Positions 1-64,000 of a stretch of 64,000 nucleotides of DNA are shown here, one piece after another (within the stretch, counting starts at the first letter, position 1; every line of letters starts with the position of its first letter). The notes under the pieces were generated by a model. It saw only the letters and a list, made by a program, of their open reading frames with translations, was not told the DNA's origin and ran no database searches. The stretch comes from Dokdonia sp. PRO95 (GTDB lineage Bacteria; Bacteroidota; Bacteroidia; Flavobacteriales; Flavobacteriaceae). The stretch is taken from the NCBI RefSeq assembly GCF_000355805.1, contig NZ_CM001837.1, positions 3,171,966 through 3,235,965 on the forward strand, written 5' to 3'. The position numbers and the translations under genes are program-made.

Positions 1-437
1 AAGATATTGAGCAAGATGATTTTACATCACAATTTGATGTAAATGTGAGAGGTGTTTTTAACACCATGCAACGAGCATACCACGAACTTTCTGACAACGG
101 AACTATCCTTAATTTTTCATCTAGTACTACAAAAATGATGTTGCCCAGCTACGCTATTTACTCGGCTACCAAAGCTGCTGTTGAGCAAATGACGCGAGTA
201 GTAAGTCAAGAGATAGGACGCGGTATTTCTGTAAACTGTATTGCTCCTGGCCCAACAGAAACCGATTTATTTCTAGAAGGCAAATCTGCCGACTTTATAG
301 AGCAACTTAAAAGTAAATCCCCATTCAACAGACTAGCACAACCAGAAGATATTGCTAAAGCAGTTCTCTTTATGGTAAGTGACGAGTCAAAATGGGTCTC
401 TAGCCAAGTACTATACACAAATGGCGGTATCGTATAG
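1..437 (+). CDS. SDR family oxidoreductase, 5' end outside the window
   Basis: This is the C-terminal part of a classical short-chain dehydrogenase/reductase, an NAD(P)-dependent oxidoreductase of unknown substrate. The reading frame is open from base 3, so the start and the N-terminal Rossmann glycine motif lie before the window. Visible family marks are the NVRGVF helix segment, a serine-rich strand (NFSSST) followed by the catalytic YSATK (YxxxK), and the NCIAPGPTETD segment after beta-6. The C-terminal stretch KWVSSQVLYTNGGIV is the usual SDR ending. It stops with TAG at 435-437, and an imperfect copy of the window-wide palindrome follows 13 bases later. The family assignment is firm and the substrate is unknown. 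Confidence 0.93.
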   Translation, partial: DIEQDDFTSQFDVNVRGVFNTMQRAYHELSDNGTILNFSSSTTKMMLPSYAIYSATKAAVEQMTRVVSQEIGRGISVNCIAPGPTETDLFLEGKSADFIEQLKSKSPFNRLAQPEDIAKAVLFMVSDESKWVSSQVLYTNGGIV

Positions 438-450
438 TTTTCTTTTTACA

Positions 451-462
451 CTTTCGCGAAAA
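451..462. repeat. Imperfect copy of the TTTCGCGAAA palindrome
   Basis: The sequence CTTTCGCGAAAA matches the core of the GCTTTCGCGAAAGC motif but has lost the outer GC on both sides. It lies just after the SDR stop codon. Confidence 0.6.
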
Positions 463-641
463 TGTGCTTGTTAAAAACACATTTTTAAGCGCTTCGCTCT
501 CTATGCCAATTCATTATATATTTAGATCGAATAAACGGGAACAGATTTTAAAACGAATCAGGAGTTCCTTTAGCTATTAGGAAGGGTATTTCTTTTATAT
601 CATGGGCTATAGTACATAAATTTGAGAAAAATATCAAAAAT

Positions 642-1028
642 ATGAAGGTACACGTTTTTTTAGGAGAGTTTAAAACTAGAAAAGACGCTACATCATATAC
701 TGAATCATATTGGGAACCTGAACCTGATGAATCTGTATCTGATAGAGATTACGAAATATGGGAAAATAGTAATCCAAAATGGAAAATGAAATCTGATTTA
801 AACTGTTATTTGGATGGAGATTTTATTGAAACAATTACTGAGGGTAACAAATTTGAATATCTATGTGGAATGATACAAAACCCAGAAAGCATAAAACATT
901 TAAAAACAGAACTAAACAAGAAAGTACTTGTTTTAATATTTGAAAAGGGAATAAATAGTCAAAAATCTAAATTAAAATCAACTGAGGTTTTAGAATATAT
1001 AGGAGTTTTTGAAAGTACTTTGAAATAA
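642..1028 (+). CDS. Imm22-like putative immunity protein
   Basis: This 128-residue acidic, soluble protein has no signal peptide or membrane segment. The start MKVHVFLGEFKT, the run of W/E/P residues near 24-50 (including WENSNPKWKMKSDL) and the YLDGDFIETI block near 56-65 resemble, from memory, the immunity-22 family of polymorphic toxin systems. I could not run a profile search. No toxin, Rhs or secretion gene is adjacent, so if the family call is right it is an orphan immunity gene. It is more AT-rich than its neighbours and stands alone between two non-coding stretches of about 200 bases, which would fit acquisition. It could instead be an unrelated hypothetical protein. Confidence 0.5.
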   Translation: MKVHVFLGEFKTRKDATSYTESYWEPEPDESVSDRDYEIWENSNPKWKMKSDLNCYLDGDFIETITEGNKFEYLCGMIQNPESIKHLKTELNKKVLVLIFEKGINSQKSKLKSTEVLEYIGVFESTLK

Positions 1029-1194
1029 AACATCCGTTAGACTACATATCCACACTCCAACCCTGCTAGAGCTTAGCTAATTTCAAACTTTAAATAATAT
1101 AGGTTTACCCTTATAACAAGTAACGGCTTCCTTAAAAAGATTACACATAACTCCAAATAATACTAGTATGTTGCTGTAACCTTTCTTCATTATT

Positions 1195-1207
1195 CTTTCG
1201 CGAAAGC
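1195..1207. repeat. Near-perfect copy of the GCTTTCGCGAAAGC palindrome
   Basis: The copy reads CTTTCGCGAAAGC and only the first G of the 14-mer is changed. It is intergenic, 35 bases before the next start codon. Confidence 0.75.
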
Positions 1208-1241
1208 TTACTTTTCATATATTAGTAGCTAACAATCAACC

Positions 1242-1613
1242 ATGCTAGCACCCATACTCACTTTCTGGAAGTCCTTATCATACACTACCAGATTCTCCAT
1301 CATAGCTTTTGTAGCAATACTTCCTATGGGACTCTTTAGTATGGGAATTCTAGGAGCGTTACTGTATTATCCCGTTTCATTCTTATTTACCTCCTATCCC
1401 ACCCTTAATGATTGGACAGGCGATTGGGTATGGCCAGCAACTATAGGTGTTGGGATGTTTTGGTCTTTTGGCTTTATCTGGGCTGGACTTGCTTGGCACT
1501 TTCTAAGCAACAAACTACATTCTGTACATATTCTGAGAGTTATATATGCGATTATATGTTGGGCGTGGGCTGCAGTATTATGGTATGGAGTGATAAATAC
1601 TAACCTGTCGTAA
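1242..1613 (+). CDS. Hypothetical membrane protein with three helices
   Basis: This 123-residue protein is not recognised. It shows three hydrophobic segments, at about residues 17-47, 62-86 and 95-117, rich in W, F and G, and no catalytic motif. The start ATG at 1242 precedes a short polar N-terminus (MLAPILTFWKSLSYTTR). It is alone on its strand segment, and an imperfect palindrome copy lies upstream at 1195. A shadow ORF in another frame (from 1412) lacks any family-like features and was discarded. Function unknown; inner-membrane location is inferred from hydrophobicity only. Confidence 0.6.
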   Translation: MLAPILTFWKSLSYTTRFSIIAFVAILPMGLFSMGILGALLYYPVSFLFTSYPTLNDWTGDWVWPATIGVGMFWSFGFIWAGLAWHFLSNKLHSVHILRVIYAIICWAWAAVLWYGVINTNLS

Positions 1614-1680
1614 CGATATCATTTTCTGGAGTTTTGATTTTGTGTATCTTAGAAGCTACCAACCAAAATGTTAGACTTTA

Positions 1681-3114
1681 ATGAAAAAATTGACACTCCT
1701 CTACGTTTTGAGTATAATCACGCTAAGCGTCTCTGCTCAAAAACTATCAAAAAACAAACAAGCAGTAATTGCCTCTGTTGAAAAACATGAAAAAGAACTC
1801 ATCCGCATTTCTGATGAGATATGGTCTATCGCCGAGACTGCTTTTGAAGAAACCCAGTCGGCTGAAATTCTTGCAAGTTATGCTGAGAAAAATGGATTTA
1901 AAGTAGATCGTGGCGTTGCAGGAATGCCTACAGCTTTTGTTGCTACGTATGGATCTGGAAGCCCTCTAATTAGTGTTTTGGGAGAGTTTGATGCACTGCC
2001 AGGACTTTCTCAAAAAACTGAGCCAACAAAGAATCCGCTTAACGAAGGCGAGCCTGGTCATGGCTGTGGTCACAATATGTTTGGCGCAGCGAGTTTAGGT
2101 GCTGCCATTGCCATTAAAGAACAAATAGAAGCCGGAAAAATCAAAGGAACCGTAAAATTTATGGGAACACCTTCTGAAGAAAAGTTCTTTGGGAAAATAT
2201 GGATGGTGCGTGAAGGTCTCTGGGATGATGTAGATGTAAATATTTCTTGGCACCCAGCAGCAGAAATGAAAGCAGATGTACAAAGCTCTCTCGCGCTGGT
2301 AGATTTTAAAATAGAATTCTTTGGTCAAGCAGCACACGCCAGTGCAGACCCATGGAATGGACGCTCTGCCTCTGATGCGCTTGAAATTTACACAACAGGT
2401 GTAAACTATTATCGTGAGCACGTAAAGCCTACCGTGCGCATGCATTACCACATACAAGATGGTGGTCAAGTGGTAAATGTAGTTCCAGATTACTCGCGTC
2501 TATGGATGCGAGTGCGCGACACAGAACGTAAAGGGATGATGCCCGTGTATGAACGCTTACAAGAAATGGTAGAGGGCGCGGCCATCCTTGCCGATGTAGA
2601 TTATAAAGTGTCTCTTATTTCTGGGATTTATGAAGTACTCGTCAATAGAACTGGTGGAGCAGTAATGCAAAACAATCTTGAGCTTCTAGGACCTATTAAT
2701 TATACGCCAGAAGAAATTGCCTTTGGTAAAAAAATTCAAGAAGTAACTGGAAAGCCTCAGGTAGGTATGGATAGCACTATCAAACCACTTGAAGCGACTA
2801 GAGAAAATCCAGGTGGCGGTAGTACAGATGTAGGTGATGTGAGCTGGAATGTAGCAAATATTAACCTTGGCGTTACCACTGCTCCTAAGGATACACCGTG
2901 GCACTCATGGGCTGTCGTGGCTTGTGGAGGGATGTCTATTGGTCATAAAGGAATGACATATGCTAGTAAAGCAATGAGCATGACGATGCTTGATCTTTTT
3001 GAAGATCCTACGCTTGTAAACGAAGTTAAAGCAGAATATAAGGAACGTAAAGGCGATGCCGTGTACGAAGCGATTGTACCAGCAGGACCACCGCCAGTAA
3101 ACCAAGGAAAATAA
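1681..3114 (+). CDS. Exported M20 family amidohydrolase (AbgB-like)
   Basis: This zinc-dependent M20 hydrolase is of the aminobenzoyl-glutamate hydrolase/amidohydrolase type and cleaves amide bonds of small N-acyl compounds. Residues 1-20 form a Sec signal peptide ending SVSAQ, so it acts outside the cytoplasm. Metal-site signatures are GEFDALPG near 101-108, GHGCGHN with H127 and H131, and the carboxylate pair TPSEE near 163-167. The dimerisation domain lies in the middle (DFKIEFFGQAAHASADPWNGRSA). Its 477 residues are normal for the group. The TAA stop overlaps the next ATG by one base (TAATG), implying translational coupling with the VOC lipoprotein. The substrate is not predictable from sequence. 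Confidence 0.9.
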   Translation: MKKLTLLYVLSIITLSVSAQKLSKNKQAVIASVEKHEKELIRISDEIWSIAETAFEETQSAEILASYAEKNGFKVDRGVAGMPTAFVATYGSGSPLISVLGEFDALPGLSQKTEPTKNPLNEGEPGHGCGHNMFGAASLGAAIAIKEQIEAGKIKGTVKFMGTPSEEKFFGKIWMVREGLWDDVDVNISWHPAAEMKADVQSSLALVDFKIEFFGQAAHASADPWNGRSASDALEIYTTGVNYYREHVKPTVRMHYHIQDGGQVVNVVPDYSRLWMRVRDTERKGMMPVYERLQEMVEGAAILADVDYKVSLISGIYEVLVNRTGGAVMQNNLELLGPINYTPEEIAFGKKIQEVTGKPQVGMDSTIKPLEATRENPGGGSTDVGDVSWNVANINLGVTTAPKDTPWHSWAVVACGGMSIGHKGMTYASKAMSMTMLDLFEDPTLVNEVKAEYKERKGDAVYEAIVPAGPPPVNQGK

Positions 3115-3623
3115 TGATGACTAATAAATTATTTACAAACGCAGTAGCTCTTACAGTTACTGCGTTATGTTTTTTCTCATGTGCAGAAAAAACAAGTACA
3201 ACACCCACTAATCTAGACTCAGCGTCAGGATTTCAAGTTGCGATAGATCATTATGCGATTAACGTAGCAGATCTGGATGAAAGTGTGGCTTTTTATCAAG
3301 AGGTCTTTGGTTTGAAGGAAATTAAAGATGGTACAGAGGAGCCGCATATAAGATGGTTTAGACTAGGATCATCGCAAGAATTACATATTATTCAAGTAGA
3401 TAGTCTTGATAAGAAAATACCTAAAGGAGTTCACATAGCCCTTGCTGTAGGTGATTTTGACCGCTTTCGCGAAAGCATAGAAAAACGAAACCTCAACTAC
3501 TACGACTGGCCAGGAAGTGCTAACCAAATTTCAACACGTCCAGATAAAGTACGCCAACTATACTTCCAAGATCCAGATGGATATTGGGTCGAAGTAAATG
3601 ATGGGAAGCAGTTTAATCATTAA
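3114..3623 (+). CDS. VOC-domain lipoprotein
   Basis: This is a glyoxalase/bleomycin-resistance-fold (VOC) protein with a lipoprotein signal. Hydrophobic residues 8-20 are followed by lipobox FFSC, giving lipidated C23. The VOC domain spans about 43-163, with family-typical DHYAINVADLDESVAFYQEVFGL, H91 and the terminal DPDGYWVEVND; H46, H91 and E160 are plausible metal ligands. The start could be either of two tandem ATGs, 3114 or 3117. A perfect GCTTTCGCGAAAGC copy is read here as F118-R-E-S121, in a helix between the two beta-alpha repeats. It is second in a three-gene operon with the M20 hydrolase and SnoaL-like protein. Enzymatic role unknown. Confidence 0.88.
   Translation: MMTNKLFTNAVALTVTALCFFSCAEKTSTTPTNLDSASGFQVAIDHYAINVADLDESVAFYQEVFGLKEIKDGTEEPHIRWFRLGSSQELHIIQVDSLDKKIPKGVHIALAVGDFDRFRESIEKRNLNYYDWPGSANQISTRPDKVRQLYFQDPDGYWVEVNDGKQFNH
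3463..3476. repeat. GCTTTCGCGAAAGC palindrome, FRES frame
   Basis: An exact 14-base palindrome inside the VOC lipoprotein gene. It is the only in-gene copy read in the frame giving F-R-E-S. Confidence 0.95.
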
Positions 3624-3633
3624 AAGCCACATC

Positions 3634-4014
3634 ATGTCTAAAACCGAAACCATGAAAGAAAATGCCATCGCTTTTTACAAAATGGCATATGAGGGAAATC
3701 CACGAGAGGCGGTTTCTTTATACGTGGGTGATGAATATATACAGCACAATCCCGACGTAGAAAATGGAACCGAAGGATTCATATCTTACTTTGAAAGAAT
3801 GCAGGCTGAGTATCCTGAAAAATCAATTGACTTTGTACGCGCCATTGCCGAAGGTGACCTTGTATCCTTACATACCCATCAAATATGGCCAGACGATGAT
3901 CAATACATCACGATGGACTTTTTTAGATTTGACTCCAATGAGAAAATCGTAGAACACTGGGATGCTATACAGCAAATTCCAAAAACATCTGCAAATTCTA
4001 ATACGATGTATTAA
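3634..4014 (+). CDS. SnoaL/NTF2-like domain protein
   Basis: This small cytosolic alpha+beta-barrel protein is of the SnoaL-like (predicted aldol-condensation/ester cyclase-like) group. Diagnostic stretches are AIAFYKMAYEGNPREAV, YIQHNPDVENG, VRAIAEGDLVSLHTH and FRFDSNEKIVEHWDAIQ. I chose the ATG at 3634 (126 residues) because the longer frame to 3598 would overlap the VOC gene and add non-family residues; an internal ATG at 3652 is an alternative. It starts 10 bases after the VOC stop and ends just before a strong hairpin terminator, so it closes the operon. No substrate can be inferred. Confidence 0.85.
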   Translation: MSKTETMKENAIAFYKMAYEGNPREAVSLYVGDEYIQHNPDVENGTEGFISYFERMQAEYPEKSIDFVRAIAEGDLVSLHTHQIWPDDDQYITMDFFRFDSNEKIVEHWDAIQQIPKTSANSNTMY

Positions 4015-4021
4015 AACTTAG

Positions 4022-4057
4022 GTCTTAAGTCGCTCGTTACCTAGAGCGACTTAAGAC
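4022..4057. terminator. Bidirectional intrinsic terminator
   Basis: A perfect 14-bp inverted repeat (arms 4022-4035 and 4044-4057) with an 8-base loop lies between the convergent SnoaL-like and ABC-F genes. Its right arm overlaps the ABC-F stop codon. Confidence 0.8.
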
Positions 4058-5691
4058 TTCATTAAATCTATTTCCTTAAGATTTTCAATACGGTTTCTTT
4101 TTAAGAAATCGTCAATGCTTTCAAAGTGTTCAATAACTCGCTTCTCCTTAAATTCAAATACCTTTTTAGATAGTCCTTGTAAGAAATCACGATCGTGAGA
4201 AACAAGGATAAGTGTTCCATCAAAGGTTTGTAGTGCTTCTTTCAAGACATCTTTAGACTTTATATCTAAGTGGTTTGTAGGCTCATCCAGTATTAATAAG
4301 TTTACTGGATCAAGAAGCAACTTCACCATTGCTAGTCGTGTTTTTTCTCCTCCAGAAAGTACACTTACCTTTTTATCTAGATTATCTCCAGAAAACATAA
4401 AGCGACCTAATATATTTTTAATCTGCGTGCGCATATCGCCTTTGGCAACCTCATCTACCGTTTGGAAAACGGTAAGATCTGGATCTAATAATGCAGCCTG
4501 ATTTTGAGCAAAATAACCCACTTTTACGTTATGTCCTAGTTCGCAAGCACCTTCTACCTCGATTTCACCAAGTATGGCTTTAATCATCGTTGATTTCCCT
4601 TCGCCATTTCTACCTACAAAACTCACTTTTTCGCCTCGAGCGATATCCATATTTGCACCACTAAACACCGTATGATTATCATACTTCTTAGTAAGATCTT
4701 TCACTTTTACAGGAAAATCTCCAGACCTAGGCGCCGGTGGAAATCTCAATGCTAGTGCCGAGTTATCTACCTCATCAATCTCAATGATGGTAAGCTTTTC
4801 TAGCATACGCTCACGAGAAGAGACTTGATTTGTTTTACTATATGTTCCTTTAAAACGATCTATAAAGGCTTGGTTATCTGCAATAAATTTTTGCTGCTCT
4901 TGGTAGGCTTTGATTTGATGTGTACGACGATCTGCACGTAACTCAAGATAGTGTGAGTAATTTGCTTTATAATCGTAAATGCGTCCCATTGTAACCTCTA
5001 TCGTACGATTTGTAATATTATCAATAAACGCCTTATCGTGAGAAATCACAACGACAGCCTTTGCCTTATTCAACAAGAAATCCTCTAACCATATCACAGA
5101 CTCAATATCTACGTGGTTTGTAGGCTCATCCAGTAAGATAAGATCTGGTTTTTGTAGTAAGATTTTGGCTAGCTCAATACGCATGCGCCATCCTCCAGAA
5201 AATTCGCTCGTAGGTCTTGTAAAATCCTCACGTTTAAACCCAAGTCCTTTTAACGCTTTCTCAACTTCCTCTTCATAATTTACCTCCTCAATCGCATAAA
5301 ACTTCTCGCCAAGATCTGTCACCTTCGTGATGATGTCCATGTATTCCTTAGACTCATAATCTGTACGAGTTTCAAGCTCCTTGTTAAGACGAGCCATCTC
5401 CTCCTTCATTGTAAAAACAGTAGAAAAAGCCTTAGAAGCCTCCTCCATTACCGTACAATCATCATCTGTAAGTAAGTGCTGTGGTAAGTATGCTATGACT
5501 GCATCCTTAGGAGTTCGTACGTTACCACGAGTAGGTTTTAATGCTCCTGCGATAATTTTCATCATGGTAGACTTACCAGCTCCGTTTTTACCCATTAGGG
5601 CAATTTTATCATTCTCATTAATAGAGAAAGAAACATCTGCAAAAAGTGTGTCTCCGCTAAACTCAACGGCAAGGTTATCTACTGCAATCAT
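4051..5691 (-). CDS. ABC-F family ATPase (YbiT/EttA-type)
   Basis: This is a duplicated-ABC cytosolic ATPase without membrane domains, of the ABC-F class that acts on ribosomes in translation or antibiotic protection. The first cassette has GKNGAGKST (about 34-42), signature SGGWRMR and LLLDEPTNHVD. The linker region (about 225-310) carries the charged HYLELRADRRTHQIKAYQEQQ helix. The second cassette has GRNGEGKST, LSGGEKTR and LILDEPTNHLD. Its 546 residues are typical of the housekeeping YbiT-like branch. It converges on the SnoaL-like gene across a shared terminator. Nothing suggests a resistance-specific ABC-F, but sequence reading alone cannot settle the subfamily. Confidence 0.93.
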   Translation of the reverse strand: MIAVDNLAVEFSGDTLFADVSFSINENDKIALMGKNGAGKSTMMKIIAGALKPTRGNVRTPKDAVIAYLPQHLLTDDDCTVMEEASKAFSTVFTMKEEMARLNKELETRTDYESKEYMDIITKVTDLGEKFYAIEEVNYEEEVEKALKGLGFKREDFTRPTSEFSGGWRMRIELAKILLQKPDLILLDEPTNHVDIESVIWLEDFLLNKAKAVVVISHDKAFIDNITNRTIEVTMGRIYDYKANYSHYLELRADRRTHQIKAYQEQQKFIADNQAFIDRFKGTYSKTNQVSSRERMLEKLTIIEIDEVDNSALALRFPPAPRSGDFPVKVKDLTKKYDNHTVFSGANMDIARGEKVSFVGRNGEGKSTMIKAILGEIEVEGACELGHNVKVGYFAQNQAALLDPDLTVFQTVDEVAKGDMRTQIKNILGRFMFSGDNLDKKVSVLSGGEKTRLAMVKLLLDPVNLLILDEPTNHLDIKSKDVLKEALQTFDGTLILVSHDRDFLQGLSKKVFEFKEKRVIEHFESIDDFLKRNRIENLKEIDLMKS

Positions 5692-5750
5692 AATATAAAT
5701 TTAAGATTGCAAAAATACTATATTAAGTGGTGTTGTGTGAAGATTAGTAC

Positions 5751-5764
5751 GCTTTCGCGAAAGC
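5751..5764. repeat. GCTTTCGCGAAAGC palindrome, intergenic
   Basis: An exact copy within a 20-base perfect palindrome, TACGCTTTCGCGAAAGCGTA, in the gap between the ABC-F gene and the CarboxypepD_reg gene. Confidence 0.95.
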
Positions 5765-5811
5765 GTAATTTTAAAACAATAATCTAAGCGAAAAGATGAA
5801 AAATCAGCACA

Positions 5812-6813
5812 CTATTCTTCTGCAAGTTCAAACGTGAGAGGTAGCATTGCTCCTACCTTACGTGCTGCCATCGCACCGCCTGTATACAAAACATCAACAG
5901 GACTATGATTTCCAAATGAATCAATAAAAAATGAAGCTGTAGCTTCAAGTTTAGATTGCTCGTCTTGGTTATAAAGAATCTGGATATCATCTTCAAGAAG
6001 GGTTACTTCATGTCCTTTATCTGTAGCAATTATTTTAAAAGGCGCATATGGAGCAGTCTCATATTTGCCTAGAAAAACTCTATATTTTTCTTCTACTAGT
6101 TTATGATCGCGTAGCGCTCTCAAAAAGTGAAGTAGTGAGCCTTTATATTCTGCAGATCTATTTTTTAAAATCTTACGGCTTGTTTTTTCTTTAATATTTT
6201 CAAAGAAAACAGTCCCTACAAAAAAGGACTTCCTTGCCATATTAAATCCATTGAGACTTTTCTCATAAGTAACCTCAAAGTCCATGAGATCATAAGATAC
6301 GAGATACCCTAAGTTTTTATTTCTAATCCTAATAGGCACATTGCTGTCTGCATACAGCATCCCGTTAGTAGCGCTATATCTCAACCGGATATCTTTTTCA
6401 TTGAGAATCTTGACACCCTTTGTATTTAACACAGAACCTATAAAGTGCTTTTTAAAAGCCCTCATTTTACGTTCTCTTGACCAAGTATCGTCATCTAATA
6501 TTACCTCATCCAGTGAGTCGATACTTTCTTTAAGATATAAAGTTCCTAAAGAGCCAAGTTGATTATGAGGGATAATAAGCGTCTCAAAACCTAAAACACT
6601 TATAATAAGTTCGGTTTGTATCGCATTATCTCTAGTAATTCTAAAATCTCCTTGCACATTAGATATAGCGCCAATTGTGGTATTATTAAAATAGACAGAG
6701 GCATTCTCGATGGCAAGACTGTCTTGTGTAGCTAGTAGTGTTCCTGTAATTACATCTTGAGCGTGTATTGTTATCGCAAAAAGAAAAAAGACAATACAAC
6801 TAGCTACTTTCAT
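5812..6813 (-). CDS. Secreted protein with CarboxypepD_reg-like domain
   Basis: This 333-residue exported protein starts with a signal peptide (MKVASCIVFFLFAITIHAQ). Residues about 21-95 form a CarboxypepD_reg-like/CNA-B-type beta sandwich (GTLLATQDSLAIENASVYF, then GAISNVQGDFRI). The remainder (ERKMRAFKKHFIG, YRVFLGKYETAPYAPFKI) resembles family-specific C-termini common in Bacteroidota, with no catalytic motif that I recognise. It probably stays in the periplasm or on the outer membrane. It lies 42 bases downstream of pgl on the same strand, although a functional link with sugar-phosphate metabolism is unlikely. Confidence 0.8.
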   Translation of the reverse strand: MKVASCIVFFLFAITIHAQDVITGTLLATQDSLAIENASVYFNNTTIGAISNVQGDFRITRDNAIQTELIISVLGFETLIIPHNQLGSLGTLYLKESIDSLDEVILDDDTWSRERKMRAFKKHFIGSVLNTKGVKILNEKDIRLRYSATNGMLYADSNVPIRIRNKNLGYLVSYDLMDFEVTYEKSLNGFNMARKSFFVGTVFFENIKEKTSRKILKNRSAEYKGSLLHFLRALRDHKLVEEKYRVFLGKYETAPYAPFKIIATDKGHEVTLLEDDIQILYNQDEQSKLEATASFFIDSFGNHSPVDVLYTGGAMAARKVGAMLPLTFELAEE

Positions 6814-6855
6814 AAGATATAAATTACGACAACATATTACTACTTTGGGATTACG

Positions 6856-7569
6856 CTATCCGTCTAAACCACTTGCTGCATCTTCGTCCATAAACCAATG
6901 AAGTTCTCCAGAGAGTGGTGAAACAAGACTTGCTGGATAATATCTAAAATCTTCTTCTTGATTAATGATTGTTTTCACCTTTTCTTCTTTTGAAGCTCCA
7001 GTAACTAGAAATGCTACCGATTGCGCATTATTGATAATATCGCCCGTAATACTCACGCGTTGTTGTCCAGATTCTGGATGTGTCGCAACTTCGCACCAGT
7101 TTGATGAGTCCCAAAGTTCTATCTCATGTGGAAATATAGATGCAGTATGACCATCATCTCCCATACCTAGTATCACTAAATCAAATTGAGGCACCTCATT
7201 TTCCGTAGCGAGCGTACTTTCTAAAACCTCTGCATAGCGTATAGCTTCTGCTTCTGGATTATTTTCGCCAAGGATGCGATGTATATTTCCCGCAGGGATA
7301 TTGATTTTTGAAAACAAATGATCTACAGTCATTTTGTAATTGCTTTGCTCATCTGTAGGAGGAACACAACGCTCATCACCCCAATAAAATTGAAACTTAG
7401 ACCAATCTGCATCTGTATGCTTCTCTGCAAGTAAGTCAAAAACAATTTTAGGAGTACTTCCTCCAGATAGTGCAACAGTAAAACGCTCTTTACCACTTGC
7501 AGCTTCCATTAAATAAGTAGCAAAATCTTGTGCTACTTCTTGCTTTGTTTTTGATATATGTAGTGTCAT
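6856..7569 (-). CDS. pgl: 6-phosphogluconolactonase
   Basis: Hydrolyses 6-phosphogluconolactone to 6-phosphogluconate, the second step of the oxidative pentose phosphate pathway, in the cytosol. The 237 residues match the DevB/SOL family: VALSGGSTPKIVFDLL (about 33-48), FYWGDERCVPPTDEQSNY, and LGMGDDGHTASIFP, which contains the conserved active-site D/H segment. It lies 63 bases downstream of zwf on the same strand and probably forms an operon with it, while gnd is divergent from zwf, so all three pathway enzymes are together. Confidence 0.96.
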   Translation of the reverse strand: MTLHISKTKQEVAQDFATYLMEAASGKERFTVALSGGSTPKIVFDLLAEKHTDADWSKFQFYWGDERCVPPTDEQSNYKMTVDHLFSKINIPAGNIHRILGENNPEAEAIRYAEVLESTLATENEVPQFDLVILGMGDDGHTASIFPHEIELWDSSNWCEVATHPESGQQRVSITGDIINNAQSVAFLVTGASKEEKVKTIINQEEDFRYYPASLVSPLSGELHWFMDEDAASGLDG

Positions 7570-7632
7570 TGTTTTCTATTCTATAATTACAACCGCAGAA
7601 CGCTAGTTAAAATGGGTAACAACTCAATATTA

Positions 7633-9144
7633 TTATTCTATCACACAGTATCCTGGATCGTCTGCTAGATGTGCTCCTGGATTACGCCAGCCTCCTTGAC
7701 CTTCAATAAGATCATCTGCAAATTCTGGTCCCCAGACTCCTGCCGCATATCCATACATCTTTACATCACGACTTGTCCAATATTCAAGTATAGGATCTGT
7801 AAACCTCCATGCTGCTTCTACCTCGTCTGCACGAGAATATAACGTAGCATCACCTTGCATCGCATCAAGTAATAGTCGCTCGTAAGCTTCCATAATATCT
7901 GTATCACCTAAGCTAGAGTAATAAAAATCAAGATTACCACGTTCTACCTTAAAACCTTGTCCTGGAACTTTCACACCAAACTTTACTAGGATACCCTCAT
8001 CTGGCTGAATACGTATGATGAGTTTATTATCCTTATTAATGTCTGAGTTTTTAAAAATCTGGTGGTGTGGTGACTTGAAGTGTATCACAACTTCCGTAAC
8101 CTTTGTAGGCATACGTTTTGCCGTGCGCACATAAAAAGGTACATCTGCCCAGCGCCAGTTATCTACATAAAACTTAACCGCAGCATAGGTTTCTGTAATA
8201 CTATCTGTGTCTACGTCTTCTTCCTCGCGGTAGCTATTTACACGCTCGCCATCTATCTCACTACTTAAATATTGCCCGCGTATGGTATTTTTATCAAGCA
8301 CCTCTGGGTCTGTCATTAATCGTAATGACTTTAGTGCTTTTAATTTTTCGTTACGTATTTCTTCTGGATCTGCACTTAATGGTGGTTCCATTACTATTAA
8401 TGCAACAAGCTGTAATAAGTGACTTTGAAACATATCTCGCAATGCTCCAGATTTATCATAGTAACCACCTCGAGACTCTACACCTCCACTCTCTGCATTT
8501 GTAATCTCTACGTGATCTATGTAATCACGATTCCATAAGGGCTCAAATATGCTATTTGCAAATCGGGTGACAAGTATGTTTTGAACGGTCTCTTTACCTA
8601 AATAATGATCTATTCTGTAAATCTGCGATTCTTTAAAATATCTGTGTAATCCCTCGTTGAGTGACTTTGCGGTCTCAAGACTGTAACCAAATGGCTTCTC
8701 TACAATAAGGCGTTTCCAGCCTAGACGCTCATCATTAAGTCCTTTTGCAGTAAGATTCTTTGCAATGGCTTCAAACAAACTAGGAGGTGTAGATAAGTAA
8801 AAGATGATATTATTATCACACTGGTATGCGGTATTGATATCTTGTATGCGCTCATTGAGCTCACGGTAATCTACATCGTACTTTTTATGGAGATCTTCAT
8901 AAAATAGTTTCTCAGAAAATGTAGCAAGAAACTCCTCACTGTCATCTAAGTATTTACTTTCTAGCACGACACGCTTTCTAAACTCCTCATCGGTCATAAA
9001 ACTACGCGCTACGCCCAACACGGCAAAATGCTCAGGCAGGTGTTTATCTTTATAAAGCTTGTATAATGCAGGAACTAATTTTCGGGCAGTGAGGTCTCCC
9101 GAGGCGCCAAAAATGACTAATAACTGATTCTCTGTCTTGCGCAT
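7633..9144 (-). CDS. zwf: Glucose-6-phosphate 1-dehydrogenase
   Basis: Oxidises glucose-6-phosphate to 6-phosphogluconolactone with NADP+ (or NAD+), the entry step of the oxidative pentose phosphate pathway. The N-terminal Rossmann motif is FGASGDLTARKLVPALY, and the substrate-binding/catalytic signature RIDHYLGKETVQN with the conserved HYLGK lies near residue 175. Length 503 is standard. It is first in zwf-pgl and divergent from gnd across about 180 bases, where a candidate minus-strand promoter can be seen at 9169-9199. No odd features. Confidence 0.97.
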   Translation of the reverse strand: MRKTENQLLVIFGASGDLTARKLVPALYKLYKDKHLPEHFAVLGVARSFMTDEEFRKRVVLESKYLDDSEEFLATFSEKLFYEDLHKKYDVDYRELNERIQDINTAYQCDNNIIFYLSTPPSLFEAIAKNLTAKGLNDERLGWKRLIVEKPFGYSLETAKSLNEGLHRYFKESQIYRIDHYLGKETVQNILVTRFANSIFEPLWNRDYIDHVEITNAESGGVESRGGYYDKSGALRDMFQSHLLQLVALIVMEPPLSADPEEIRNEKLKALKSLRLMTDPEVLDKNTIRGQYLSSEIDGERVNSYREEEDVDTDSITETYAAVKFYVDNWRWADVPFYVRTAKRMPTKVTEVVIHFKSPHHQIFKNSDINKDNKLIIRIQPDEGILVKFGVKVPGQGFKVERGNLDFYYSSLGDTDIMEAYERLLLDAMQGDATLYSRADEVEAAWRFTDPILEYWTSRDVKMYGYAAGVWGPEFADDLIEGQGGWRNPGAHLADDPGYCVIE

Positions 9145-9168
9145 ATGAATGACTTATTTAAGGTGCTT

Positions 9169-9199
9169 CAAAAGTATTGAAACTTTCGTCCATTCCCAA
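9169..9199 (-). promoter_or_regulatory. Candidate zwf promoter
   Basis: On the minus strand TACTTTTG (9169-9176) matches the Bacteroidota -7 consensus TAnnTTTG. A TTG lies at 9197-9199, 20 bases upstream of it. The predicted start of transcription would be about 15-20 bases before the zwf ATG. Pattern match only. Confidence 0.35.
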
Positions 9200-9320
9200 C
9201 CGACTTCCCTACCACTTACTCACAAAAACAATTATTTTTCCACTATTTTTGAAGAGCAATGCCCACTTCTAAATTTGACTCACTTTTCTGGGTTCATTTG
9301 TGGGGAATGAAACTGTATTT

Positions 9321-10730
9321 ATGGAAAATTCTTATGATTTTGGCTTGGTTGGACTGGGCGTAATGGGACGTAACTTTATATTAAATGTAGCCGATAATGG
9401 CTTTAGCGCGATGGGCAATGACCTTGACCCAGAAAAAGTACAAGCGCTTATTGAGGAAGGCGGCGACCCAAAACGCGTAGATGCGACGGTTGATGTATCC
9501 GCTTTCGCGAAAGCGTTATCATCCCCACGTAAAATCATGCTACTAGTACCCGCAGGTAAAGTAGTAGACATCGTCATAGAAAGTTTACTACCACACTTAG
9601 ATAAAGGAGATATCATTATAGACGGAGGAAACTCCTTCTTTACAGATACCGACCGAAGAGAAGCTTACTTATCTGAAAAAGGAATTCACTTTTTTGGAGC
9701 AGGAGTTTCTGGAGGAGCAAAAGGCGCACGTATAGGACCTAGCATCATGCCTGGAGGATCAAAACCAGGATATGCAGCAGTTCAACCCATTTTTGAAGCA
9801 GTATCTGCCAAATATAATGGAGAACCTTGTGTTGCTTACTTAGGACCTAAATCTGCTGGTAACTATGTAAAAATGGTGCACAACGGAATTGAGTACGGAC
9901 TTATGCAACTTACTTCTGAGATATACGACGTGCTTAAAAAGGCAGGAAACTTATCTAATCAAGAACTTCACGAAACCTATAAATCATGGAATGAAGGGCG
10001 TTTACAATCCTTCTTAGTTGAGATTACATCAGAAATTTTTGCCGAAAAGGACACTCTTACTAGTGGTGACCTTGTAGACCAGATTCTTGATAAAGCAAAA
10101 CAAAAAGGAACAGGAAAATGGACCTCACAAAATGCGATGGACCTAGGTATTCCCGTACCTTCTATTGATATCGCTGTGAGTATGAGAGAAATCTCTGCAC
10201 TTAAAGATGAGCGTACCATTGCAGATTCTCTTTACGATCGCCCAGAAGTGGCAACAATGGATAAAGAAAAGCTGACTAAGCTTACAGAAGAAGCACTTTA
10301 CTTCTCTTACATCATTACTTATGCTCAAGGTTTGCATCAGCTAGCAGACGCGTCTAAGGAATATGGATATGACCTCGATATTGCGGTAATTGCAAAAATA
10401 TGGAGAGCTGGATGTATTATAAGAGCAAAGCTCCTTGCAGATATCACAGATGCTTTTACAGAAGACACAGAACTACCTAACCTTTTATTATCTCCATCGT
10501 TTATCAAGAAGATACAAAGCACGGTAGACTCGGCTAGAGAACTTGTTGCTTATGGAGCTATTAATGGAATCCCGCTTCCTGGAGTATCAAACTCGTTAAC
10601 GTATTTTGACGCATATACTTCTACGAGATTACCACTTAATCTTATACAAGCACAACGAGATTATTTTGGATCTCACACCTACGAAAGATTAGACCGCGAG
10701 GGAATCTTCCATACAGAATGGGAGAAATAA
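9321..10730 (+). CDS. gnd: 6-phosphogluconate dehydrogenase, decarboxylating
   Basis: Converts 6-phosphogluconate to ribulose-5-phosphate and CO2 with NADP+. The Rossmann motif GLGVMGRN lies at 11-18. IIDGGNSFFTDT, GVSGGAKGARIGPSIMPGG and KMVHNGIEYGLMQL are the family signatures, including the catalytic Lys (YVKMVHNG) region. I chose the ATG at 9321 (469 residues, like E. coli Gnd) over an upstream GTG at 9300. A perfect window palindrome is read as A61-F-A-K-A65, where other Gnd proteins have a variable helix before the PRKIMLLVPAG strand. It is divergent from zwf-pgl, completing the oxidative branch. Confidence 0.96.
   Translation: MENSYDFGLVGLGVMGRNFILNVADNGFSAMGNDLDPEKVQALIEEGGDPKRVDATVDVSAFAKALSSPRKIMLLVPAGKVVDIVIESLLPHLDKGDIIIDGGNSFFTDTDRREAYLSEKGIHFFGAGVSGGAKGARIGPSIMPGGSKPGYAAVQPIFEAVSAKYNGEPCVAYLGPKSAGNYVKMVHNGIEYGLMQLTSEIYDVLKKAGNLSNQELHETYKSWNEGRLQSFLVEITSEIFAEKDTLTSGDLVDQILDKAKQKGTGKWTSQNAMDLGIPVPSIDIAVSMREISALKDERTIADSLYDRPEVATMDKEKLTKLTEEALYFSYIITYAQGLHQLADASKEYGYDLDIAVIAKIWRAGCIIRAKLLADITDAFTEDTELPNLLLSPSFIKKIQSTVDSARELVAYGAINGIPLPGVSNSLTYFDAYTSTRLPLNLIQAQRDYFGSHTYERLDREGIFHTEWEK
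9501..9514. repeat. GCTTTCGCGAAAGC palindrome, AFAKA frame
   Basis: An exact copy inside gnd. Its flanks (CC before, GTTATCATC after) match the flanks of the copies at 28524 and 49538 beyond the palindrome. Confidence 0.95.
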
Positions 10731-10768
10731 AACGAAGTATTTAAAATCACCACAGAAGCACTTCCGTA

Positions 10769-12418
10769 TTGTACAAAAACAATTACTTTTTGAGAAAATC
10801 TAGCACATGGACAGCAGCTGTATGGCTCGCTTTCGTGCTTTTAAGTTTATGTACAGTAGGTTGCTCAAACAGTAAAAGCACAGAGCGAGATCATGAAGTG
10901 TTTAGATACAACGAGCAATACCAGATTTCGACATTAGACCCTGCTTTTGCTCGTAATCCGCCAATTATCTGGCCGGTAAATCAGTTATTTAATGGACTTG
11001 TTCAATTAGATAATGATCTTAATGTGCAGCCAGACATCGCTAAGTCTTGGACTATTTCTGAGGATGCACTTACCTACTCTTTCACACTACGTGATGATGT
11101 TAAGTTTCATAAACATGAAGCTTTTAATACTGTAGATAGCACAAGAAAAGTAGTTGCAAGTGACTTTGTATATTCCTTTGATAGACTTACAGACCCCGCT
11201 ATTGCATCCCCAGGAAGCTGGGTGCTTAGTAACGTTGATCATTATAAAGCAGAAAATGACAGTACTTTTGTAGTGCAATTAAAGCAGCCTTTTCCTGCAT
11301 ATTTGGGATTGCTTAGCATGAGATACTGCTCTGTTGTACCTAAGGAAGTGACAACTTTTTATGGAAATGAATTTAGATCAAACCCTATAGGTACTGGTCC
11401 GTTTAAATTTAAACGTTGGAAAGAAGGTGTAAAACTCGTTCTTCGTAAAAACGAATTGTATTACGAAAAAGATGCTGCTGGAAATAGCCTCCCTTACTTA
11501 GAGGCGGTTGCCATTACTTTTTTACCAGACAAGCAAAGCGAATTTTTACAGTTTGCTCAAGGCAATATTGACTTTTTAAATAGTCTTGATCCTTCTTATA
11601 AAGACGAGATACTCACTGCCTCTGGAACACTACGCGAGAAGTATGAAGACAGAGTGAATTTTGAAAAAACACCTTGGCTCAACACTGAGTACATAGGTTT
11701 CTATCTTGATAGTAACACTCCAGAAGTGCAATCTACTTTATTACGTAAGGCAGTAAACTACGGTTTTGATCGTGAGAAAATGATCACCTACCTGCGCAAT
11801 GGAATAGGAAAACCTGCAGTAAACGGTTTTATCCCAAAGGGGCTTCCAGGTTTTAATGAGATAGAAGGTTATAGTTATAATCCCACACTTGCTAAGGAAC
11901 TTGTAGCTCAGTACACTGCACAAACTGGAGATCAGTCACCACAACTCACTATTGGTACGAATAGTCAATATCTTGATATCTGTGAGTACATACAGCGCGA
12001 GCTGCAAAAAGTAGGACTGGATGTACAAATTGATGTAATGCCTCCATCTACATTGCGCCAGATGAAAAGTAGTGGTGAGCTAGACGCTTTCCGTGCAAGC
12101 TGGATTGCAGATTACCCAGATGCAGAAAACTACTTGAGTTTATTTTACAGTAAAAACTTCACTCCTAACGGACCTAACTATACACACTTTAAAAGTGCGA
12201 CTTTTGACAGTCTTTATGAGAAAAGCTTGAGCATTACAGACATAGATGAGCGCAAGCAATACTATATCAAGATGGATTCTCTTATTATAGAGCAGTCTCC
12301 TATAATTCCACTATATTATGACGAGGTCGTACGCTTTACACAGAAAACTATTTCAGGTTTTGAACCAAATGCTCAGAACTTCTTAGTATTGAAACATGTG
12401 AAAAAAAGTAAAAAGTAG
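10769..12418 (+). CDS. Peptide-type ABC transporter substrate-binding lipoprotein (SBP family 5)
   Basis: This is a solute-binding protein of the DppA/OppA class. Hydrophobic residues about 14-30 end in lipobox TVGC, so it is membrane anchored. Family marks are QISTLDPAFARNPP, LFNGLVQLDNDLNVQPDIAKSW, VASDFVYSFDRLTDP and the long C-terminal lobe ending SPIIPLYYDEVVRFT. No in-frame ATG exists near the N-terminus; TTG at 10769 or 10790 must start the protein (GTG is not available). Unlike most such proteins it has no dppBCDF-type permease or ATPase genes beside it, so its transporter partner is elsewhere or it is a stand-alone receptor. The ligand is unknown. Confidence 0.9.
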   Translation: MYKNNYFLRKSSTWTAAVWLAFVLLSLCTVGCSNSKSTERDHEVFRYNEQYQISTLDPAFARNPPIIWPVNQLFNGLVQLDNDLNVQPDIAKSWTISEDALTYSFTLRDDVKFHKHEAFNTVDSTRKVVASDFVYSFDRLTDPAIASPGSWVLSNVDHYKAENDSTFVVQLKQPFPAYLGLLSMRYCSVVPKEVTTFYGNEFRSNPIGTGPFKFKRWKEGVKLVLRKNELYYEKDAAGNSLPYLEAVAITFLPDKQSEFLQFAQGNIDFLNSLDPSYKDEILTASGTLREKYEDRVNFEKTPWLNTEYIGFYLDSNTPEVQSTLLRKAVNYGFDREKMITYLRNGIGKPAVNGFIPKGLPGFNEIEGYSYNPTLAKELVAQYTAQTGDQSPQLTIGTNSQYLDICEYIQRELQKVGLDVQIDVMPPSTLRQMKSSGELDAFRASWIADYPDAENYLSLFYSKNFTPNGPNYTHFKSATFDSLYEKSLSITDIDERKQYYIKMDSLIIEQSPIIPLYYDEVVRFTQKTISGFEPNAQNFLVLKHVKKSKK

Positions 12419-12427
12419 CGTGATTAC

Positions 12428-12441
12428 GCTTTCGCGAAAGC
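12428..12441. repeat. GCTTTCGCGAAAGC palindrome, intergenic
   Basis: An exact copy within the 20-base palindrome TACGCTTTCGCGAAAGCGTA. It fills most of the short gap between the peptide-binding lipoprotein stop and the yigZ-like coding region. Confidence 0.95.
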
Positions 12442-12461
12442 GTACCTAAAACAATTATAAT

Positions 12462-13076
12462 ATCGAACAAAAAGACACTTATAACACCATTTTATCGCCC
12501 TCTGAAGAGACACTCTTTAAGGATCGTAATAGCAAATTCTTTGGCTATGCATTTCCCGTTACCACAGAGGAAGAAGTCAAGGAACATATAGATGCCCTAA
12601 AAAAACAGCACTACCAAGCCAGACACTGGTGCTATGCGTATGTATTAGGTAAGGAATACGAACAATACCGCGCAAATGACGATGGTGAACCTTCTAATAG
12701 TGCAGGTGCCCCTATATATGGTCAACTACAATCCTTTGATGTTACTAATGTGCTTGTAGTAGTGGTACGATATTTTGGTGGGACAAAATTAGGTGTAGGC
12801 GGTCTAATCAATGCTTATAGAACGGGTGCACAACTTGCACTTGAGAATGCTCGTATCGTAAAGAAAACAATTGACATCCCTTTTTCTGTACAATTTGAAT
12901 ATCCTCTACTCAATAAAGCGATGCGCTTAATAAATGATCATAAGGTGACCATAATCGAACAGAAGATGGAAATGGACTGTGTGTTTCATCTCGCCATACG
13001 AAGAAAAGAGTCTGAAAAGGTCATTGAGGCTTTTAATGAAGTCTATGGAATTAACCTTCTTAAAGACGAATATTAG
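12462..13076 (+). CDS. YigZ/IMPACT family protein with no canonical start codon
   Basis: Translation of this frame gives a complete IMPACT-family protein. Blocks seen are NSKFFGYAFPV, ARHWCYAYVLG, ANDDGEPSNSAGAPIYGQL, VVVVRYFGGTKLGVGGLINAYR, and a C-terminal DUF1949-like half ending GINLLKDEY. E. coli YigZ is about 204 residues, the same as this frame read from 12462. However, the frame is closed by TAA at 12447 and holds no ATG, GTG or TTG before GTG at 12750, which would delete the first half of the conserved domain. Initiation at ATC 12462 (IEQKDTYNTI) or ATT 12489 is the most likely explanation. A sequence error near the start is the alternative. Its stop overlaps the convergent thioesterase stop. 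Confidence 0.8.
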   Translation: MEQKDTYNTILSPSEETLFKDRNSKFFGYAFPVTTEEEVKEHIDALKKQHYQARHWCYAYVLGKEYEQYRANDDGEPSNSAGAPIYGQLQSFDVTNVLVVVVRYFGGTKLGVGGLINAYRTGAQLALENARIVKKTIDIPFSVQFEYPLLNKAMRLINDHKVTIIEQKMEMDCVFHLAIRRKESEKVIEAFNEVYGINLLKDEY

Positions 13077-13465
13077 AGCTTCTCTAAAATGTATTTTGGG
13101 CACCTCATAGGTCGCCCAGTTTTTGTATTCATAAAGATCAATTCTGTACTCGCCACTGTTAATAACTCTTCATTTTGGTTATAAACTTTATAATCGAACA
13201 TAATACGCACCGTAGGAATATTCCTAAGTGAGGTTTCTATTTTAAGGCGATCATCGAAAAGTGCAGATTTTTTAAATGTTGTATTTAAATTATAAACTGG
13301 TAGCATTACACCATTTTCTTCCATCCATTTATAAGAAATTCCGAGTTGTTCTAGCCATTCAAGTCTCGCAATTTCAAGATATTGAGCATAGTTACTGTGA
13401 TGCACAAAGCCCATCTGATCGGTTTCTGAGTAGCGAACTTTAACAAAAGTATTATGGTTTTTCAC
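13073..13465 (-). CDS. Acyl-CoA thioesterase, YbgC/FadM type hotdog fold
   Basis: This 130-residue 4HBT (hotdog) thioesterase hydrolyses acyl-CoA thioesters in the cytosol. The signature VRYSETDQMGFVHHSNYAQYLEIARLEWLEQLG contains the YbgC-type active-site Asp and the H/N-Y segment. The later RIMFDYKVYNQNEELLTVASTELIFM is the beta-sheet core. The start is GTG at 13465, giving MKNHNTFVKVRY, which fits the family N-terminus. It is convergent with the yigZ-like gene, with stops overlapping by four bases and no terminator between them, and is back to back with dnaA. Confidence 0.92.
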   Translation of the reverse strand: MKNHNTFVKVRYSETDQMGFVHHSNYAQYLEIARLEWLEQLGISYKWMEENGVMLPVYNLNTTFKKSALFDDRLKIETSLRNIPTVRIMFDYKVYNQNEELLTVASTELIFMNTKTGRPMRCPKYILEKL

Positions 13466-13668
13466 GGTAAAGAGGTCTTATTTTTTGTAATTTTAAATCT
13501 TACAAATGATGCAACAAAATTTGCAAAAAAACAACCCTCCACTCGTTTTTTTATTACTTTTTTTGTTCACATATTTGCTTAGCTTTTAAAGGGAGCATTA
13601 TCAACAATACGATAATCTTTTTAAAAGGCATTCTGTACTAAAAAACAACCAATAATTTAACTCAACGA
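13466..13668 (+). promoter_or_regulatory. AT-rich dnaA upstream region with two near-DnaA boxes
   Basis: The 203 bases before dnaA hold TTGTTCACA (13563-13571) and TTATCAACA (13598-13606), each one base from the TTATCCACA/TTATnCACA DnaA-box consensus, in a very AT-rich context. This could reflect dnaA autoregulation or part of an origin. Two imperfect boxes are weak evidence. Confidence 0.3.
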
Positions 13669-15096
13669 ATGACTCTAACTGCGCAATCTGTATGGGATAA
13701 TTGTCTCGCATTTATTCAGGACAATATTACACCCCAGGCATATAAAACGTGGTTTGAACCGATTAAAGCGGTCAAGCTCACAGATAACGCATTAAGCATA
13801 CAAGTGCCTAGTAAATTCTTTTATGAATGGCTAGAAGAACACTATGTTAAACTTCTTAAAGTTGCGCTTAACAAAGTACTAGGTGAAAACGCCAAACTGG
13901 TTTATGTAATCAGAATGGAAAACACTTATGGAAATAATCAACCGTTTACAGAAAAAATTCCTAGTGCAAATAGAAGTGCTATGAAATCTCAAGATGTTGA
14001 TGCTCCATTTAAAAATAAAAATCCAGAGCTTAAAAATCCTTTTGTAATTCCAGGTATTAGAAATTTACAAATAGAATCACAGCTTAATCCTAATTATAAT
14101 TTTGAAAATTTCCTTGAAGGTGAGTCTAACCGTCTAGCAAGATCTGCTGGAATGGCTGTGGCAAATAAACCAGGAGGAACATCATTTAACCCACTACTCG
14201 TTTTTGGCGGTGTAGGTTTAGGAAAGACACACCTTGCACACGCAATTGGTGTTCAAATAAAAGATAAATATCCAGCAAAGACTGTTTTATACATATCTGC
14301 TGAGAAGTTCACACAACAGTACATTGAGTCTGTAAAAAAGAACAACCGAAATGACTTTATACATTTCTATCAAGTTATTGATGTTCTTATTGTAGATGAC
14401 ATTCAATTACTAAGTGGTAAAGCAGGAACTCAAGATGTGTTCTTCCATATCTTTAATCACCTACATCAGAATGGTAAGCAAGTAATTCTTACCTCAGATA
14501 AGGCGCCGGTTGATATGCAAGACATCGAGCAACGCCTTCTTTCTCGTTTTAAATGGGGATTAAGTGCAGAGCTACAACACCCAAGCTTTGAAACGCGTAT
14601 TGCTATTATAAAGCAAAAGCTGTATCAAGATGGTGTTGAGATGCCAGAAGAGATTGTAGAATTTCTTGCAAATAACATCAAGACAAATGTAAGAGAGCTA
14701 GAAGGTGCTATTATATCACTTATTGCGCACTCTTCTTTCAATAAGAAAGAAATCACATTAGATCTCGCTAAGAAGATTGTAGACAACTACGTGAAGCATA
14801 CGAAGCGCGAAGTATCTATAGATTACATACAAAAGATTGTATCAGATTACTTCCAGATGGATGTAGAGACACTACAGTCTAAAACTCGTAAACGTCACAT
14901 TGTACAAGCAAGACAGCTCGCTATGTTCTTTGCAAAGAAGCTTACAAAGGCATCTCTTGCAAGTATAGGTTCTCAAATAGGACAACGTGATCACGCAACT
15001 GTATTACACGCTTGTAAAACGGTAGATAACCTTGCTAGCACAGACAAGCAGTTTAGAAAATACGTAGAAGATTTAGGAAAGAAGCTATCTGTGTAA
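13669..15096 (+). CDS. dnaA: Chromosomal replication initiator protein DnaA
   Basis: This AAA+ initiator binds DnaA boxes at the origin and loads the replicative helicase. Domain I is at about 1-85 (WDNCLAFIQDNITPQAYKTWFEPI), followed by a short linker. The AAA+ core has NPLLVFGGVGLGKTHLAHAIG (Walker A, about 172-192), IDVLIVDDIQLLSGKAGTQ (Walker B) and RLLSRFKWGLSAEL. C-terminal domain IV carries the DnaA signature GQRDHATVLHACKTVDNL. At 475 residues it is full length. The neighbours are a thioesterase and a small membrane protein, not the dnaN/recF/gyrB order of many phyla. A perfect hairpin terminator follows. Confidence 0.98.
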   Translation: MTLTAQSVWDNCLAFIQDNITPQAYKTWFEPIKAVKLTDNALSIQVPSKFFYEWLEEHYVKLLKVALNKVLGENAKLVYVIRMENTYGNNQPFTEKIPSANRSAMKSQDVDAPFKNKNPELKNPFVIPGIRNLQIESQLNPNYNFENFLEGESNRLARSAGMAVANKPGGTSFNPLLVFGGVGLGKTHLAHAIGVQIKDKYPAKTVLYISAEKFTQQYIESVKKNNRNDFIHFYQVIDVLIVDDIQLLSGKAGTQDVFFHIFNHLHQNGKQVILTSDKAPVDMQDIEQRLLSRFKWGLSAELQHPSFETRIAIIKQKLYQDGVEMPEEIVEFLANNIKTNVRELEGAIISLIAHSSFNKKEITLDLAKKIVDNYVKHTKREVSIDYIQKIVSDYFQMDVETLQSKTRKRHIVQARQLAMFFAKKLTKASLASIGSQIGQRDHATVLHACKTVDNLASTDKQFRKYVEDLGKKLSV

Positions 15097-15120
15097 CTTC
15101 TATCTTGAATTGATTATAAT

Positions 15121-15161
15121 AACAAAGCCTCTACATTTTCATGTAGAGGCTTTGTTATTTT
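15121..15161. terminator. Intrinsic terminator after dnaA
   Basis: A 15-bp perfect stem (15121-15135 with 15142-15156) and 6-base loop is followed by an ATTTTT tail. It can serve both dnaA and the convergent small gene. Confidence 0.9.
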
Positions 15162-15178
15162 TACTGTTATAGTCAAAT

Positions 15179-15385
15179 TTAAATCTCTTTTTCTATTTTC
15201 TTTTTTACGACACCACTCTTAAGTGAATTGACCACTCCAACACTCGTAACAAGAATACCCGCTATGAGAAATCCAAAAATAAAATAACTACTGGTCTCAA
15301 AAACCATACACATGATTCCTATTAAAACAAGCACTCCTCCAAAAGTTGATATCCATTCTCCTTTTGAACTTTTTTGAATTTTCAT
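15179..15385 (-). CDS. Small hypothetical two-helix membrane protein
   Basis: A 68-residue protein from the ATG at 15385 (MKIQKSSKGEW); a frame extending to 15421 adds 12 residues of unlikely N-terminus. Two hydrophobic helices at about 13-30 and 33-54 are followed by a lysine-rich tail (KSGVVKKKIEKEI), so both ends probably face the cytoplasm. Not recognised. It lies between the dnaA terminator and gltD, with 16 bases between gltD and the longer frame, and could be transcribed from gltBD readthrough. Confidence 0.5.
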   Translation of the reverse strand: MKIQKSSKGEWISTFGGVLVLIGIMCMVFETSSYFIFGFLIAGILVTSVGVVNSLKSGVVKKKIEKEI

Positions 15386-15437
15386 GATACTACTTCTATT
15401 GTTAGAAATGTCAATATACAATTAACATCACAAATAG

Positions 15438-16901
15438 TTAACGTCTAGGCAAATCGCTTTCCTCATCTTTTAATGGAAGCTCAGAACTTCCCATTAAAAA
15501 CTTATCTACGTGATGTGCTGCTTGACGTCCTTCTGAAATTGCCCAGACGATAAGGGATTGCCCTCTACGCATATCACCTGCTGCAAATACACCAGAAACA
15601 TTAGTACTATAATCAGTTGCCTTAATGTTACCCCTCAAATCTGTATCGAGATGTAATTGGTCAATTAGTGTTTTTTCTGGTCCGGTAAAACCTAGAGCTA
15701 GAAATGCCATATCACATTCCCATTCTTTTTCTGAATTAGGAACTTCTTTTAACTCTCGCCTTCCACTTTCATGAGTAATCCACTCAACTTCTGCGGTAAT
15801 TAATCCCGTGAGATTTCCTGCAGCGTCACCCACAAATTCTTTGGTTGATATACTAAATACACGATCAACCCCTTCTTTGTGTGAAGAACTCGTGCGTAGT
15901 CGCATAGGGTAATATGGCCAAGGCTGCTCCGCTGGTCGCTCTACAGTAGGTTTATTGAGTATCTCAAAATTAGTCACACTAATCGCTCCCTGCCTATTAC
16001 TCGTGCCAATACAATCAGAACCTGTATCTCCTCCGCCTATTACAATAACTTTCTTATCGGTCGCTACAATCTCTTCTTCCCAGTTATTTAAACCATCTTG
16101 ACGCTCATTATTTTGCTTTAAAAAATCCATTGCTTGATACACTCCTTTAAGATGTGCTCCTTTAATAGGAATAGATCTTCTCACTGTAGCTCCACCGCAA
16201 AGTACAATAGCATCATACTCATCTTGAAGAGCCTCTACGCTTATATTTTGTCCAACATTTGCATTCGTTTTAAAGGTGATTCCTTCTACTTCAAGGACCT
16301 CAAGACGACGATCAATCACCTGTTTTTCCATCTTAAAATCTGGAATACCATAGCGTAGTAGCCCACCTACTTTTGCATCTCTTTCAAAAACTGTTACAGC
16401 GTGCCCAGCCCTATTAAGTTGCTGTGCCGCTGCAAGTCCAGATGGACCAGAACCAATAACGGCAATAGACTTTCCTGTACGTTTTACAGGTGGTTGCGCT
16501 GTAATCCAGCCTTCTTCGAAAGCACGCTCTACTATATTTTTTTCGATGTTTTCAATACTTACAGGGTCTGCATTAATACCAAGAACACAAGCCTCCTCAC
16601 ACGGAGCAGGACAAAGTCTTCCCGTAAATTCTGGAAAGTTATTTGTCGCATGTAATATTCCTGCAGCTTCTTTCCAGCGTCCTTTGTAGACGGCATCATT
16701 AAAGTCTGGTATAAGATTACCCAACGGACATCCAGAATGACAAAATGGAATCCCGCAATCCATACACCTACCTCCTTGCTTTTTAAGGTCAACCTCTTCT
16801 AGAGGAACGGTAAATTCTTTATAATTTTTTAAGCGTTCCTCTGGCGCTACATAGCGCTCATCTTTACGCTCAAATTCTAAAAATCCTGTTACTTTTCCCA
16901 T
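15438..16901 (-). CDS. gltD: Glutamate synthase small subunit
   Basis: The NADPH-dependent small subunit of GOGAT supplies electrons to GltB for glutamate formation from glutamine and 2-oxoglutarate. N-terminal cysteine clusters RCMDCGIPFCHSGCP and CPAPCEEAC (about 41-115) bind the two 4Fe-4S centres. FAD binding is marked by VIGSGPSGLAAAQQL and NADPH binding by VIGGGDTGSDCIGT, with the terminal GVFAAGDMRRGQSLIVWAI. At 487 residues it is normal. It follows gltB by three bases (gltB-gltD operon), divergent from the porin-PII-amt operon. Confidence 0.97.
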   Translation of the reverse strand: MGKVTGFLEFERKDERYVAPEERLKNYKEFTVPLEEVDLKKQGGRCMDCGIPFCHSGCPLGNLIPDFNDAVYKGRWKEAAGILHATNNFPEFTGRLCPAPCEEACVLGINADPVSIENIEKNIVERAFEEGWITAQPPVKRTGKSIAVIGSGPSGLAAAQQLNRAGHAVTVFERDAKVGGLLRYGIPDFKMEKQVIDRRLEVLEVEGITFKTNANVGQNISVEALQDEYDAIVLCGGATVRRSIPIKGAHLKGVYQAMDFLKQNNERQDGLNNWEEEIVATDKKVIVIGGGDTGSDCIGTSNRQGAISVTNFEILNKPTVERPAEQPWPYYPMRLRTSSSHKEGVDRVFSISTKEFVGDAAGNLTGLITAEVEWITHESGRRELKEVPNSEKEWECDMAFLALGFTGPEKTLIDQLHLDTDLRGNIKATDYSTNVSGVFAAGDMRRGQSLIVWAISEGRQAAHHVDKFLMGSSELPLKDEESDLPRR

Positions 16902-16904
16902 CTC

Positions 16905-19900
16905 TTAGTTTGCTATTTTTTGTTCTTCCTCTAGTCTCAGTAAAGCTTGGCGGTATTCTTCTGGTAGCACTTTCGTGAAATTACCTATTTCCACATCCCA
17001 ATTTTCTAGGAAACGTTGTGCTAGTGGAGATTGTGTTGCATTATAATGGTTCTCAACCAACTGTCTAAGCTCCTCTCGGTCTTGTGTTTCTTCTACCTTT
17101 AAGAAGTTTAAGCCCTCTGAGTTTGCTTTTCGCGAAAGCGTACTATCTACATCATACACATATGCGATTCCTCCGCTCATTCCAGCTCCGAAGTTTCTTC
17201 CCACAGCTCCTAAAATCACTGCTACTCCTCCTGTCATATACTCACAACCATGATCACCTATACCTTCTACAACAGCTCTAGCTCCCGAGTTACGTACACA
17301 AAAACGCTCTCCAGCCTTTCCATTGATGTAAGCCTCCCCAGCAGTGGCACCGTAAAATGCTACGTTTCCAATAATGACATTATCTTCAGGAATTATGGTT
17401 GCCTCTACAGGTACTTTTACAATAACTTTTGCTCCAGAAAGCCCTTTGCCTATGTAGTCATTTGTATTTCCAGTAACCGAAAGCGTCAATCCATGAGTAG
17501 CAAATGCCGCAAAGCTCTGACCAGCCGAACCTTCAAAATTGATTTTTAAGGTATTTTCTGGTAGCCCATTAACTCCATAAATTTTTGAAATCTCATTACT
17601 TAAGATGGCTCCTACCGCTCGGTCTTCATTTGTAATCTTAAGATCAAGCGTTGTCTTTTCTTTTCTAAACAATGCAGGGTGCGCCTGAGATATAATTTTA
17701 AAATCTAATGCCTTTTCTAGATCATGGTCTTGCTTCTCGATATTTCTCAGGGATTGCCCTTCCTTAACATCTACTTTATGCAGAATAGGAGTTAAATCTA
17801 ATCCTAAAGCTTTGTATTGATCAATGGTCTTGTTGCGGTCTAGCTTTTGCACTTGCCCTACCATCTCATCTACTGTCTTAAAACCGAGCTTTGCCATAAT
17901 CTCACGAAGCTCTTGCGCAACGAAATACATGAAGTTTACCACATGCTCCGGTTTTCCATTAAATCGCTTACGTAGCTCTGGGTTTTGCGTTGCAATTCCC
18001 ACAGGACAAGTATTTAAGTGACACACACGCATCATTATACAGCCAGAAGCCACTAGCGGTGCAGATGCAAAACCAAATTCTTCTGCCCCTAGAAGACATG
18101 CAATTGCTACGTCTCTACCTGTTTTAAGTTGGCCATCGCACTCTAGTCTCACACGGCCACGCAAATCATTCATAACGAGTGTTTGCTGCGCTTCGGCTAG
18201 CCCTAGCTCCCACGGAAGTCCCGTATGTTTTAATGAAGTAAGTGGCGTTGCACCAGTCCCTCCATCATGTCCAGAAATTAATATCACATCTGCCTTAGCT
18301 TTTGCAACACCTGCGGCCACAGTCCCTACCCCTACTTCTGACACTAATTTTACATTAATACGCGCCTCTCTATTTGCAGATTTTAAATCATAAATTAATT
18401 GTGATAAATCTTCAATAGAGTAAATATCATGATGCGGTGGTGGAGAAATCAATCCTACATATGGTGTAGAGTTACGCGTTTTTGCAATTTCTGGATTCAC
18501 CTTAGGGCCTGGCAACTGCCCTCCTTCTCCAGGTTTTGCGCCCTGCGCCATTTTTATTTGAATCTCTGCTGCATTAGTTAGATAATTTGAGGTAACGCCA
18601 AATCGTCCAGAAGCTACTTGCTTAATTGCACTATTTTTCCAATCACCGTTTACATCTTTATAAAAACGCTCTTGATTTTCTCCTCCTTCGCCAGAATTTG
18701 ATTTACCGTCTATACGATTCATCGCTACAGCTAGTGTCTCATGCGCTTCTTTACTGATAGATCCATAAGACATTGCTCCCGTTTTAAAACGTTTTACAAT
18801 ATCCGTCCAAGGCTCTACTTCATCTATATCTATAGGATCATAATTTGTAAACTCAAACAAGCCTCTAATAGTCATTAGTTGTTTAGCTTGATTATTTACT
18901 CGATCTGCATACTCTTTATAGATTACAGGTTTATTACTTCGTACAGATTCTTGAAGTTTTGCAATCGTAAGCGGATTAAATAAATGCGCTTCACCATCTC
19001 TTCTCCATCTATACTCACCACCTATTTCTAGTGGCAAATCTGCAGCAATTTCTTTTTTATCATATGCAGCTTTATGACGCTTACTTATTTCTCCTTCTAG
19101 TTGATGCAATCCTACACCCTCAATTCTAGTCACTGTGCGCGGAAAGTATTTTGAAACTACTTTTTTACTGATGCCTATACATTCAAATAGTTGCGAACTG
19201 CGATATGAATTGAGTGTAGAAATACCAATCTTATTCATCACCTTGAGCACTCCCTTACCTACAGCCTTATTAAAGTTTTGAATAGCTTCTTCTACATCTA
19301 CACTAGCAAGCTCAAGATCTTCTGGGTGATTTTCTATAATCTCATTTACCATATAAGGGTTAATCGCGCTCGCGCCATAACCAAATAATAACGCAAAATG
19401 ATGCACCTCTCTAGGCTCTGCAGACTCAATAATTAAACTTAATTGAGATCTCTTCTTATGAGTTGCTAGTCCGTTGTTTACATAAGAGCAGGCAAGCAAT
19501 GCTGGTATAGGTGCCTCTGTAATTGACGTATTTCTATCTGATAGAATAACAATATTTGCTCCCTCATCAAGCTGCTTACTTACGTTTTGCAAGAGTTTTT
19601 CTAGTGCTTCCTCGAGGCCATTATGACCTCTCTCCACCTGATACAACATCGGTACAGAAACTACTTTAAAATTCTTATCATCAAGACTTTTAATCTTATC
19701 TAAATCTTGTTTTGATATAACTGGATTTTGGATTTTCAACTTTCTACAATGCGCAGCATTAATGTCAAAAATATTATAATCGGCTCCTAGGGTTAGAGAA
19801 ATATCTGTAATCAACTCTTCTCTTATTCCATCAAGAGGCGGATTTGTAACCTGAGCAAATAACTGCTTGAAGTAGTTATAAATGAGCTGCGGCCTTTCTG

Positions 19901-21452
19901 AAAGCGCAGCAATAGGAGCATCATTACCCATAGAACCTATAGGCTCCTTGGCATTTGCAGCCATAGGTAATATGATGGTGTTTATATCTTCTTGCGTGTA
20001 TCCAAAGGTGATTAAACGCTCCTTTAGTGGTGCTTCATCTAAAAATAGTGGACACTCATTATAAGGAATATCCCTTAAGTGGATTAAATTTTCATCAAGC
20101 CATTGTTGATATGGGTTACGCGATGCGATCTCTTCTTTTATTTCTTCATCATTAATGATACGGCCTTGCGCCATGTCTACTAGAAACATTTTACCCGGTT
20201 CTAGACGACCATGCAATTGCACATTGCTAGGCTCAATATCTACTACCCCAATTTCTGAAGACATAATCACATAACCATCCTTTGTAACAGAATAACGCGA
20301 TGGGCGCAGTCCATTACGATCAAGTACAGCACCTATATAATTACCATCTGTAAAAGGAATAGATGCAGGCCCGTCCCAAGGCTCCATAAGGCAAGAGTTG
20401 AACTCATAAAAAGCACGTTTGGCAGGAGACATCTCCTTATTTTTTTCCCATGCCTCTGGAACGAGCATCATCATTACCTCTGGAAGTGAGCGGCCGGTCA
20501 TTAACAACAACTCCACCACCATATCCATAGATGCACTATCAGACTTACCTGGTATTACTACGGGAAGGATTGCTTTGATATCCTCTCCAAAAAGCGGACT
20601 CTCCATAAGTTCTTCTCTGGAATACATACGAGTTACATTGCCTCGCAAGGTATTAATCTCTCCATTATGACACATATATCTAAAAGGCTGTGCAAGATCC
20701 CATGTAGGGAATGTATTTGTTGAAAAACGCTGATGCACAAGCGCCAGACGCGTCACAACTCTAGGATCCATCAAGTCCTTATAATACACCTTAATGTCTT
20801 GAGGCATTAATAGCCCCTTATAAATGATTGTTTTGGTAGAAAAGCTAGGCACATAAAAGAATGAACTTTCAGAAAGCTTAGAACCATATATGGTATGTTC
20901 TGCAATTTTACGTGCAGTAAATAATTTTAAATTAAATGCAAATTCTGGAGTGGGTTTTTGTTGCGCTTTCGCGAAAGCGGGATTTTTATCACCACCATCA
21001 TAAGAAACAAAGATTTGCTTTACAAAGGGTTCTGAAACCTGAGCAATCTCACCTAAGATAGATTTATCTACCGGCACATCTCTCCATCCTATAATATGTA
21101 TACCCTGATCTGTAAGACTCTTCTCAAACACCGAAATACAGTAATCCCGTTGATTTTGTTTACGAGGAAGAAACACATTACTCACAGCATAACTCCCTTC
21201 TTGAGGTAGATCAAAATCACAGCTAGCCTGAAAATAATCATGAGGAATATCTATGAGTATCCCAGCACCATCTCCCGTTCTTCCATCTGCACTTACAGCT
21301 CCTCTATGTTCTAGCTTTTCAAGAATTTCTAACGCCTTATGAATAATGTCATTTGACTTTATTCCTTTTAAACTACAAATGAATCCCGCTCCACACGCAT
21401 CGTGTTCAAATTCCCTTAAATATAATCCTTGATCCTTAAGCATTGTGTACAT
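16905..21452 (-). CDS. gltB: Glutamate synthase large subunit
   Basis: This GOGAT alpha subunit has an N-terminal class II glutaminase whose catalytic Cys is C20 in HDACGAGFI (residues 1-19 would be removed). It also has the central domain, an FMN-binding synthase domain (GEGGENQERF, ARINVKLVSEVGVGTVAAGVAKAKAD, ISGHDGGTGA), the 3Fe-4S cysteines (CHLNTCPVGIATQ), and a C-terminal beta-helix (GNVAFYGATAGEAYINGKAGERF). The length of 1515 matches the family. The start is M1, or M4 three codons on. It carries two window palindromes: exact at A159-F-A-K-A163 in the glutaminase domain and imperfect near 1439 (LSRK), both in segments that look variable in the family. Confidence 0.97.
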   Translation of the reverse strand: MYTMLKDQGLYLREFEHDACGAGFICSLKGIKSNDIIHKALEILEKLEHRGAVSADGRTGDGAGILIDIPHDYFQASCDFDLPQEGSYAVSNVFLPRKQNQRDYCISVFEKSLTDQGIHIIGWRDVPVDKSILGEIAQVSEPFVKQIFVSYDGGDKNPAFAKAQQKPTPEFAFNLKLFTARKIAEHTIYGSKLSESSFFYVPSFSTKTIIYKGLLMPQDIKVYYKDLMDPRVVTRLALVHQRFSTNTFPTWDLAQPFRYMCHNGEINTLRGNVTRMYSREELMESPLFGEDIKAILPVVIPGKSDSASMDMVVELLLMTGRSLPEVMMMLVPEAWEKNKEMSPAKRAFYEFNSCLMEPWDGPASIPFTDGNYIGAVLDRNGLRPSRYSVTKDGYVIMSSEIGVVDIEPSNVQLHGRLEPGKMFLVDMAQGRIINDEEIKEEIASRNPYQQWLDENLIHLRDIPYNECPLFLDEAPLKERLITFGYTQEDINTIILPMAANAKEPIGSMGNDAPIAALSERPQLIYNYFKQLFAQVTNPPLDGIREELITDISLTLGADYNIFDINAAHCRKLKIQNPVISKQDLDKIKSLDDKNFKVVSVPMLYQVERGHNGLEEALEKLLQNVSKQLDEGANIVILSDRNTSITEAPIPALLACSYVNNGLATHKKRSQLSLIIESAEPREVHHFALLFGYGASAINPYMVNEIIENHPEDLELASVDVEEAIQNFNKAVGKGVLKVMNKIGISTLNSYRSSQLFECIGISKKVVSKYFPRTVTRIEGVGLHQLEGEISKRHKAAYDKKEIAADLPLEIGGEYRWRRDGEAHLFNPLTIAKLQESVRSNKPVIYKEYADRVNNQAKQLMTIRGLFEFTNYDPIDIDEVEPWTDIVKRFKTGAMSYGSISKEAHETLAVAMNRIDGKSNSGEGGENQERFYKDVNGDWKNSAIKQVASGRFGVTSNYLTNAAEIQIKMAQGAKPGEGGQLPGPKVNPEIAKTRNSTPYVGLISPPPHHDIYSIEDLSQLIYDLKSANREARINVKLVSEVGVGTVAAGVAKAKADVILISGHDGGTGATPLTSLKHTGLPWELGLAEAQQTLVMNDLRGRVRLECDGQLKTGRDVAIACLLGAEEFGFASAPLVASGCIMMRVCHLNTCPVGIATQNPELRKRFNGKPEHVVNFMYFVAQELREIMAKLGFKTVDEMVGQVQKLDRNKTIDQYKALGLDLTPILHKVDVKEGQSLRNIEKQDHDLEKALDFKIISQAHPALFRKEKTTLDLKITNEDRAVGAILSNEISKIYGVNGLPENTLKINFEGSAGQSFAAFATHGLTLSVTGNTNDYIGKGLSGAKVIVKVPVEATIIPEDNVIIGNVAFYGATAGEAYINGKAGERFCVRNSGARAVVEGIGDHGCEYMTGGVAVILGAVGRNFGAGMSGGIAYVYDVDSTLSRKANSEGLNFLKVEETQDREELRQLVENHYNATQSPLAQRFLENWDVEIGNFTKVLPEEYRQALLRLEEEQKIAN
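17125..17139. repeat. Imperfect palindrome copy, one-base insertion, LSRK frame
   Basis: GCTTTTCGCGAAAGC differs from the 14-mer by one extra T. It lies near the 3' end of gltB and is read as STLSRKAN. Confidence 0.75.
20965..20978. repeat. GCTTTCGCGAAAGC palindrome, AFAKA frame
   Basis: An exact copy inside the glutaminase part of gltB, residues 159-163, followed by a Q/K/P-rich stretch that looks like a loop. Confidence 0.95.
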
Positions 21453-21882
21453 TTTTATGGTAATACCATTGTTTCTTATTCACAAGATAATCCTACTTAT
21501 CTAAGTCACAAAAAGCACCATTCATTATTACGATTAATGAAATTTAGGCAGCATGAAATTCATATAACCGCATTATAAGCCTGCTTATTTTGTCAAATTC
21601 AAACTGTTAAAAGTGGTTAAAAATGACGATAACGTTATAGTTAATTTAAAGAATAGATTCAAATTTAAAAATATCCTCAATTATTTAACTAAAAAATCCC
21701 TCAAAACTCAATTATGTCGAAATGCATATCACAACAAATCAGCAAATAATTTATAACACCCCTAATTTAATAGGGGTAATTTTGAAAAAACCATAAAAAT
21801 TTACAAAACACCTATAAAATTTACACCCTTAACTAAATTTTAAGATACATTTGAGAACTAATCAACAAAAAATTACACTCTT
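21453..21882. promoter_or_regulatory. AT-rich divergent control region between gltBD and porin-PII-amt
   Basis: This 430-base gap has no ORF of note. It contains a 10-base palindrome ATAACGTTAT (21629-21638), an inverted repeat ACCCCTA-N6-TAGGGGT (21758-21777) that abuts a TAnnTTTG element TAATTTTG (21777-21784), and a second element TACATTTG (21846-21853) about 30 bases before the porin ATG. These are candidates for nitrogen-responsive control of both operons. The regulator is unknown. Confidence 0.45.
21846..21853 (+). promoter_or_regulatory. Candidate -7 element of the porin-PII-amt operon
   Basis: TACATTTG fits the Bacteroidota TAnnTTTG consensus and places transcription start about 20-25 bases before the porin ATG. 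No TTG is well placed upstream, so the match is partial. Confidence 0.35.
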
Positions 21883-22923
21883 ATGAAGTCCATTGTTACG
21901 TTCTTAGTACTGGCTATTACATCCACTTGCATATTTGCTCAAGAAGATTCAAAAAAGAAAAAATTTACTGTAGAGGGAAGTGTCGATACTTACTTTAGAC
22001 AAAATCTTTCTGGACCCAATGGCGAGGATGCAATTGCCCCAAATACCTCTTTTGCAAATCGCAATGGTTTTGCAATTGGTATGGCAAATGTGATAGGCTC
22101 TTTTGAAAGTGAAAATGGAAAAGTAGGTGCTGTCGCAGATTTAGTTTTTGGCCCTAGAGGTGAAGAAGCGGTTTTTTTATCTGGACCTTCTTCAAACATT
22201 GTAAACCAACTTTACGTATACTGGAATGTTTCGGATAAAGTAAAACTTACTTTAGGAAACTTTAATACCTTCTTAGGTTATGAAGTAATCTCTCCTACTC
22301 TCAACTTTAACTACTCAACGTCTTATATGTTTTCATATGGACCATTTTCTCATACGGGTATAAAAGCAGACTTTACTTTATCTGAAGATTGGAGCGCTAT
22401 GGTGGGTGTACTTAACCAGACAGATGCTACAGAATTTAATTTTGATAACGATTACACACTAGGCGCTCAATTAGGTTACAAAACCACTTACCTTAATTTC
22501 TTATATGGAAAGCAAGGAGGAAGTACAGAAAGTACATTCCAAGTAGATCTTACTACCGGTCACGATCTATCAGATGACTTTTACCTAGGTCTTAACGCAA
22601 CATACAATGACACAGACGGAGCTTCATTTTATGGAGTTGCACTATACCCACAATACAAAACATCAGAATCTTTCACCCTAGGATTAAGAGGAGAATACTT
22701 TGCAGAAACAGAAGGTGGTGCTGGTGCCATAGGAGGTTATGATGAAGAGGGAGATGCATCTGTACTTGCAGTTACTCTTACTGGAAGTTATACCGTAGGC
22801 GATCTTACCATCAAACCAGAATTTCGCTTAGACAGCGCAAGTGAAGACACCTTCCTTGATACTGACCTTGAGCCTAACAGCTCATTATCTTCATTTCTAA
22901 TCGCAGGCATATATAAATTTTAA
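21883..22923 (+). CDS. Outer-membrane porin of the ammonium-uptake operon
   Basis: This 346-residue beta-barrel protein has the signal peptide MKSIVTFLVLAITSTCIFAQ. The mature part alternates aromatic/hydrophobic beta strands with acidic turns (FTVEGSVDTYFRQN, KVKLTLGNFNTFLGYEVISP, GLRGEYFAETEGG) and ends SSFLIAGIYKF, with the terminal Phe that outer-membrane proteins use for assembly. It is first in a three-gene operon with PII and Amt (12 and 35 bases apart). It therefore probably admits ammonium or small nitrogen compounds under nitrogen limitation, an inference from context. Confidence 0.85.
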   Translation: MKSIVTFLVLAITSTCIFAQEDSKKKKFTVEGSVDTYFRQNLSGPNGEDAIAPNTSFANRNGFAIGMANVIGSFESENGKVGAVADLVFGPRGEEAVFLSGPSSNIVNQLYVYWNVSDKVKLTLGNFNTFLGYEVISPTLNFNYSTSYMFSYGPFSHTGIKADFTLSEDWSAMVGVLNQTDATEFNFDNDYTLGAQLGYKTTYLNFLYGKQGGSTESTFQVDLTTGHDLSDDFYLGLNATYNDTDGASFYGVALYPQYKTSESFTLGLRGEYFAETEGGAGAIGGYDEEGDASVLAVTLTGSYTVGDLTIKPEFRLDSASEDTFLDTDLEPNSSLSSFLIAGIYKF

Positions 22924-22935
22924 ATAACCTAAAAC

Positions 22936-23274
22936 ATGAAAAAAATAGAAGCAATCATTCGTAAATCCAAATTCTCGGCGGTAAAAAAGGCACTGCATGA
23001 TGTGGGTGTAAACTTCTTCTCCTATTGGGATGTTACTGGACTTGGTAACGAAAAAAAAGGTTCTGTTTACCGCGGCGTGAGCTATAGCACCAGCGACATA
23101 CAACGACGCTATTTAAGCATCGTAGTAAATAATGAATTTGAAGAAATTACCATTAAAACAATTATCGAATCTGCACGCACCGGAGATGTAGGAGACGGTA
23201 AAATCTTTGTCTCAGATATAAGCGAGTGCTATCGTATTCGTACTGGAGAGAAAGGAAATCAAACACTTAAATAG
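22936..23274 (+). CDS. P-II family nitrogen regulator
   Basis: This trimeric signal protein senses 2-oxoglutarate/ATP and, in amt operons, gates the ammonium channel. The 112-residue length and blocks MKKIEAIIRKSKFSAVKKAL, YRGVSYS (site of the uridylylated Tyr51 in E. coli) and ARTGDVGDGKIFVSDI are diagnostic. The T-loop reads GLGNEKKGSVYRGVSYSTSDIQ. It lacks the Gln of the usual GxGxQKGH segment and the MVDFLPK stretch after the Tyr, so its effector response may differ. It lies between porin and amt. I leave the glnB/glnK choice open; context favours GlnK. Confidence 0.93.
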   Translation: MKKIEAIIRKSKFSAVKKALHDVGVNFFSYWDVTGLGNEKKGSVYRGVSYSTSDIQRRYLSIVVNNEFEEITIKTIIESARTGDVGDGKIFVSDISECYRIRTGEKGNQTLK

Positions 23275-23309
23275 TCTAAAAACTTATAATAATATAGCAT
23301 TAACAACTT

Positions 23310-24545
23310 ATGGAAATTTTAACTGTAAATAATGTATGGATGATGATCTGTACTGGTCTAGTTTTCTTCATGCACCTTGGGTTTTCATTTTTAGAAATAG
23401 GACTCACACGTCAAAAAAATACTATCAACATTCTTTTTAAAAATATTTTTATAATCACCGTAGGTCTCCTACTTTATTGTTTAGTAGGCTTCAATCTTAT
23501 GTACCCTGGAGAATTCAACGGGTTTTTAGGGTTTGCGGGCTTTGGTCTTGATGCACCACTCAATGCAGAAGGCGTTCTTGATCTCACTTATAACGAAGGC
23601 TATACTTACTGGACAGACTTTCTTTTTCAAGGGATGTTTGCAGCAACAGCAGCAACTATAGTATCTGGTGCCGTAGCAGAGCGTATTAAAATAGGTCCAT
23701 TTATGGTCTTTGTATTACTTTACGTAGGGTTTGTATACCCTATTGCTGGATCTTGGAAATGGGGAGGCGGATTTTTACAAACACTAGAAACACCTTTTTA
23801 TGATTTTGCTGGATCTACACTTGTTCACTCTGTAGGAGGATGGGCCGCACTCGTTGCCGTATTCTTACTTGGATCGCGAATAGGGAAGTTTGATGAAAAT
23901 GGTAAACCACAAGCCATCCCTGGACATAATGTACCGCTTGCAACGGCAGGTGTACTTATCTTATGGTTAGGTTGGTTTGGCTTTAATGGAGGTTCTGTAC
24001 TATCTGCAGATCCTGCACTAACATCTCTTACTCTTGTAACTACGTCACTTGCGGCAGCAGCCGGAGGAGTATTTGCTTTTCTTGTATCTACATTGATGTA
24101 CAAAAACTATGATCTCACCATGTTTTTAAATGGAATACTAGGAGGTCTTGTGGGTATAACAGCTGGGGCAGACGTAATGAGCCCTACAGATGCGATTGCT
24201 ATAGGGGCGATTGCAGGAGCCATAATCGTTTTTGGTGTCGCACTTGTAGATAAACTAAGACTAGACGATCCTGTAGGAGCTATTGCAGTACACTTAATAT
24301 GTGGTATTTGGGGCACACTTGCAGTTGGTATTTTTGGAAGCCTAGCTAGTGGAGCACAGTTTGTGAGCCAACTAATAGGTGTAGGATCTTATGCTGTTTT
24401 CTGTATTATTACGTCATTTATAATATTATTTATTCTCAAGAAAACTGTGGGACTACGAGTTTCAGAAACTGAAGAAATTGAAGGACTTGATCCTCACGAA
24501 CACGGAATGAGTGCTTATCCAGATTTCCGTTTAAACGAGCATTAA
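23310..24545 (+). CDS. amt: Ammonium transporter
   Basis: This Amt/Mep/Rh channel has 411 residues and about eleven membrane helices. Pore landmarks are present: FQGMFAATAATIVSGAVAER with the outer Phe gate, DFAGSTLVHSVGGWAAL (Asp and first twin His), GWFGFNGGS (second Phe) and VHLICGIWGTLAVG (second twin His). The N-terminus starts directly in helix 1 without a cleavable signal. It is third in porin-PII-amt and ends before a hairpin terminator. It takes up ammonium for GOGAT, encoded just upstream in the divergent operon. Confidence 0.96.
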   Translation: MEILTVNNVWMMICTGLVFFMHLGFSFLEIGLTRQKNTINILFKNIFIITVGLLLYCLVGFNLMYPGEFNGFLGFAGFGLDAPLNAEGVLDLTYNEGYTYWTDFLFQGMFAATAATIVSGAVAERIKIGPFMVFVLLYVGFVYPIAGSWKWGGGFLQTLETPFYDFAGSTLVHSVGGWAALVAVFLLGSRIGKFDENGKPQAIPGHNVPLATAGVLILWLGWFGFNGGSVLSADPALTSLTLVTTSLAAAAGGVFAFLVSTLMYKNYDLTMFLNGILGGLVGITAGADVMSPTDAIAIGAIAGAIIVFGVALVDKLRLDDPVGAIAVHLICGIWGTLAVGIFGSLASGAQFVSQLIGVGSYAVFCIITSFIILFILKKTVGLRVSETEEIEGLDPHEHGMSAYPDFRLNEH

Positions 24546-24574
24546 TATTAAGTTTTGTGCTATGTGTATGTGAG

Positions 24575-24605
24575 CCTCGACCATTTTTGGTCGGGGTTTA
24601 CTGTT
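24575..24605 (+). terminator. Intrinsic terminator after amt
   Basis: A 9-bp stem (24575-24583 with 24588-24596, one G-U pair) with a 4-base loop is followed by TTTACTGTTTTT. Confidence 0.8.
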
Positions 24606-24623
24606 TTTAGGGTTTTTGGTTTT

Positions 24624-24637
24624 GCTTTCGCGAAAGC
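24624..24637. repeat. GCTTTCGCGAAAGC palindrome, intergenic
   Basis: An exact copy between the amt terminator and the LMW phosphatase start, 26 bases before the ATG. Confidence 0.95.
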
Positions 24638-24663
24638 GTAATAAATTTAATTACCTTAGAGTA

Positions 24664-25137
24664 ATGAATAAACAAGCTCCCTCCACTACAAAGATCTTAA
24701 TGGTATGCCTAGGAAACATATGTAGATCCCCACTTGCCGAAGGTATTTTAAGATCTAAACTAGACGCAACTCTTTTTAATGTAGACTCCGTAGGCACAGG
24801 AGACTGGCACGTGGGAAATCCACCAGATCCCAGAAGCGTAAAAGTAGGATTATCTCATGGAGTCGATATCTCAGGACTTAGAGGACGCCAGCTATCCGAA
24901 AGTGACTTTAATGATTTTGATCATATTTATGTCATGGATCAAAACAACCTAGAAGATGTACTAGCAAAAGCCACTACAGATGAACAGCGCCGTAAAGTGA
25001 CAATGATTCTAGATGTAGTTTTTCATGGAGAGAAAGTAGATGTTCCAGATCCATATCACGGAAGTCAAGAAGACTTTGAGAGAGTATATGAAATGCTGGA
25101 TACCGCATGCGATCATATCGCAAAAGAACTAGCATAA
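24664..25137 (+). CDS. Low molecular weight protein-tyrosine-phosphatase
   Basis: This cytosolic LMW-PTP dephosphorylates phosphotyrosine or small phosphoesters. The P-loop CLGNICRSP (CX5RS) lies near residues 16-24, and the catalytic acid is in VPDPYHGSQEDF near 126-137. I use the ATG at 24664 (157 residues, MNKQAPSTTKILMVCLGN). A longer frame from 24616 would translate the palindrome as LSRKR in a non-conserved extension and is rejected. It is not linked to a tyrosine kinase or capsule cluster here, so its role is open. Confidence 0.94.
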   Translation: MNKQAPSTTKILMVCLGNICRSPLAEGILRSKLDATLFNVDSVGTGDWHVGNPPDPRSVKVGLSHGVDISGLRGRQLSESDFNDFDHIYVMDQNNLEDVLAKATTDEQRRKVTMILDVVFHGEKVDVPDPYHGSQEDFERVYEMLDTACDHIAKELA

Positions 25138-25244
25138 TTAGGGCATTTAAAATTATGGACATTGCAAAAGTAAATTTTGTGCATATCCCGCGATCTAATT
25201 ATATTGCACCCATACGATAACCCCAACCTATAAACTACCTACCT

Positions 25245-25970
25245 ATGAGTTCATTTACTGCAACTGGAAAATTATATCTGATACCCACTACACTAGGTGA
25301 TACTAGTGCACTAGAGGTGATGCCTATCTCTGTAAAGAAGGTGGTAGAATTTATAGATACATACATCGTAGAAAATGAAAAAACAGCGCGTCGCTCCATA
25401 AAAGCGATATCTCCAAGTAAATCGCAGCCCTCTTTAAAATTATTTCCGTTAAATAAATACACAGATATATCTGAGCTTCCATCATACCTAGAACCATGTT
25501 TACAAGGGGAATCTGTAGGTTTATTATCTGAGGCGGGAGTTCCAGGCGTTGCAGATCCTGGAGCAGAGGTGGTGAAGATTGCACATCAAAAAGGCATCCA
25601 AGTTGTGCCACTTGTAGGTCCATCATCTATACTCATGGCAATGATGAGTAGCGGTATGAATGGTCAAAATTTTGCTTTTAATGGATATCTACCTATTGAT
25701 GCACAACAGCGTAAGCAAGAGTTGAAACGATTAGAGCGCTTATCTTCAGAACAAGGACAAACGCAATTATTCATCGAGACCCCGTATCGCAATAATAAGA
25801 TGCTAGAAGACATTTGCAATACTGTGCATCCTGAAACTCAAGTTTGTATTGCTTGTGATATCACACTTCCAACAGAATATATTGTGACAAAAAGCGCTTC
25901 TTTCTGGAAAACTAATGCACCAGACTTACACAAAAGACCTGCAATCTTTATAATTCACAAGTCGTTTTAA
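25245..25970 (+). CDS. SAM-dependent methyltransferase, tetrapyrrole-methylase/RsmI-like
   Basis: This 241-residue protein belongs to the tetrapyrrole methylase superfamily that includes RsmI (16S rRNA C1402 2'-O-methylation). Blocks GKLYLIPTTLGD, VGLLSEAGVPGVADPGAEVVKIAHQKG and VVPLVGPSSILMAMMSSGMNGQNFAFNGYLP match RsmI-type cores. The region between (SPSKSQPSLKLFPLNKYTD) differs from canonical RsmI, marking a Bacteroidota paralogue. The SAM-binding GVPGVADPG is intact. It converges on the DUF3820 gene with one base between stops. The exact target is uncertain. Confidence 0.85.
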   Translation: MSSFTATGKLYLIPTTLGDTSALEVMPISVKKVVEFIDTYIVENEKTARRSIKAISPSKSQPSLKLFPLNKYTDISELPSYLEPCLQGESVGLLSEAGVPGVADPGAEVVKIAHQKGIQVVPLVGPSSILMAMMSSGMNGQNFAFNGYLPIDAQQRKQELKRLERLSSEQGQTQLFIETPYRNNKMLEDICNTVHPETQVCIACDITLPTEYIVTKSASFWKTNAPDLHKRPAIFIIHKSF

Positions 25971-25971
25971 A

Positions 25972-26229
25972 TTACCTCCTTAAATTAGCTGGTCTAGGAT
26001 ACTTTTGTTGGATTTTTTTAATCATGGGTTCTAAACCATTTATTTTAATTTCCATCATTTCTTGAAGTAACCTTCCTAGCTTACCCTCTGGAAAACCTTG
26101 TTGTCTAAACCACACAAAATAAGATTCTGGCAGATCAACCAAGTACCAACCTTTGTATTTGCCAAAAGGCATTCTATAATAAGCCATCTCTATAAGGTGA
26201 TCTTGCGCTTCTTTATGAATATCTGCCAT
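25972..26229 (-). CDS. DUF3820 family protein
   Basis: A small 85-residue cytosolic protein with the DUF3820 signature MPFGKYKGWYLVDLPESYFVWF followed by KLGRLLQEMMEIK. Such proteins are widespread and have no settled function. It starts six bases after the DUF2071 gene on the same strand, which suggests co-transcription, and converges tightly on the methylase gene. Complete by length. Confidence 0.85.
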   Translation of the reverse strand: MADIHKEAQDHLIEMAYYRMPFGKYKGWYLVDLPESYFVWFRQQGFPEGKLGRLLQEMMEIKINGLEPMIKKIQQKYPRPANLRR

Positions 26230-26234
26230 GCTCG

Positions 26235-26948
26235 TTATTTCTTAATCACCGTTTTGCCCTCAATCGTTATTGCCGAACCTTCTATCAAATATATAGAAGC
26301 AGGCTCCTGGGCTTGTAGGAAACTAAATTTAGCACCGTACATCGTCTCAAATTTAATATCAAAGGTTGCTTTCTTTATAGGGTAATGATTCCATCGCGGG
26401 TGCGTTACCTCGTACTCATTAGTTTTAACCTTAGAAGGACTCGCATATCCCCAGTAATGCTCTGCTATAAACTCCATCTCACTATGCTGATCGATGGGCT
26501 GCGAAGCTACAGCGGCTTCTATATCAATAGACTGCCATTTGTTGTCCTTTTTCCATCCATAGGAAATCTTACGATCTTCACTTGTAATATCCCACTTATG
26601 TCGCATAGGTAGCGTTTCATAACTCTCGTTATAAAGTGCGTTTGCTACGATAGAAATTGCAGGCTTAGGAACTACTTCTTTTATAAACACTGCACCACGT
26701 TTCCAAACACCTCCATCTTTTCTACGCACATAAAACCGCAGATTCACTTCCTCAAAATTTACGTGAAAGGGAATTTTGACACCCTTTATGCGTGTATCCA
26801 TAAACATAAAGGCAATGACACTCACATAACATTTACCTTCATAAAAATCTAACTCTGTTCCATGAGGGACATATGGCTCTAAAAGAGCTGGATCTACTTC
26901 ATAATTTATAAAAGCAAGCTGGCGCCATGCTGCGGTAAGGAAGCTCAT
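26235..26948 (-). CDS. DUF2071 (YqjF-like) family protein
   Basis: This 237-residue protein shows the YqjF/DUF2071 pattern: WRQLAFINYEVDPALLEPYVPHGTELDFYEGKCYVSVIAFMF, then KIPFHVNFEEVNLRFYVRR and the later IEFIAEHYWGY-like block (MEFIAEHYWGYASPSK). The fold resembles acetoacetate decarboxylase, but no activity is established for this branch. It is upstream of the DUF3820 gene with a five-base gap. No signal peptide. Confidence 0.85.
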   Translation of the reverse strand: MSFLTAAWRQLAFINYEVDPALLEPYVPHGTELDFYEGKCYVSVIAFMFMDTRIKGVKIPFHVNFEEVNLRFYVRRKDGGVWKRGAVFIKEVVPKPAISIVANALYNESYETLPMRHKWDITSEDRKISYGWKKDNKWQSIDIEAAVASQPIDQHSEMEFIAEHYWGYASPSKVKTNEYEVTHPRWNHYPIKKATFDIKFETMYGAKFSFLQAQEPASIYLIEGSAITIEGKTVIKK

Positions 26949-27016
26949 AGAATTATAGTGTAATTGTGATTAATATAAAAACTGCTAGCCTCACCTGGAT
27001 TGCAAAGCAGTATCGC

Positions 27017-28648
27017 CTACTGCTGATACACTTTTACACCATCCACATACGTAGCAGCTACTTTTAAGTTAGGGATTTTATCCTCTTCTACCGTCATAAT
27101 ATCTTCATCCATGATAATAAAATCTGCAAACTTTCCAGTTTCAATACTTCCTTTCTCGTCTTCTTCAAAATTTGAATAGGCAGCCCAGATTGTCATTCCT
27201 TTTAACGTTTCTTCTCTAGTAAGTGCATTCTCCATCTGGTACCCACCTTCTGGATATTGTTTTAAATCTTTACGAGCAACAGAGGCATAGAATGTATAAA
27301 ACGGACTTACCTGCTCTACAGGAAAATCTGTTCCTAGGATTACAATACCTGACTGATTTAATAAGTCTTTGTATGCATACGCTCCTTTGATACGCTCTGC
27401 TCCTACTCTATCTTCTGCCCAATACATATCGCTAGTAGCGTGTGTAGGCTGTACTGAAGGTAAAATCTTCTCGCTAAAAACATCAAAATCTTCTCTTGAT
27501 ACTATTTGTGCATGTTCTACTTTCCATCTTGGATCTGTTTTAGAAGCTAGTACTTTTTCATAAGCTCTCAGCACAACTACATTTGCACTATCACCTATGG
27601 CATGTGTATTCATTTGAAAATCTGCTGCGGCAATACGTTTTGCAAGATCATTCATCTCTTCAGATGGAGTGATCATCGCTCCAAAATGTCCATCCTTATC
27701 GCTATAAGCCTCACGCATTGTCGCTCCACGAGAACCTAAGGCTCCATCACCATACACCTTTATAGAACGTACATTAAGACGATCTGTTTTTACTTTTCCT
27801 GTAGTTAGGTAGTGATCTAGATTTTCTTCATTATTAGATAACATTGCATATACCCTCATTTGCAAACTTCCAGTTTGCTGAAGACTATCTATAAGTTCTA
27901 CAATGTTTTTATTAAGACCTGCATCATTTACTGTAGTAAGACCGTAAGAAAAACAAAGCTCCTGTGCTTCTAGTAACACTTGAGCACTTTCGGCAGTGCT
28001 AGGTTGTGGTAATACTGCGTCAACTAATGTTTGCGGTGTGTCAATAAGAACACCCGTTACTTTGCCGTCTACAAGTACGACTTCTCCTCCACTTACCTTT
28101 GTAGAAGCATCTATACTAGCAAGATCTAATGCTTTTTGATTTACTAAATATGCGTGACCGTCCACACGCTCTAAAACAACAGGAACATCTGGAAATAAAG
28201 CGTCAAGCTTATCTTTTGTAGGAAACTCTTTTACAGCCCAATCGTTCTGATCCCATCCTCTTCCTCTCAACACAGTTGCATCAGGATTTGCCTTTGCAAA
28301 GGCAGACACTTTTGCCATTACCTCATCATAACTTTCAGTACCAACGAGATCTGCTATTTGGAGGTTTTGACCAAGTCCATAAAAGTGACAGTGACCATCT
28401 ATAAGCCCTGGCAACACAGTTTTGCCCGTAGCATCTATTGTTTCAGCAGCTTCATACTTTTCGGTAATGTCGTTAGATGTGCCTACTGCTATAAATTTTC
28501 CATCTTTGATTGCAAAAGATTCCGCTTTCGCGAAAGCGTTATCTACCGTATACACATTTGCATTTGTAACAATAAGATCTACAGATTGCTTGGTGTCACA
28601 AGAAAATAATAAAGGAAGGATTGCTAAAGAATAAAGAATTTTACGCAT
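27017..28648 (-). CDS. YtcJ-like amidohydrolase lipoprotein
   Basis: This metal-dependent amidohydrolase of the YtcJ/imidazolone-type branch is exported as a lipoprotein: lipobox LLFSC gives C17. Metal-site marks are LIDGHCHFYG, TVLRGRGWDQNDW, MNTHAIGDSANVV, WKVEHAQI and LGTDFPVEQVSPF. Its 543 residues are typical. An exact palindrome is read as A38-F-A-K-A42 in the N-terminal beta domain, and a second, mutated palindrome GCCTTTGCAAAGGC (28290-28303) also encodes AFAKA further on. The substrate is unknown. It is monocistronic by spacing. Confidence 0.9.
   Translation of the reverse strand: MRKILYSLAILPLLFSCDTKQSVDLIVTNANVYTVDNAFAKAESFAIKDGKFIAVGTSNDITEKYEAAETIDATGKTVLPGLIDGHCHFYGLGQNLQIADLVGTESYDEVMAKVSAFAKANPDATVLRGRGWDQNDWAVKEFPTKDKLDALFPDVPVVLERVDGHAYLVNQKALDLASIDASTKVSGGEVVLVDGKVTGVLIDTPQTLVDAVLPQPSTAESAQVLLEAQELCFSYGLTTVNDAGLNKNIVELIDSLQQTGSLQMRVYAMLSNNEENLDHYLTTGKVKTDRLNVRSIKVYGDGALGSRGATMREAYSDKDGHFGAMITPSEEMNDLAKRIAAADFQMNTHAIGDSANVVVLRAYEKVLASKTDPRWKVEHAQIVSREDFDVFSEKILPSVQPTHATSDMYWAEDRVGAERIKGAYAYKDLLNQSGIVILGTDFPVEQVSPFYTFYASVARKDLKQYPEGGYQMENALTREETLKGMTIWAAYSNFEEDEKGSIETGKFADFIIMDEDIMTVEEDKIPNLKVAATYVDGVKVYQQ
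28290..28303. repeat. Degenerate relative of the palindrome, AFAKA frame
   Basis: GCCTTTGCAAAGGC is itself a perfect 14-base palindrome and encodes AFAKA, but differs from the main motif at four positions. It is a possible decayed or convergent copy inside the same gene as the exact copy at 28524. Confidence 0.4.
28524..28537. repeat. GCTTTCGCGAAAGC palindrome, AFAKA frame
   Basis: An exact copy in the amidohydrolase gene. Read on the coding strand it is flanked by GATAAC before and GGAA after, the same flanks as the copy at 49538. Confidence 0.95.
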
Positions 28649-28699
28649 CGTTGGTTTTTTGTTTAAAAATACAAAAGACTCCTAGTACGTTGATAGTTT

Positions 28700-29254
28700 T
28701 TATCTAGGTTTATGAACCTCAAGATTAACTTTTGCATCTTGAGGCGACCTATAATTGGGGTGAAGATCAATCTCTAAATCATAAGTGATATTATACAGCT
28801 CCAGAACTGCGTCTACCCTATCTTTTTTGAGTTTTGCCTCTCGAGTTTTCAAAATGTACATATTGTACATGCCAATAGCTTGTGATAAAACTTTTAAGGC
28901 AACACCAAAAATTATAAACGGAATGAGATACAACTTGAGGGCATGTGCATTTGATGGAGCTAGTGAAGAATGCATTTCTGAAACATAACTTAGAGAATAT
29001 ACAGACAACCCCAAAAGGCCTACTCCCAACAACCCAAATAGTATTGTATAGCTATAATTCCACCATTTATCTTGAATAGTATGCTGGTAAACAACGTTAA
29101 CCTCTCTTAGCCTGTTTTTGAATTTTGTAGAAAATAGCTTTTTTGAGCACGTACGATTAAAGTCTGGTTTGCGTTTTGTGAGATTACAAATAGAACCCTC
29201 ACGTAAGTTTTTACGCTGGTGATTACAAAGTTCGCAGTGCCAATTATTGTTCAA
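28700..29254 (-). CDS. Membrane protein with N-terminal cysteine (zinc-knuckle-like) module
   Basis: This 184-residue protein begins with WHCELCNHQ, then SICNLT and FNRTCSKKLF, a C-x2-C...C...C arrangement suggestive of a metal-binding knuckle. From memory, similar N-termini (C-x2-C, GxxC-x-LT, P-x-F, C) precede membrane segments in many uncharacterised Bacteroidota proteins. Two hydrophobic helices lie at about 66-90 and 103-128, followed by a charged cytoplasmic tail. It stands between the amidohydrolase and a lipoprotein gene, with no obvious operon partner. Function unknown. Confidence 0.65.
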   Translation of the reverse strand: MNNNWHCELCNHQRKNLREGSICNLTKRKPDFNRTCSKKLFSTKFKNRLREVNVVYQHTIQDKWWNYSYTILFGLLGVGLLGLSVYSLSYVSEMHSSLAPSNAHALKLYLIPFIIFGVALKVLSQAIGMYNMYILKTREAKLKKDRVDAVLELYNITYDLEIDLHPNYRSPQDAKVNLEVHKPR

Positions 29255-29304
29255 TAGTCTTTAATATCTTACAGTAACTGCTACTATCTTAATAACAGAC
29301 TGGC

Positions 29305-29772
29305 TTAAAGATATACATTATAGAAAAAACCACCCTGACTCTGCACTACATTTTCAACATTTAAAAACTGTACATCTGAGTAGTTATTTATATTACAACA
29401 TTCTCCCTCTTGAAACTCCACGTCAAAAGACAAATCTGTTTCAAAACCATTAGGAACGGTTATACGCAACACTACATTTGAGCGACTTTCTGCAAAAGCA
29501 TTAAGTGCTACTTGAGCCATTTGTGACTCATCAGATATACCCGTAAAAAAAGGGAAGTCTGTATTATTTGACACATCTGTAACTACTAGCTCATCAAAAG
29601 AATATGTGTTGTTAAAAAACACATCTTCTCCAGTTTCGGCGTCTACGAATTGTATAACAATATTACCAGACGCACAAGATACTGCACTGCAATCTGCTAG
29701 AGCGCTGTCTAAATCAGTACTACAAGAACTCAGCATAATAATGAATGCTAGCGCACCTATTAATCTCTTCAT
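29305..29772 (-). CDS. Hypothetical lipoprotein
   Basis: A 155-residue protein with lipoprotein signal MKRLIGALAFIIMLSSC (C17) and a cysteine-rich start of the mature chain (C28, C34). The rest is predicted beta structure, with NIVIQFVDAETGEDVFFNN near 38-56 resembling CNA-B/carboxypeptidase-regulatory-like sandwiches, and a GECCN pair of cysteines near 128. Not recognised. It is located just upstream (with respect to its strand) of the zinc-knuckle membrane protein. Probably anchored in the outer membrane. Confidence 0.65.
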   Translation of the reverse strand: MKRLIGALAFIIMLSSCSTDLDSALADCSAVSCASGNIVIQFVDAETGEDVFFNNTYSFDELVVTDVSNNTDFPFFTGISDESQMAQVALNAFAESRSNVVLRITVPNGFETDLSFDVEFQEGECCNINNYSDVQFLNVENVVQSQGGFFYNVYL

Positions 29773-29820
29773 AACCTTAGGGTTTTCATAGAAGATGCAC
29801 TCTTTGTGGAAAGGTTGCTT

Positions 29821-31599
29821 TTAAAAGTCAAATTTATAGGTAGCTCCCACCATTCCTTGAAGACCCTGCACTTCATAGTTGAGCCATTTCTCGTAATTAC
29901 TGTCTAGAATATTGTTTACACGAGCAAATGCAGACAAGCGATTATTAAAGCGATACCCCACATGAGCATTTGCATCAAAATAGCTATCTAGAGTTTGTAT
30001 TGTGTTTGTAACTAAAAGATCTGCAGGGTCGTTACTAGATACTAAATCACTGCGCTCTCCCACAAAAAATAAATTAACCCCAGCAAACCATTTTTCTGTA
30101 ATCTGATAATCTGCAAAAACAGATGCTTGTAAGTCTGGAAGGTTCCAAGCTTCTTGCTGGCTATCTGTGTCATACGTATTGTATTGACCGTTTACTTTCA
30201 TTTTAAGATTTGCATTTACATCAAAATTAAACTCTGCAAATACTCCTACCGTATTGATATCATCATAAGCGATTGAGAAAGAGTTTCCGTTTGCATATCC
30301 ATTTGCACCAAAGCCATTACCGCTTTGCGAGTATGGATTGTGAATGAATAAAGCCTTATCACTCTCTGCCGTATAACTTGCACGTAGGTTATAACTCAAA
30401 GCTTCAGATAATTTACCCTTCATTCCTAAATAACCGTCGTACTGTTTATCTGTTGGCTTGATAGTAAGTGTAGGTGATATAAAAGGATTTTCTTGTGCAA
30501 AATCATGGTAGTTATTTTGTTGTAATCCGCCTTCAAGTCCTGCATACGCTATAAAATAATCTCCAGCAACTCGATAAGATGCTGTAATTTTTGGATACAC
30601 AAAGAAGTCTGTTTCACTTGCCTCGGTATCTAGTGACACCATTGCCTCTACTCCTAAAGTCACCTCAAGATCATCTCTTAAAATCACAAGACTTGGATTT
30701 ATCCCCGCATTAAGAAAGCTATAATTGATTTCTGTATCTACGGTATCAAATGCGTTGTCAAAAGAACCGCTTACATAATCTGCTGTTACTTTTGTTGTAA
30801 TAAGCTCTCCCGCAATAGGAAACTCAAATGTAGGCGCAACTACTGCTCTAAGTTCGCCGCTGTCTTGATCATCACCAAAGTACCTCAACGTAGCATTTGC
30901 CTTCTTAAAGAAAGAATCTTGCAAACTTACACTACCATTTAATCCTGCTGTGAGAAAAGAATGAGACACATCAAAATCTTCATTAAATAAAGGCGTGTTA
31001 CCAGTTCCGTTTATTGTCTTAAGCTCCTCAGGAATTCCATACCAATTATATACTTGATGCTTTGCATCAAGATCTGCTCTCCATGTCATATCACGCTCGC
31101 GCGCACCGTAACTTAAATTAAGCCTGCTATCATAAAAATAATCGTCTACTACAGTGCCGTCTATTCCGCCCTGAGAAGAATTATGGTTTAAAAAGATACC
31201 AAAATCCTCTGTACGGCTTATTTGAAAATTACTATAAAGCTCTGCTAGTACCGATGTGTAGCTACCAAAACCAACAGTTGCATAGTTATCGTACAACTTC
31301 TCCTTTTTTGTTTTCTTTACTACTGCCGCTTTACCTTTGGCTGGAGTAAACGTACTTGCTACAGGCACAGAAAAAATACTATAGGTCACCTTTTTTTTTG
31401 CCGTAGTGATAGAGTCATTAAGCGCAGGAGTTGCTTTTACTTTAAAAGCATCACTTATAGTAGGAGTATACGCCTTTACAACGTTTACCACCTCTGTTCC
31501 TATGGTAGACTCCTCTTCTTGTGCAGTAACCACTTGAACAAAAAGCATTGCAAATGCAACAAGTCCTATGTTATATAATGTATTGAATGAACGATTCAT
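29821..31599 (-). CDS. Outer-membrane beta-barrel protein, TonB-receptor-like C-terminal barrel
   Basis: This 592-residue protein with signal peptide (residues 1-27, ending VVTAQ) continues with a proline/lysine-rich segment and then repeated amphipathic strands separated by acidic turns, ending MVGATYKFDF, as in the barrels of TonB-dependent receptors. I do not see a plug domain or TonB box, so active transport is doubtful. It follows the 1006-residue TPR gene by 68 bases on the same strand. The pair probably forms an outer-membrane assembly of barrel plus periplasmic TPR protein. Substrate unknown. Confidence 0.8.
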   Translation of the reverse strand: MNRSFNTLYNIGLVAFAMLFVQVVTAQEEESTIGTEVVNVVKAYTPTISDAFKVKATPALNDSITTAKKKVTYSIFSVPVASTFTPAKGKAAVVKKTKKEKLYDNYATVGFGSYTSVLAELYSNFQISRTEDFGIFLNHNSSQGGIDGTVVDDYFYDSRLNLSYGARERDMTWRADLDAKHQVYNWYGIPEELKTINGTGNTPLFNEDFDVSHSFLTAGLNGSVSLQDSFFKKANATLRYFGDDQDSGELRAVVAPTFEFPIAGELITTKVTADYVSGSFDNAFDTVDTEINYSFLNAGINPSLVILRDDLEVTLGVEAMVSLDTEASETDFFVYPKITASYRVAGDYFIAYAGLEGGLQQNNYHDFAQENPFISPTLTIKPTDKQYDGYLGMKGKLSEALSYNLRASYTAESDKALFIHNPYSQSGNGFGANGYANGNSFSIAYDDINTVGVFAEFNFDVNANLKMKVNGQYNTYDTDSQQEAWNLPDLQASVFADYQITEKWFAGVNLFFVGERSDLVSSNDPADLLVTNTIQTLDSYFDANAHVGYRFNNRLSAFARVNNILDSNYEKWLNYEVQGLQGMVGATYKFDF

Positions 31600-31667
31600 A
31601 TAATGTATTGTCTTAATTCGTTAGACGTTTGTCTTATTTATAAAGCAAGTGATTTATTAATCAGCAA

Positions 31668-34600
31668 TTACCCTTTTTCTACAGAGGCATTTGTTTTTCC
31701 TTCTGCTTGTTTAATAATTGCTAGTTCGCCACGAGCTTTTTCTACAGTTTCTGGATAATCTGCAAAGTTTGTAATCACACTTTCTAAAATGTAGGTAGCT
31801 TGATAAGCATCTCCTAGTGCATAAAAGTTTTTTGCCATGAGCACAAGCCCTTTTGCTCCATACTCTTTAAAACCGCTATAATCTTTTGCTAGTTTTTGCA
31901 CTGCAACATTAGATGCTTCAAAGTTTTGAGCTTCATTTTTAAAGTAGGCATCATAATATAAAGCCTCTGCTGCAAGTGCTCCTGTAGCAATTTTTTGTAC
32001 TTCTGCATAAGCTGTTTTAGCTCTAGCGTTATCACCCGTCTTTATAGAAGAGCGAGCAATTATTATTTGTGCGTCACTTTTTACTGCATTATCAATTTTT
32101 GCATTTCCAAGCACTTTTTCGGCATAGCTTACTGCCTTTATCAAGTCCTCACTTTCATAAAAAGATTTCATGAGGTTAGACTGAGCAAAAACGATATTCT
32201 GTGGGAAGTCTGCTTCTGTTTCTAATCGCTTTAACACTGGAATTGCAGCTGTGTAATTTTTATCAGTAAGATATACTTGCCCTAAACGTGCAAGTGCTTG
32301 CTCCGTAAATTCACTACGCTCCTTTGCAATAACATATTGATAATGCGGAATTGTCTTATTGTATTCCGCTTTCGCGAAAGCGAGCTGCCCCAAGTAAAAA
32401 TGAGCTTGTAATGCATGCTGACCTTTAGGATAGTTACTCAAGTAAGATTCAAAAAGTCGTTCTGCTTGACCTATATTATTCTCCACGTACTGCTTCTCTG
32501 CCGAAGCGTATGCAGCATCATCAAGCTCTGCATCCTCCACATCAATAAATTCTAGCGTACTCACCCATTCACCATACTCATCAACACGGCCGAGATCTAT
32601 ATAGATAAGCTTTGCCGTAGTTACTGCTTGTAACGCCTCCGGAGTTCCTGGATAATCGCCAGCCACCTTACGTAATAGCGCCAGTGCTTCATCAGATTTG
32701 TTTTTATTATCTAGTATCAATGCTTTCTTAAGCATCGCTTTAGACACGTAAGAGCTACCTGGTAAATCTCTTACGAGTTTATCATAAGCTGTAATTGCTT
32801 GATCATTTTTGTTTTGAGAAACATAAATGTTCCCTAATTCATAAAGCGCATCATCACGATAAGTAGAATTTGGAAATTTGGTAGAGAAAGTTTGAAGTCC
32901 GTTTATTTTGTCCTCGTCCTTTTTTATAAAACCATAACTCATCGATTTTTGAAAAGTTGCATAATCTTGATCTGTCTTATTAAGCGCTATAGACTTATTA
33001 TAAGCCTCAAGTGCAGGCCAGTATTTACTACTTATAAAACGGCTATCACCTAGACGTAAGTAGGCATCATTGAGCTTAGTCTCATCCTGTACGTTACTAG
33101 CTATATACAACTCAAAGAAGCTTGCTGCCTGTTCATATTGCTTATCAGAAAAATATGCGTAGGCTAGGTTATAATTAATGTCTTTATACTCTGGTGTACT
33201 TGCAGCATTACTGTTATTTAAAAACTGTTTGTATCCTATAATTGCTTCCTTAAAATCATTTGCAACATAGTCACTCTCTGCTTTCCAATAAGTAGCACGT
33301 GTCACATATAAGGGGTCACGTGGTTCTTTAAGAGATTTTTTAAATGCTGCTGCAGCTTCTGGATAATTACCTTCATTATAAAGATCAAGACCATAAAGGA
33401 ACGCTACTTTTTGATAAGCTACCTTATTATCAAAATTGCTGTTGCTTTCTAGCAAGCGCATTGCTTCTTTGTAATTTTTTGAAGTGATATAGGAATCAAT
33501 AAGTAACGCTTCTAGCTCTGCCTTAGCTGGAGATTTTGGATACGCATCTATATAATCTGTAATAACAGCAGGTGTAGACTTGTATGCATTACCTATTTCA
33601 TAACTCAGCTTTGCATAATTAAGACCACTATCTTCCTTAATTTGCGCATTAAAATCCATTTCACTTGCATTTTTAAATGCATTAAGTGCCTCCTGCTTTT
33701 TATCTAACTTAAGATAAGATTCTGCAAGATGATAATAACCATTTTGTGCTACACCGTTATTCCCGTCAATAATTTTATTAAATTCATTAATAGCATTTGT
33801 GTAGTCTCCTTGCTTATAATAAGTATATCCTAGCTGGTAGTAATCTGTATTATTCCACTTTCCACGCTTACCTTTATATTCTTTTAAATAAGGTAATGCC
33901 TCTGCATACCTCTTTTGATTGAAATAGCTTTCTCCTATAATTTTATTAAGCTCAGATTTTTCTTTAGGATTTGCACTGGCTAGTTGAGATTTTCCTTCTG
34001 ATATTGCTTCGTCAAATTTTCCTAACTTAAAATTAAGATCTGCCTTAAAGTATGCAAGATCCTCATTATATTCTCCCCCAGTCTCTGCTTCTACCTCCTC
34101 AAAAAGCTCATTTGCTTCTTCATAATCATCACCTTCATAAGCCATGAAGCCTATGTAATACTTAGCTTGCGCTCCATATTTTTTTGAATCACGTACACGG
34201 TTTAAGTACTTCTTTGCTTCATCAAAACGATTGCTTTTAAAATAAGCATAACCATTATTAAAGTAAAAAGTCTCCTTCTCTCCTGCTGCAAGTGTGCTTT
34301 CATCAACGCGATCATACCATTTACGAGCATAAGCAAATTTGCCATTATCAAAGTAATACTGAGCTACATCTAGAAATGCACTGTTGCGTTTTGTACTCGT
34401 AGGATACTCTGTCACAAAAGTGGTCATAAGATCATCTGCCCCTTGCTGGTTAAGACGTACTGCTGCATTTGCAATGTAATAAGCACAATCACCTTTTACG
34501 GTGGTATCATCTGTATCGCCTTTTACTTCTTCAAAAAGAGTTTGAGCTGCTAGATATTGCTTGCTGTTATATAAGGAGAGCGCCTTATTAAATTGTACAA

Positions 34601-34688
34601 GATCATTCGTATATATAGCCGATTGTTGCCCTACAGCAATAGTAGAATATAAAAATAATGCAACAAGTACATACTTGATTTTATGCAT
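31668..34688 (-). CDS. Large exported tetratricopeptide-repeat protein
   Basis: This 1006-residue protein has a signal peptide (ends AVGQ, residue 21) and TPR-like helical pairs over nearly its whole length. Typical units include YFNNGYAYFKSNRFDEAKKYLNRV, YYQLGYTYYKQGDYTNAINEFNKI and YELGNIYVSQNKNDQAITAYDKLV. No enzymatic domain is present. An exact window palindrome is read as A770-F-A-K-A774 in the second helix position of one TPR unit (LGQLAFAKAEYNKTIPHY). It is the first gene of the pair with the outer-membrane barrel and probably a periplasmic scaffold. Function is inferred only from repeats and neighbour. Confidence 0.9.
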   Translation of the reverse strand: MHKIKYVLVALFLYSTIAVGQQSAIYTNDLVQFNKALSLYNSKQYLAAQTLFEEVKGDTDDTTVKGDCAYYIANAAVRLNQQGADDLMTTFVTEYPTSTKRNSAFLDVAQYYFDNGKFAYARKWYDRVDESTLAAGEKETFYFNNGYAYFKSNRFDEAKKYLNRVRDSKKYGAQAKYYIGFMAYEGDDYEEANELFEEVEAETGGEYNEDLAYFKADLNFKLGKFDEAISEGKSQLASANPKEKSELNKIIGESYFNQKRYAEALPYLKEYKGKRGKWNNTDYYQLGYTYYKQGDYTNAINEFNKIIDGNNGVAQNGYYHLAESYLKLDKKQEALNAFKNASEMDFNAQIKEDSGLNYAKLSYEIGNAYKSTPAVITDYIDAYPKSPAKAELEALLIDSYITSKNYKEAMRLLESNSNFDNKVAYQKVAFLYGLDLYNEGNYPEAAAAFKKSLKEPRDPLYVTRATYWKAESDYVANDFKEAIIGYKQFLNNSNAASTPEYKDINYNLAYAYFSDKQYEQAASFFELYIASNVQDETKLNDAYLRLGDSRFISSKYWPALEAYNKSIALNKTDQDYATFQKSMSYGFIKKDEDKINGLQTFSTKFPNSTYRDDALYELGNIYVSQNKNDQAITAYDKLVRDLPGSSYVSKAMLKKALILDNKNKSDEALALLRKVAGDYPGTPEALQAVTTAKLIYIDLGRVDEYGEWVSTLEFIDVEDAELDDAAYASAEKQYVENNIGQAERLFESYLSNYPKGQHALQAHFYLGQLAFAKAEYNKTIPHYQYVIAKERSEFTEQALARLGQVYLTDKNYTAAIPVLKRLETEADFPQNIVFAQSNLMKSFYESEDLIKAVSYAEKVLGNAKIDNAVKSDAQIIIARSSIKTGDNARAKTAYAEVQKIATGALAAEALYYDAYFKNEAQNFEASNVAVQKLAKDYSGFKEYGAKGLVLMAKNFYALGDAYQATYILESVITNFADYPETVEKARGELAIIKQAEGKTNASVEKG
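32368..32381. repeat. GCTTTCGCGAAAGC palindrome, AFAKA frame
   Basis: An exact copy inside the TPR gene, residues 770-774, followed on the coding strand by GGAATA, similar to the right flank at 28524. Confidence 0.95.
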
Positions 34689-35038
34689 AGTTAAGAGTTG
34701 TTTTATGTGTTCTGATCATTATCAGGAATAGACTAAAAAACTGTAATATGTGTACGCTTTCGCGAAAGCAAAACGTAACATTTACACCTCCCCAAAGTTA
34801 AGTTTCTTCCCTAAAGATAACGTCAGAAATCTTTGTTAATTATATCAAGTTGTGAAAAGGATTTTAACATATCAAAAGATTAATTCAAAAAGCAAAACAA
34901 TTAAAATAGAACCACCTGCCTGTAAGCAGATTAAAAGTTCATGTATGCTTTTTTGATTTTGACATCATACAACAGCCATCAACACATAATATTCCTGCAT
35001 ATCTTTGTAATGTTCAGGACAAAAAAAAGGAAACATCT
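34689..35038. promoter_or_regulatory. 350-base divergent intergenic region
   Basis: This gap separates the TPR gene from the pirin gene. It holds an exact palindrome at 34756, a small CTGAT-N4-ATCAG repeat (34712-34725), and a TATCTTTG element (35000-35007) that fits TAnnTTTG upstream of the pirin gene. No ORF of note is seen. Confidence 0.4.
34756..34769. repeat. GCTTTCGCGAAAGC palindrome, intergenic
   Basis: An exact copy with TAC on the left side, between the divergent TPR and pirin genes. Confidence 0.95.
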
Positions 35039-36052
35039 ATGACAGCAATTATAAAAATCAAACAACTGGGTTTTCAGTGGGAAACCCAAGATCCATTTCT
35101 TTTTTGTGCATATCATTTAGATAACTACCCAAAAGGCAATGAGCAGCTAGGTCCAGCCGCTTCACTACAAGGACGCAACCTAGGAATGGATTTTGAACCT
35201 CATCCAGAAGGATGGAATATGTATCATGGCACTACAGTACCGGGATTTCCTGCGCATCCTCATCGCGGTTTTGAGACTGTAACAATTGTAGAGCAAGGTC
35301 TCGCAGACCATAGTGACTCTCTAGGTGCTGCTGGACGTTTTGGAAACGGAGATGTACAGTGGATGACCGCTGGCAAAGGCGTACAACACAGCGAGATGTT
35401 TCCATTACTGAATGATGATAAAGAGAATCCGCTGTTATTATTTCAACTTTGGCTCAACCTACCTAAAAAGAATAAGCTGGTTGACCCACATTTTAAAATG
35501 CTGTGGAATGAAGACATCCCAATTCATAACTCACAAGATGATTATGGAAAAAGTACAAGCATAAAACTCATATCTGGAGATTACAATGATCTAAAAGCTC
35601 CCGATGCTGCTCCAGATTCTTGGGCAATGGATCCTAGTAATCACGTGGCCATCTGGCTTATTACTATGGAACCAAACGCTGTATGGAAATTACCCTCGGC
35701 AGCTGGTCAGCTAAATAGATCTCTATATTTTTATAGCGGAGAAAAAGTAACCATAGAAGGTAATCAGATACCGGTAAATCATAGTATTGATCTTTTAAGT
35801 GATCAAGAGATTGAGATTAAAAACGGCAGTAGCACTGCAAGCTTCCTACTCTTACAAGGTAAACCTATAAATGAGCCAGTTGCTCAACAAGGACCTTTTG
35901 TAATGAATCACCCTCAAGAAATTCAAGAAGCCATTTCCGAATTTAGAAAAACGGCTTTTGGTGGCTGGCCCTGGAGTTCTTATGATCATACGCACCCTAA
36001 AGAGCGTGGCCGTTTTGCTCTACATGCAGATGGTCGGGAAGAAGTAAAATAA
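35039..36052 (+). CDS. Pirin family protein
   Basis: This bicupin pirin-type protein has the N-terminal cupin metal motif [18 protein letters not shown] (His pair plus His/Glu) and the following [17 protein letters not shown], both diagnostic. The C-terminal cupin carries the [18 protein letters not shown] block. Its 337 residues are somewhat longer than the 230-300 of most pirins, owing to an N-terminal extension and a C-terminal tail ([19 protein letters not shown]). Pirins can be quercetinases or redox sensors; which applies here is unknown. Monocistronic, followed by a hairpin terminator. Confidence 0.93.
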
Positions 36053-36063
36053 TGCTGTCACAT

Positions 36064-36075
36064 TTTCGCGAAAGC
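36064..36075. repeat. Imperfect palindrome copy, intergenic
   Basis: TTTCGCGAAAGC keeps the right half and centre of the motif, but the left GC is AT. It lies 12 bases after the pirin stop codon. Confidence 0.7.
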
Positions 36076-36085
36076 GTTACATAAA

Positions 36086-36116
36086 AAACACCTCGCCTTT
36101 TACAGACGAGGTGTTT
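36086..36116. terminator. Intrinsic terminator between pirin and M57 protease genes
   Basis: A 10-bp stem (36086-36095 with 36107-36116) and 11-base loop lies between convergent genes, with A- and T-rich flanks on both sides. Confidence 0.75.
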
Positions 36117-36151
36117 ACATATAAAACTATAGTGTGGGTAAACTATAGCTC

Positions 36152-37030
36152 TTAGTACATAGCTCTTAATGCAGTAACATCATTTGAGCTGAATTCTCCA
36201 TCTTCACTGTTTGAGAAACAAGCCTGCATGATTGAGTCAAAATCTCTTGTTGGAGTTCCAGGTAATTGTATTGCTCCCGTAGATCCAGCAGACTCACCTC
36301 CACCGCTTCCACAGCTTGCGCGGTCATAGTAATCTGAGTGACGGAAACCTATAGAGTGACCAATCTCGTGTGTGATTACATGCTCATTTACGTTTGTAGA
36401 TGATCCTTCAAGACCATAAATCTGTACAAACTTGTTAGGAAGTCCTTGTGCACTTGGAAAACCAGCTACACCTCCACTTTGACCAGGATTATTTGCAGTG
36501 TTATCATACACTACCATATCACTGTTATTGAAGTTAGTCCCAAAAGTAAGACGGAAACGCAATGCAGATCCAGAGATACGGTTGTAGTTATTTACAGCCC
36601 ATTGTAATGCAGTACGCCCCTTTGATGAAAGTCCGAAGTTGTCATTACCAGTGTATCCTATAATATCTATCGTTCTGTTTGCTCCAGTCACAAGGTTATT
36701 TGTTCTAAACTGTCTTGTGTCTTGGTTTGCTGTCATTTCATCAAGCTCCTTTGCTGTCACAACAATATCTTCACCTATGTAAATGCGTTGCTGTACTGTA
36801 CCATCAGGAAGATGAAAATCCCCTCTTGTTACTGCACCTGCATCAAGCTTAAGATCTTCTCTAATTTTGCCTAGAACACCTGCATCTGTTACAGCCTCTC
36901 TAGTTTCTGCGAGAAGTTCTTCGGTTACAAGATCATTCTCAATAGCTTCTTCGGTTTCCTTTTCACATGATGTGAACGTTATAGCCATCATAGCGATAGC
37001 CATTGCACTAAATTTGAATTGATTTTTCAT
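36152..37030 (-). CDS. HEIGH-type (M57-like) metalloprotease lipoprotein
   Basis: This secreted zinc protease of the metzincin type has lipoprotein signal ending TFTSC (C22). A propeptide-like region spans about 23-110. The catalytic domain has HEIGHSIGFRHSDYY (HExxHxxGxxH zinc motif, near 218-232) and a Met-turn candidate DSIMQAC. A GSGGGESAG stretch follows the zinc motif. Length 292. Probably cell-surface attached. The gene starts after a 371-base non-coding stretch and converges on pirin. A second, different HExxH lipoprotein protease lies at 52958. Confidence 0.88.
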   Translation of the reverse strand: MKNQFKFSAMAIAMMAITFTSCEKETEEAIENDLVTEELLAETREAVTDAGVLGKIREDLKLDAGAVTRGDFHLPDGTVQQRIYIGEDIVVTAKELDEMTANQDTRQFRTNNLVTGANRTIDIIGYTGNDNFGLSSKGRTALQWAVNNYNRISGSALRFRLTFGTNFNNSDMVVYDNTANNPGQSGGVAGFPSAQGLPNKFVQIYGLEGSSTNVNEHVITHEIGHSIGFRHSDYYDRASCGSGGGESAGSTGAIQLPGTPTRDFDSIMQACFSNSEDGEFSSNDVTALRAMY

Positions 37031-37401
37031 TTGGATTAATTAATTAAGGGTTAACATTTCTCCAAATTTAACTTTTTTTAACAATTAAAATACATTAACC
37101 ACACCACTACAACGTTTTCGTTAATATTTTTATTAAATAAACATTAAAAACATGTAAATATTCATAAAGCCATAAAGAGAATCCTTTTTTCAATTTTAAA
37201 GCCCTGAAAAGCAACATATTGAAATCCTATAGGAGTTGTATGATTAATCTACATTTTGTTAAATTTTGCGCAATAACATAGTAAAAAGCATAAATTTGAT
37301 TATAAATTCACATACAAAATCCTCAATAGAACTATAACTATTGAGGATTTCGCAATTTAATCTATTAAATGATTGATTATGATAAACTACAGGTGTAGAG
37401 A
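37031..37401. other. 371-base AT-rich intergenic region
   Basis: No ORF is supported here. Near the M57 start, TAAATTTG on the minus strand (37063-37070) fits a TAnnTTTG promoter element. At the other end lies the hairpin terminator of the LON-domain gene (37318-37349). The middle is featureless and very AT-rich. Confidence 0.4.
37318..37349 (-). terminator. Intrinsic terminator after the LON-domain gene
   Basis: A 12-bp perfect stem (37318-37329 with 37338-37349) with an 8-base loop is followed, on the minus strand, by TTTTG. Confidence 0.75.
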
Positions 37402-38049
37402 TCACATTTTATAATCCTCAAAGTCTAGAGGATCAAAGTTTTTAAAGTGCCCATTAAGAGCAATTAGTCTTTTAGTCCTATTTACAGATTTAAGCGTAGG
37501 TAGTGCTATCTCTAGATGTTCTATGAGATATTGCAATCGTCTATCTTCAGAAGGAATTTGTAGCAACTCATATTCTTGCTCCAAGGTCAATCCCATTTTA
37601 TGAGCAAGTGTAAAACTTCGTATAGTATCTACATTGATTTCTGGAGTTTTCATATCAAGCTCATCGTAAAAGTCAGAAAGCAAATTGATGAGTCTTATTT
37701 TACGAGAAGATGACGGCTCTTGACGTTCCTCAATAAATGTTACCTCACCTCCAGCATATAATCGTTCTCCCAGCGTATTATAAAAGTTGATAAGCTTAAA
37801 AACCCTTAAACCCTTGCAAATAATATCTGCAGCTCCAGAAGGATATCGTTTTACTACATGTGTAATTTCCATTTCAGTACCATAGGCAAGACTATTATTT
37901 ATATAAGTAGGAATTCCAAAGGTGATACCTCCAGATTCACAGTCTTGTAATAATTGTTGATACCTATCTTCAAACACATGTAAATTGAGCGGTTCACCTG
38001 GAAAGGCTACCATTTCTAGAGGAAACATAGGGAGTACTGCTGTTGTCAT
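37402..38049 (-). CDS. LON substrate-binding domain protein
   Basis: This 215-residue cytosolic protein consists only of a Lon N-terminal (PUA-like/LAN) domain: LPMFPLEMVAFPGEPLNLHVFEDRYQQLLQDC at the start, then GTEMEITHVVKRYPSGAADIICKGLRVF, and a helical C-terminus. No ATPase or protease domain follows, so it is not Lon itself. Such stand-alone proteins are common, with unclear roles, perhaps in protein quality control. It is divergent from lysA and ends before a hairpin terminator. Confidence 0.88.
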   Translation of the reverse strand: MTTAVLPMFPLEMVAFPGEPLNLHVFEDRYQQLLQDCESGGITFGIPTYINNSLAYGTEMEITHVVKRYPSGAADIICKGLRVFKLINFYNTLGERLYAGGEVTFIEERQEPSSSRKIRLINLLSDFYDELDMKTPEINVDTIRSFTLAHKMGLTLEQEYELLQIPSEDRRLQYLIEHLEIALPTLKSVNRTKRLIALNGHFKNFDPLDFEDYKM

Positions 38050-38190
38050 AACTTAAATTTATCTATGAAAAATACAAAAGCTTCTGCTCACTGTTATATA
38101 ATGAACAATTTTTAACCTTATTGTTCAACATTTATTAACGTTGTACATTATCAATTTCTAAAACTCTCCTAATTTTGCTTTAAATACGTT

Positions 38191-39399
38191 ATGATGAAAA
38201 ACAGAGATCTTTTAAACGTAGTTAACACCTACGGAAGTCCAGTTTATGTATACGATGCAGAGACTATCACTACACAATACAATAGACTTACTAATGCATT
38301 TAAGCATGTAAAAAAGTTAAGACTTAACTATGCCGTAAAAGCTTTAAGCAACATTTCTATATTACAGCATTTAAAAGGCTTGGGTTCTGGACTAGACACT
38401 GTTTCTATTCAAGAGGTACAACTAGGACTTCTTGCTGGCTTTACTCCAGATCGTATCATCTTTACACCTAATGGCGTATCACTTGCAGAGATAGAGGAAG
38501 TAGCACAAATGGGTGTGCAAATTAATATAGATAACCTTTCTATACTAGAACAGTTTGGTACAAAGCATCCTCAAATACCTGTGTGTATCCGTGTGAATCC
38601 GCACGTGATGGCTGGTGGAAACACTAATATTTCTGTAGGGCACATCGATAGTAAGTTTGGGATAAGTATTCACCAGCTGCCGCATGTGTTACGTATTGTG
38701 GAAAATACAGGGATGAATATCAATGGAATACACATGCATACCGGAAGTGACATTCTCGATATTGATGTGTTTGTATATGCGACAGAAATATTATTTGATG
38801 CGGCACAAAAATTCAGCGACCTTACTTTTATTGACTTCGGTAGCGGTTTTAAAGTACCCTATAAAGAAGGAGACATTGAGACTAACATAGAGGAACTAGG
38901 AGAGAAATTAGGGAAACGTTTTAACGCTTTCGCGAAAGCGTACGGAAAACCACTCACTCTTACCTTTGAACCTGGTAAATTCCTTGTAAGCGAGGCTGGT
39001 AAATTTCTGGTACAAGTTAATGTGGTAAAACAAACCACCTCTACAGTATTTGCTCAAGTGGATAGCGGATTCAATCACTTAATAAGACCTATGCTCTACG
39101 GTAGCCAGCATGAGATTCACAATATAAGCAACCCAAAAGGAAGAGAACGTTTTTACAGTGTAGTAGGCTATATCTGTGAGACAGATACTTTTGCAAACAA
39201 CCGTCGTATCTCAGAAATTTCTGAAGGTGACATTCTTGCCTTTGATAATGCAGGTGCGTATTGCTTTACGATGGCGAGTAATTATAACAGTCGCTACAGA
39301 CCTGCCGAAGTATTAATAAAAAACGGCGAAGCGCATTTAATACGCAAGCGAGAGACCTTTGAAGATCTCATAAGTAACCAGGTAATTCTCAAAGAATAA
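38191..39399 (+). CDS. lysA: Diaminopimelate decarboxylase
   Basis: This PLP-dependent fold-III decarboxylase makes lysine from meso-diaminopimelate. The PLP lysine is in LNYAVKALSNISIL (near 49-62). HMHTGSDILD contains the conserved His-x-Gly-Ser, and LTFEPGKFLVSEAG and IRPMLYGSQHEI are further PLP/substrate blocks, with CETDTFANNR near the C-terminus as the specificity Cys-Glu segment. Start ATG 38191 or the adjacent 38194. An exact palindrome is read as A246-F-A-K-A250 on a surface helix (KRFNAFAKAYGKPL). It is followed by a terminator. Confidence 0.94.
   Translation: MMKNRDLLNVVNTYGSPVYVYDAETITTQYNRLTNAFKHVKKLRLNYAVKALSNISILQHLKGLGSGLDTVSIQEVQLGLLAGFTPDRIIFTPNGVSLAEIEEVAQMGVQINIDNLSILEQFGTKHPQIPVCIRVNPHVMAGGNTNISVGHIDSKFGISIHQLPHVLRIVENTGMNINGIHMHTGSDILDIDVFVYATEILFDAAQKFSDLTFIDFGSGFKVPYKEGDIETNIEELGEKLGKRFNAFAKAYGKPLTLTFEPGKFLVSEAGKFLVQVNVVKQTTSTVFAQVDSGFNHLIRPMLYGSQHEIHNISNPKGRERFYSVVGYICETDTFANNRRISEISEGDILAFDNAGAYCFTMASNYNSRYRPAEVLIKNGEAHLIRKRETFEDLISNQVILKE
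38926..38939. repeat. GCTTTCGCGAAAGC palindrome, AFAKA frame
   Basis: An exact copy inside lysA, in an 18-base palindrome ACGCTTTCGCGAAAGCGT, preceded by AAC as in other AFAKA copies. Confidence 0.95.
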
Positions 39400-39418
39400 C
39401 TTCACATAAAACTATCAC

Positions 39419-39446
39419 AAAGACCAGCAAACAGCTGGTCTTTTTT
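39419..39446 (+). terminator. Intrinsic terminator after lysA
   Basis: A 10-bp stem (39419-39428 with 39434-39443), 5-base loop and T-run. The next gene starts about 25 bases beyond it. Confidence 0.85.
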
Positions 39447-39470
39447 ATGAATACTCAGTACATTTATACT

Positions 39471-40586
39471 ATGAAATATTGGGTATTTATAATAGTAATA
39501 TTTGCAAGTTGCAGCAATCCTATCGAGACAGCATTAAGCTCAGAAAATGAGCTTATAAAGACTGTTGTAAACAATATTGAAAAACATGAAGTACAAATAC
39601 TGTTTACACAAATTGACACGTCTAATACTGGTGAGCTATTATTTACAGATTACGAGTATAATGTAAATAATAATCAATATTTCTACCCTGCCAGCACTGT
39701 AAAACTCCCAGTAGCGCTACTAGCCACTGAGTTTATGGATAGAAATGAACAACTTCATATTGACACTCCATATATTGAAAACAACAATGACAACCTGCAC
39801 ACAGTGTCTAACGATATTAGACAGATTTTTGCAGTAAGTGATAATGAATCTTATAACAGACTTTATGAGATTTTAGGTAGGGATTATATTAATAACCGCT
39901 TGCGCGAAAAAGGGCTTAACAAGACCCGCATAGCCCATAGACTATCTACACCAGATGCTGATAAAGCTAGAAGAAACGATATTCATTTTTTTCCAGGATA
40001 TACAGAAGAGGTAATTGAATTAAAAAATCAAACAGATAGCGATATTACTCCAATTACCATTCAAGGAATTAACAAAGGTAAAGGCTATAAAAAACATGGA
40101 GTTTTAAAAGAATCTCCAATGGATTTTAGCAAGAAGAACTACTTCCCACTAGAAGAGCAACATCTATTAATGAAAAAGCTTATAGCTCCAGAGATATTTC
40201 CAGCATCTGAACAGTTTGACATTACTGATGAAAGTCGGGCTCGCTTTTTAAATGCCATGAAAGCACTACCTCATGAGGCAAAATACAATGCACCAGAGTA
40301 TTATGACAGCTACGTGAAATTTTTCATGTATGGAGACTCAGAAGATAGTATACCTAGCAATATCAAAATTTACAATAAAGTGGGATCTGCATATGGAACG
40401 CTTACAGAGACTGCCTATATTGTTGACACAACAAACAACATACGCTTTATACTTTCCGCCACCATATTAGTAAACGAAAATGCAATTTTTAATGATGATA
40501 CCTATGAGTATGAAAATATAGGTATCCCCTTTCTCGCGCAACTAGGTCGTGAGTTTTATAAACAAGAAAAAGAGCGTAGGGAATAA
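39471..40586 (+). CDS. Class A beta-lactamase-fold serine hydrolase lipoprotein
   Basis: A serine hydrolase of the beta-lactamase/transpeptidase-like fold. From the ATG at 39471 the signal MKYWVFIIVIFASC gives lipidated C14; an upstream in-frame ATG at 39447 adds eight residues that spoil the signal and lies in the lysA terminator. Catalytic motifs are PASTVKLPVALLA (SxxK) and AVSDNESYNRLYE (SDN). A possible third motif is KVGSAYGTLTETAY, where KTG would be expected. No omega-loop ExxLN is obvious, so antibiotic hydrolysis is not assured. It sits between lysA and phnA without a shared function. It may be a peptidoglycan or peptide hydrolase. Confidence 0.82.
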   Translation: MKYWVFIIVIFASCSNPIETALSSENELIKTVVNNIEKHEVQILFTQIDTSNTGELLFTDYEYNVNNNQYFYPASTVKLPVALLATEFMDRNEQLHIDTPYIENNNDNLHTVSNDIRQIFAVSDNESYNRLYEILGRDYINNRLREKGLNKTRIAHRLSTPDADKARRNDIHFFPGYTEEVIELKNQTDSDITPITIQGINKGKGYKKHGVLKESPMDFSKKNYFPLEEQHLLMKKLIAPEIFPASEQFDITDESRARFLNAMKALPHEAKYNAPEYYDSYVKFFMYGDSEDSIPSNIKIYNKVGSAYGTLTETAYIVDTTNNIRFILSATILVNENAIFNDDTYEYENIGIPFLAQLGREFYKQEKERRE

Positions 40587-40678
40587 AGCACCTTAGATGG
40601 AAATTTTGTTACTTCGCAGCACTATCAAGGCAATGCCTTAAAACGACAGCAAATTAATTTGCTTTTACAACCTATAAA

Positions 40679-41251
40679 TTGAGTACTGTGAGCTTAAGAG
40701 AACTTAACAAACGCACCATTATATGCGAACTATGTAGTAATGAATATGATCTTTCTCCCTTTATCGTCGAACCAAGGGAGGATGATATTCTTGCTTGTAA
40801 AACATGTATCAATCAGATCAATAATCCAGAGGAAGTAGATGTAAACCACTGGAGATGTCTTAATGACAGCATGTGGAGCACAGAACCTGCAGTACAGGTT
40901 CTAGCGTGGCGTATGCTTACAAGATTACGTAAAGAAGGCTGGCCACAAGATCTTCTTGATATGATGTACTTAGAAGAAGAAACACTTGAGTGGGCAAAAG
41001 CTACAGGAGAGCACATAGAGGAAGATGAAAATACTATCATACACAAAGACTCAAACGGTACGAGACTAGCTAATGGAGATAGTGTTGTATTAATTAAAGA
41101 TCTAGATGTAAAAGGAGCCAACTTCACTGCAAAACGTGGAGAGTTTATGCGTAATATTAATCTGGTACACGATAATGCTGAGCACATAGAAGGGCGCATA
41201 CAAGGACAACAAGTTGTGATTGTTACTCAATACGTTAAAAAGAGTAACTAG
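40679..41251 (+). CDS. PhnA domain protein
   Basis: A 190-residue protein with an N-terminal zinc ribbon (IICELCSNEYDLSPF then ILACKTC, two C-x2-C knuckles, about 11-42) and the C-terminal PhnA/YjdM beta domain (GDSVVLIKDLDVKGANFTAKRGEFMRNI). Despite the name the family is not a phosphonate enzyme; its role is unsettled. No ATG is available: TTG 40679 (MSTVSLREL) or GTG 40688 (MSLREL) starts it. A strong bidirectional terminator separates it from the convergent nitronate monooxygenase gene. Confidence 0.88.
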   Translation: MSTVSLRELNKRTIICELCSNEYDLSPFIVEPREDDILACKTCINQINNPEEVDVNHWRCLNDSMWSTEPAVQVLAWRMLTRLRKEGWPQDLLDMMYLEEETLEWAKATGEHIEEDENTIIHKDSNGTRLANGDSVVLIKDLDVKGANFTAKRGEFMRNINLVHDNAEHIEGRIQGQQVVIVTQYVKKSN

Positions 41252-41275
41252 TCTCTCTTCAAACATCTTATAACT

Positions 41276-41310
41276 AAAAAAACGCTCTGGTAAACCAGAG
41301 CGTTTTTTTT
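41276..41310. terminator. Strong bidirectional terminator
   Basis: A-run, CGCTCTGG / CCAGAGCG stem with a TAAA loop, then a run of eight T, between convergent phnA-like and nitronate monooxygenase genes. Confidence 0.92.
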
Positions 41311-41329
41311 TAGTTCGTTTTGTATAAAA

Positions 41330-42277
41330 CTACCAGTTATCAAAATTAAGTAATGCGTTCTTTGCCTCCGTATATTCTGTTATCATGTCTGAGACTATTT
41401 GAGCAGCTGGCTTTATATCATGTATAAGTCCAGAAATCTGACCTATTTCTAGTTCGCCATCCTCGAGATCTCCTTCAAACATACCACGTTTTGCACGCGC
41501 ACGCCCTAACAGTTGAGAGAGTTGCTCTTTTGAAGGTGCCGTAGTGTATAATTCTGCTACCTGCTCATAAAATTTATTTTTTATCAGTCTCACTGGCGCA
41601 AGTTCTTTAAGTGTTAGTACGGTATCTCCTTCTTGCGTATCGACTATCGCTTGTTTAAATAATTGATGCGCACTAGACTCTTCACTTGCGGCAAAACGAC
41701 TTCCTACCTGCACACCGTCTGCACCTAAAGTCATTGCTGCAAGCATACCTCTACCTGTTGCGATACCACCAGCAGCGATAAGAGGTATATCTAGTTTTTC
41801 TTTAACCATAGGTATCAGTGTAAATGTTGTAGTCTCCTCTCTACCATTGTGACCTCCTGCTTCAAAACCTTCGGCTACTACTGCATCAACTCCTGCTTCT
41901 TGTGATTTTAAGGCAAACTTTACACTACTTACTACATGCACCACTTTTATTCCGTGCTTCTTTAATTCTTTAGTCCATAGTTTTGGATTACCAGCGCTCG
42001 TGAAGACAATAGGGACTTTGTAGTCTACTACCGTTTTCATGTGCTCTTCTATGTTAGGATACAACATAGGTATATTTACCCCAAATGGTTTATTAGTTGC
42101 TTTTTTACATTTCTCTACATGCTCCACTAGAACATCTGGATACATAGAAGCAGCTCCTATTAACCCGAGACCTCCAGCATTACTCACGGCACTTGCGAGA
42201 CGCCAACCTGAGTTCCATATCATTCCACCTTGTATAAGCGGATACTTAACCTTAAATAGGGATGTAATTCTATTCAT
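41330..42277 (-). CDS. NAD(P)H-dependent flavin oxidoreductase / nitronate monooxygenase
   Basis: This FMN TIM-barrel enzyme of the NMO/FabK group has 315 residues. Blocks PLIQGGMIWNSGWRLASAVSNAGGLGLIGA (N-terminus), GVDAVVAEGFEAGGHNG (flavin/phosphate), IPLIAAGGIATGRGMLAAMTLGADGVQVGSRF are typical. Nitronate oxidation is a common annotation, but enoyl-reductase-like or unknown activities cannot be excluded. The ATG overlaps the stop codon of the upstream subtilase gene by one base (TAATG), so the two are translationally coupled, an unexpected partnership. Confidence 0.9.
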   Translation of the reverse strand: MNRITSLFKVKYPLIQGGMIWNSGWRLASAVSNAGGLGLIGAASMYPDVLVEHVEKCKKATNKPFGVNIPMLYPNIEEHMKTVVDYKVPIVFTSAGNPKLWTKELKKHGIKVVHVVSSVKFALKSQEAGVDAVVAEGFEAGGHNGREETTTFTLIPMVKEKLDIPLIAAGGIATGRGMLAAMTLGADGVQVGSRFAASEESSAHQLFKQAIVDTQEGDTVLTLKELAPVRLIKNKFYEQVAELYTTAPSKEQLSQLLGRARAKRGMFEGDLEDGELEIGQISGLIHDIKPAAQIVSDMITEYTEAKNALLNFDNW

Positions 42278-43893
42278 TATGCTTTTATAAATTTTTGAGT
42301 AACGATTGAGGCTCCATCGTTTATTTGGATGAGATACACCCCTTTTCTAAGTGTTGAGATAGGAAGTTCATTTACCTGTTGTGACATGCGTATGGTAGTA
42401 ATCTTCTTCCCTAAAATATCAAAAATAGTTACTTCTACTTGTTCTACCTCCTTAGGCAAGACTAATACTGCCATCTCAGATGCAGGATTAGGTAAAATTT
42501 GATAATCATCATATTCTTGAGCTTCACTAGTTTCTGAGGTATTTGCAACCTCAGCTAATGCCTTTCCAAAATCTGGAATACCATACCCCAGCTGATCATT
42601 AGGATTGTCATATATACTAGCACTCTCCCGAACGAGCTGCATTACACGAGCATTTGTAAGCTCTGGATTTGCCTGCCAAAAGCTTGCGATTGCTCCGGCA
42701 ATTATTGGCGAACTAAAGCTTGTTCCGTTATTTGTAGTTACATTATCATATTGATCTATAACGGCACTACCCTCACCCCTTGCCATTACATCTGGCTTAA
42801 CCCTACCATCACTTGAAGGGCCTAAACTGCTAAAGCTTGCATAGTCACCTCTAGCGTCTACGGCCCCTACCGCAAATGAGCCAGCAGCATCTGCTGGTGC
42901 ACTTATCCTTCCTGCTCCACTATTTCCTGCACTAGTTACCACGACCATACCTTTTTCAAAAGCAATTGTCGCTCCTCTTGAAATGAAGGTAGTCTCACCG
43001 TCCATGTCATCGTAACTGTAATCATAATTGGGATTGTCAAAAGTTCTATACCCCAGTGATGTGTTTATTACATCTACACCTAGACTATCTGCTCTTTCTG
43101 CAGCCTCTACCCAGTAAGATTCTTCTACCGGATTCTCACTTGCCACATCTTCTGTTCTAAAACAGTAAATTGCAGCATCTGGAGCCGTACCTACAAATTG
43201 ATTTTCAATGAAGCCCACAATATCACTTGCTACTCTAGTACCATGACTATCATTTGAAAAATCAAATTCATTGTTATTTCTACCTACAAAATCATATCCA
43301 TCTAATAAGTTCCCTGCATTTCTCAATCTTGAAAACCCTGCATTTGCATCAACCCCTGGAAAACCAGAATCCATAATGGCAATTACCATACCTAGCCCTG
43401 TAAAATCTTGCTCATGCAACTCTTCTACAGAGAGCATAGTCACTTGATTATTTGTAGACCCGTAATTAAATGTCACTCGTGAATCTTGTGGCAAAGGATC
43501 ATCTTTTAAAAACTCAAACGGACTAGGTTGTCTATTTATGCTTCGATCTGCATACTCTATATAATCTACAATTTGCAATGCTTCTAATGCTGCAATCTCT
43601 GCTGCTGCACCTCTCACGTGAACGCAATTCATCCACTTAGATTTTGCTAGTACAGTTATGCCAGGTTGAGATCTAATCTGAGTGATATAACCCTCATTTA
43701 CAGGCACATCTCGTTCATCTACAGCTATACCGTGAAGTTCTTTGCGGTCTAATGCTTCTTGAGAAAGAATTGAAATAGGGTTATCAAGACTTGTGGCAAC
43801 GTTTTCTTTATCTACAAAAAACACCCAAGCATCCTGCTGGGCGTTTCCATAAGCCGTCATAAAAAGCAGTACAAAGAGTAATTTTAGATTCAT
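42277..43893 (-). CDS. S8 subtilisin-like protease with type IX secretion signal domain
   Basis: This extracellular serine protease has signal peptide MNLKLLFVLLFMTAYGNAQ. A short inhibitor-like prodomain (about 20-110) precedes the S8 catalytic domain with D in AIMDSGFPGVD, H in SHGTRVASDI and S in GTSFSSPIIAGA. The C-terminal ~75 residues (QILPNPASEMAVLVL, then VEVTIFDILGKKI and LRKGVYLIQI...QKFIKA) are a type A T9SS sorting domain, so it is exported through the gliding-associated system. Length 538. It runs directly into the flavin oxidoreductase gene. Confidence 0.95.
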   Translation of the reverse strand: MNLKLLFVLLFMTAYGNAQQDAWVFFVDKENVATSLDNPISILSQEALDRKELHGIAVDERDVPVNEGYITQIRSQPGITVLAKSKWMNCVHVRGAAAEIAALEALQIVDYIEYADRSINRQPSPFEFLKDDPLPQDSRVTFNYGSTNNQVTMLSVEELHEQDFTGLGMVIAIMDSGFPGVDANAGFSRLRNAGNLLDGYDFVGRNNNEFDFSNDSHGTRVASDIVGFIENQFVGTAPDAAIYCFRTEDVASENPVEESYWVEAAERADSLGVDVINTSLGYRTFDNPNYDYSYDDMDGETTFISRGATIAFEKGMVVVTSAGNSGAGRISAPADAAGSFAVGAVDARGDYASFSSLGPSSDGRVKPDVMARGEGSAVIDQYDNVTTNNGTSFSSPIIAGAIASFWQANPELTNARVMQLVRESASIYDNPNDQLGYGIPDFGKALAEVANTSETSEAQEYDDYQILPNPASEMAVLVLPKEVEQVEVTIFDILGKKITTIRMSQQVNELPISTLRKGVYLIQINDGASIVTQKFIKA

Positions 43894-43935
43894 AAGCGAG
43901 ACGTTGAGCTAAGCTCTACGAGATGAGTACGTAAG

Positions 43936-45129
43936 TTACGAAATAACTCCAGAACCTAAGCACTCTTCTCCATGATGCCATGCCACAAACTGACCTTCGG
44001 CTATGGCGGTCTGAGGATTATCAAAAATCACATACATACCACCTTCTACTCTATAAAGTGTTGCTTTTTCTAGTGGCTGTCTATAGCGTATCCTTGCTTC
44101 TACTTCCATAGTTTCATCTATAGCAAGCGTGAGATCTTCTCGTATCCAGTGTATTTCTTCCTCTTTTACAAAGAGCCCTTTGCGGTATAATCCTCTGTGA
44201 TTTTTCCCTTGACCTGTGTAAATTACATTTTCATTTACGTCTGTATCTATCACAAAAAGAGGCTCTACAGTGCCACCCACTGCAAGTCCCTTGCGCTGGC
44301 CTATTGTGAAGTAATGTGCTCCTTGGTGCTTACCTACTACTTTCCCTTCGGCTACGCTGTATGTTGGTTTTTTTACAAGGTTTTCTAAGTCCGCTTTCGC
44401 GAAAGCGTTACTAGCCTCCATACCACCTGCAACTTCTGGAATAGTATCTTCCATCACCTCAACAATAACACCTTCCTTAGGTTTCAACTGTTGTTGTAAA
44501 AAGTCTGGCAATCGTACTTTACCTATAAAACAAAGTCCTTGAGAATCCTTTTTTCCTGCAGTCACGAGGTCTTGTTCTAGAGCAATCTCGCGCACTTTAG
44601 GTTTTTGTAAATGACCTATTGGAAACAAGGTTTTTGCCAATTGCTCTTGCGATAACTGACATAAAAAATAGGATTGATCTTTATTATTATCTGCCCCAGC
44701 TTTAAGCTGATAGATAGTCTTACCGTCTACTTCTATCGATGTTTTTTGACAATAATGTCCAGTAGCTACAAAGTCTGCACCGAGTGAAAGTGCAATTTTC
44801 ATAAACACATCAAACTTGATCTCCCGATTACAAAGAACATCTGGATTAGGAGTGCGTCCCATCTCATATTCTTTAAACATATAGTTTACGATACGCTCTC
44901 TGTATTGCTCGCTTAGGTCAACTGTTTGAAATGGAATTCCTAACTTTTCGGCCACGAGCATTGCGTCATTGCTATCATCTAGCCAAGGACACTCATCAGA
45001 TATCGTTACAGAATCATCGTGCCAGTTCTTCATAAAAAGACCTATCACGTTGTATCCTTGCTCCTTTAATAAGTGAGCCGTAACACTACTATCTACTCCA
45101 CCACTAAGACCTACTACTACCGTTTTCAT
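43936..45129 (-). CDS. mnmA: tRNA-specific 2-thiouridylase
   Basis: Makes the 2-thio group of the wobble uridine in tRNA Lys, Glu and Gln. ATP-binding [10 protein letters not shown] lies near 7-16, the catalytic cysteine in [12 protein letters not shown] near 103, and the second in [10 protein letters not shown] near 195. The central/beta-barrel domain has [16 protein letters not shown]. Length 397 includes a Bacteroidota-type insert before that block, and the exact palindrome falls in this insert as A242-F-A-K-A246 ([12 protein letters not shown]). It is downstream of the subtilase region on the same strand by about 40 bases; no functional link is apparent. Confidence 0.96.
44393..44406. repeat. 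GCTTTCGCGAAAGC palindrome, AFAKA frame
   Basis: An exact copy inside mnmA. On the coding strand it is flanked by GTAAC before and GGA after, close to the flanks at 9501, 28524 and 49538. Confidence 0.95.
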
Positions 45130-45290
45130 TTTCTAATATATGTTTGCAAAACACTACTTATTATAGCTTTACTTTGCCATTATGTGAGCTGTTACTACTG
45201 CTCATAATTGAGGATGCAAATTTACACAATAAGAGTGCATTATTTTACACAAGAAGTAGTTGATATTTATACTCAAAACTTACACCTTGA

Positions 45291-45983
45291 TTACTGTACT
45301 CCTATTTTATTACGAGGATATTTAATTTCTTTATCTACAGTTCCATTTTTATAATACTTCCAGAGACCATGCTTACGGTTATTCTTGTAAGCACCCTCTA
45401 TCTCTAGTTGCCCAAAGCCATTATACAATCGCACGGGTCCTTCTAATTGATCATTCTTATATTGTAATTCTTTGAGTACTTTTTTTTCTTCTGAGTAATA
45501 AATGGTTTTGCCTTCTTTTAAACCACGTTTATAAAACTCTTGCTGGGCTAGTAAACCATTTATAAAATAAACCATGCGTTCTCCTTCTAATTTCCCATTA
45601 ACATAACGCTCTTTTATCATAATTGACTTTCCATCTTGATGATATGACAGCCATTCCCCTAAGCGCTCTCGACCGTTCATCTTTCCTTTACTTACAATTT
45701 TTCCATCTGTTGTAAAAAAAGTTACATCTATATGAGGTGAATCTGGCGTATATATTTTTACCGCAGTAGGATGACCTCCCTTAATATCATAAAAATTAAA
45801 GGTGCCTTGCTCTTTGCCGTGGTCAAATGTTCCTGTGTATCGTAATTGCTTACTTCCATCAAAAAACTTTTGCCATTGCCCGTGACGCTTACCTTCATCA
45901 TCATATTGATTATAGCTTTGTGCCATACTTAACTGCTGATATTGCGCTACTAGAATTACTAAAAGAATTGTTAATCTCGTCAT
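45291..45983 (-). CDS. YwqK-type MORN-like repeat protein, exported
   Basis: A 230-residue protein with a signal peptide (ends SMAQ, residue 21) and about seven MORN-like repeats of the YwqK kind: GKRHGQW, GKEQGTF, GRERLGEW, GKLEGERM, GLKEGKTI, DQLEGPVR and NRKHGLWK. Databases often label such proteins toxin-antitoxin YwqK family antitoxin, but nothing here indicates a toxin, and in Bacteroidota they are usually exported repeat proteins of unknown role. It is isolated between mnmA and the divergent fasciclin gene. Confidence 0.82.
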   Translation of the reverse strand: MTRLTILLVILVAQYQQLSMAQSYNQYDDEGKRHGQWQKFFDGSKQLRYTGTFDHGKEQGTFNFYDIKGGHPTAVKIYTPDSPHIDVTFFTTDGKIVSKGKMNGRERLGEWLSYHQDGKSIMIKERYVNGKLEGERMVYFINGLLAQQEFYKRGLKEGKTIYYSEEKKVLKELQYKNDQLEGPVRLYNGFGQLEIEGAYKNNRKHGLWKYYKNGTVDKEIKYPRNKIGVQ

Positions 45984-46057
45984 TTTAACTGTTTATTGGG
46001 ATTTTACTTTGTTTACTCATTATAGCTTTGTGTTAAACAAAATAAAACTACATTACT

Positions 46058-47458
46058 ATGAAAAATTTAATTAGCATTACAAAATTAGCGTTTATTGCAT
46101 TAACGCTATTAGTTACAGTTTCTTGTAACGATGATGACGATAATGGTAACATTATTGAAGGAGAGAGCAACACTATTGCAGACTTTGTAGCAGGTAATGA
46201 GAATTACAGTTCTCTACTAGCCGCTTTACAGCGCACCAACCTTGATGCTACACTAGCAGGAAGTGGAACATTTACCGTATTTGCACCTGATAATGCAGCC
46301 TTTGAAACATTTTTAAACGGAGCAGCTCTTGAGGATGTAGATGACGCAGTATTAACCCAAGTACTATTAAACCATGTACTTAATACAACAGTAACTTCTA
46401 GCGAACTATCAACTGGATACGTAAGTAATCTTGCTACTGAGCCTTCTTCTAACGCAAACATAAGTTTATATGTAGATACAACAGATGGTGTTGTGCTTAA
46501 TGGACAATCTACAGTAACTACTGCAGATATAGTAACAGATAATGGAGTGATACATGCTGTAGATACAGTAATTGATTTACCAACTGTGGTAACATTTGCC
46601 ACTACAAACCCAGCTCTCACATCACTCGTTGCAGCCCTTACAGATGAAGGTAATACAACATTTACAGATTTACTTAGTGACACAGAAGCAGACTTTACAG
46701 TCTTTGCTCCCACTAACGATGCTTTTGGAACATTTTTAGGAGATAATACCCTTGAAGATGTAGATAATGAAGCACTAGCACAAGTATTATCAAACCACGT
46801 AGTACCAGGAGCTGTAGCGATATCATCTACTTTAAGTAATGCATACGTTAATACCGCAGCTACTTTTGAAGGAAATGATGACGCACCAATAAGCCTTTAT
46901 GTAAACACAGATAATGGTGTATCATTAAACGGAAGCTCGAATGTAATTATAGCAGATATTGTAACTGTAAATGGAGTAATACATGTAGTTGATACCGTAA
47001 TCGGACTTCCAGACATCACAACATTTGCTACTGCAGATCCTAACTTTTCTACACTTGTTGCAGCATTAACTGCAGATGAATCTTTTGGGTATGTAGCTGC
47101 ATTGCAGACACCTTTTGGAACGTCACCAGCACCCTTTACTGTATTTGCTCCAACTAACGATGCTTTTGGAGATTTACTAGCAGACTTAGAGTTAGAGATG
47201 TTATCAGATATTCCTACAGAAACTCTTGCTGCAACATTAGAATTGCATGTGATTCCTAATTCAAATGTAAGAGCAGAAGACCTTGCAGATCTTGATGGTA
47301 CTGCAGTAACTCCATTAGGAGGAGCAGATGTGACTATACAAGCAGATCCTGCAGCGGTTATTGACCCAGATGGCGATGCAAATCCAATAGTTGCTACAAA
47401 TGTACAAGCTACAAATGGTGTAATACACGCTGTAAGTAGAGTACTAAGAGATTTATAA
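46058..47458 (+). CDS. Lipoprotein with three fasciclin domains
   Basis: A cell-surface adhesion-type lipoprotein with lipobox LVTVSC (C23) followed by an acidic DDDDNG linker typical of surface-exported Bacteroidota lipoproteins. Three FAS1 repeats are visible: about 40-170 (TIADFVAGNENYSSLLAALQ, TVFAPDNAAFETFL, NGVIHAVDTVI), about 175-305 (TTNPALTSLVAAL, TVFAPTNDAFGTFL) and about 310-466 (ADPNFSTLVAALT, TVFAPTNDAFGDLL). Repeats one and two are most alike, suggesting internal duplication. Length 466. Its own terminator follows. It probably mediates adhesion or biofilm contact, inferred from the family. Confidence 0.93.
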   Translation: MKNLISITKLAFIALTLLVTVSCNDDDDNGNIIEGESNTIADFVAGNENYSSLLAALQRTNLDATLAGSGTFTVFAPDNAAFETFLNGAALEDVDDAVLTQVLLNHVLNTTVTSSELSTGYVSNLATEPSSNANISLYVDTTDGVVLNGQSTVTTADIVTDNGVIHAVDTVIDLPTVVTFATTNPALTSLVAALTDEGNTTFTDLLSDTEADFTVFAPTNDAFGTFLGDNTLEDVDNEALAQVLSNHVVPGAVAISSTLSNAYVNTAATFEGNDDAPISLYVNTDNGVSLNGSSNVIIADIVTVNGVIHVVDTVIGLPDITTFATADPNFSTLVAALTADESFGYVAALQTPFGTSPAPFTVFAPTNDAFGDLLADLELEMLSDIPTETLAATLELHVIPNSNVRAEDLADLDGTAVTPLGGADVTIQADPAAVIDPDGDANPIVATNVQATNGVIHAVSRVLRDL

Positions 47459-47480
47459 AAATAAACTTACCCAACTATTT

Positions 47481-47520
47481 AAAATCTCCACTGCAATATA
47501 TAGCAGTGGAGATTTTTTTT
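47481..47520 (+). terminator. Intrinsic terminator of the fasciclin gene
   Basis: A stem of about 13 bp (47482-47494 with 47503-47515), 8-base loop and T-run. Confidence 0.9.
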
Positions 47521-47533
47521 GATATTACATTAT

Positions 47534-47571
47534 AAAAAAAACCTCCCATCTTTTTCAAGACGGGAGGTTTT
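47534..47571 (-). terminator. Intrinsic terminator of the dipeptidyl peptidase gene
   Basis: A 10-bp stem (47538-47547 with 47562-47571) whose minus-strand reading ends in a run of T. It lies back to back with the fasciclin terminator. Confidence 0.85.
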
Positions 47572-47580
47572 AGGTATCAC

Positions 47581-47594
47581 GCTTTCGCGAAAGC
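47581..47594. repeat. GCTTTCGCGAAAGC palindrome, intergenic
   Basis: An exact copy in an 18-base palindrome, 9 bases beyond the second terminator and before the dipeptidyl peptidase stop. Confidence 0.95.
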
Positions 47595-47607
47595 GTACTT
47601 ATTACAC

Positions 47608-49632
47608 TTAATCTAAATGACCGTATTTGCTAGAATAATCAAGCATTTGATTTTCGAAGCTTTCTGGTTGCTCTATAGTAAAGCCAGTAATTTTCTCACC
47701 TTCCATTTGCGGAACGATTACAGGATTTACAAAACCACTGTAAGGTGCGCTTTTAAACTGGCTATTACGATCAAGTACTTCCTTATGTATGTCCTGATCT
47801 ACTTTTACACCATAATTCTCTACAAGTGCCTTTGCAGCTTCATAATCACCTTCTGAAGTGATGCGCTGTGTCTCTCTCAGTAATTCTCCAAAGATTGCAC
47901 GAAGTTTCTTGTAATCTGTGATATTAAAGTAAGTCTTACCATCACGAGTTACTTTCTCAATTACATTCTCATTTGCACCACGCTCAAAAGCCCAAGCACT
48001 AACCCACTGACGATTAACCATATGCGCTTCTTCTACATTATCTCCTAGCTCAAGGCGTATAAGTTGCGTCATCAAACCATTACGGATGTAGCCATCATAA
48101 GCAGCCATTCCTGTTTTTTCCCAGTCTTCTACTAATCCAATTTCTTGAAGTTTTGGATCCATAAGATAGTATAGCCCAAAAAGATCTGCGCGTCCTTCTT
48201 CTATAGTAGATTTGTAACGTTTAAGTGTTTCCTTAGGAGTTCCTACTCCTTTATTAATCTGTCCAGAGGCATGACCTACTACTTCATGTAAAGCTGTGTG
48301 TAACTTATCGCCTAATTGTCCATATTGCTCTTCTAATGCTATCTCCTCTTCGTCATGTGCAAACTCTTTAAGACGTCCAGATCCACCAGCGTTGTTGTAA
48401 GCATTGATTATGTTACCTAGAGAAACCGATTTACTACCATGCGTCTGGCGTATCCAGTTATTGTTAGGCAAGTTTACACCTATAGGCGTAGATGGTGAGG
48501 CATCTCCTGCTTCTCCTGCTACAATCACTGTTTTGTAAGACACTCCTTTTACTTCCTTCTTCTTATGCTCTGGCATTAATGGTGAGTTATCCTCAAACCA
48601 TTGTGCATCTACAGATAGTGCTGCCATCTTTTTTGACATATCAAAATCTTTAATTTGAACTATAGTCTCATAAGAACCTTTATACCCTTTTGGGTCATTG
48701 TAAACTTCTATAAATCCGTTAATCCAATCTATATTTCCTTCTGTAGAAGTTGCCCAAGCGATACAGTAATCATCCCAAGTATCGAGGCTTCCTGTCTTGT
48801 AATATTCAATAAGCAGTCCTAAAGCTTTTCCTTGCTGCTCATTTTCGGCAACGGTTTGGGCTTTTTCTAACCAACCGATTATATTATCTATAGCCTCGCC
48901 ATATAATCCTCCACTCTTGTACACTTGTTCTACAAGCTTACCGTCTTCTTTTACAAGGCGCGTGTTGAGTCCTTTTTCTATAGGCTCATTTTCATCTACT
49001 TTAATCGCATCATAAAATGCTTCTGCCTCTGCTGTAGTTACATCTGGGCCATAAAAGTTAATCGCGCTTTCTAGTACGATATCAACATCTTTGGCTAGGT
49101 TTACTTTCTTGCTATCCTTATCATTAAAGAGTACTTCAAAAGCTTCTCCTTCTAATGTTGCTCCACTTTCGGTAAGTAGTTGTTTCAAGTAATCCTGAGA
49201 AAAATCAGGTTTCATCTTAGCATTACTGTAATGATGGTGTATACCGTTTGCAAACCATACACGCTTCATGAATGTTTCAAACTGCTCCCACTCTTCTCCG
49301 GTTTTTGAAACCTTGTCAGATGTATAAATTGTCTCCAGAGCGTTTCTAATCTCAAGATTGTGACGGTAATTTTGAGCCCACATGATATCACGTCCAGCAA
49401 GTCCTGCCTGTGTCATGTAGTACACCAGCTTTTGCTCTTTAAGTGTTAGGTCTTCAAAACCTGGTATCTGGTAACGTAATATCTTGATATCGGCAAACTG
49501 GCCTACTGTAAAATCAAAATCTGTTGTTGTTGTTTCCGCTTTCGCGAAAGCGTTATCATCTTTCTTTTCTTCTCCACATCCTACTGCGAGAACCGCTGCA
49601 ATTGCTAGCGTATATATTCCTTTGTAACTCAT
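47608..49632 (-). CDS. Dipeptidyl peptidase III (M49) lipoprotein
   Basis: This zinc metallopeptidase removes dipeptides from peptide N-termini. The M49 zinc motif is HEVVGHASGQ (HExxxH) and the third ligand lies in TIEEGRADLFGLYYLMD (EExxAD-like). The lipoprotein signal ends VGC with C19. Immediately after the anchor the exact palindrome is read as A28-F-A-K-A32 within the flexible linker (EEKKDDNAFAKAETTT). Length 674 is within the bacterial M49 range. It is oriented against the fasciclin gene with two back-to-back terminators. It probably processes peptides at the cell envelope. Confidence 0.93.
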   Translation of the reverse strand: MSYKGIYTLAIAAVLAVGCGEEKKDDNAFAKAETTTTDFDFTVGQFADIKILRYQIPGFEDLTLKEQKLVYYMTQAGLAGRDIMWAQNYRHNLEIRNALETIYTSDKVSKTGEEWEQFETFMKRVWFANGIHHHYSNAKMKPDFSQDYLKQLLTESGATLEGEAFEVLFNDKDSKKVNLAKDVDIVLESAINFYGPDVTTAEAEAFYDAIKVDENEPIEKGLNTRLVKEDGKLVEQVYKSGGLYGEAIDNIIGWLEKAQTVAENEQQGKALGLLIEYYKTGSLDTWDDYCIAWATSTEGNIDWINGFIEVYNDPKGYKGSYETIVQIKDFDMSKKMAALSVDAQWFEDNSPLMPEHKKKEVKGVSYKTVIVAGEAGDASPSTPIGVNLPNNNWIRQTHGSKSVSLGNIINAYNNAGGSGRLKEFAHDEEEIALEEQYGQLGDKLHTALHEVVGHASGQINKGVGTPKETLKRYKSTIEEGRADLFGLYYLMDPKLQEIGLVEDWEKTGMAAYDGYIRNGLMTQLIRLELGDNVEEAHMVNRQWVSAWAFERGANENVIEKVTRDGKTYFNITDYKKLRAIFGELLRETQRITSEGDYEAAKALVENYGVKVDQDIHKEVLDRNSQFKSAPYSGFVNPVIVPQMEGEKITGFTIEQPESFENQMLDYSSKYGHLD
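49538..49551. repeat. GCTTTCGCGAAAGC palindrome, AFAKA frame
   Basis: An exact copy in the dipeptidyl peptidase gene. With its flanks (GATGATAAC before, GGA after on the coding strand) it matches the copy in gnd over about 26 bases. Confidence 0.95.
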
Positions 49633-49720
49633 AAGTTATGTAATAATTTGTGCACGTAAATATAGGGAAATTCCACACGATGAATTTTGTTATCTTTACT
49701 GCAAAACCAAACTACCTCCA

Positions 49721-50752
49721 ATGAAATTTTTAAAATTTTTACTCTTCGTTATTCTTATTGTTGTTATTGCTGGAGCTATATACTTTGGTACTCAAGATGG
49801 TACTTATCAAATAGAAGCAACAAAGGAAATTAATGCCCCACGAGAAGTGGTTTACGATATTGTAAACGAATACAAAACATGGGAAGATTGGGGTCCTTGG
49901 AAAAAAGAAGAGCCTACTATGGTTTTTAATTACAGTGATAAAACTTCTGGTGAAGGAGCTTCATATAGCTGGCAAGGTGAGGTAGATGGTAGTATGACTA
50001 CAACAGAAGCTGTGCCTCATAATTCTTTAAAACAAGACATGACGCTACAAACACCAGGAGGTGAACGTAAACCAGAGGTGTACTGGACTTTTGAGACTAC
50101 AGAGCAGCTTGCAACCATAGCTACATGGGGAATAAAAGGTGAGCATACACTTATGGATAAAGTATATTTTGCGTTTACAGGAGTTGACTTTGAGGCCGAT
50201 ATGCAAGAAATGTACGAGAAAGGACTTACTGGTCTTGAGGAAGCTGCTCGTGAGGAAATAGGAAAATATGAAATCAATATAGATGGAATCACCCAATACA
50301 GTGGAGGGTTTTATCTTTACAGAACTACTTCTGCCAAAGCTTCTTCTGTACCTACTATCATGTCTCAAAATTATAATGGCATCTCTACATTTATGTCTGA
50401 AAATAATATTGCAGTAACTGGGATGCCTTTTACTATCTACAATGAGACATTTCCTAATGGTGATGTTATTATGACCAATGCATTACCTGTACGTGAAAAG
50501 ATCATTGTAGCTGGAGATACAAACGTTTTTAGCGGTTACATGCCTACCGTGACTGCCGTTAAGGTAACACTTCGTGGCAATTATATAAATCTAGGGGAAG
50601 CATGGACTACTGCCATGAAACATGTGAAAGATAAAGGATATACTCTTTCTAAGGAAAAGCCTTTTGAAGTCTACGTGACAGACCCTCAAGATCATCCTAA
50701 TCCGGCAGATTGGATTACGGAAGTTTATGTACCTATTGAAGATTTAAAATAA
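49721..50752 (+). CDS. SRPBCC domain plus GyrI-like domain protein
   Basis: A 343-residue protein with a single N-terminal membrane helix (LLFVILIVVIAGAIYFG, about 6-22). A SRPBCC/polyketide-cyclase-type ligand-binding domain spans about 30-165 (IEATKEINAPREVVYDIVNEYKTWEDWGPW). A GyrI/SoxS-C-terminal-like effector domain spans about 200-343 (FYLYRTTSAKASSVPTIM, MPFTIYNETFPNGDVIMTNALPV). This fused arrangement is known in Bacteroidota but has no assigned role. It is followed six bases later by crcB. Confidence 0.85.
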   Translation: MKFLKFLLFVILIVVIAGAIYFGTQDGTYQIEATKEINAPREVVYDIVNEYKTWEDWGPWKKEEPTMVFNYSDKTSGEGASYSWQGEVDGSMTTTEAVPHNSLKQDMTLQTPGGERKPEVYWTFETTEQLATIATWGIKGEHTLMDKVYFAFTGVDFEADMQEMYEKGLTGLEEAAREEIGKYEINIDGITQYSGGFYLYRTTSAKASSVPTIMSQNYNGISTFMSENNIAVTGMPFTIYNETFPNGDVIMTNALPVREKIIVAGDTNVFSGYMPTVTAVKVTLRGNYINLGEAWTTAMKHVKDKGYTLSKEKPFEVYVTDPQDHPNPADWITEVYVPIEDLK

Positions 50753-50758
50753 ACATCC

Positions 50759-51130
50759 TTGAAAACTTTAATACTCGTTTTTATAGGTGGTGGTACGGGA
50801 AGTATTGCAAGATACCTTTTAGGTAAATTTATAAATGACCCTAGTTCTGGTATACCTTATGGCACATTTGCCGCAAACATTATAGGCAGCTTATTGATAG
50901 GTCTTATTTTAGGATGGGCACTTAAAAATAACACACTCAATAGCAACACCACATTGCTACTAGCAACAGGTTTTTGCGGTGGCTTTACCACCTTCTCTAC
51001 TTTTGCTTATGAGAATCACGTACTTCTTAAATCTGGAGATTTTATGACATTTGCGCTGTATGCTATTGCAAGTTTTGCACTGGGTATTCTTGCAGTGTTT
51101 GGAGGTATGGAACTAGCTAAGAGCTTTTAA
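50759..51130 (+). CDS. crcB: Fluoride efflux channel CrcB/Fluc
   Basis: This dual-topology fluoride channel protects the cytosol from fluoride. The 123 residues form four membrane helices with family marks GGGTGSIARYLLG, GTFAANIIGSLLIG (Asn of the pore) and ATGFCGGFTTFSTFAYE (Phe box and TMH3 break). The start is TTG at 50759 because no ATG is available; KTLILVFIGGG follows as expected. It lies directly after the SRPBCC/GyrI gene, probably co-transcribed. I see no fluoride riboswitch upstream. Confidence 0.94.
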   Translation: MKTLILVFIGGGTGSIARYLLGKFINDPSSGIPYGTFAANIIGSLLIGLILGWALKNNTLNSNTTLLLATGFCGGFTTFSTFAYENHVLLKSGDFMTFALYAIASFALGILAVFGGMELAKSF

Positions 51131-51162
51131 GATATATAGCTGTTTACTTCAAAGTATATTAA

Positions 51163-51657
51163 TTACACTTTGATTCTTTTTTTCATCTCCTCTACAATAT
51201 TAAAGGCAGCTGGACACATCTTTATGTTCTCCATAGTGAGCTTAGAAATTTGCTGAAATTTCTTTCTATCCGTATGAGGAAACTCTCGACAAGCTTTAGG
51301 CCTTACATCATAGATAGAGCAATAATTATCTGCTCCTAGAAATGTGCATGGTGTTTCTTGCAGGACATAATCCTTCTCTTCATCGATACGTAAATACGTC
51401 TTAATAAAGTCAAATTCCTTCATGCGGAAGTGCTTTGAGATACGCTGGATATCCTTATCTGTAAAGAGTGGTCCCGTAGTTTTACAACAGTTTGCACAAG
51501 AGAGACAATCTGTTCTTTCAAACTCCTCTTCATGGAGTTCTTGCATGATGTAATCTAACTTTTTTGGAGGTTTACTGCGTAGCTTTGCAAAGAACTTTTT
51601 ATTCTCATTCTGCTTATCTTTGGCAAGCTGCGGGAGGGCCTTAATAAAATCTTCCAT
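51163..51657 (-). CDS. YkgJ family cysteine-cluster protein
   Basis: This 164-residue protein has the CxxCxxCC-type zinc/iron cluster motif of the YkgJ family: DCLSCANCCKTTGPLFTDKDI (about 55-75), then TPCTFLGADNYCSIYDVRPKACREFPH. All eight expected cysteines are visible. Function in the family is not firmly known; a metal cofactor is likely. The start is 24 bases from the start of the divergent methyltransferase gene, so they share a promoter region. Confidence 0.9.
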   Translation of the reverse strand: MEDFIKALPQLAKDKQNENKKFFAKLRSKPPKKLDYIMQELHEEEFERTDCLSCANCCKTTGPLFTDKDIQRISKHFRMKEFDFIKTYLRIDEEKDYVLQETPCTFLGADNYCSIYDVRPKACREFPHTDRKKFQQISKLTMENIKMCPAAFNIVEEMKKRIKV

Positions 51658-51680
51658 GACGCAAAGGTAATCATAAAGCT

Positions 51681-52391
51681 ATGGCAAAAGAGGTAGATAT
51701 TTTTGGGGCTGCGCTCCAGGATTTTATTGATAACAAGTACACAGAAGATATCGTGGTGCACTCCTCTATTGCAGAAGATGATGTAATCCCCGTTCCTTAC
51801 TTATTTAGGCCATTTGAAGAGATGCCAGCCATAGAGCAACGAGCATTATCACTTTCTAAGGGTGCCATACTTGACATAGGCAGTGGCGCTGGCAGCCATA
51901 GTTTATGGTTACAAGAACAAGGTCTTGATGTTACTGGAATAGATATAAGTGAGGGTGCTGTTACGCTTTCGCGAAAGCGTGGTTTACAAAAAGCCGTAAA
52001 CTCTAATATTCTAGAACATAAAGGCAGCTACGATACTCTTTTATTACTCATGAATGGCACTGGAATTTTTGAACGTATATCAAAAATAGACAGCTATTTA
52101 CAACATCTTAAAACATTACTCAACAAAGATGGGCAGATACTTATAGACGGATCAGACATTGCATTTATGTTTGAGGACGAAGATGGAGGTTTCTGGATGG
52201 ATACACATCGTGATTACTATGGAGAAGTAACATACTCGATGAGCTATAAAGGAGCGCAGAGCTCTAGCTTTGACTGGCTTTATCTAGACTATGAAAGACT
52301 TGCATGGTATGCAAAAAAAAATGAGCTCAATTGTGAGCTCATTTTAGAAGGTGATCATTATGAATATTTAGCAAGGCTTAGCCTTACATAG
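51681..52391 (+). CDS. Class I SAM-dependent methyltransferase
   Basis: A 236-residue Rossmann-fold methyltransferase: motif I GAILDIGSGAGSHSLWLQEQGLDVTGIDIS (about 60-89) and post-motif DTLLLLMNGTGIFERI. No target-defining domain is present. The exact palindrome is read as L96-S-R-K99 (AVTLSRKRGLQKAV), the helix after the motif II acidic residue, where the family often has a basic helix. The 3' end overlaps the convergent DUF2059 gene by eight bases. Substrate unknown. Confidence 0.88.
   Translation: MAKEVDIFGAALQDFIDNKYTEDIVVHSSIAEDDVIPVPYLFRPFEEMPAIEQRALSLSKGAILDIGSGAGSHSLWLQEQGLDVTGIDISEGAVTLSRKRGLQKAVNSNILEHKGSYDTLLLLMNGTGIFERISKIDSYLQHLKTLLNKDGQILIDGSDIAFMFEDEDGGFWMDTHRDYYGEVTYSMSYKGAQSSSFDWLYLDYERLAWYAKKNELNCELILEGDHYEYLARLSLT
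51965..51978. repeat. GCTTTCGCGAAAGC palindrome, LSRK frame
   Basis: An exact copy in an 18-base palindrome, inside the methyltransferase gene. Confidence 0.95.
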
Positions 52392-52914
52392 TATATCCTT
52401 TTTCGGCAAGTTTATCTACCATCATTCTGTATAGATCTCTACTCCAGATTTCTGATATTTCACCAATATTTTGAGCAATATCTTGTTCGGCTGTTAGTAT
52501 TTTTTGTCCTGTAGGTGTATTATAAAATACAGATACTTCTTTTTGCTGTTCGTAATCCAATGCAGTTTTGTCTATTAGTATTTGACGTCCAGCACCTGTT
52601 TCATAAAAAGCGAGCATATTCTGTATATCCTCCTGATTATAGGTTCCTCTATATGCAGAAACCAGCATATTTAAGATACGATCTACTTGTTTTGGCGTTT
52701 CTGTCTTTAATTCGTTCCACACAGCGTCTGGAACATTCTTACTAGCGTATTGATTTTTTAATAAATCAAAAAGACCATTAGTTGCGTTACTATACTGATC
52801 TGCAGTACCATTCACTTGAAAATATCTCAAAACTTGCTCGTGGTAGGTTTTCTCCTGTGAGTATCCAACTAAAGAAGTAAAGAGAAATACGGCTATAAAT
52901 ATTTTTTTCATCAT
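52384..52914 (-). CDS. DUF2059 domain protein, exported
   Basis: A 175-176-residue protein with signal peptide MKKIFIAVFLFTSLVGYSQ and a DUF2059 helical domain in the C-terminal half (LNMLVSAYRGTYNQEDIQNMLAFYETGAGRQIL, SVFYNTPTGQKIL). I place the start at the tandem ATGs 52914/52911; the open frame extends to 53256, but that part has no coding character and overlaps the opposite protease gene. The stop lies inside the end of the methyltransferase gene. Probably periplasmic, function unknown. Confidence 0.87.
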   Translation of the reverse strand: MMKKIFIAVFLFTSLVGYSQEKTYHEQVLRYFQVNGTADQYSNATNGLFDLLKNQYASKNVPDAVWNELKTETPKQVDRILNMLVSAYRGTYNQEDIQNMLAFYETGAGRQILIDKTALDYEQQKEVSVFYNTPTGQKILTAEQDIAQNIGEISEIWSRDLYRMMVDKLAEKGYTM

Positions 52915-52957
52915 TTTTGTTGTTATAATAAGGGCATAAATATAGAACATTATACAC

Positions 52958-53734
52958 ATGAAATCATTGAAACAGCTTGCATTTTTAATACTATCACTTA
53001 TTTTTATTATAAGTTGTGACGATGATGACCCAACCACAATATCATCTGACCCAGCAGAAAATGCTGCAAATAAGCAACCTCTAGGAACCTCTGCAAATGA
53101 ATTGCTATCTAGTGATGAGTTTACTAGCCTACGGGTTGAGATTGCATATCCTGCGGGTTTTAGACCAACAGATAGCACTATAGAATTATTAATTCCATTT
53201 CTAGAAGAGCGACTTAACAAACCAGATGGTATTACAATCGTAGAATCTACAATCACAACTGATACCGAAGGCCCTTATGACATAAATGAGATCGTGGCCA
53301 TAGAAGATGCAAATCGATCTGTTTTTAATAATGGTGATGAGATAGGAGTATGGTTATTCTTTTCTGACGAAAGTAACCCTACTGACACTGATACTTCTGT
53401 GGTATTAGGCACTGCCTATAGAAATACCTCGATGGTTATCTATGAGAAAACACTAAAAGATATCAGTGAGAATACAATAACTCCTGGAAATAGAACTGCG
53501 ATTGAAACAGGTACTATACGTCATGAGTTTGGTCATATTTTTGGACTTGTAAACGGTGGGACACCACTAACCTCAGATCACCATGACGAGGAAAATGGTA
53601 GACATTGTAGCGTAGAAGATTGCTTAATGTATTTTCAAACCGTTACTACTATCTTTAATACTAGTAATACAGCATCACTTCCTAATTTTGACGCGTTATG
53701 CATTCAAGATTTACAAGCAAATGGAGGATTATAG
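52958..53734 (+). CDS. Zinc metalloprotease-like lipoprotein
   Basis: A 258-residue lipoprotein with lipobox IISC (C20) followed by DDDDP, a surface-export type linker. A metzincin-like domain carries HEFGHIFGLVNGG (HExxHxxG) followed by SDHHDEENGRHC, where a third His ligand could lie, and SVEDCLMYF as a possible Met-turn. It is similar in style but not closely to the HEIGH protease at 36152. It is divergent from the DUF2059 gene and followed by a very strong terminator. Substrate unknown. Confidence 0.82.
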   Translation: MKSLKQLAFLILSLIFIISCDDDDPTTISSDPAENAANKQPLGTSANELLSSDEFTSLRVEIAYPAGFRPTDSTIELLIPFLEERLNKPDGITIVESTITTDTEGPYDINEIVAIEDANRSVFNNGDEIGVWLFFSDESNPTDTDTSVVLGTAYRNTSMVIYEKTLKDISENTITPGNRTAIETGTIRHEFGHIFGLVNGGTPLTSDHHDEENGRHCSVEDCLMYFQTVTTIFNTSNTASLPNFDALCIQDLQANGGL

Positions 53735-53752
53735 AATTTTATCCTAGCAACT

Positions 53753-53786
53753 AAAAAAGGGATTGACTTACGTCAATCCCTTTTTT
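53753..53786. terminator. Strong bidirectional terminator
   Basis: A perfect 15-bp stem (53753-53767 with 53772-53786), 4-base loop, A-run on one side and T-run on the other, between convergent genes. Confidence 0.93.
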
Positions 53787-53808
53787 AATCCAATGTAAAT
53801 AAATCAAT

Positions 53809-55854
53809 TTATTCTTCTACAAATGGCACTTCTTCAAGTTCTAATGTATCTGTATATTTCATAAGATACACGGCATTGTTTGAAAAGCCTCCTTTAGCTC
53901 TTGTTCCATACTTGAACTTATTTTCCACATAATCTGTCTCCACACCAGTAGCTGCTGCAGCATATAAGTCTGACGAGTATGCAAGACGTAGTAGTGTGTC
54001 ATACATAACATCATAACCTCTTATTGCTGCCTCACTAGGACTTACACCATACATCGTCTCATAACTGTCAATAAAAGCCTTTGCTTTATTGTACGCATAC
54101 TCTTTTTCTACAGATGGGAAATGGAAAGCGAGATTCTTTAGGTGATCATGCTGTATCTCATCACTATCATAAGCATTACCCCTGTTTGTAGTAAACATTA
54201 CAACCTTAAGAGCACCTAACTGGCCATTAAGACTAGTAGTTACACTACTAATTAATGGCACATCATTAGTCTCTACAATTACCCAGTTTTCTAGTTCGCT
54301 AGAAAGTTGTGATGGTATATCATCTGGATATAGATAATATCCTTTATCGTTAGAACGAGGAGTTACCGTCTTAAGATTTGGAAAAATAGCTCTCAATTTT
54401 GACAATGTTGAGCTATTTTTCTTATCTGCTATTACCACGATATTTTTACCAGATCCATTAGCCTTTAAATAAGAAAGCATCTTTTTACTTAACAAGTTAT
54501 CCTCTGGTCTTGACACAAAAATGTTCTTTCTACCAGCTACCTTGTTAGACATAGGTGATATCACGGGTATGTTGCGTGCATTGAGAAGTGATGACACTCT
54601 ATCTATATTATTACCTAAAAGCGGTCCTATTACAGCATTAACCCCAGAAAAATCATTTGACTGTATAATAGTTTCTACTTTGCGTGCATTTGTTGCCGCG
54701 CCATCTTTACGATTGTATGAGGTATCATAGGTATCTACCGTAGTAGAAATACCAGCTTTTTTTGCATCTTGAACTGCCATAAGCATACCACTGTATAAGT
54801 CTAATGATAGTCTAAGAATACGATCATCTCTAAGTAAATTTTCATTTACCTCTGTATTCCCTGTATTTACACGCCCCACTCCAAAAGGAAGCATTACAGC
54901 AATACGTTTTGGTGAGAAGTCTGTTAATTGATTGAGCAAAGATCCTTTTTTACCTTCTAGAATGGTAACCTCAGGATTCCCTTGGTTTTCTGCAACGGCC
55001 TGTGTAGGCGTGCCAGATCCTGGGCTTCCCTTAGGCACTTTGAGAATCATACCTTCCTTAAGACCTTCGTCTAGTGCAGGGTTTAATGCTATCAGCTCGT
55101 CTGCTTCTAGCTTAAAAATGCGTAACAGGCTATATAGTGTATTTCCCTTCTGTACTTCATAAAAGGCATACTCATCATTATCAATGATAGTACTTTTTGC
55201 AAAATTTGCTTTAGGAACCCTAAGTTCATCCCCTATCTTTAGTCCATCTCTAAGCGACGGATTTGTACTTTCAAGCTCTGCTATAGTAATTCCATACTTT
55301 CTAGCAATTCCGTACTTAGTCTCTTTTGCAATTACATTATGCGTTATGTATGACACCTGTGTTTCTGGTAAATTTACCACCGCATCTGGCGTGCTAGCTT
55401 CTGAATAATTAACAGGTATGCGTAGCTTATCACCTTTGCGCAACACTTCGCTATATAAAGACTTATTAAAACGTTTTATCACATCTTGAGAAACGCCATA
55501 CTTTTTAGAAATGCTATAAAGTGTCTCTTTGCGCTTTACCTTGTGCGTCTTAAACTTTAAGTTGTCTTGATCAACGGTCTCTGTTTTATTTACAACAGTT
55601 GCTGTAGATGGCAAGATTAAAACTAAGCCTTCGTAAACCTCCTCACGAGCATCTGGATTGAGTCTTGTGATATCTTTTGTGGTTATACCATACTTATCGG
55701 CTATATCATTTAGTGTTTCACCAGCTTTTACTTGGTGGGAAACAAACTTTTGAACAGTAGCAGTATTGCTAGATAATGTAGCTGCTGGTGTTGAGCACGC
55801 TTTCGCGAAAGCGCTAAAAACAACAATCGCAATTACAGTAATATATTTTTTCAT
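53809..55854 (-). CDS. LysM repeat protein with periplasmic-binding-protein-like (PBP1) domain
   Basis: A 681-residue exported protein with four LysM peptidoglycan-binding repeats, about 38-82 (HQVKAGETLNDIADKYGI), 100-146 (HKVKRKETLYSISKKYGV), 168-213 and 227-272. A type 1 periplasmic-binding-fold domain follows at about 315-670 (KRIAVMLPFGVGR, NAVIGPLLGNNIDRVSSLL, IPVISPMSNK), the LppC/LivJ-like layout. The N-terminus is odd: the exact palindrome encodes A15-F-A-K-A19 directly before C20, between the hydrophobic core and what looks like an old lipobox cysteine. It follows guaA by nine bases. It probably senses or scaffolds at the peptidoglycan. Confidence 0.9.
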   Translation of the reverse strand: MKKYITVIAIVVFSAFAKACSTPAATLSSNTATVQKFVSHQVKAGETLNDIADKYGITTKDITRLNPDAREEVYEGLVLILPSTATVVNKTETVDQDNLKFKTHKVKRKETLYSISKKYGVSQDVIKRFNKSLYSEVLRKGDKLRIPVNYSEASTPDAVVNLPETQVSYITHNVIAKETKYGIARKYGITIAELESTNPSLRDGLKIGDELRVPKANFAKSTIIDNDEYAFYEVQKGNTLYSLLRIFKLEADELIALNPALDEGLKEGMILKVPKGSPGSGTPTQAVAENQGNPEVTILEGKKGSLLNQLTDFSPKRIAVMLPFGVGRVNTGNTEVNENLLRDDRILRLSLDLYSGMLMAVQDAKKAGISTTVDTYDTSYNRKDGAATNARKVETIIQSNDFSGVNAVIGPLLGNNIDRVSSLLNARNIPVISPMSNKVAGRKNIFVSRPEDNLLSKKMLSYLKANGSGKNIVVIADKKNSSTLSKLRAIFPNLKTVTPRSNDKGYYLYPDDIPSQLSSELENWVIVETNDVPLISSVTTSLNGQLGALKVVMFTTNRGNAYDSDEIQHDHLKNLAFHFPSVEKEYAYNKAKAFIDSYETMYGVSPSEAAIRGYDVMYDTLLRLAYSSDLYAAAATGVETDYVENKFKYGTRAKGGFSNNAVYLMKYTDTLELEEVPFVEE
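55799..55812. repeat. GCTTTCGCGAAAGC palindrome in a signal peptide, AFAKA frame
   Basis: An exact copy at residues 15-19 of the LysM protein, immediately before C20. Confidence 0.95.
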
Positions 55855-55863
55855 AGTTAAGAA

Positions 55864-57402
55864 TTATTCCCACTCAATAGTAGCAGGTGGCTTAGAGCTT
55901 ATGTCATAGACTACTCTATTAACGCCTTTTACCTTATTAATTATATCGTTAGACACTTTTTGTAAAAATTCATAAGGAAGATTTACCCAGTCTGCCGTCA
56001 TTCCATCTGTACTCTCTACAGCTCTAAGTGCCACACATTTTTCATACGTGCGCTCGTCACCCATTACTCCTACTGAGTTTACTGGCAATAACATAGCACC
56101 TGCTTGCCATACTTTATCATATAATCCCCACTCACGTAGACCGCTAATAAATATATGATCTACCTCTTGTAAGATACGTACTTTCTCTGCGGTGATATCT
56201 CCCAGAATTCTAATCGCAAGACCAGGTCCTGGAAAAGGGTGTCTTCCTAAAAGTTCTTGTGATAAACCCATGCTCGCTCCTACTCTACGCACCTCGTCTT
56301 TAAATAACATTCTTAAAGGCTCTACTACTTGAAGTGTCATATAATCTGGTAATCCACCTACATTGTGGTGAGATTTTATAGTTGCACTAGGTCCTCCCGT
56401 TGCACTTACAGATTCAATTACGTCTGGGTAAATAGTACCTTGACCTAACCACTTTGCATTTTCTACAAGTTTACTCTCGTCATCAAATACTTCTACAAAA
56501 ACGCGTCCTATAGCCTTACGCTTAGTCTCTGGATCACTCTCTCCTTCTAGCGCTTCCAAGAAACGTGCCGAAGCATCTACACCCTTTACATTAAGCCCCA
56601 TACCTTCGTACTGCTTGAGAACTTGAGTATATTCATCTTTACGTAACAATCCATTATTTACAAAAATGCAGTATAAATTCTTGCCTATTGCTTTATGAAG
56701 TAATGTAGCTGCAACAGTACTGTCTACACCTCCTGAAAGTCCTAAAATCACACGATCATCATTAAGCTTTGCTTTTAGATCTGCAACCGTAGTATCCACA
56801 AAGGCATCTGGTGTCCATGTTTGTGCTACTCCTGCAATTTTTACTAAGAAGTTTTCTAAAATCTGCTTTCCATCTGTAGAGTGATATACTTCTGGGTGAA
56901 ACTGTATTCCATAAGTTTCTTCCCCCTCAAGTTTATATCCGGCATTTTCCACATCATGAGTAGATGCTATGCGCTTTGCTCCTGCTGGTAATTTCTTGAT
57001 GGTATCACTGTGACTCATCCATACCTGACTACCTGCAGAAACACCTTCTAAGAAAAGTTCGCCTTCGTCTACCACTGAGAGTTTTGCTCGCCCGTACTCA
57101 CGAGTGTTAGATTGTCCTACCTCACCATCATAAAAGTGAGCTAGGTATTGCGCTCCGTAGCAAACTCCTAGAAGTGGCTTTTTACCTTTTATTTCTGAAA
57201 GGTCTGGATGCGGAGCATCCTCACCTCTTACAGAATGCGGTGATCCAGATAGGATTACAGCTTTGTAAGAAGACAAATCTTTAGGCGGATTATTAAATGG
57301 CTTTATCTCGCAGTATATATTTAATTCTCGCACTCTACGTGCTATTAACTGCGTGTATTGAGACCCGAAGTCTAATATGAGGACGTTATTTTGCATAGAC
57401 AA
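55864..57402 (-). CDS. guaA: GMP synthase (glutamine-hydrolysing)
   Basis: Converts XMP to GMP using ATP and glutamine-derived ammonia. Class I glutaminase: [15 protein letters not shown] holds the catalytic Cys near 82, with His/Glu in QFHPEVYHS near 170. The ATP-pyrophosphatase domain has [16 protein letters not shown], and the C-terminal dimerisation domain ends [17 protein letters not shown], the canonical terminus. At 512 residues it is standard. Start ATG 57402 or 57396 ([13 protein letters not shown]). It leads a two-gene unit with the LysM protein. Confidence 0.98.
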
Positions 57403-57769
57403 AAATAGTATAATTTGACAGAGTACCTATAAAGACAAAAGGAGAAATATTAGGATTTTTTTTTAGAGCGCTTTTAGTATTTCTGGGCATTTCTTACAAT
57501 AGCTTAACTATGCCATAAATTCAACAATAATCATGTAACTCTGTTGATGATTTAATAACTATCAATAATTTAAAACATAAGATCTATAGCCACCAGTAAT
57601 TAAAAAGACCCTCTAATCGGATTTTTTTATCGACTCAACGAGAAGTTGTAAGGTATCGTAGAGAGTCGATTTTGACGATAATAAAAAGTCTAACTTTGGT
57701 TATATATGTCTTCCTCTCATTATAAAATTATACAGTAAAGGTCATATAAACAATGTAATATTAAGCGCT
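57403..57769. other. 367-base intergenic region with stem-loop and promoter-like element
   Basis: No ORF is supported here. An 8-bp inverted repeat (57629-57636 with 57663-57670) encloses a 26-base loop, and TTTG (57671-57674) with TAACTTTG (57691-57698) forms a promoter-like pair just after it, about 70 bases before the next gene. The stem-loop could be an operator or the end of a short RNA. Confidence 0.4.
57671..57698 (+). promoter_or_regulatory. Candidate promoter of the 57770 gene
   Basis: TTTG, a 16-base spacer, then TAACTTTG, close to the Bacteroidota TTTG/TAnnTTTG pattern, although the spacer is slightly short. Confidence 0.4.
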
Positions 57770-58345
57770 ATGACCGAAGATGAAAACAATCGCTATGACA
57801 AAGGAATTGATGAGTGGCGTAAACTTCCAGTTTTTAGACAAGGTGTTGTAATCCTGCATCTAGTGGAACATATTATAGAAGGTATAAAACTAGAGGACAG
57901 TAATCCTAACTCTCAATATAAGAAAGCATTATACCAGCGCTATACAGAGCAAATGATGGAAAATGCTTTACTCATACCATCTGCTATCGCCACTGCTCAT
58001 GGGGTAGATCTTTATGACCTCAAAATGGAGAATGCCACTGTAGTTAGAAAGGCAGCTAGAGAAATTATTCAAGACTCAAAAGGCTTACTAGCCTCTGGCT
58101 ATAAAGATGTAGAATATCTCGATTTACTAGGAGATGCCATTGAGATGCTCAGACCTATCTTTGCACGATGGGTACAAACTTTTGATATCGCACAGTATAT
58201 TATTGATAGATGGGGCCTATTTAATCCACCAGGTATAAATTTTGATGATCCGGCTCAAGCAATGAGCTCAGATTTCAATTCATTTTTAGACAACCTAGAT
58301 GAAGATGAGGACTGGGACGATAATGACGAGAAGGACTCTCAATAA
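57770..58345 (+). CDS. Conserved-looking hypothetical cytosolic protein
   Basis: This 191-residue, mostly helical, soluble protein has a very acidic C-terminal tail (LDNLDEDEDWDDNDEKDSQ). No signal peptide, membrane segment or known motif is visible; VILHLVEHIIEGIKLED near 27-43 and ALLIPSAIATAHGVDLYDL near 64-82 are the most ordered helices. Not recognised, though its composition and codon use are like neighbouring genes, so it is real. It is convergent with the Lrp-type gene with 13 bases between stops. It may be a protein-interaction factor; no function is claimed. Confidence 0.7.
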   Translation: MTEDENNRYDKGIDEWRKLPVFRQGVVILHLVEHIIEGIKLEDSNPNSQYKKALYQRYTEQMMENALLIPSAIATAHGVDLYDLKMENATVVRKAAREIIQDSKGLLASGYKDVEYLDLLGDAIEMLRPIFARWVQTFDIAQYIIDRWGLFNPPGINFDDPAQAMSSDFNSFLDNLDEDEDWDDNDEKDSQ

Positions 58346-58358
58346 TAGCACCTATTAC

Positions 58359-58793
58359 TTATTTGAGAATGGGGTTTTGAGCAACAACATGTGATAATAC
58401 GATTTGTGTTTTTGACTCTCCGTAAGAAATAACTCTATCTATAAATTGCTCAAGGTGCTTTTGATTGCGCAACACGACTTCCATCACGATATTTTCATTA
58501 CCAGTAATACGATAACAATTTACCACCTCTTCCCATCCTTTTACATTTTCTAAAAAGGGTTTCAATTTCCCCATAAAAGCTCTAATCGTAATAATTGCCT
58601 TAAGTTGATATCCTAGCGCTTCTTCTGATACTTCTGCCTTATACCCTAGTATTATTCCTGAGTCTTCCATCTTTCTTATGCGCTCCCCCACAGCAGGAGA
58701 ACTAATTCCCACCTGAGTTGCGATTGCAGTATTAGACTGTCTTGCATTTTCTTGTAAACATTTTAAAATACGATTATTAAGTGCATCTACCAT
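58359..58793 (-). CDS. Lrp/AsnC family transcriptional regulator
   Basis: A 144-residue regulator with an N-terminal winged helix-turn-helix (NRILKCLQENARQSNTAIATQVGISSPAVGERIRKMEDSGIILGYKA, about 7-54) and C-terminal RAM/ligand domain (KAIITIRAFMGKLKPFLENV, CYRITGNENIVMEVVLRN). Such proteins form octamers that sense amino acids. It is divergent from a four-helix-bundle gene; the 90-base gap contains an imperfect inverted repeat (58825-58859), a natural candidate for autoregulation. Confidence 0.94.
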   Translation of the reverse strand: MVDALNNRILKCLQENARQSNTAIATQVGISSPAVGERIRKMEDSGIILGYKAEVSEEALGYQLKAIITIRAFMGKLKPFLENVKGWEEVVNCYRITGNENIVMEVVLRNQKHLEQFIDRVISYGESKTQIVLSHVVAQNPILK

Positions 58794-58824
58794 ACAATTT
58801 AAACTTAAGAGCTAAAAATACAAT

Positions 58825-58859
58825 TTTATTAAAGCAAAAAACCTCTTTTGCTTAATAAA
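58825..58859. promoter_or_regulatory. Inverted repeat between Lrp-type and four-helix-bundle genes
   Basis: Arms 58825-58839 and 58846-58859 (TTTATTAAAGCAAAA and TTTTGCTTAATAAA, one bulged A) are centred about 50 bases from the regulator start. Candidate binding site of the Lrp-type regulator. Confidence 0.45.
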
Positions 58860-58901
58860 CCAAATTTACAATAACCATTCTAATTGTATTTTTACTTTAC
58901 G

Positions 58902-59324
58902 ATGAAAATAGTACAAGAACCTAAACTTCAACAATCTTTTGATATAAAGCGTCTTGCTTTGTACAATGAAGCTATGGATCTTTTTACGCTTTCGCGAAAG
59001 CTTTCTAAAGGAAATTTGCAACAAAGCATTTTAAACTGTCCTTCAGAAAAAGAGCTGGCCACAAACCTATCTGAGTTTATTTCGCACACAGCATTATCAC
59101 TACCCATGTCTATTGCTGAAGCCTCTATAACAGCAGACTATTCTAAAAAGCTGCACTTTCAAAAGCATATAGAAGAGCGTATTAGCCAACTTTCAAAGCT
59201 TTGCAAAAAACTAGAAATACTTTATCGTAATCGCTGTCATAGTGTACAACAGCTAGCACATACTGCTCACAAACTCGAGACAGGATTTAAAAAATGGTCT
59301 TTACAATTGACTAGACAGAACTAG
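58902..59324 (+). CDS. Four-helix-bundle protein (S23/avd-like)
   Basis: A 140-residue all-helical protein from the ATG at 58902; a TTG at 58884 would add six residues. The stretch LYNEAMDLFTLSRKLSKG followed by LSLPMSIAEASITADYSKKLHFQKHIEERISQLSKL resembles the 23S-rRNA intervening-sequence four-helix-bundle family, whose members also include Avd of diversity-generating retroelements. No reverse transcriptase or rRNA lies nearby. An exact palindrome is read as L30-S-R-K33 at the position where the family has a basic helix turn. Divergent from the Lrp-type gene. Function unknown. Confidence 0.7.
   Translation: MKIVQEPKLQQSFDIKRLALYNEAMDLFTLSRKLSKGNLQQSILNCPSEKELATNLSEFISHTALSLPMSIAEASITADYSKKLHFQKHIEERISQLSKLCKKLEILYRNRCHSVQQLAHTAHKLETGFKKWSLQLTRQN
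58988..59001. repeat. GCTTTCGCGAAAGC palindrome, LSRK frame
   Basis: An exact copy within the four-helix-bundle gene. Confidence 0.95.
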
Positions 59325-59459
59325 TGCCTCAAGGACACTAAACTCTTTAAAGAAAATTGTCAATACATTAAGAGGGCTATGTTAAATAGCGTTAAGCAAA
59401 TACTTCAATCTCAGTAAGCTAACTACTTTTAATATCAAATAACTATAAAACCAATTGTT

Positions 59460-59618
59460 ATGAGAGATATTATATCACTTATTGTAGTACTTCTAATTAT
59501 AGGCTGGCTCGTAGGCTATTTTGGCTTTGGAGATGCAGTTGGAAGTTTAATTCACATCTTACTTGTACTAGCTGTAGTAGGTATTCTCTACAGACTAGCC
59601 ACTGGAAAAAAGTTATAA
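59460..59618 (+). CDS. Small Lmo0937-like membrane protein
   Basis: A 52-residue protein, MRDIISLIVVLLIIGWLVGY..., with two hydrophobic helices (about 3-21 and 28-45) separated by FGFGDAVGS and a basic end (RLATGKKL). This is the Lmo0937/DUF5670 pattern of tiny, often stress-induced membrane proteins. It is 29 bases before another small envelope gene on the same strand, so the two are probably one transcript ending at the 59810 terminator. Identified by direct translation; function unknown. Confidence 0.75.
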   Translation: MRDIISLIVVLLIIGWLVGYFGFGDAVGSLIHILLVLAVVGILYRLATGKKL

Positions 59619-59647
59619 AAACAAATTAATCAATAAACCATAAAACA

Positions 59648-59788
59648 ATGACTAAGAAATTTTTAACACTAGCAGCAATTGCAATTTTCACACTTTCATT
59701 TTCAAGCTGTAGAGAAAAAACTACTGGTGAAAAAGTAGGAAACGCAGTAGAAAATGCAGTAGATGATGTAGAAGACGCAGTAGACTAG
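59648..59788 (+). CDS. Very small acidic lipoprotein
   Basis: A 46-residue lipoprotein: MTKKFLTLAAIAIFTLSFSSC gives lipidated C21, leaving only 26 mature residues, REKTTGEKVGNAVENAVDDVEDAVD-like with a repeated NAV/DAV heptad-like pattern that should form a short amphipathic acidic helix. Similar entericidin-like small lipoproteins are known in many bacteria, but I do not claim homology. It pairs with the upstream 52-residue membrane protein and ends before a clear terminator. Confidence 0.75.
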   Translation: MTKKFLTLAAIAIFTLSFSSCREKTTGEKVGNAVENAVDDVEDAVD

Positions 59789-59809
59789 CATCATTAAAAA
59801 GTTAAATAG

Positions 59810-59843
59810 AAAAGCCTTTCCATAACGGAAAGGCTTTTTTTTG
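59810..59843 (+). terminator. Intrinsic terminator of the small-protein pair
   Basis: An 11-bp stem (59811-59821 with 59827-59837), 5-base loop and T-run. Confidence 0.9.
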
Positions 59844-60225
59844 TTTCCACTGTTTACAAATGAAATGCTCTTAGCATTTCTTTTCCAGACAGTTTTTAAA
59901 ATGAGGGATTCATTTAGGAAACTCGTTGCATTCTATTTATCAATCTCAAATGACTCAATCCATTTGAGAACCACTATATAAATTTATATACGTTAGAAAG
60001 AATGTGTTTGGATTACTCAGCATAAAAAAAGTGCTATTCACAATTGACTTACAACTAGTTACCACCTAATCAAAAAAATATCGCTATTGAAATGTAAGCG
60101 TTGCCATAAAGCTCCGTCCAACCGAGCATAAGAATTTCAAATGATAAAGCTTTAGTGATCACTATAACCATCATGAAATTACTAAACTGATTTTTAAAAA
60201 ACATTTACGTTCAAAATCCAATACA
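59844..60225. other. 382-base intergenic region with two hairpins
   Basis: No ORF is supported here. A short hairpin GAAATGCT-N3-AGCATTTC (59862-59880) is followed by TTTT and may be a secondary terminator. A 9-bp stem TCTCAAATG/CATTTGAGA (59944-59969) with an 8-base loop has no T-run and no assigned role. The rest is AT-rich and featureless. Confidence 0.45.
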
Positions 60226-60618
60226 ATGAAAAAAATAATTTCAATTTTCGTACTTATCTTAACAGTAACTTTCTCTGCACAAGCTCAAGATAAAATGATG
60301 AAGGAGAGCTCAAACAAAGTAATCGCATTAGAGCAAACTAAAGGAGAGTTTACTCAAAAGCAAATCGTAGTAAGTGAAGGTACTTACACATTTTCAATTG
60401 CAAATAACAATGTAGGTACAGATGTAGGTTTTGTTTTAGTTCCTAAAGGAAAAGATATTTCTAATCCAGAAAATCACATCAAAACTGCTTATGTAACTGC
60501 AGTAGTACCTAACAATACGACAGGAACTTCAAACGTTACAAAACTCACTAAAGGCGAGTATGTTTACTTCTGCCCACTTAACAAGACATCTACAGACAAC
60601 GTTCTTGTAGTACAGTAA
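60226..60618 (+). CDS. Exported cupredoxin-fold-like protein
   Basis: A 130-residue periplasmic protein with signal peptide ending FSAQAQ (residue 21). The mature part is a compact beta sandwich: IVVSEGTYTFSIANNNVGTDVGFVLVPKG and LTKGEYVYFCPLNKTSTDNVLVVQ resemble the C-terminal copper loop region of cupredoxins (Y-x-C-P). The Cys is present, but I see no clear His pair or Met in the loop, so copper binding is doubtful. Monocistronic, with its own terminator. It could be a degenerate cupredoxin or an unrelated beta-sandwich protein. Confidence 0.65.
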   Translation: MKKIISIFVLILTVTFSAQAQDKMMKESSNKVIALEQTKGEFTQKQIVVSEGTYTFSIANNNVGTDVGFVLVPKGKDISNPENHIKTAYVTAVVPNNTTGTSNVTKLTKGEYVYFCPLNKTSTDNVLVVQ

Positions 60619-60635
60619 TCTATAATAAATATAGC

Positions 60636-60670
60636 AAAGCCTTGTATAATCTTATACAGGGCTTTTTTTT
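60636..60670 (+). terminator. Intrinsic terminator of the cupredoxin-like gene
   Basis: A stem of about 13 bp (60636-60648 with 60653-60665, one G-U pair), 4-base loop and T-run. Confidence 0.88.
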
Positions 60671-60673
60671 AGT

Positions 60674-60681
60674 TATTTTTG
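60674..60681 (+). promoter_or_regulatory. Candidate -7 element
   Basis: TATTTTTG fits TAnnTTTG and lies 19 bases before the ATG of the next lipoprotein gene. No good TTG is upstream, so it is weak. Confidence 0.3.
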
Positions 60682-60699
60682 TAATTCAAAAATAACACT

Positions 60700-61398
60700 A
60701 TGAAATTATACTCAATGCTTCTAGCATCTTCTCTAGTTATCTTAAGCTGTAAAGAGGAGAATACTACTTCTACAAGGGATACAAACAACTTAAAAGTTGA
60801 AGCTACATTTACACCAACCACAGAAGCAGAAAAAATTGCTTATGCAAACGGTCTTGCAAACTGGAAAGATGTAAAGCAACTTGACTTTACATTTAATGTA
60901 GATCGCAACGGCGCTACTGTAGCAAGTCGTTCATGGTCTTGGAAACCAGTCACAAATGATGTGACTATGATTGCCGCTGGAGATACTATTTCATACAATC
61001 GTGCTACCGTAGACAGCACCTCTATGCAAGCAGACCAAGGGTTTATAAATGATAAATACTGGCTTCTTGCTCCTTATCAACTTGTTTGGGATGAAGGAAC
61101 TTCAATAAAAGTAACCGATAGTGTAATGAGTCCGCTTTCGCGAAAGCAAACTAAAAAACTCACTCTTCTCTACGGAAATGAAGGAGGTTACACACCAGGA
61201 GATGCCTACGACTTTTACTACGGAGATGATTATGTAATTACCGAATGGGTTTTTAGAAAAGGAAATGCTACAGAGCCTTCTATGATTACAACTTTTGAAG
61301 GTTACAAAAATATCGAAGGGCTCTCTATAGCAACAGATCACAAGAGTGAAGATGGTAGCTTTAGGCTATACTTTACAGATGTAAACGTCATCAAATAA
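60700..61398 (+). CDS. Hypothetical lipoprotein
   Basis: A 232-residue protein with signal MKLYSMLLASSLVILSC (C17) and no recognised motif. The rest reads as mixed beta structure (QLDFTFNVDRNGATVASRSWSWKP, YVITEWVFRKGNATEPSMITTFEGY), perhaps a lipid-carrier or LolA-like half-barrel, but that is a guess. An exact palindrome is read as L146-S-R-K149 (MSPLSRKQTKKLTLLYG). The stop is one base before the next ATG, so it is coupled to the small membrane protein that follows. Confidence 0.7.
   Translation: MKLYSMLLASSLVILSCKEENTTSTRDTNNLKVEATFTPTTEAEKIAYANGLANWKDVKQLDFTFNVDRNGATVASRSWSWKPVTNDVTMIAAGDTISYNRATVDSTSMQADQGFINDKYWLLAPYQLVWDEGTSIKVTDSVMSPLSRKQTKKLTLLYGNEGGYTPGDAYDFYYGDDYVITEWVFRKGNATEPSMITTFEGYKNIEGLSIATDHKSEDGSFRLYFTDVNVIK
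61134..61147. repeat. GCTTTCGCGAAAGC palindrome, LSRK frame
   Basis: An exact copy inside the hypothetical lipoprotein gene, the last exact copy in the window. Confidence 0.95.
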
Positions 61399-61399
61399 T

Positions 61400-61687
61400 A
61401 TGAGCTTTACACAAAAAAAGAACAGCCCAAAGTGGAACTTAATCACTTTGGGCTGTTTTATTATCATCTGTACCGCAATGCTCTACTATGGCGATTATGG
61501 TACGCTAAGCAAGAACGCAGCTTCGGTTGCTGGGATTCCACTTATTCTAGGAGTTGCAACAGCTTTGCTATATGTTTTATCAAGATTAATTGGCAAACGA
61601 TATAACTGGATTATTACTATCCTAGGAATTATGAGCATGCTCATGATTGCGATTCCTATTTTCTTTGGAGCCGCAAGAAATGCCTAA
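61400..61687 (+). CDS. Small membrane protein overlapping a terminator-like hairpin
   Basis: A 95-residue protein with three hydrophobic helices (about 14-29, 43-62 and 70-90) and the polar segment GDYGTLSKNAASVAGIPL between the first two. Not recognised. The ATG lies one base after the preceding stop and the stop codon abuts the folD stop on the other strand. A 14-bp hairpin with A- and T-rich flanks (61421-61457) covers codons 8-20, so a terminator and a coding region coincide. Translation from M27 would avoid it but lose helix one. The hydrophobic pattern supports a real gene. Confidence 0.65.
   Translation: MSFTQKKNSPKWNLITLGCFIIICTAMLYYGDYGTLSKNAASVAGIPLILGVATALLYVLSRLIGKRYNWIITILGIMSMLMIAIPIFFGAARNA
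61421..61459. terminator. Terminator-like bidirectional hairpin inside an ORF
   Basis: Perfect 14-bp arms (61421-61434 and 61444-61457), 9-base loop, preceded by AAAAAAAG and followed by TTATTAT. It could end transcription of the lipoprotein gene (+) and of folD (-). Confidence 0.75.
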
Positions 61688-62581
61688 TTACTTTTTCTTA
61701 GACATCGCTCTGTGACGCTCACGTGCAAGCAATGTGTTTTTAAGTAGCATTGCGATAGTCATAGGCCCTACTCCTCCTGGTACTGGCGTAATAAAACTCG
61801 CCTTTTTACTTACAGGCTCAAAGTCTACATCACCAGTAATATAATATCCTCTCTCACGAGTTTCATCTGGTACACGAGTGATTCCCACATCTACAATTAC
61901 AGCTCCATCTTTTACCATTTCGGCTTTAAGAAATCCAGGAACTCCTAGTGCAGTAATAATGATATCTGCTTGCGATGTAATTTGCGTTATATTCTTAGTA
62001 TGACTGTGTGTTAAGGTAACAGTAGAGTTTCCTGGGAAGCCTTTACGCCCCATTAATATACTCATAGGTCTACCTACAATGTGGCTACGTCCTATAACCA
62101 CGGTATGTTTTCCCTTAGTCTCTACACCGTAGCGATCCATAAGCTCAAGGATACCAAAAGGCGTTGCAGGGATAAATGTACTCATATCAAGAGACATCTT
62201 TCCAAAGTTTGTAGGGTGAAAACCATCTACATCCTTATCTGGATCTACTGCTAGTAATACTTTTTGAGTATCGATCTGAGGTGGTAGTGGTAGCTGCACT
62301 ATAAAACCATCGATATCTTCGTTCTGGTTAAGCTCTTCAATTTTATCTAGTAATTCAATTTCACTAGTAGTGTTTGTCATGCGTACCATAGTAGACTCAA
62401 AACCTACACGCTCACAAGCACGTACTTTGCTCCCTACATATGTGAGAGAAGCTCCATCATTACCTACAATCACAGCAGCAAGATGAGGAACCTTCTCACC
62501 ATTTGCTTTCATTTTATCAACTTCGGCTTTGATTTCGTTTTTAATGTCATTTGATGTTTTCTTCCCGTCAAGAATAGTCAT
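61688..62581 (-). CDS. folD: Methylenetetrahydrofolate dehydrogenase / cyclohydrolase
   Basis: This bifunctional cytosolic enzyme interconverts 5,10-methylene- and 10-formyl-tetrahydrofolate. Signatures are LTYVGSKVRACERVGFES (with the conserved Y-x3-K), DGFIVQLPLPPQID and VVIGRSHIVGRPMSILM (NADP site), with the C-terminal FITPVPGGVGPMTIAMLLKNT. Its 297 residues are normal. It lies 76 bases downstream of ffh on the same strand, separated by a weak hairpin, and converges directly on the small membrane protein gene. Confidence 0.97.
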   Translation of the reverse strand: MTILDGKKTSNDIKNEIKAEVDKMKANGEKVPHLAAVIVGNDGASLTYVGSKVRACERVGFESTMVRMTNTTSEIELLDKIEELNQNEDIDGFIVQLPLPPQIDTQKVLLAVDPDKDVDGFHPTNFGKMSLDMSTFIPATPFGILELMDRYGVETKGKHTVVIGRSHIVGRPMSILMGRKGFPGNSTVTLTHSHTKNITQITSQADIIITALGVPGFLKAEMVKDGAVIVDVGITRVPDETRERGYYITGDVDFEPVSKKASFITPVPGGVGPMTIAMLLKNTLLARERHRAMSKKK

Positions 62582-62620
62582 AGGTAATAGCGTTATGGTT
62601 TAGTTTGTATTTGTAAAATT

Positions 62621-62648
62621 AAAAAGGCACCCGTTAAGGCGCCTTTTT
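62621..62648 (-). terminator. Short hairpin terminator after ffh
   Basis: AAAAAGGC/GCCTTTTT stem (62621-62628 with 62641-62648), 12-base loop; the minus-strand reading has T-runs within and after the stem. Confidence 0.65.
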
Positions 62649-62657
62649 AGGATAATT

Positions 62658-63986
62658 TTATTTCATTTGATTCATCATCTGCATCATCTTGCGGCCTCCG
62701 CCTCCTTGCATCATTTTCATCATCTTACTCATCTGATTAAATTGTTTGAGTAGCTGATTTACTTGTTGCACAGATGTACCAGAACCTTTCCCTATACGTT
62801 TTTTACGACTGGCGTTTATCGTAGCGGGATTTTCACGCTCACTAGGCGTCATAGAGTGTATGATTGCCTCTATATGCTTAAAAGCATCATCATCTATATC
62901 TACATCTTTGAGCATCTTTCCGGCACCTGGGATCATTCCCATAAGGTCCTTCATGTTACCCATTTTCTTTACTTGCTGTATTTGTTTTAAGAAATCATCA
63001 AAACCAAATTGGTTTTTTGCAATCTTCTTTTGCAGTTTTCTAGCTTCTTCTTCGTCAAACTGCTCTTGAGCTCTTTCTACAAGAGATACAACATCTCCCA
63101 TTCCAAGAATACGATCTGCCATACGCGAAGGATAGAATACATCTATCGCCTCCATTTTCTCCCCTGTACCTATAAACTTAATAGGTTTGTTTACTACAGA
63201 TTTAATGGAGATTGCTGCACCACCTCTAGTGTCACCATCTAGCTTTGTAAGGATAACACCATCAAAGTTAAGGATATCATTAAAAGCTTTTGCTGTATTT
63301 ACAGCATCCTGACCAGTCATCGAGTCTACTACAAAAAGTGTCTCTTGTGGTTGTATTGCAGTGTGTACATCTGCAATTTCTTTCATCATTGCCTCATCTA
63401 CAGCAAGACGACCTGCTGTATCAATAATTACTACGTTGTGACCGTTTGCTTTTGCAAAAGCAATACCATCTTGAGCAATCTTGATTGGGTTCTTCTCATC
63501 ACGATCAGAATATACATCTACCTTGATCTGATCTCCTACTACGTGTAGCTGATCAATTGCTGCTGGACGGTATACATCACAGGCAACTAGTAAAGGTTTC
63601 TTTGTTTTCTTGGTTTTAAGGAAGTTTGCAAGCTTACCTGAGAAAGTTGTCTTACCAGAACCTTGTAATCCTGACATTAAAATAATAGACGGTGTACCAG
63701 AAAGGTTAATTCCAGCTGCATCACCTCCCATTAATTCTGTAAGCTCGTCTTTTACTAGCTTAACCATTAACTGTCCAGGCTGGAGCGTAGTTAATACATC
63801 TGCTCCAAGAGCTTTTACTTTAACACGGTTTGTAAATTCCTTTGCTGTCTTAAAGTTAACATCTGCATCTATAAGAGCACGACGCACTTCCTTAAGCGTC
63901 TCTGCAACGTTTACTTCCGTAATGCTACCGTGACCTTTGAGTACGTGTAGGGCTTTATCTAACTTATCACTTAAATTATCAAACAT
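62658..63986 (-). CDS. ffh: Signal recognition particle GTPase Ffh
   Basis: This SRP54 homologue targets nascent membrane proteins to FtsY. The N-domain is at 1-85. The G-domain shows GLQGSGKTT (about 107-115), DTAGRL and TKLDGDTRGG. The M-domain at about 300-442 is methionine-rich and ends MMKMMQGGGGRKMMQMMNQMK, which binds signal sequences and 4.5S RNA. Full length, with the start ATG at 63986 inside the window. A diverged palindrome GCTTTTGCAAAAGC (63448-63461) is read here as AFAKANG. Confidence 0.97.
   Translation of the reverse strand: MFDNLSDKLDKALHVLKGHGSITEVNVAETLKEVRRALIDADVNFKTAKEFTNRVKVKALGADVLTTLQPGQLMVKLVKDELTELMGGDAAGINLSGTPSIILMSGLQGSGKTTFSGKLANFLKTKKTKKPLLVACDVYRPAAIDQLHVVGDQIKVDVYSDRDEKNPIKIAQDGIAFAKANGHNVVIIDTAGRLAVDEAMMKEIADVHTAIQPQETLFVVDSMTGQDAVNTAKAFNDILNFDGVILTKLDGDTRGGAAISIKSVVNKPIKFIGTGEKMEAIDVFYPSRMADRILGMGDVVSLVERAQEQFDEEEARKLQKKIAKNQFGFDDFLKQIQQVKKMGNMKDLMGMIPGAGKMLKDVDIDDDAFKHIEAIIHSMTPSERENPATINASRKKRIGKGSGTSVQQVNQLLKQFNQMSKMMKMMQGGGGRKMMQMMNQMK
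63448..63461. repeat. Degenerate relative of the palindrome, AFAKA frame
   Basis: GCTTTTGCAAAAGC is a perfect palindrome differing from the main motif at two symmetric positions (C to T and G to A). It encodes AFAKA in ffh. Confidence 0.4.
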
Positions 63987-64000
63987 AGTTATCTGCTATT

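Follow-up and report, generated by a model that had tools for sequence, protein, structure and literature searches.

Words by which bacteria recognise their own DNA are, to our knowledge, known from a few groups only (Neisseriaceae and Pasteurellaceae), and the uptake sequences known to us are not palindromic. Among other dispersed sites, those of Noc, SlmA and matS number in the tens and are regionally biased, and Chi is short and asymmetric, occurring near once per 4-5 kb. Methyltransferase sites are shorter than 14 bp, and cyanobacterial HIP1 (GCGATCGC, 8 bp) is a highly iterated palindrome spread across genes and gaps. According to two papers, the uptake sequences of Neisseria (DUS) and Haemophilus (USS) occur as many near-perfect copies with fairly even spacing, found at a density of one per 1-1.5 kb and in lower numbers in accessory DNA (PMC2397512, PMC7811141). 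In a literature search of partial coverage we found no text with the 14-bp palindrome GCTTTCGCGAAAGC and no description of such a palindrome in Dokdonia or Nonlabens; queries on over-represented palindromes, iterated palindromes of Bacteroidetes and flavobacterial uptake sequences gave no description among the matches listed.

The window, that is the whole stretch of 64,000 nucleotides analysed here, belongs to the PRO95 genome (G000) and contained 17 exact copies of GCTTTCGCGAAAGC, all at the coordinates given in an earlier note on this DNA. As in DUS and USS, over-representation was extreme and one-mismatch forms were few. The genome held 794 copies per 3,305,093 bases (about 1 per 4 kb), with 0 matches to a reversed control pattern, and 564 kb from seven site-rich genomes held 122 exact against 13 one-mismatch copies; recognition is thus sharp. 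With up to two mismatches allowed, the window gave 21 matches against a mean of 0.19 in dinucleotide-preserving shuffles. The 13 genic copies in window ORFs compare with a mean of 0.037 and a maximum of 1 in 300 synonymous-codon shuffles. The over-representation claimed in the earlier note was thereby borne out for window and genome, and within the window it also exceeded the codon-aware null which that note had proposed. Beyond the 14-mer only a soft preference for a few flanking bases was observed; the motif has soft edges and measures about 20 bp. Extension to ACGC...GCGT, noted earlier for many copies, was read from the flanks in 5 of 17, and the exact 20-mer TACGC...GCGTA in 2 of 17.

Copies were both genic and intergenic, as had been noted and as is the case for DUS and USS, with 13 of the 17 inside ORFs and four between them. 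The genic sites were located in a glyoxalase-fold ORF at 3114-3623 (site at 3463-3476), the 6-phosphogluconate dehydrogenase gene (9501-9514, translated as AFAKA), the gene for the glutamate synthase large subunit (20965-20978), a low-molecular-weight phosphatase ORF at its 5' end (24624-24637), an amidohydrolase gene (28524-28537), a TPR-protein gene (32368-32381, also AFAKA), lysA for diaminopimelate decarboxylase (38926-38939), mnmA (44393-44406), a peptidase M49 gene toward its 5' end (49538-49551), a methyltransferase-domain ORF (51965-51978), a LysM protein gene toward its 5' end (55799-55812), and two ORFs of 146 and 232 aa without NCBIfam match (58988-59001 and 61134-61147, respectively). 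The intergenic sites at 5751-5764 and 12428-12441 carry the 20-bp palindrome, the latter with a stop codon 10 bp before it; the site at 34756-34769 is flanked by divergent genes, and that at 47581-47594 by convergent genes with a stop codon 14 bp away. Relatives used in comparison were G401, G399, G397, G402 and G206. Sites in the glutamate synthase, phosphatase, amidohydrolase and TPR-protein genes and the one at 34756 were conserved in G401, G399 and G397, and the TPR site also in G402 and G206; the amidohydrolase site was missing from G206 and the site at 34756 from G402. The site at 12428 was not conserved in G397, the one at 5751 was degraded to GCCTTCGCAAAAGC in the close relative G401, and G399 differed by one base at the lysA site and by two at the LysM site. 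Four near copies reported earlier were all present, with their quoted positions 1-2 bases off: they lie at 450, 1194, 17126 and 36062 and have 3, 1, 2 and 2 mismatches, respectively. Those at 1194-1207 (mismatch at the first base; conserved in G401), 17126-17139 (TTTCGCGAAAGC, left GC missing, situated where full sites are farthest apart and unchanged in form in G401, G399 and G397) and 36062-36075 (conserved in G401 and G399) are one-arm sites on the + strand. At 450-463 the core TTTCGCGAAA remains with both GC arms altered, and G401 has an exact site at the same place. A fifth near copy, absent from the earlier note, is the degraded site GCTTTTGCAAAAGC at 63448-63461, which is exact at the same place in G401 and G399.

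All 18 Dokdonia genomes examined carried hundreds of copies each, as did 23 of 23 genomes of a second, distant genus, which is probably Nonlabens and is called so below. Copies per genome in these two genera ranged from about 480 to 900, and a third genus had hundreds of copies in one genome. The remaining genomes of the family sample held 0-19 copies, 74 of them having 1-19. Overall, carriers had about one site per 3-5 kb. In a screen of loci up to 23 kb long, with runs of N and pure A/T palindromes excluded, the 14-mer occurred only in the Dokdonia loci L060 and L061 and no other palindrome of 10-14 bp occurred more than three times per locus among the best 80 of 492 loci. Alternative palindromes in other genera, comparable to alternate HIPs, were therefore not met with in those 80 loci.

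Spacing was even and close pairs were few, again as in DUS and USS. Among the first 100 listed sites in each of two Dokdonia genomes, gaps shorter than 1 kb numbered 2 against 20.6 expected and 4 against 22.9 expected. With one-arm sites included, the spacing CV was 0.33 in the window versus 0.96 for random placement, and in Nonlabens stretches it was 0.44. Evenness was not significant in the G397 region (CV 0.77, P 0.17), and for two-arm sites alone in eight PRO95 stretches it gave P 0.051. The one-arm sites, which have one 'GC' arm only, constitute a second class tending toward the gaps between full sites: 39 of them in Dokdonia had a mean distance percentile of 0.73 (random, 0.5), in a set that spans homologous regions of PRO95, G401 and G399 and whose sites are not all independent, and when five large gaps of PRO95 were picked, three had one-arm sites inside. 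Four stretches of about 14-20 kb (L162, L164, L165 and L168), chosen as gaps, contained neither class. Twenty-three one-arm sites in PRO95 had no common orientation (11 left, 12 right). Nine regularly placed PRO95 samples (224 kb of 3.3 Mb) held 3.0-6.0 sites per 20 kb, and no origin or terminus bias was evident in these coarse samples, the origin not being mapped.

Among sites whose 14 positions were all aligned, 16 of 17, 11 of 13 and 5 of 6 were kept at matching places, against 0.32, 0.30 and 0.043 for 14-mer controls; in two more distant Dokdonia one of two was kept each time. The suggestion of a genome-wide functional site is supported by this conservation far above control, by the even spacing and by the presence across two genera. 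In the TPR-protein gene, compared over 23 chosen rows, site-free relatives have the same length and ordinary codons, e.g. YFAEN, and the site replaces the usual Tyr. The sequences at this one locus indicate that the site arose through substitutions in place, not insertion. Sites differing among near relatives resemble point changes, with flanks diverged about as elsewhere, unlike many recent Neisseria DUS as described in PMC2397512. Divergence of PRO95 from G401 and from G399 did not clearly drop near sites (Spearman -0.05; p 0.22 and 0.30, respectively). Identity was 92% within the nearest 100 bp versus about 90% elsewhere, and G397 had the opposite trend (76% identity near sites versus about 79%).

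In samples taken without G401 and G399, in which some homologous stretches of other species remain, intergenic sites numbered 31 against 10.6 expected in Dokdonia and 9 against 2.5 expected in Nonlabens, and the bare hexamer TCGCGA was not avoided outside sites in Dokdonia (ratio 0.90). The excess was not seen in genome G190 (1 against 1.7 expected). Positions after stop codons and between genes were favoured. Copy number was regressed on rounded genome sizes for genomes at least 99% complete (12 of 18 Dokdonia, 19 of 23 Nonlabens), covering whole genomes with core and accessory genes pooled. It rose by 33 sites per Mb in the 12 near-complete Dokdonia genomes (intercept 673, rho 0.27) and by 101 sites per Mb in Nonlabens (2.8-3.9 Mb). 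Since the Dokdonia count is nearly flat, the extra DNA is presumably poor in sites, in line with the over-representation of DUS in the Neisseria core given in PMC2397512. Two phages recorded as Nonlabens phages had 0 copies, and sites were rare in viral contigs, five of which contained the 20-mer. Copper-resistance islands common to Dokdonia, Nonlabens and site-poor genera had sites at shared positions, intact and degraded copies occurring in site-rich and site-poor hosts alike (the G190 row was aligned uncertainly near the locus end). Cluster stretches were examined from seven of those 74 genomes in which 1-19 copies occur; clusters in site-poor genomes had been considered as conjugative elements, and Pfam matches pointed instead to copper and heavy-metal resistance genes in L015 and L018.

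Of the described systems named in the earlier note, uptake sequences fit best. It is quite possible, and it is the reading we tentatively favour, that the palindrome acts throughout the genome as a self-recognition signal in DNA uptake or exchange, spread via biased recombination. A putative receptor or processing protein would recognise TTTCGCGAAA when a GC arm flanks it on one side or both, one-arm sites would be equivalent to full ones, and DNA pieces bearing a site would preferentially be taken up or recombined. Recombination would copy sites into homologous places and remove degraded ones, leaving about one per 3-5 kb, and a second site near an existing one would give no gain, hence the spacing. 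This exchange signal is favoured because recognition is sharp, close neighbours are avoided and sites are conserved at matching places, because one-arm sites follow the spacing rule and the TPR site came by substitution, and because of the site-poor extra DNA, the intergenic excess, the site-free phages and the copper-island sites. Two further points in its favour are ComEC, present in 38 of 38 genomes tested, site-rich and site-poor alike, and Riemerella, placed in Flavobacteriaceae, which according to PMC8459023 is transformed partly via proteins without homologues in known machines. The reading is weakened because no reader protein for the palindrome was found among the families searched, and because the pilus/T2SS ATPase PF00437 passed the cut-off in just five of the 16 site-rich genomes tested, PRO95 not among them. 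It is further weakened by the lack of a clear divergence drop near sites, the differences resembling point changes, the non-significant spacing in the G397 region and for PRO95 two-arm sites, the missing intergenic excess in G190, the intact and degraded island copies in both host types, and the non-palindromic nature of known uptake sequences. Unlike DUS and USS, the site is palindromic, has a one-arm class and occurs about once per 4 kb, and most carriers tested are without the pilus ATPase. As most carriers tested are without PF00437 above cut-off, we did not file the site as a classical DUS, and on the best reading an exchange signal would not depend on type IV pili. Also against it, the literature search found no report of natural competence in Dokdonia. 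Genes beside comEC were considered as a Riemerella-type uptake pair (DUF5689/outer-membrane) and turned out to be POT peptide transporters and a DPPIV peptidase. In its fullest form, which we hold a shade more tentatively, the proposal is that Dokdonia and probable Nonlabens share a 14-bp palindromic word whose pilus-independent reader multiplies and spaces some 480-900 copies in each genome and channels exchange between the two genera, including that of metal-resistance islands. If true, this would be a further, palindromic self-recognition word, in marine Bacteroidota, and a new system for studying the origin of such words, their recurrence in distant genera and the partners in gene exchange.

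Less probable, and still a serious contender, is a role in chromosome organisation, where a dimeric nucleoid or segregation protein would bind every 3-5 kb, shaping or anchoring the chromosome, and selection would keep one site per domain. A soft-edged palindrome of about 20 bp suits a dimer, and the even spacing, the one-arm sites without common orientation, the presence of sites in all nine regular PRO95 samples and the preference for post-stop and intergenic positions agree with it. The sites resemble those of Noc, SlmA and matS in being palindromic, of similar length and scattered over the chromosome; unlike these, they number about 800 without evident regional bias. Dokdonia copy number barely tracks genome size, however, some of the picked gaps, roughly 14-20 kb long, are free of sites of either class, and the site overrides an amino acid at the TPR locus. 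Moreover, the same 14-mer occurs in two distant genera with few or none in nearer ones, so that, besides the binder, weakly selected sites in their hundreds would have to be transferred. Even in that case, hundreds of evenly spaced, letter-perfect sites would be unusual for Bacteroidota, and easily tested.

A Chi-like control of recombination, with the site halting a DNA-degrading helicase-nuclease, which would leave self DNA for repair and destroy foreign DNA, appears improbable. The density of 1 per about 4 kb is like that of Chi, the absence from two phage genomes suits it, and even spacing would aid repair; unlike Chi, the site is long (14 bp) and symmetric, and the 23 one-arm forms have no common orientation, origin and terminus not being mapped. 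Slightly more doubtful is that the sites are a HIP1-like element, made and kept through an orphan methyltransferase and mismatch repair specific to the site. The earlier comparison with HIP1 holds in form, as both are palindromes highly iterated across genes and gaps, here in hundreds of copies, HIP1 offers a precedent with methyltransferases (PMC4390886), and some degraded copies have C-to-T changes at the central CpGs. It does not hold for the enzyme: no C5 methyltransferase is common to the carriers, 7 of 16 site-rich genomes being without one in a search of the C5 family only, and a shared C5 enzyme was rejected as the basis. The palindrome also differs from HIP1 in length (14-20 bp versus 8) and even spacing; 14 bp exceeds a methyltransferase site, and a mutational mechanism acting per site predicts random spacing, not avoidance below 1 kb. 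A self-marker sparing DNA from a defence nuclease is very unlikely; sites are rare in viral contigs (five with the 20-mer) and present on shared islands, yet the two recorded Nonlabens phages have no copy, though site gain would be easy, and the islands are also found in genera that otherwise have few sites or none. We give next to no credence to the miniature spreading element suggested earlier, which would account for many dispersed copies by insertion, since the TPR locus (one locus compared) shows in-place substitution and no insertion relative to site-free relatives, long conserved sequence is lacking beyond soft flanks, and spacing is non-random, an independent inserter not being expected to avoid its own copies within about 1 kb.

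As a minor observation, a single strand of the site can be folded as a hairpin (-4.9 and -7.3 kcal/mol, as DNA), to which we gave no weight because any perfect palindrome can fold.

All 17 exact copies of the 14-mer GCTTTCGCGAAAGC reported for the window in an earlier note were found at the coordinates given there, and the count in the window rose to 21 when up to two mismatches were allowed, the mean in dinucleotide shuffles being 0.19. The excess also held in a codon-aware check: shuffling of synonymous codons left a mean of 0.037 genic copies, against 13 observed. The whole genome (G000; one contig of 3,305,093 bases) contained 794 copies of the 14-mer and no occurrence of a backwards-read control pattern. 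All 18 Dokdonia genomes carried the site, with 369-905 copies each, as did 23 of 23 genomes of a distant genus, g11, with 288-857. In a sample of 397 genomes from the family, 80 had at least one copy, while hundreds were found in only six: two Dokdonia, three g11 and G190, the single site-rich genome of a third genus (408 copies). The remaining 74 had 1-19 copies each. Among 395 genomes sampled across the phylum, 22 had any copy and G000 alone had more than six. Genus g11 is probably Nonlabens, since a rhodopsin of its genome G010 matched PDB 9jov/9jou with 435 bits over all 216 residues searched, entries which we take to be a Nonlabens marinus protein. Dokdonia and g11, the main carriers, are unlikely to be sister genera, judging from a TPR protein for which the window's copy was 51-53% identical to that of g11 and 58-66% identical to those of site-poor genera among the named matches. 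G000 itself has two rhodopsin-family genes, at 491.6 kb and 2.309 Mb (L153, L158), and one encodes a rhodopsin that matched solved sodium-pump rhodopsins along all of its matched length, scoring 514 bits over 243 aa.

The site is sharply defined. In 564 kb from seven site-rich genomes, 122 exact copies were counted against 13 with one mismatch; 60 kb of the site-poor G076 held neither. Outside the 14-mer, Dokdonia showed a soft symmetric preference, roughly TKTMC beyond each end; of 100 G000 flanks, 86 had C as the adjoining base. Random decay does not account for the two-mismatch form met most often in Dokdonia, TTTCGCGAAA, in which one GC arm stays beside the core and both bases of the other arm vary. 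Over 551 kb of Dokdonia the core occurred with two arms 133 times, with one arm 39 times and without arms twice; one-arm sites made up 2 of 32 in g11 and 2 of 20 in G190. In Dokdonia their distance to two-arm sites was unusually large (mean percentile 0.73, random being 0.5), and of five large G000 gaps selected for inspection three contained them and two did not; they therefore probably do the same job. At window positions 63448-63461, where two close relatives carry the exact site, GCTTTTGCAAAAGC is still a perfect palindrome, with a symmetric change at both central CpG steps.

Among the first 100 sites listed, gaps shorter than 1 kb numbered 2 in G000 (20.6 expected) and 4 in a second Dokdonia genome, G397 (22.9 expected). 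With one-arm sites included, the CV of spacing was 0.33 in the window against 0.96 for random, and 0.58 against 0.90 in eight further G000 stretches; it was 0.53 in Dokdonia G206, 0.44 in the probable Nonlabens and 0.62 in G190, all of these being under random at P ≤0.02. Evenness was not significant in the G397 region (CV 0.77 to 0.81), nor, at P 0.051, in the eight G000 stretches when only two-arm sites were counted. Random spacing is what per-site mechanisms such as insertion or site-specific mismatch repair predict, and the observed spacing is expected of a function that is served by a single site in each piece or domain. Stretches picked as site-free in G397 (L164, L165; 287-321 kb) were mostly filled by two giant ORFs of 4,431 and 5,060 aa, the DNA there having a GC of 0.41. 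A Flavo-1 RNA match (Rfam RF01705, 45.7 bits) lay at L161:5967-6045, within a stretch separating full sites.

With ORFs called mechanically over 429 kb of Dokdonia, 31 sites fell between genes (10.6 expected), 15 of them no more than 25 bp 3' of a stop codon. The probable Nonlabens had 9 against 2.5 expected; G190 showed no excess (1 against 1.7). The frame AFAKA was read in 45 of 69 genic Dokdonia sites, also by mechanical ORFs, and site-carrying genes in the window include gltB, gnd, lysA and mnmA.

Conservation was counted for fully aligned window sites, with 14-mers of equal flank identity as controls. Sites were intact in 16 of 17 cases in G401 (controls 32%, P 1.6e-7), 11 of 13 in G399 (30%, P 8e-5) and 5 of 6 in G397 (4.3%, P 8e-7); the more distant Dokdonia G206 and G402 each kept one of two (1.1% and 1.6%). 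The site in the TPR gene was intact in five other Dokdonia, at flank identity as low as 71%. At this locus 23 rows were compared: length changes were absent, and 14 of 16 site-poor rows had Tyr at the Ala position of Dokdonia, so that, as read from these rows, the site arose by substitutions which altered the protein. Across 12 near-complete Dokdonia genomes of 2.9-5.5 Mb, copies rose by 33 per Mb from an intercept of 673 (rho 0.27, p 0.39); this near-flat copy number suggests that the additional DNA is site-poor. The slope in the probable Nonlabens was 101 per Mb (rho 0.23, p 0.34, n=19, over a narrower size range).

Twelve cluster stretches were taken from seven site-poor genomes with few copies, and by blastn nine were mutually related, while L019, L023 and L026 were unrelated to the others apart from short matches. 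Genes of L015 and L018 encode copper/heavy-metal resistance: P-type ATPases, a CusA-like pump, an outer-membrane efflux protein and a multicopper oxidase. Close relatives of the pump occurred in 28 of 34 genomes searched, with 8 of the 12 Dokdonia and 10 of the 12 g11 genomes among them, and none was found in G000; protein identity to the G078 copy was 79-98%, and 90-98% in 18 of 27. Four site columns recurred in 28 aligned island loci, exact in 9, 13, 16 and 21 (the last with one row uncertain), and both site-rich and site-poor hosts had intact as well as degraded copies. We infer that the copper islands bear the fingerprint of site-rich hosts. The island (L015, L018, L177-L204) is also present in several further genera of Flavobacteriaceae. 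In genus g77 (G076, G287), about as near to Dokdonia in the TPR protein as G190, just 16-19 copies were present, three of them on the island in each genome. L019, L023 and L026 hold site pairs off the island, next to genes for a mannosyltransferase, a guanylate-cyclase-domain protein and a DsbD-like protein. In 35 kb of each of two phages whose records name them as Nonlabens phages, no 14-mer, 12-mer or core was present. The extended 20-mer was found in only five IMG/VR contigs, with one or two 14-mers each in the fetched part. Two Weissella confusa plasmids (NZ_CP080583.1, NZ_CP120517.1) gave 20-nt exact matches to the extended query, which at E 0.1 may be chance.

Quite possibly the palindrome is a signal for DNA uptake or exchange, the reading that we tentatively prefer. 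Biased uptake followed by recombination would yield a sharply recognised site, few close pairs, positions that persist over time, a near-flat copy number and sites on exchanged islands, and in Neisseria and Haemophilus it produces the same set of patterns as seen here. For Neisseria, passages of PMC2397512 describe a spacing that corresponds to conversion tracts and an excess of sites in the core; for Haemophilus, a passage of PMC7811141 calls a relatively even distribution the expected outcome of molecular drive. A chromosome-organising role, with the palindrome as a nucleoid-protein site, is the main alternative and less likely: it accounts for spacing and conservation as well as uptake or exchange does, but less well for copy number and patchy distribution. 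A classical uptake machine is unlikely, because only 5 of the 16 site-rich genomes tested had a pilus-type ATPase above the threshold, as did 2 of 13 site-poor ones, and G000 had none that reached it. The palindrome was not assigned to the classical DUS class, given this pilus result, nor to the HIP1 class, since no C5-family methyltransferase was common to the carriers tested; it may nonetheless work like a classical DUS. No match to the C5 family was found in G399 and G401, the closest relatives of G000 tested; at G000:C1:2994546-2996633 there are two full-length matches, apparently in one 700-aa open frame.

The general kind, a highly iterated short word, is already known; in the literature searched we found no description of the present word, of such a palindromic form of 14-20 bp, of a one-arm class or of the word's presence in Bacteroidota. 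No paper on competence in Dokdonia was found. Riemerella is placed in Flavobacteriaceae by papers cited on its transformation, which according to excerpts of PMC8459023 involves ComEC, DprA and proteins without homologues in known machines. Its tonB mutants are described as impaired, one possibly via iron, in part of PMC8383284. A section of PMC7965970 reports preference for own DNA in Riemerella columbina, and candidate uptake words were sought there among frequent k-mers up to 10 bp. No receptor for the palindrome was found, nor a clear divergence trend close to sites. ComEC, which the uptake or exchange reading needs, was present in 38 of 38 genomes and does not discriminate. In the 15 genomes compared, the ORFs around comEC (L213-L227) were similarly arranged, with a thioredoxin-like protein, POT transporters and a DPPIV peptidase as neighbours; Pfam searches covered ten of the proteins.
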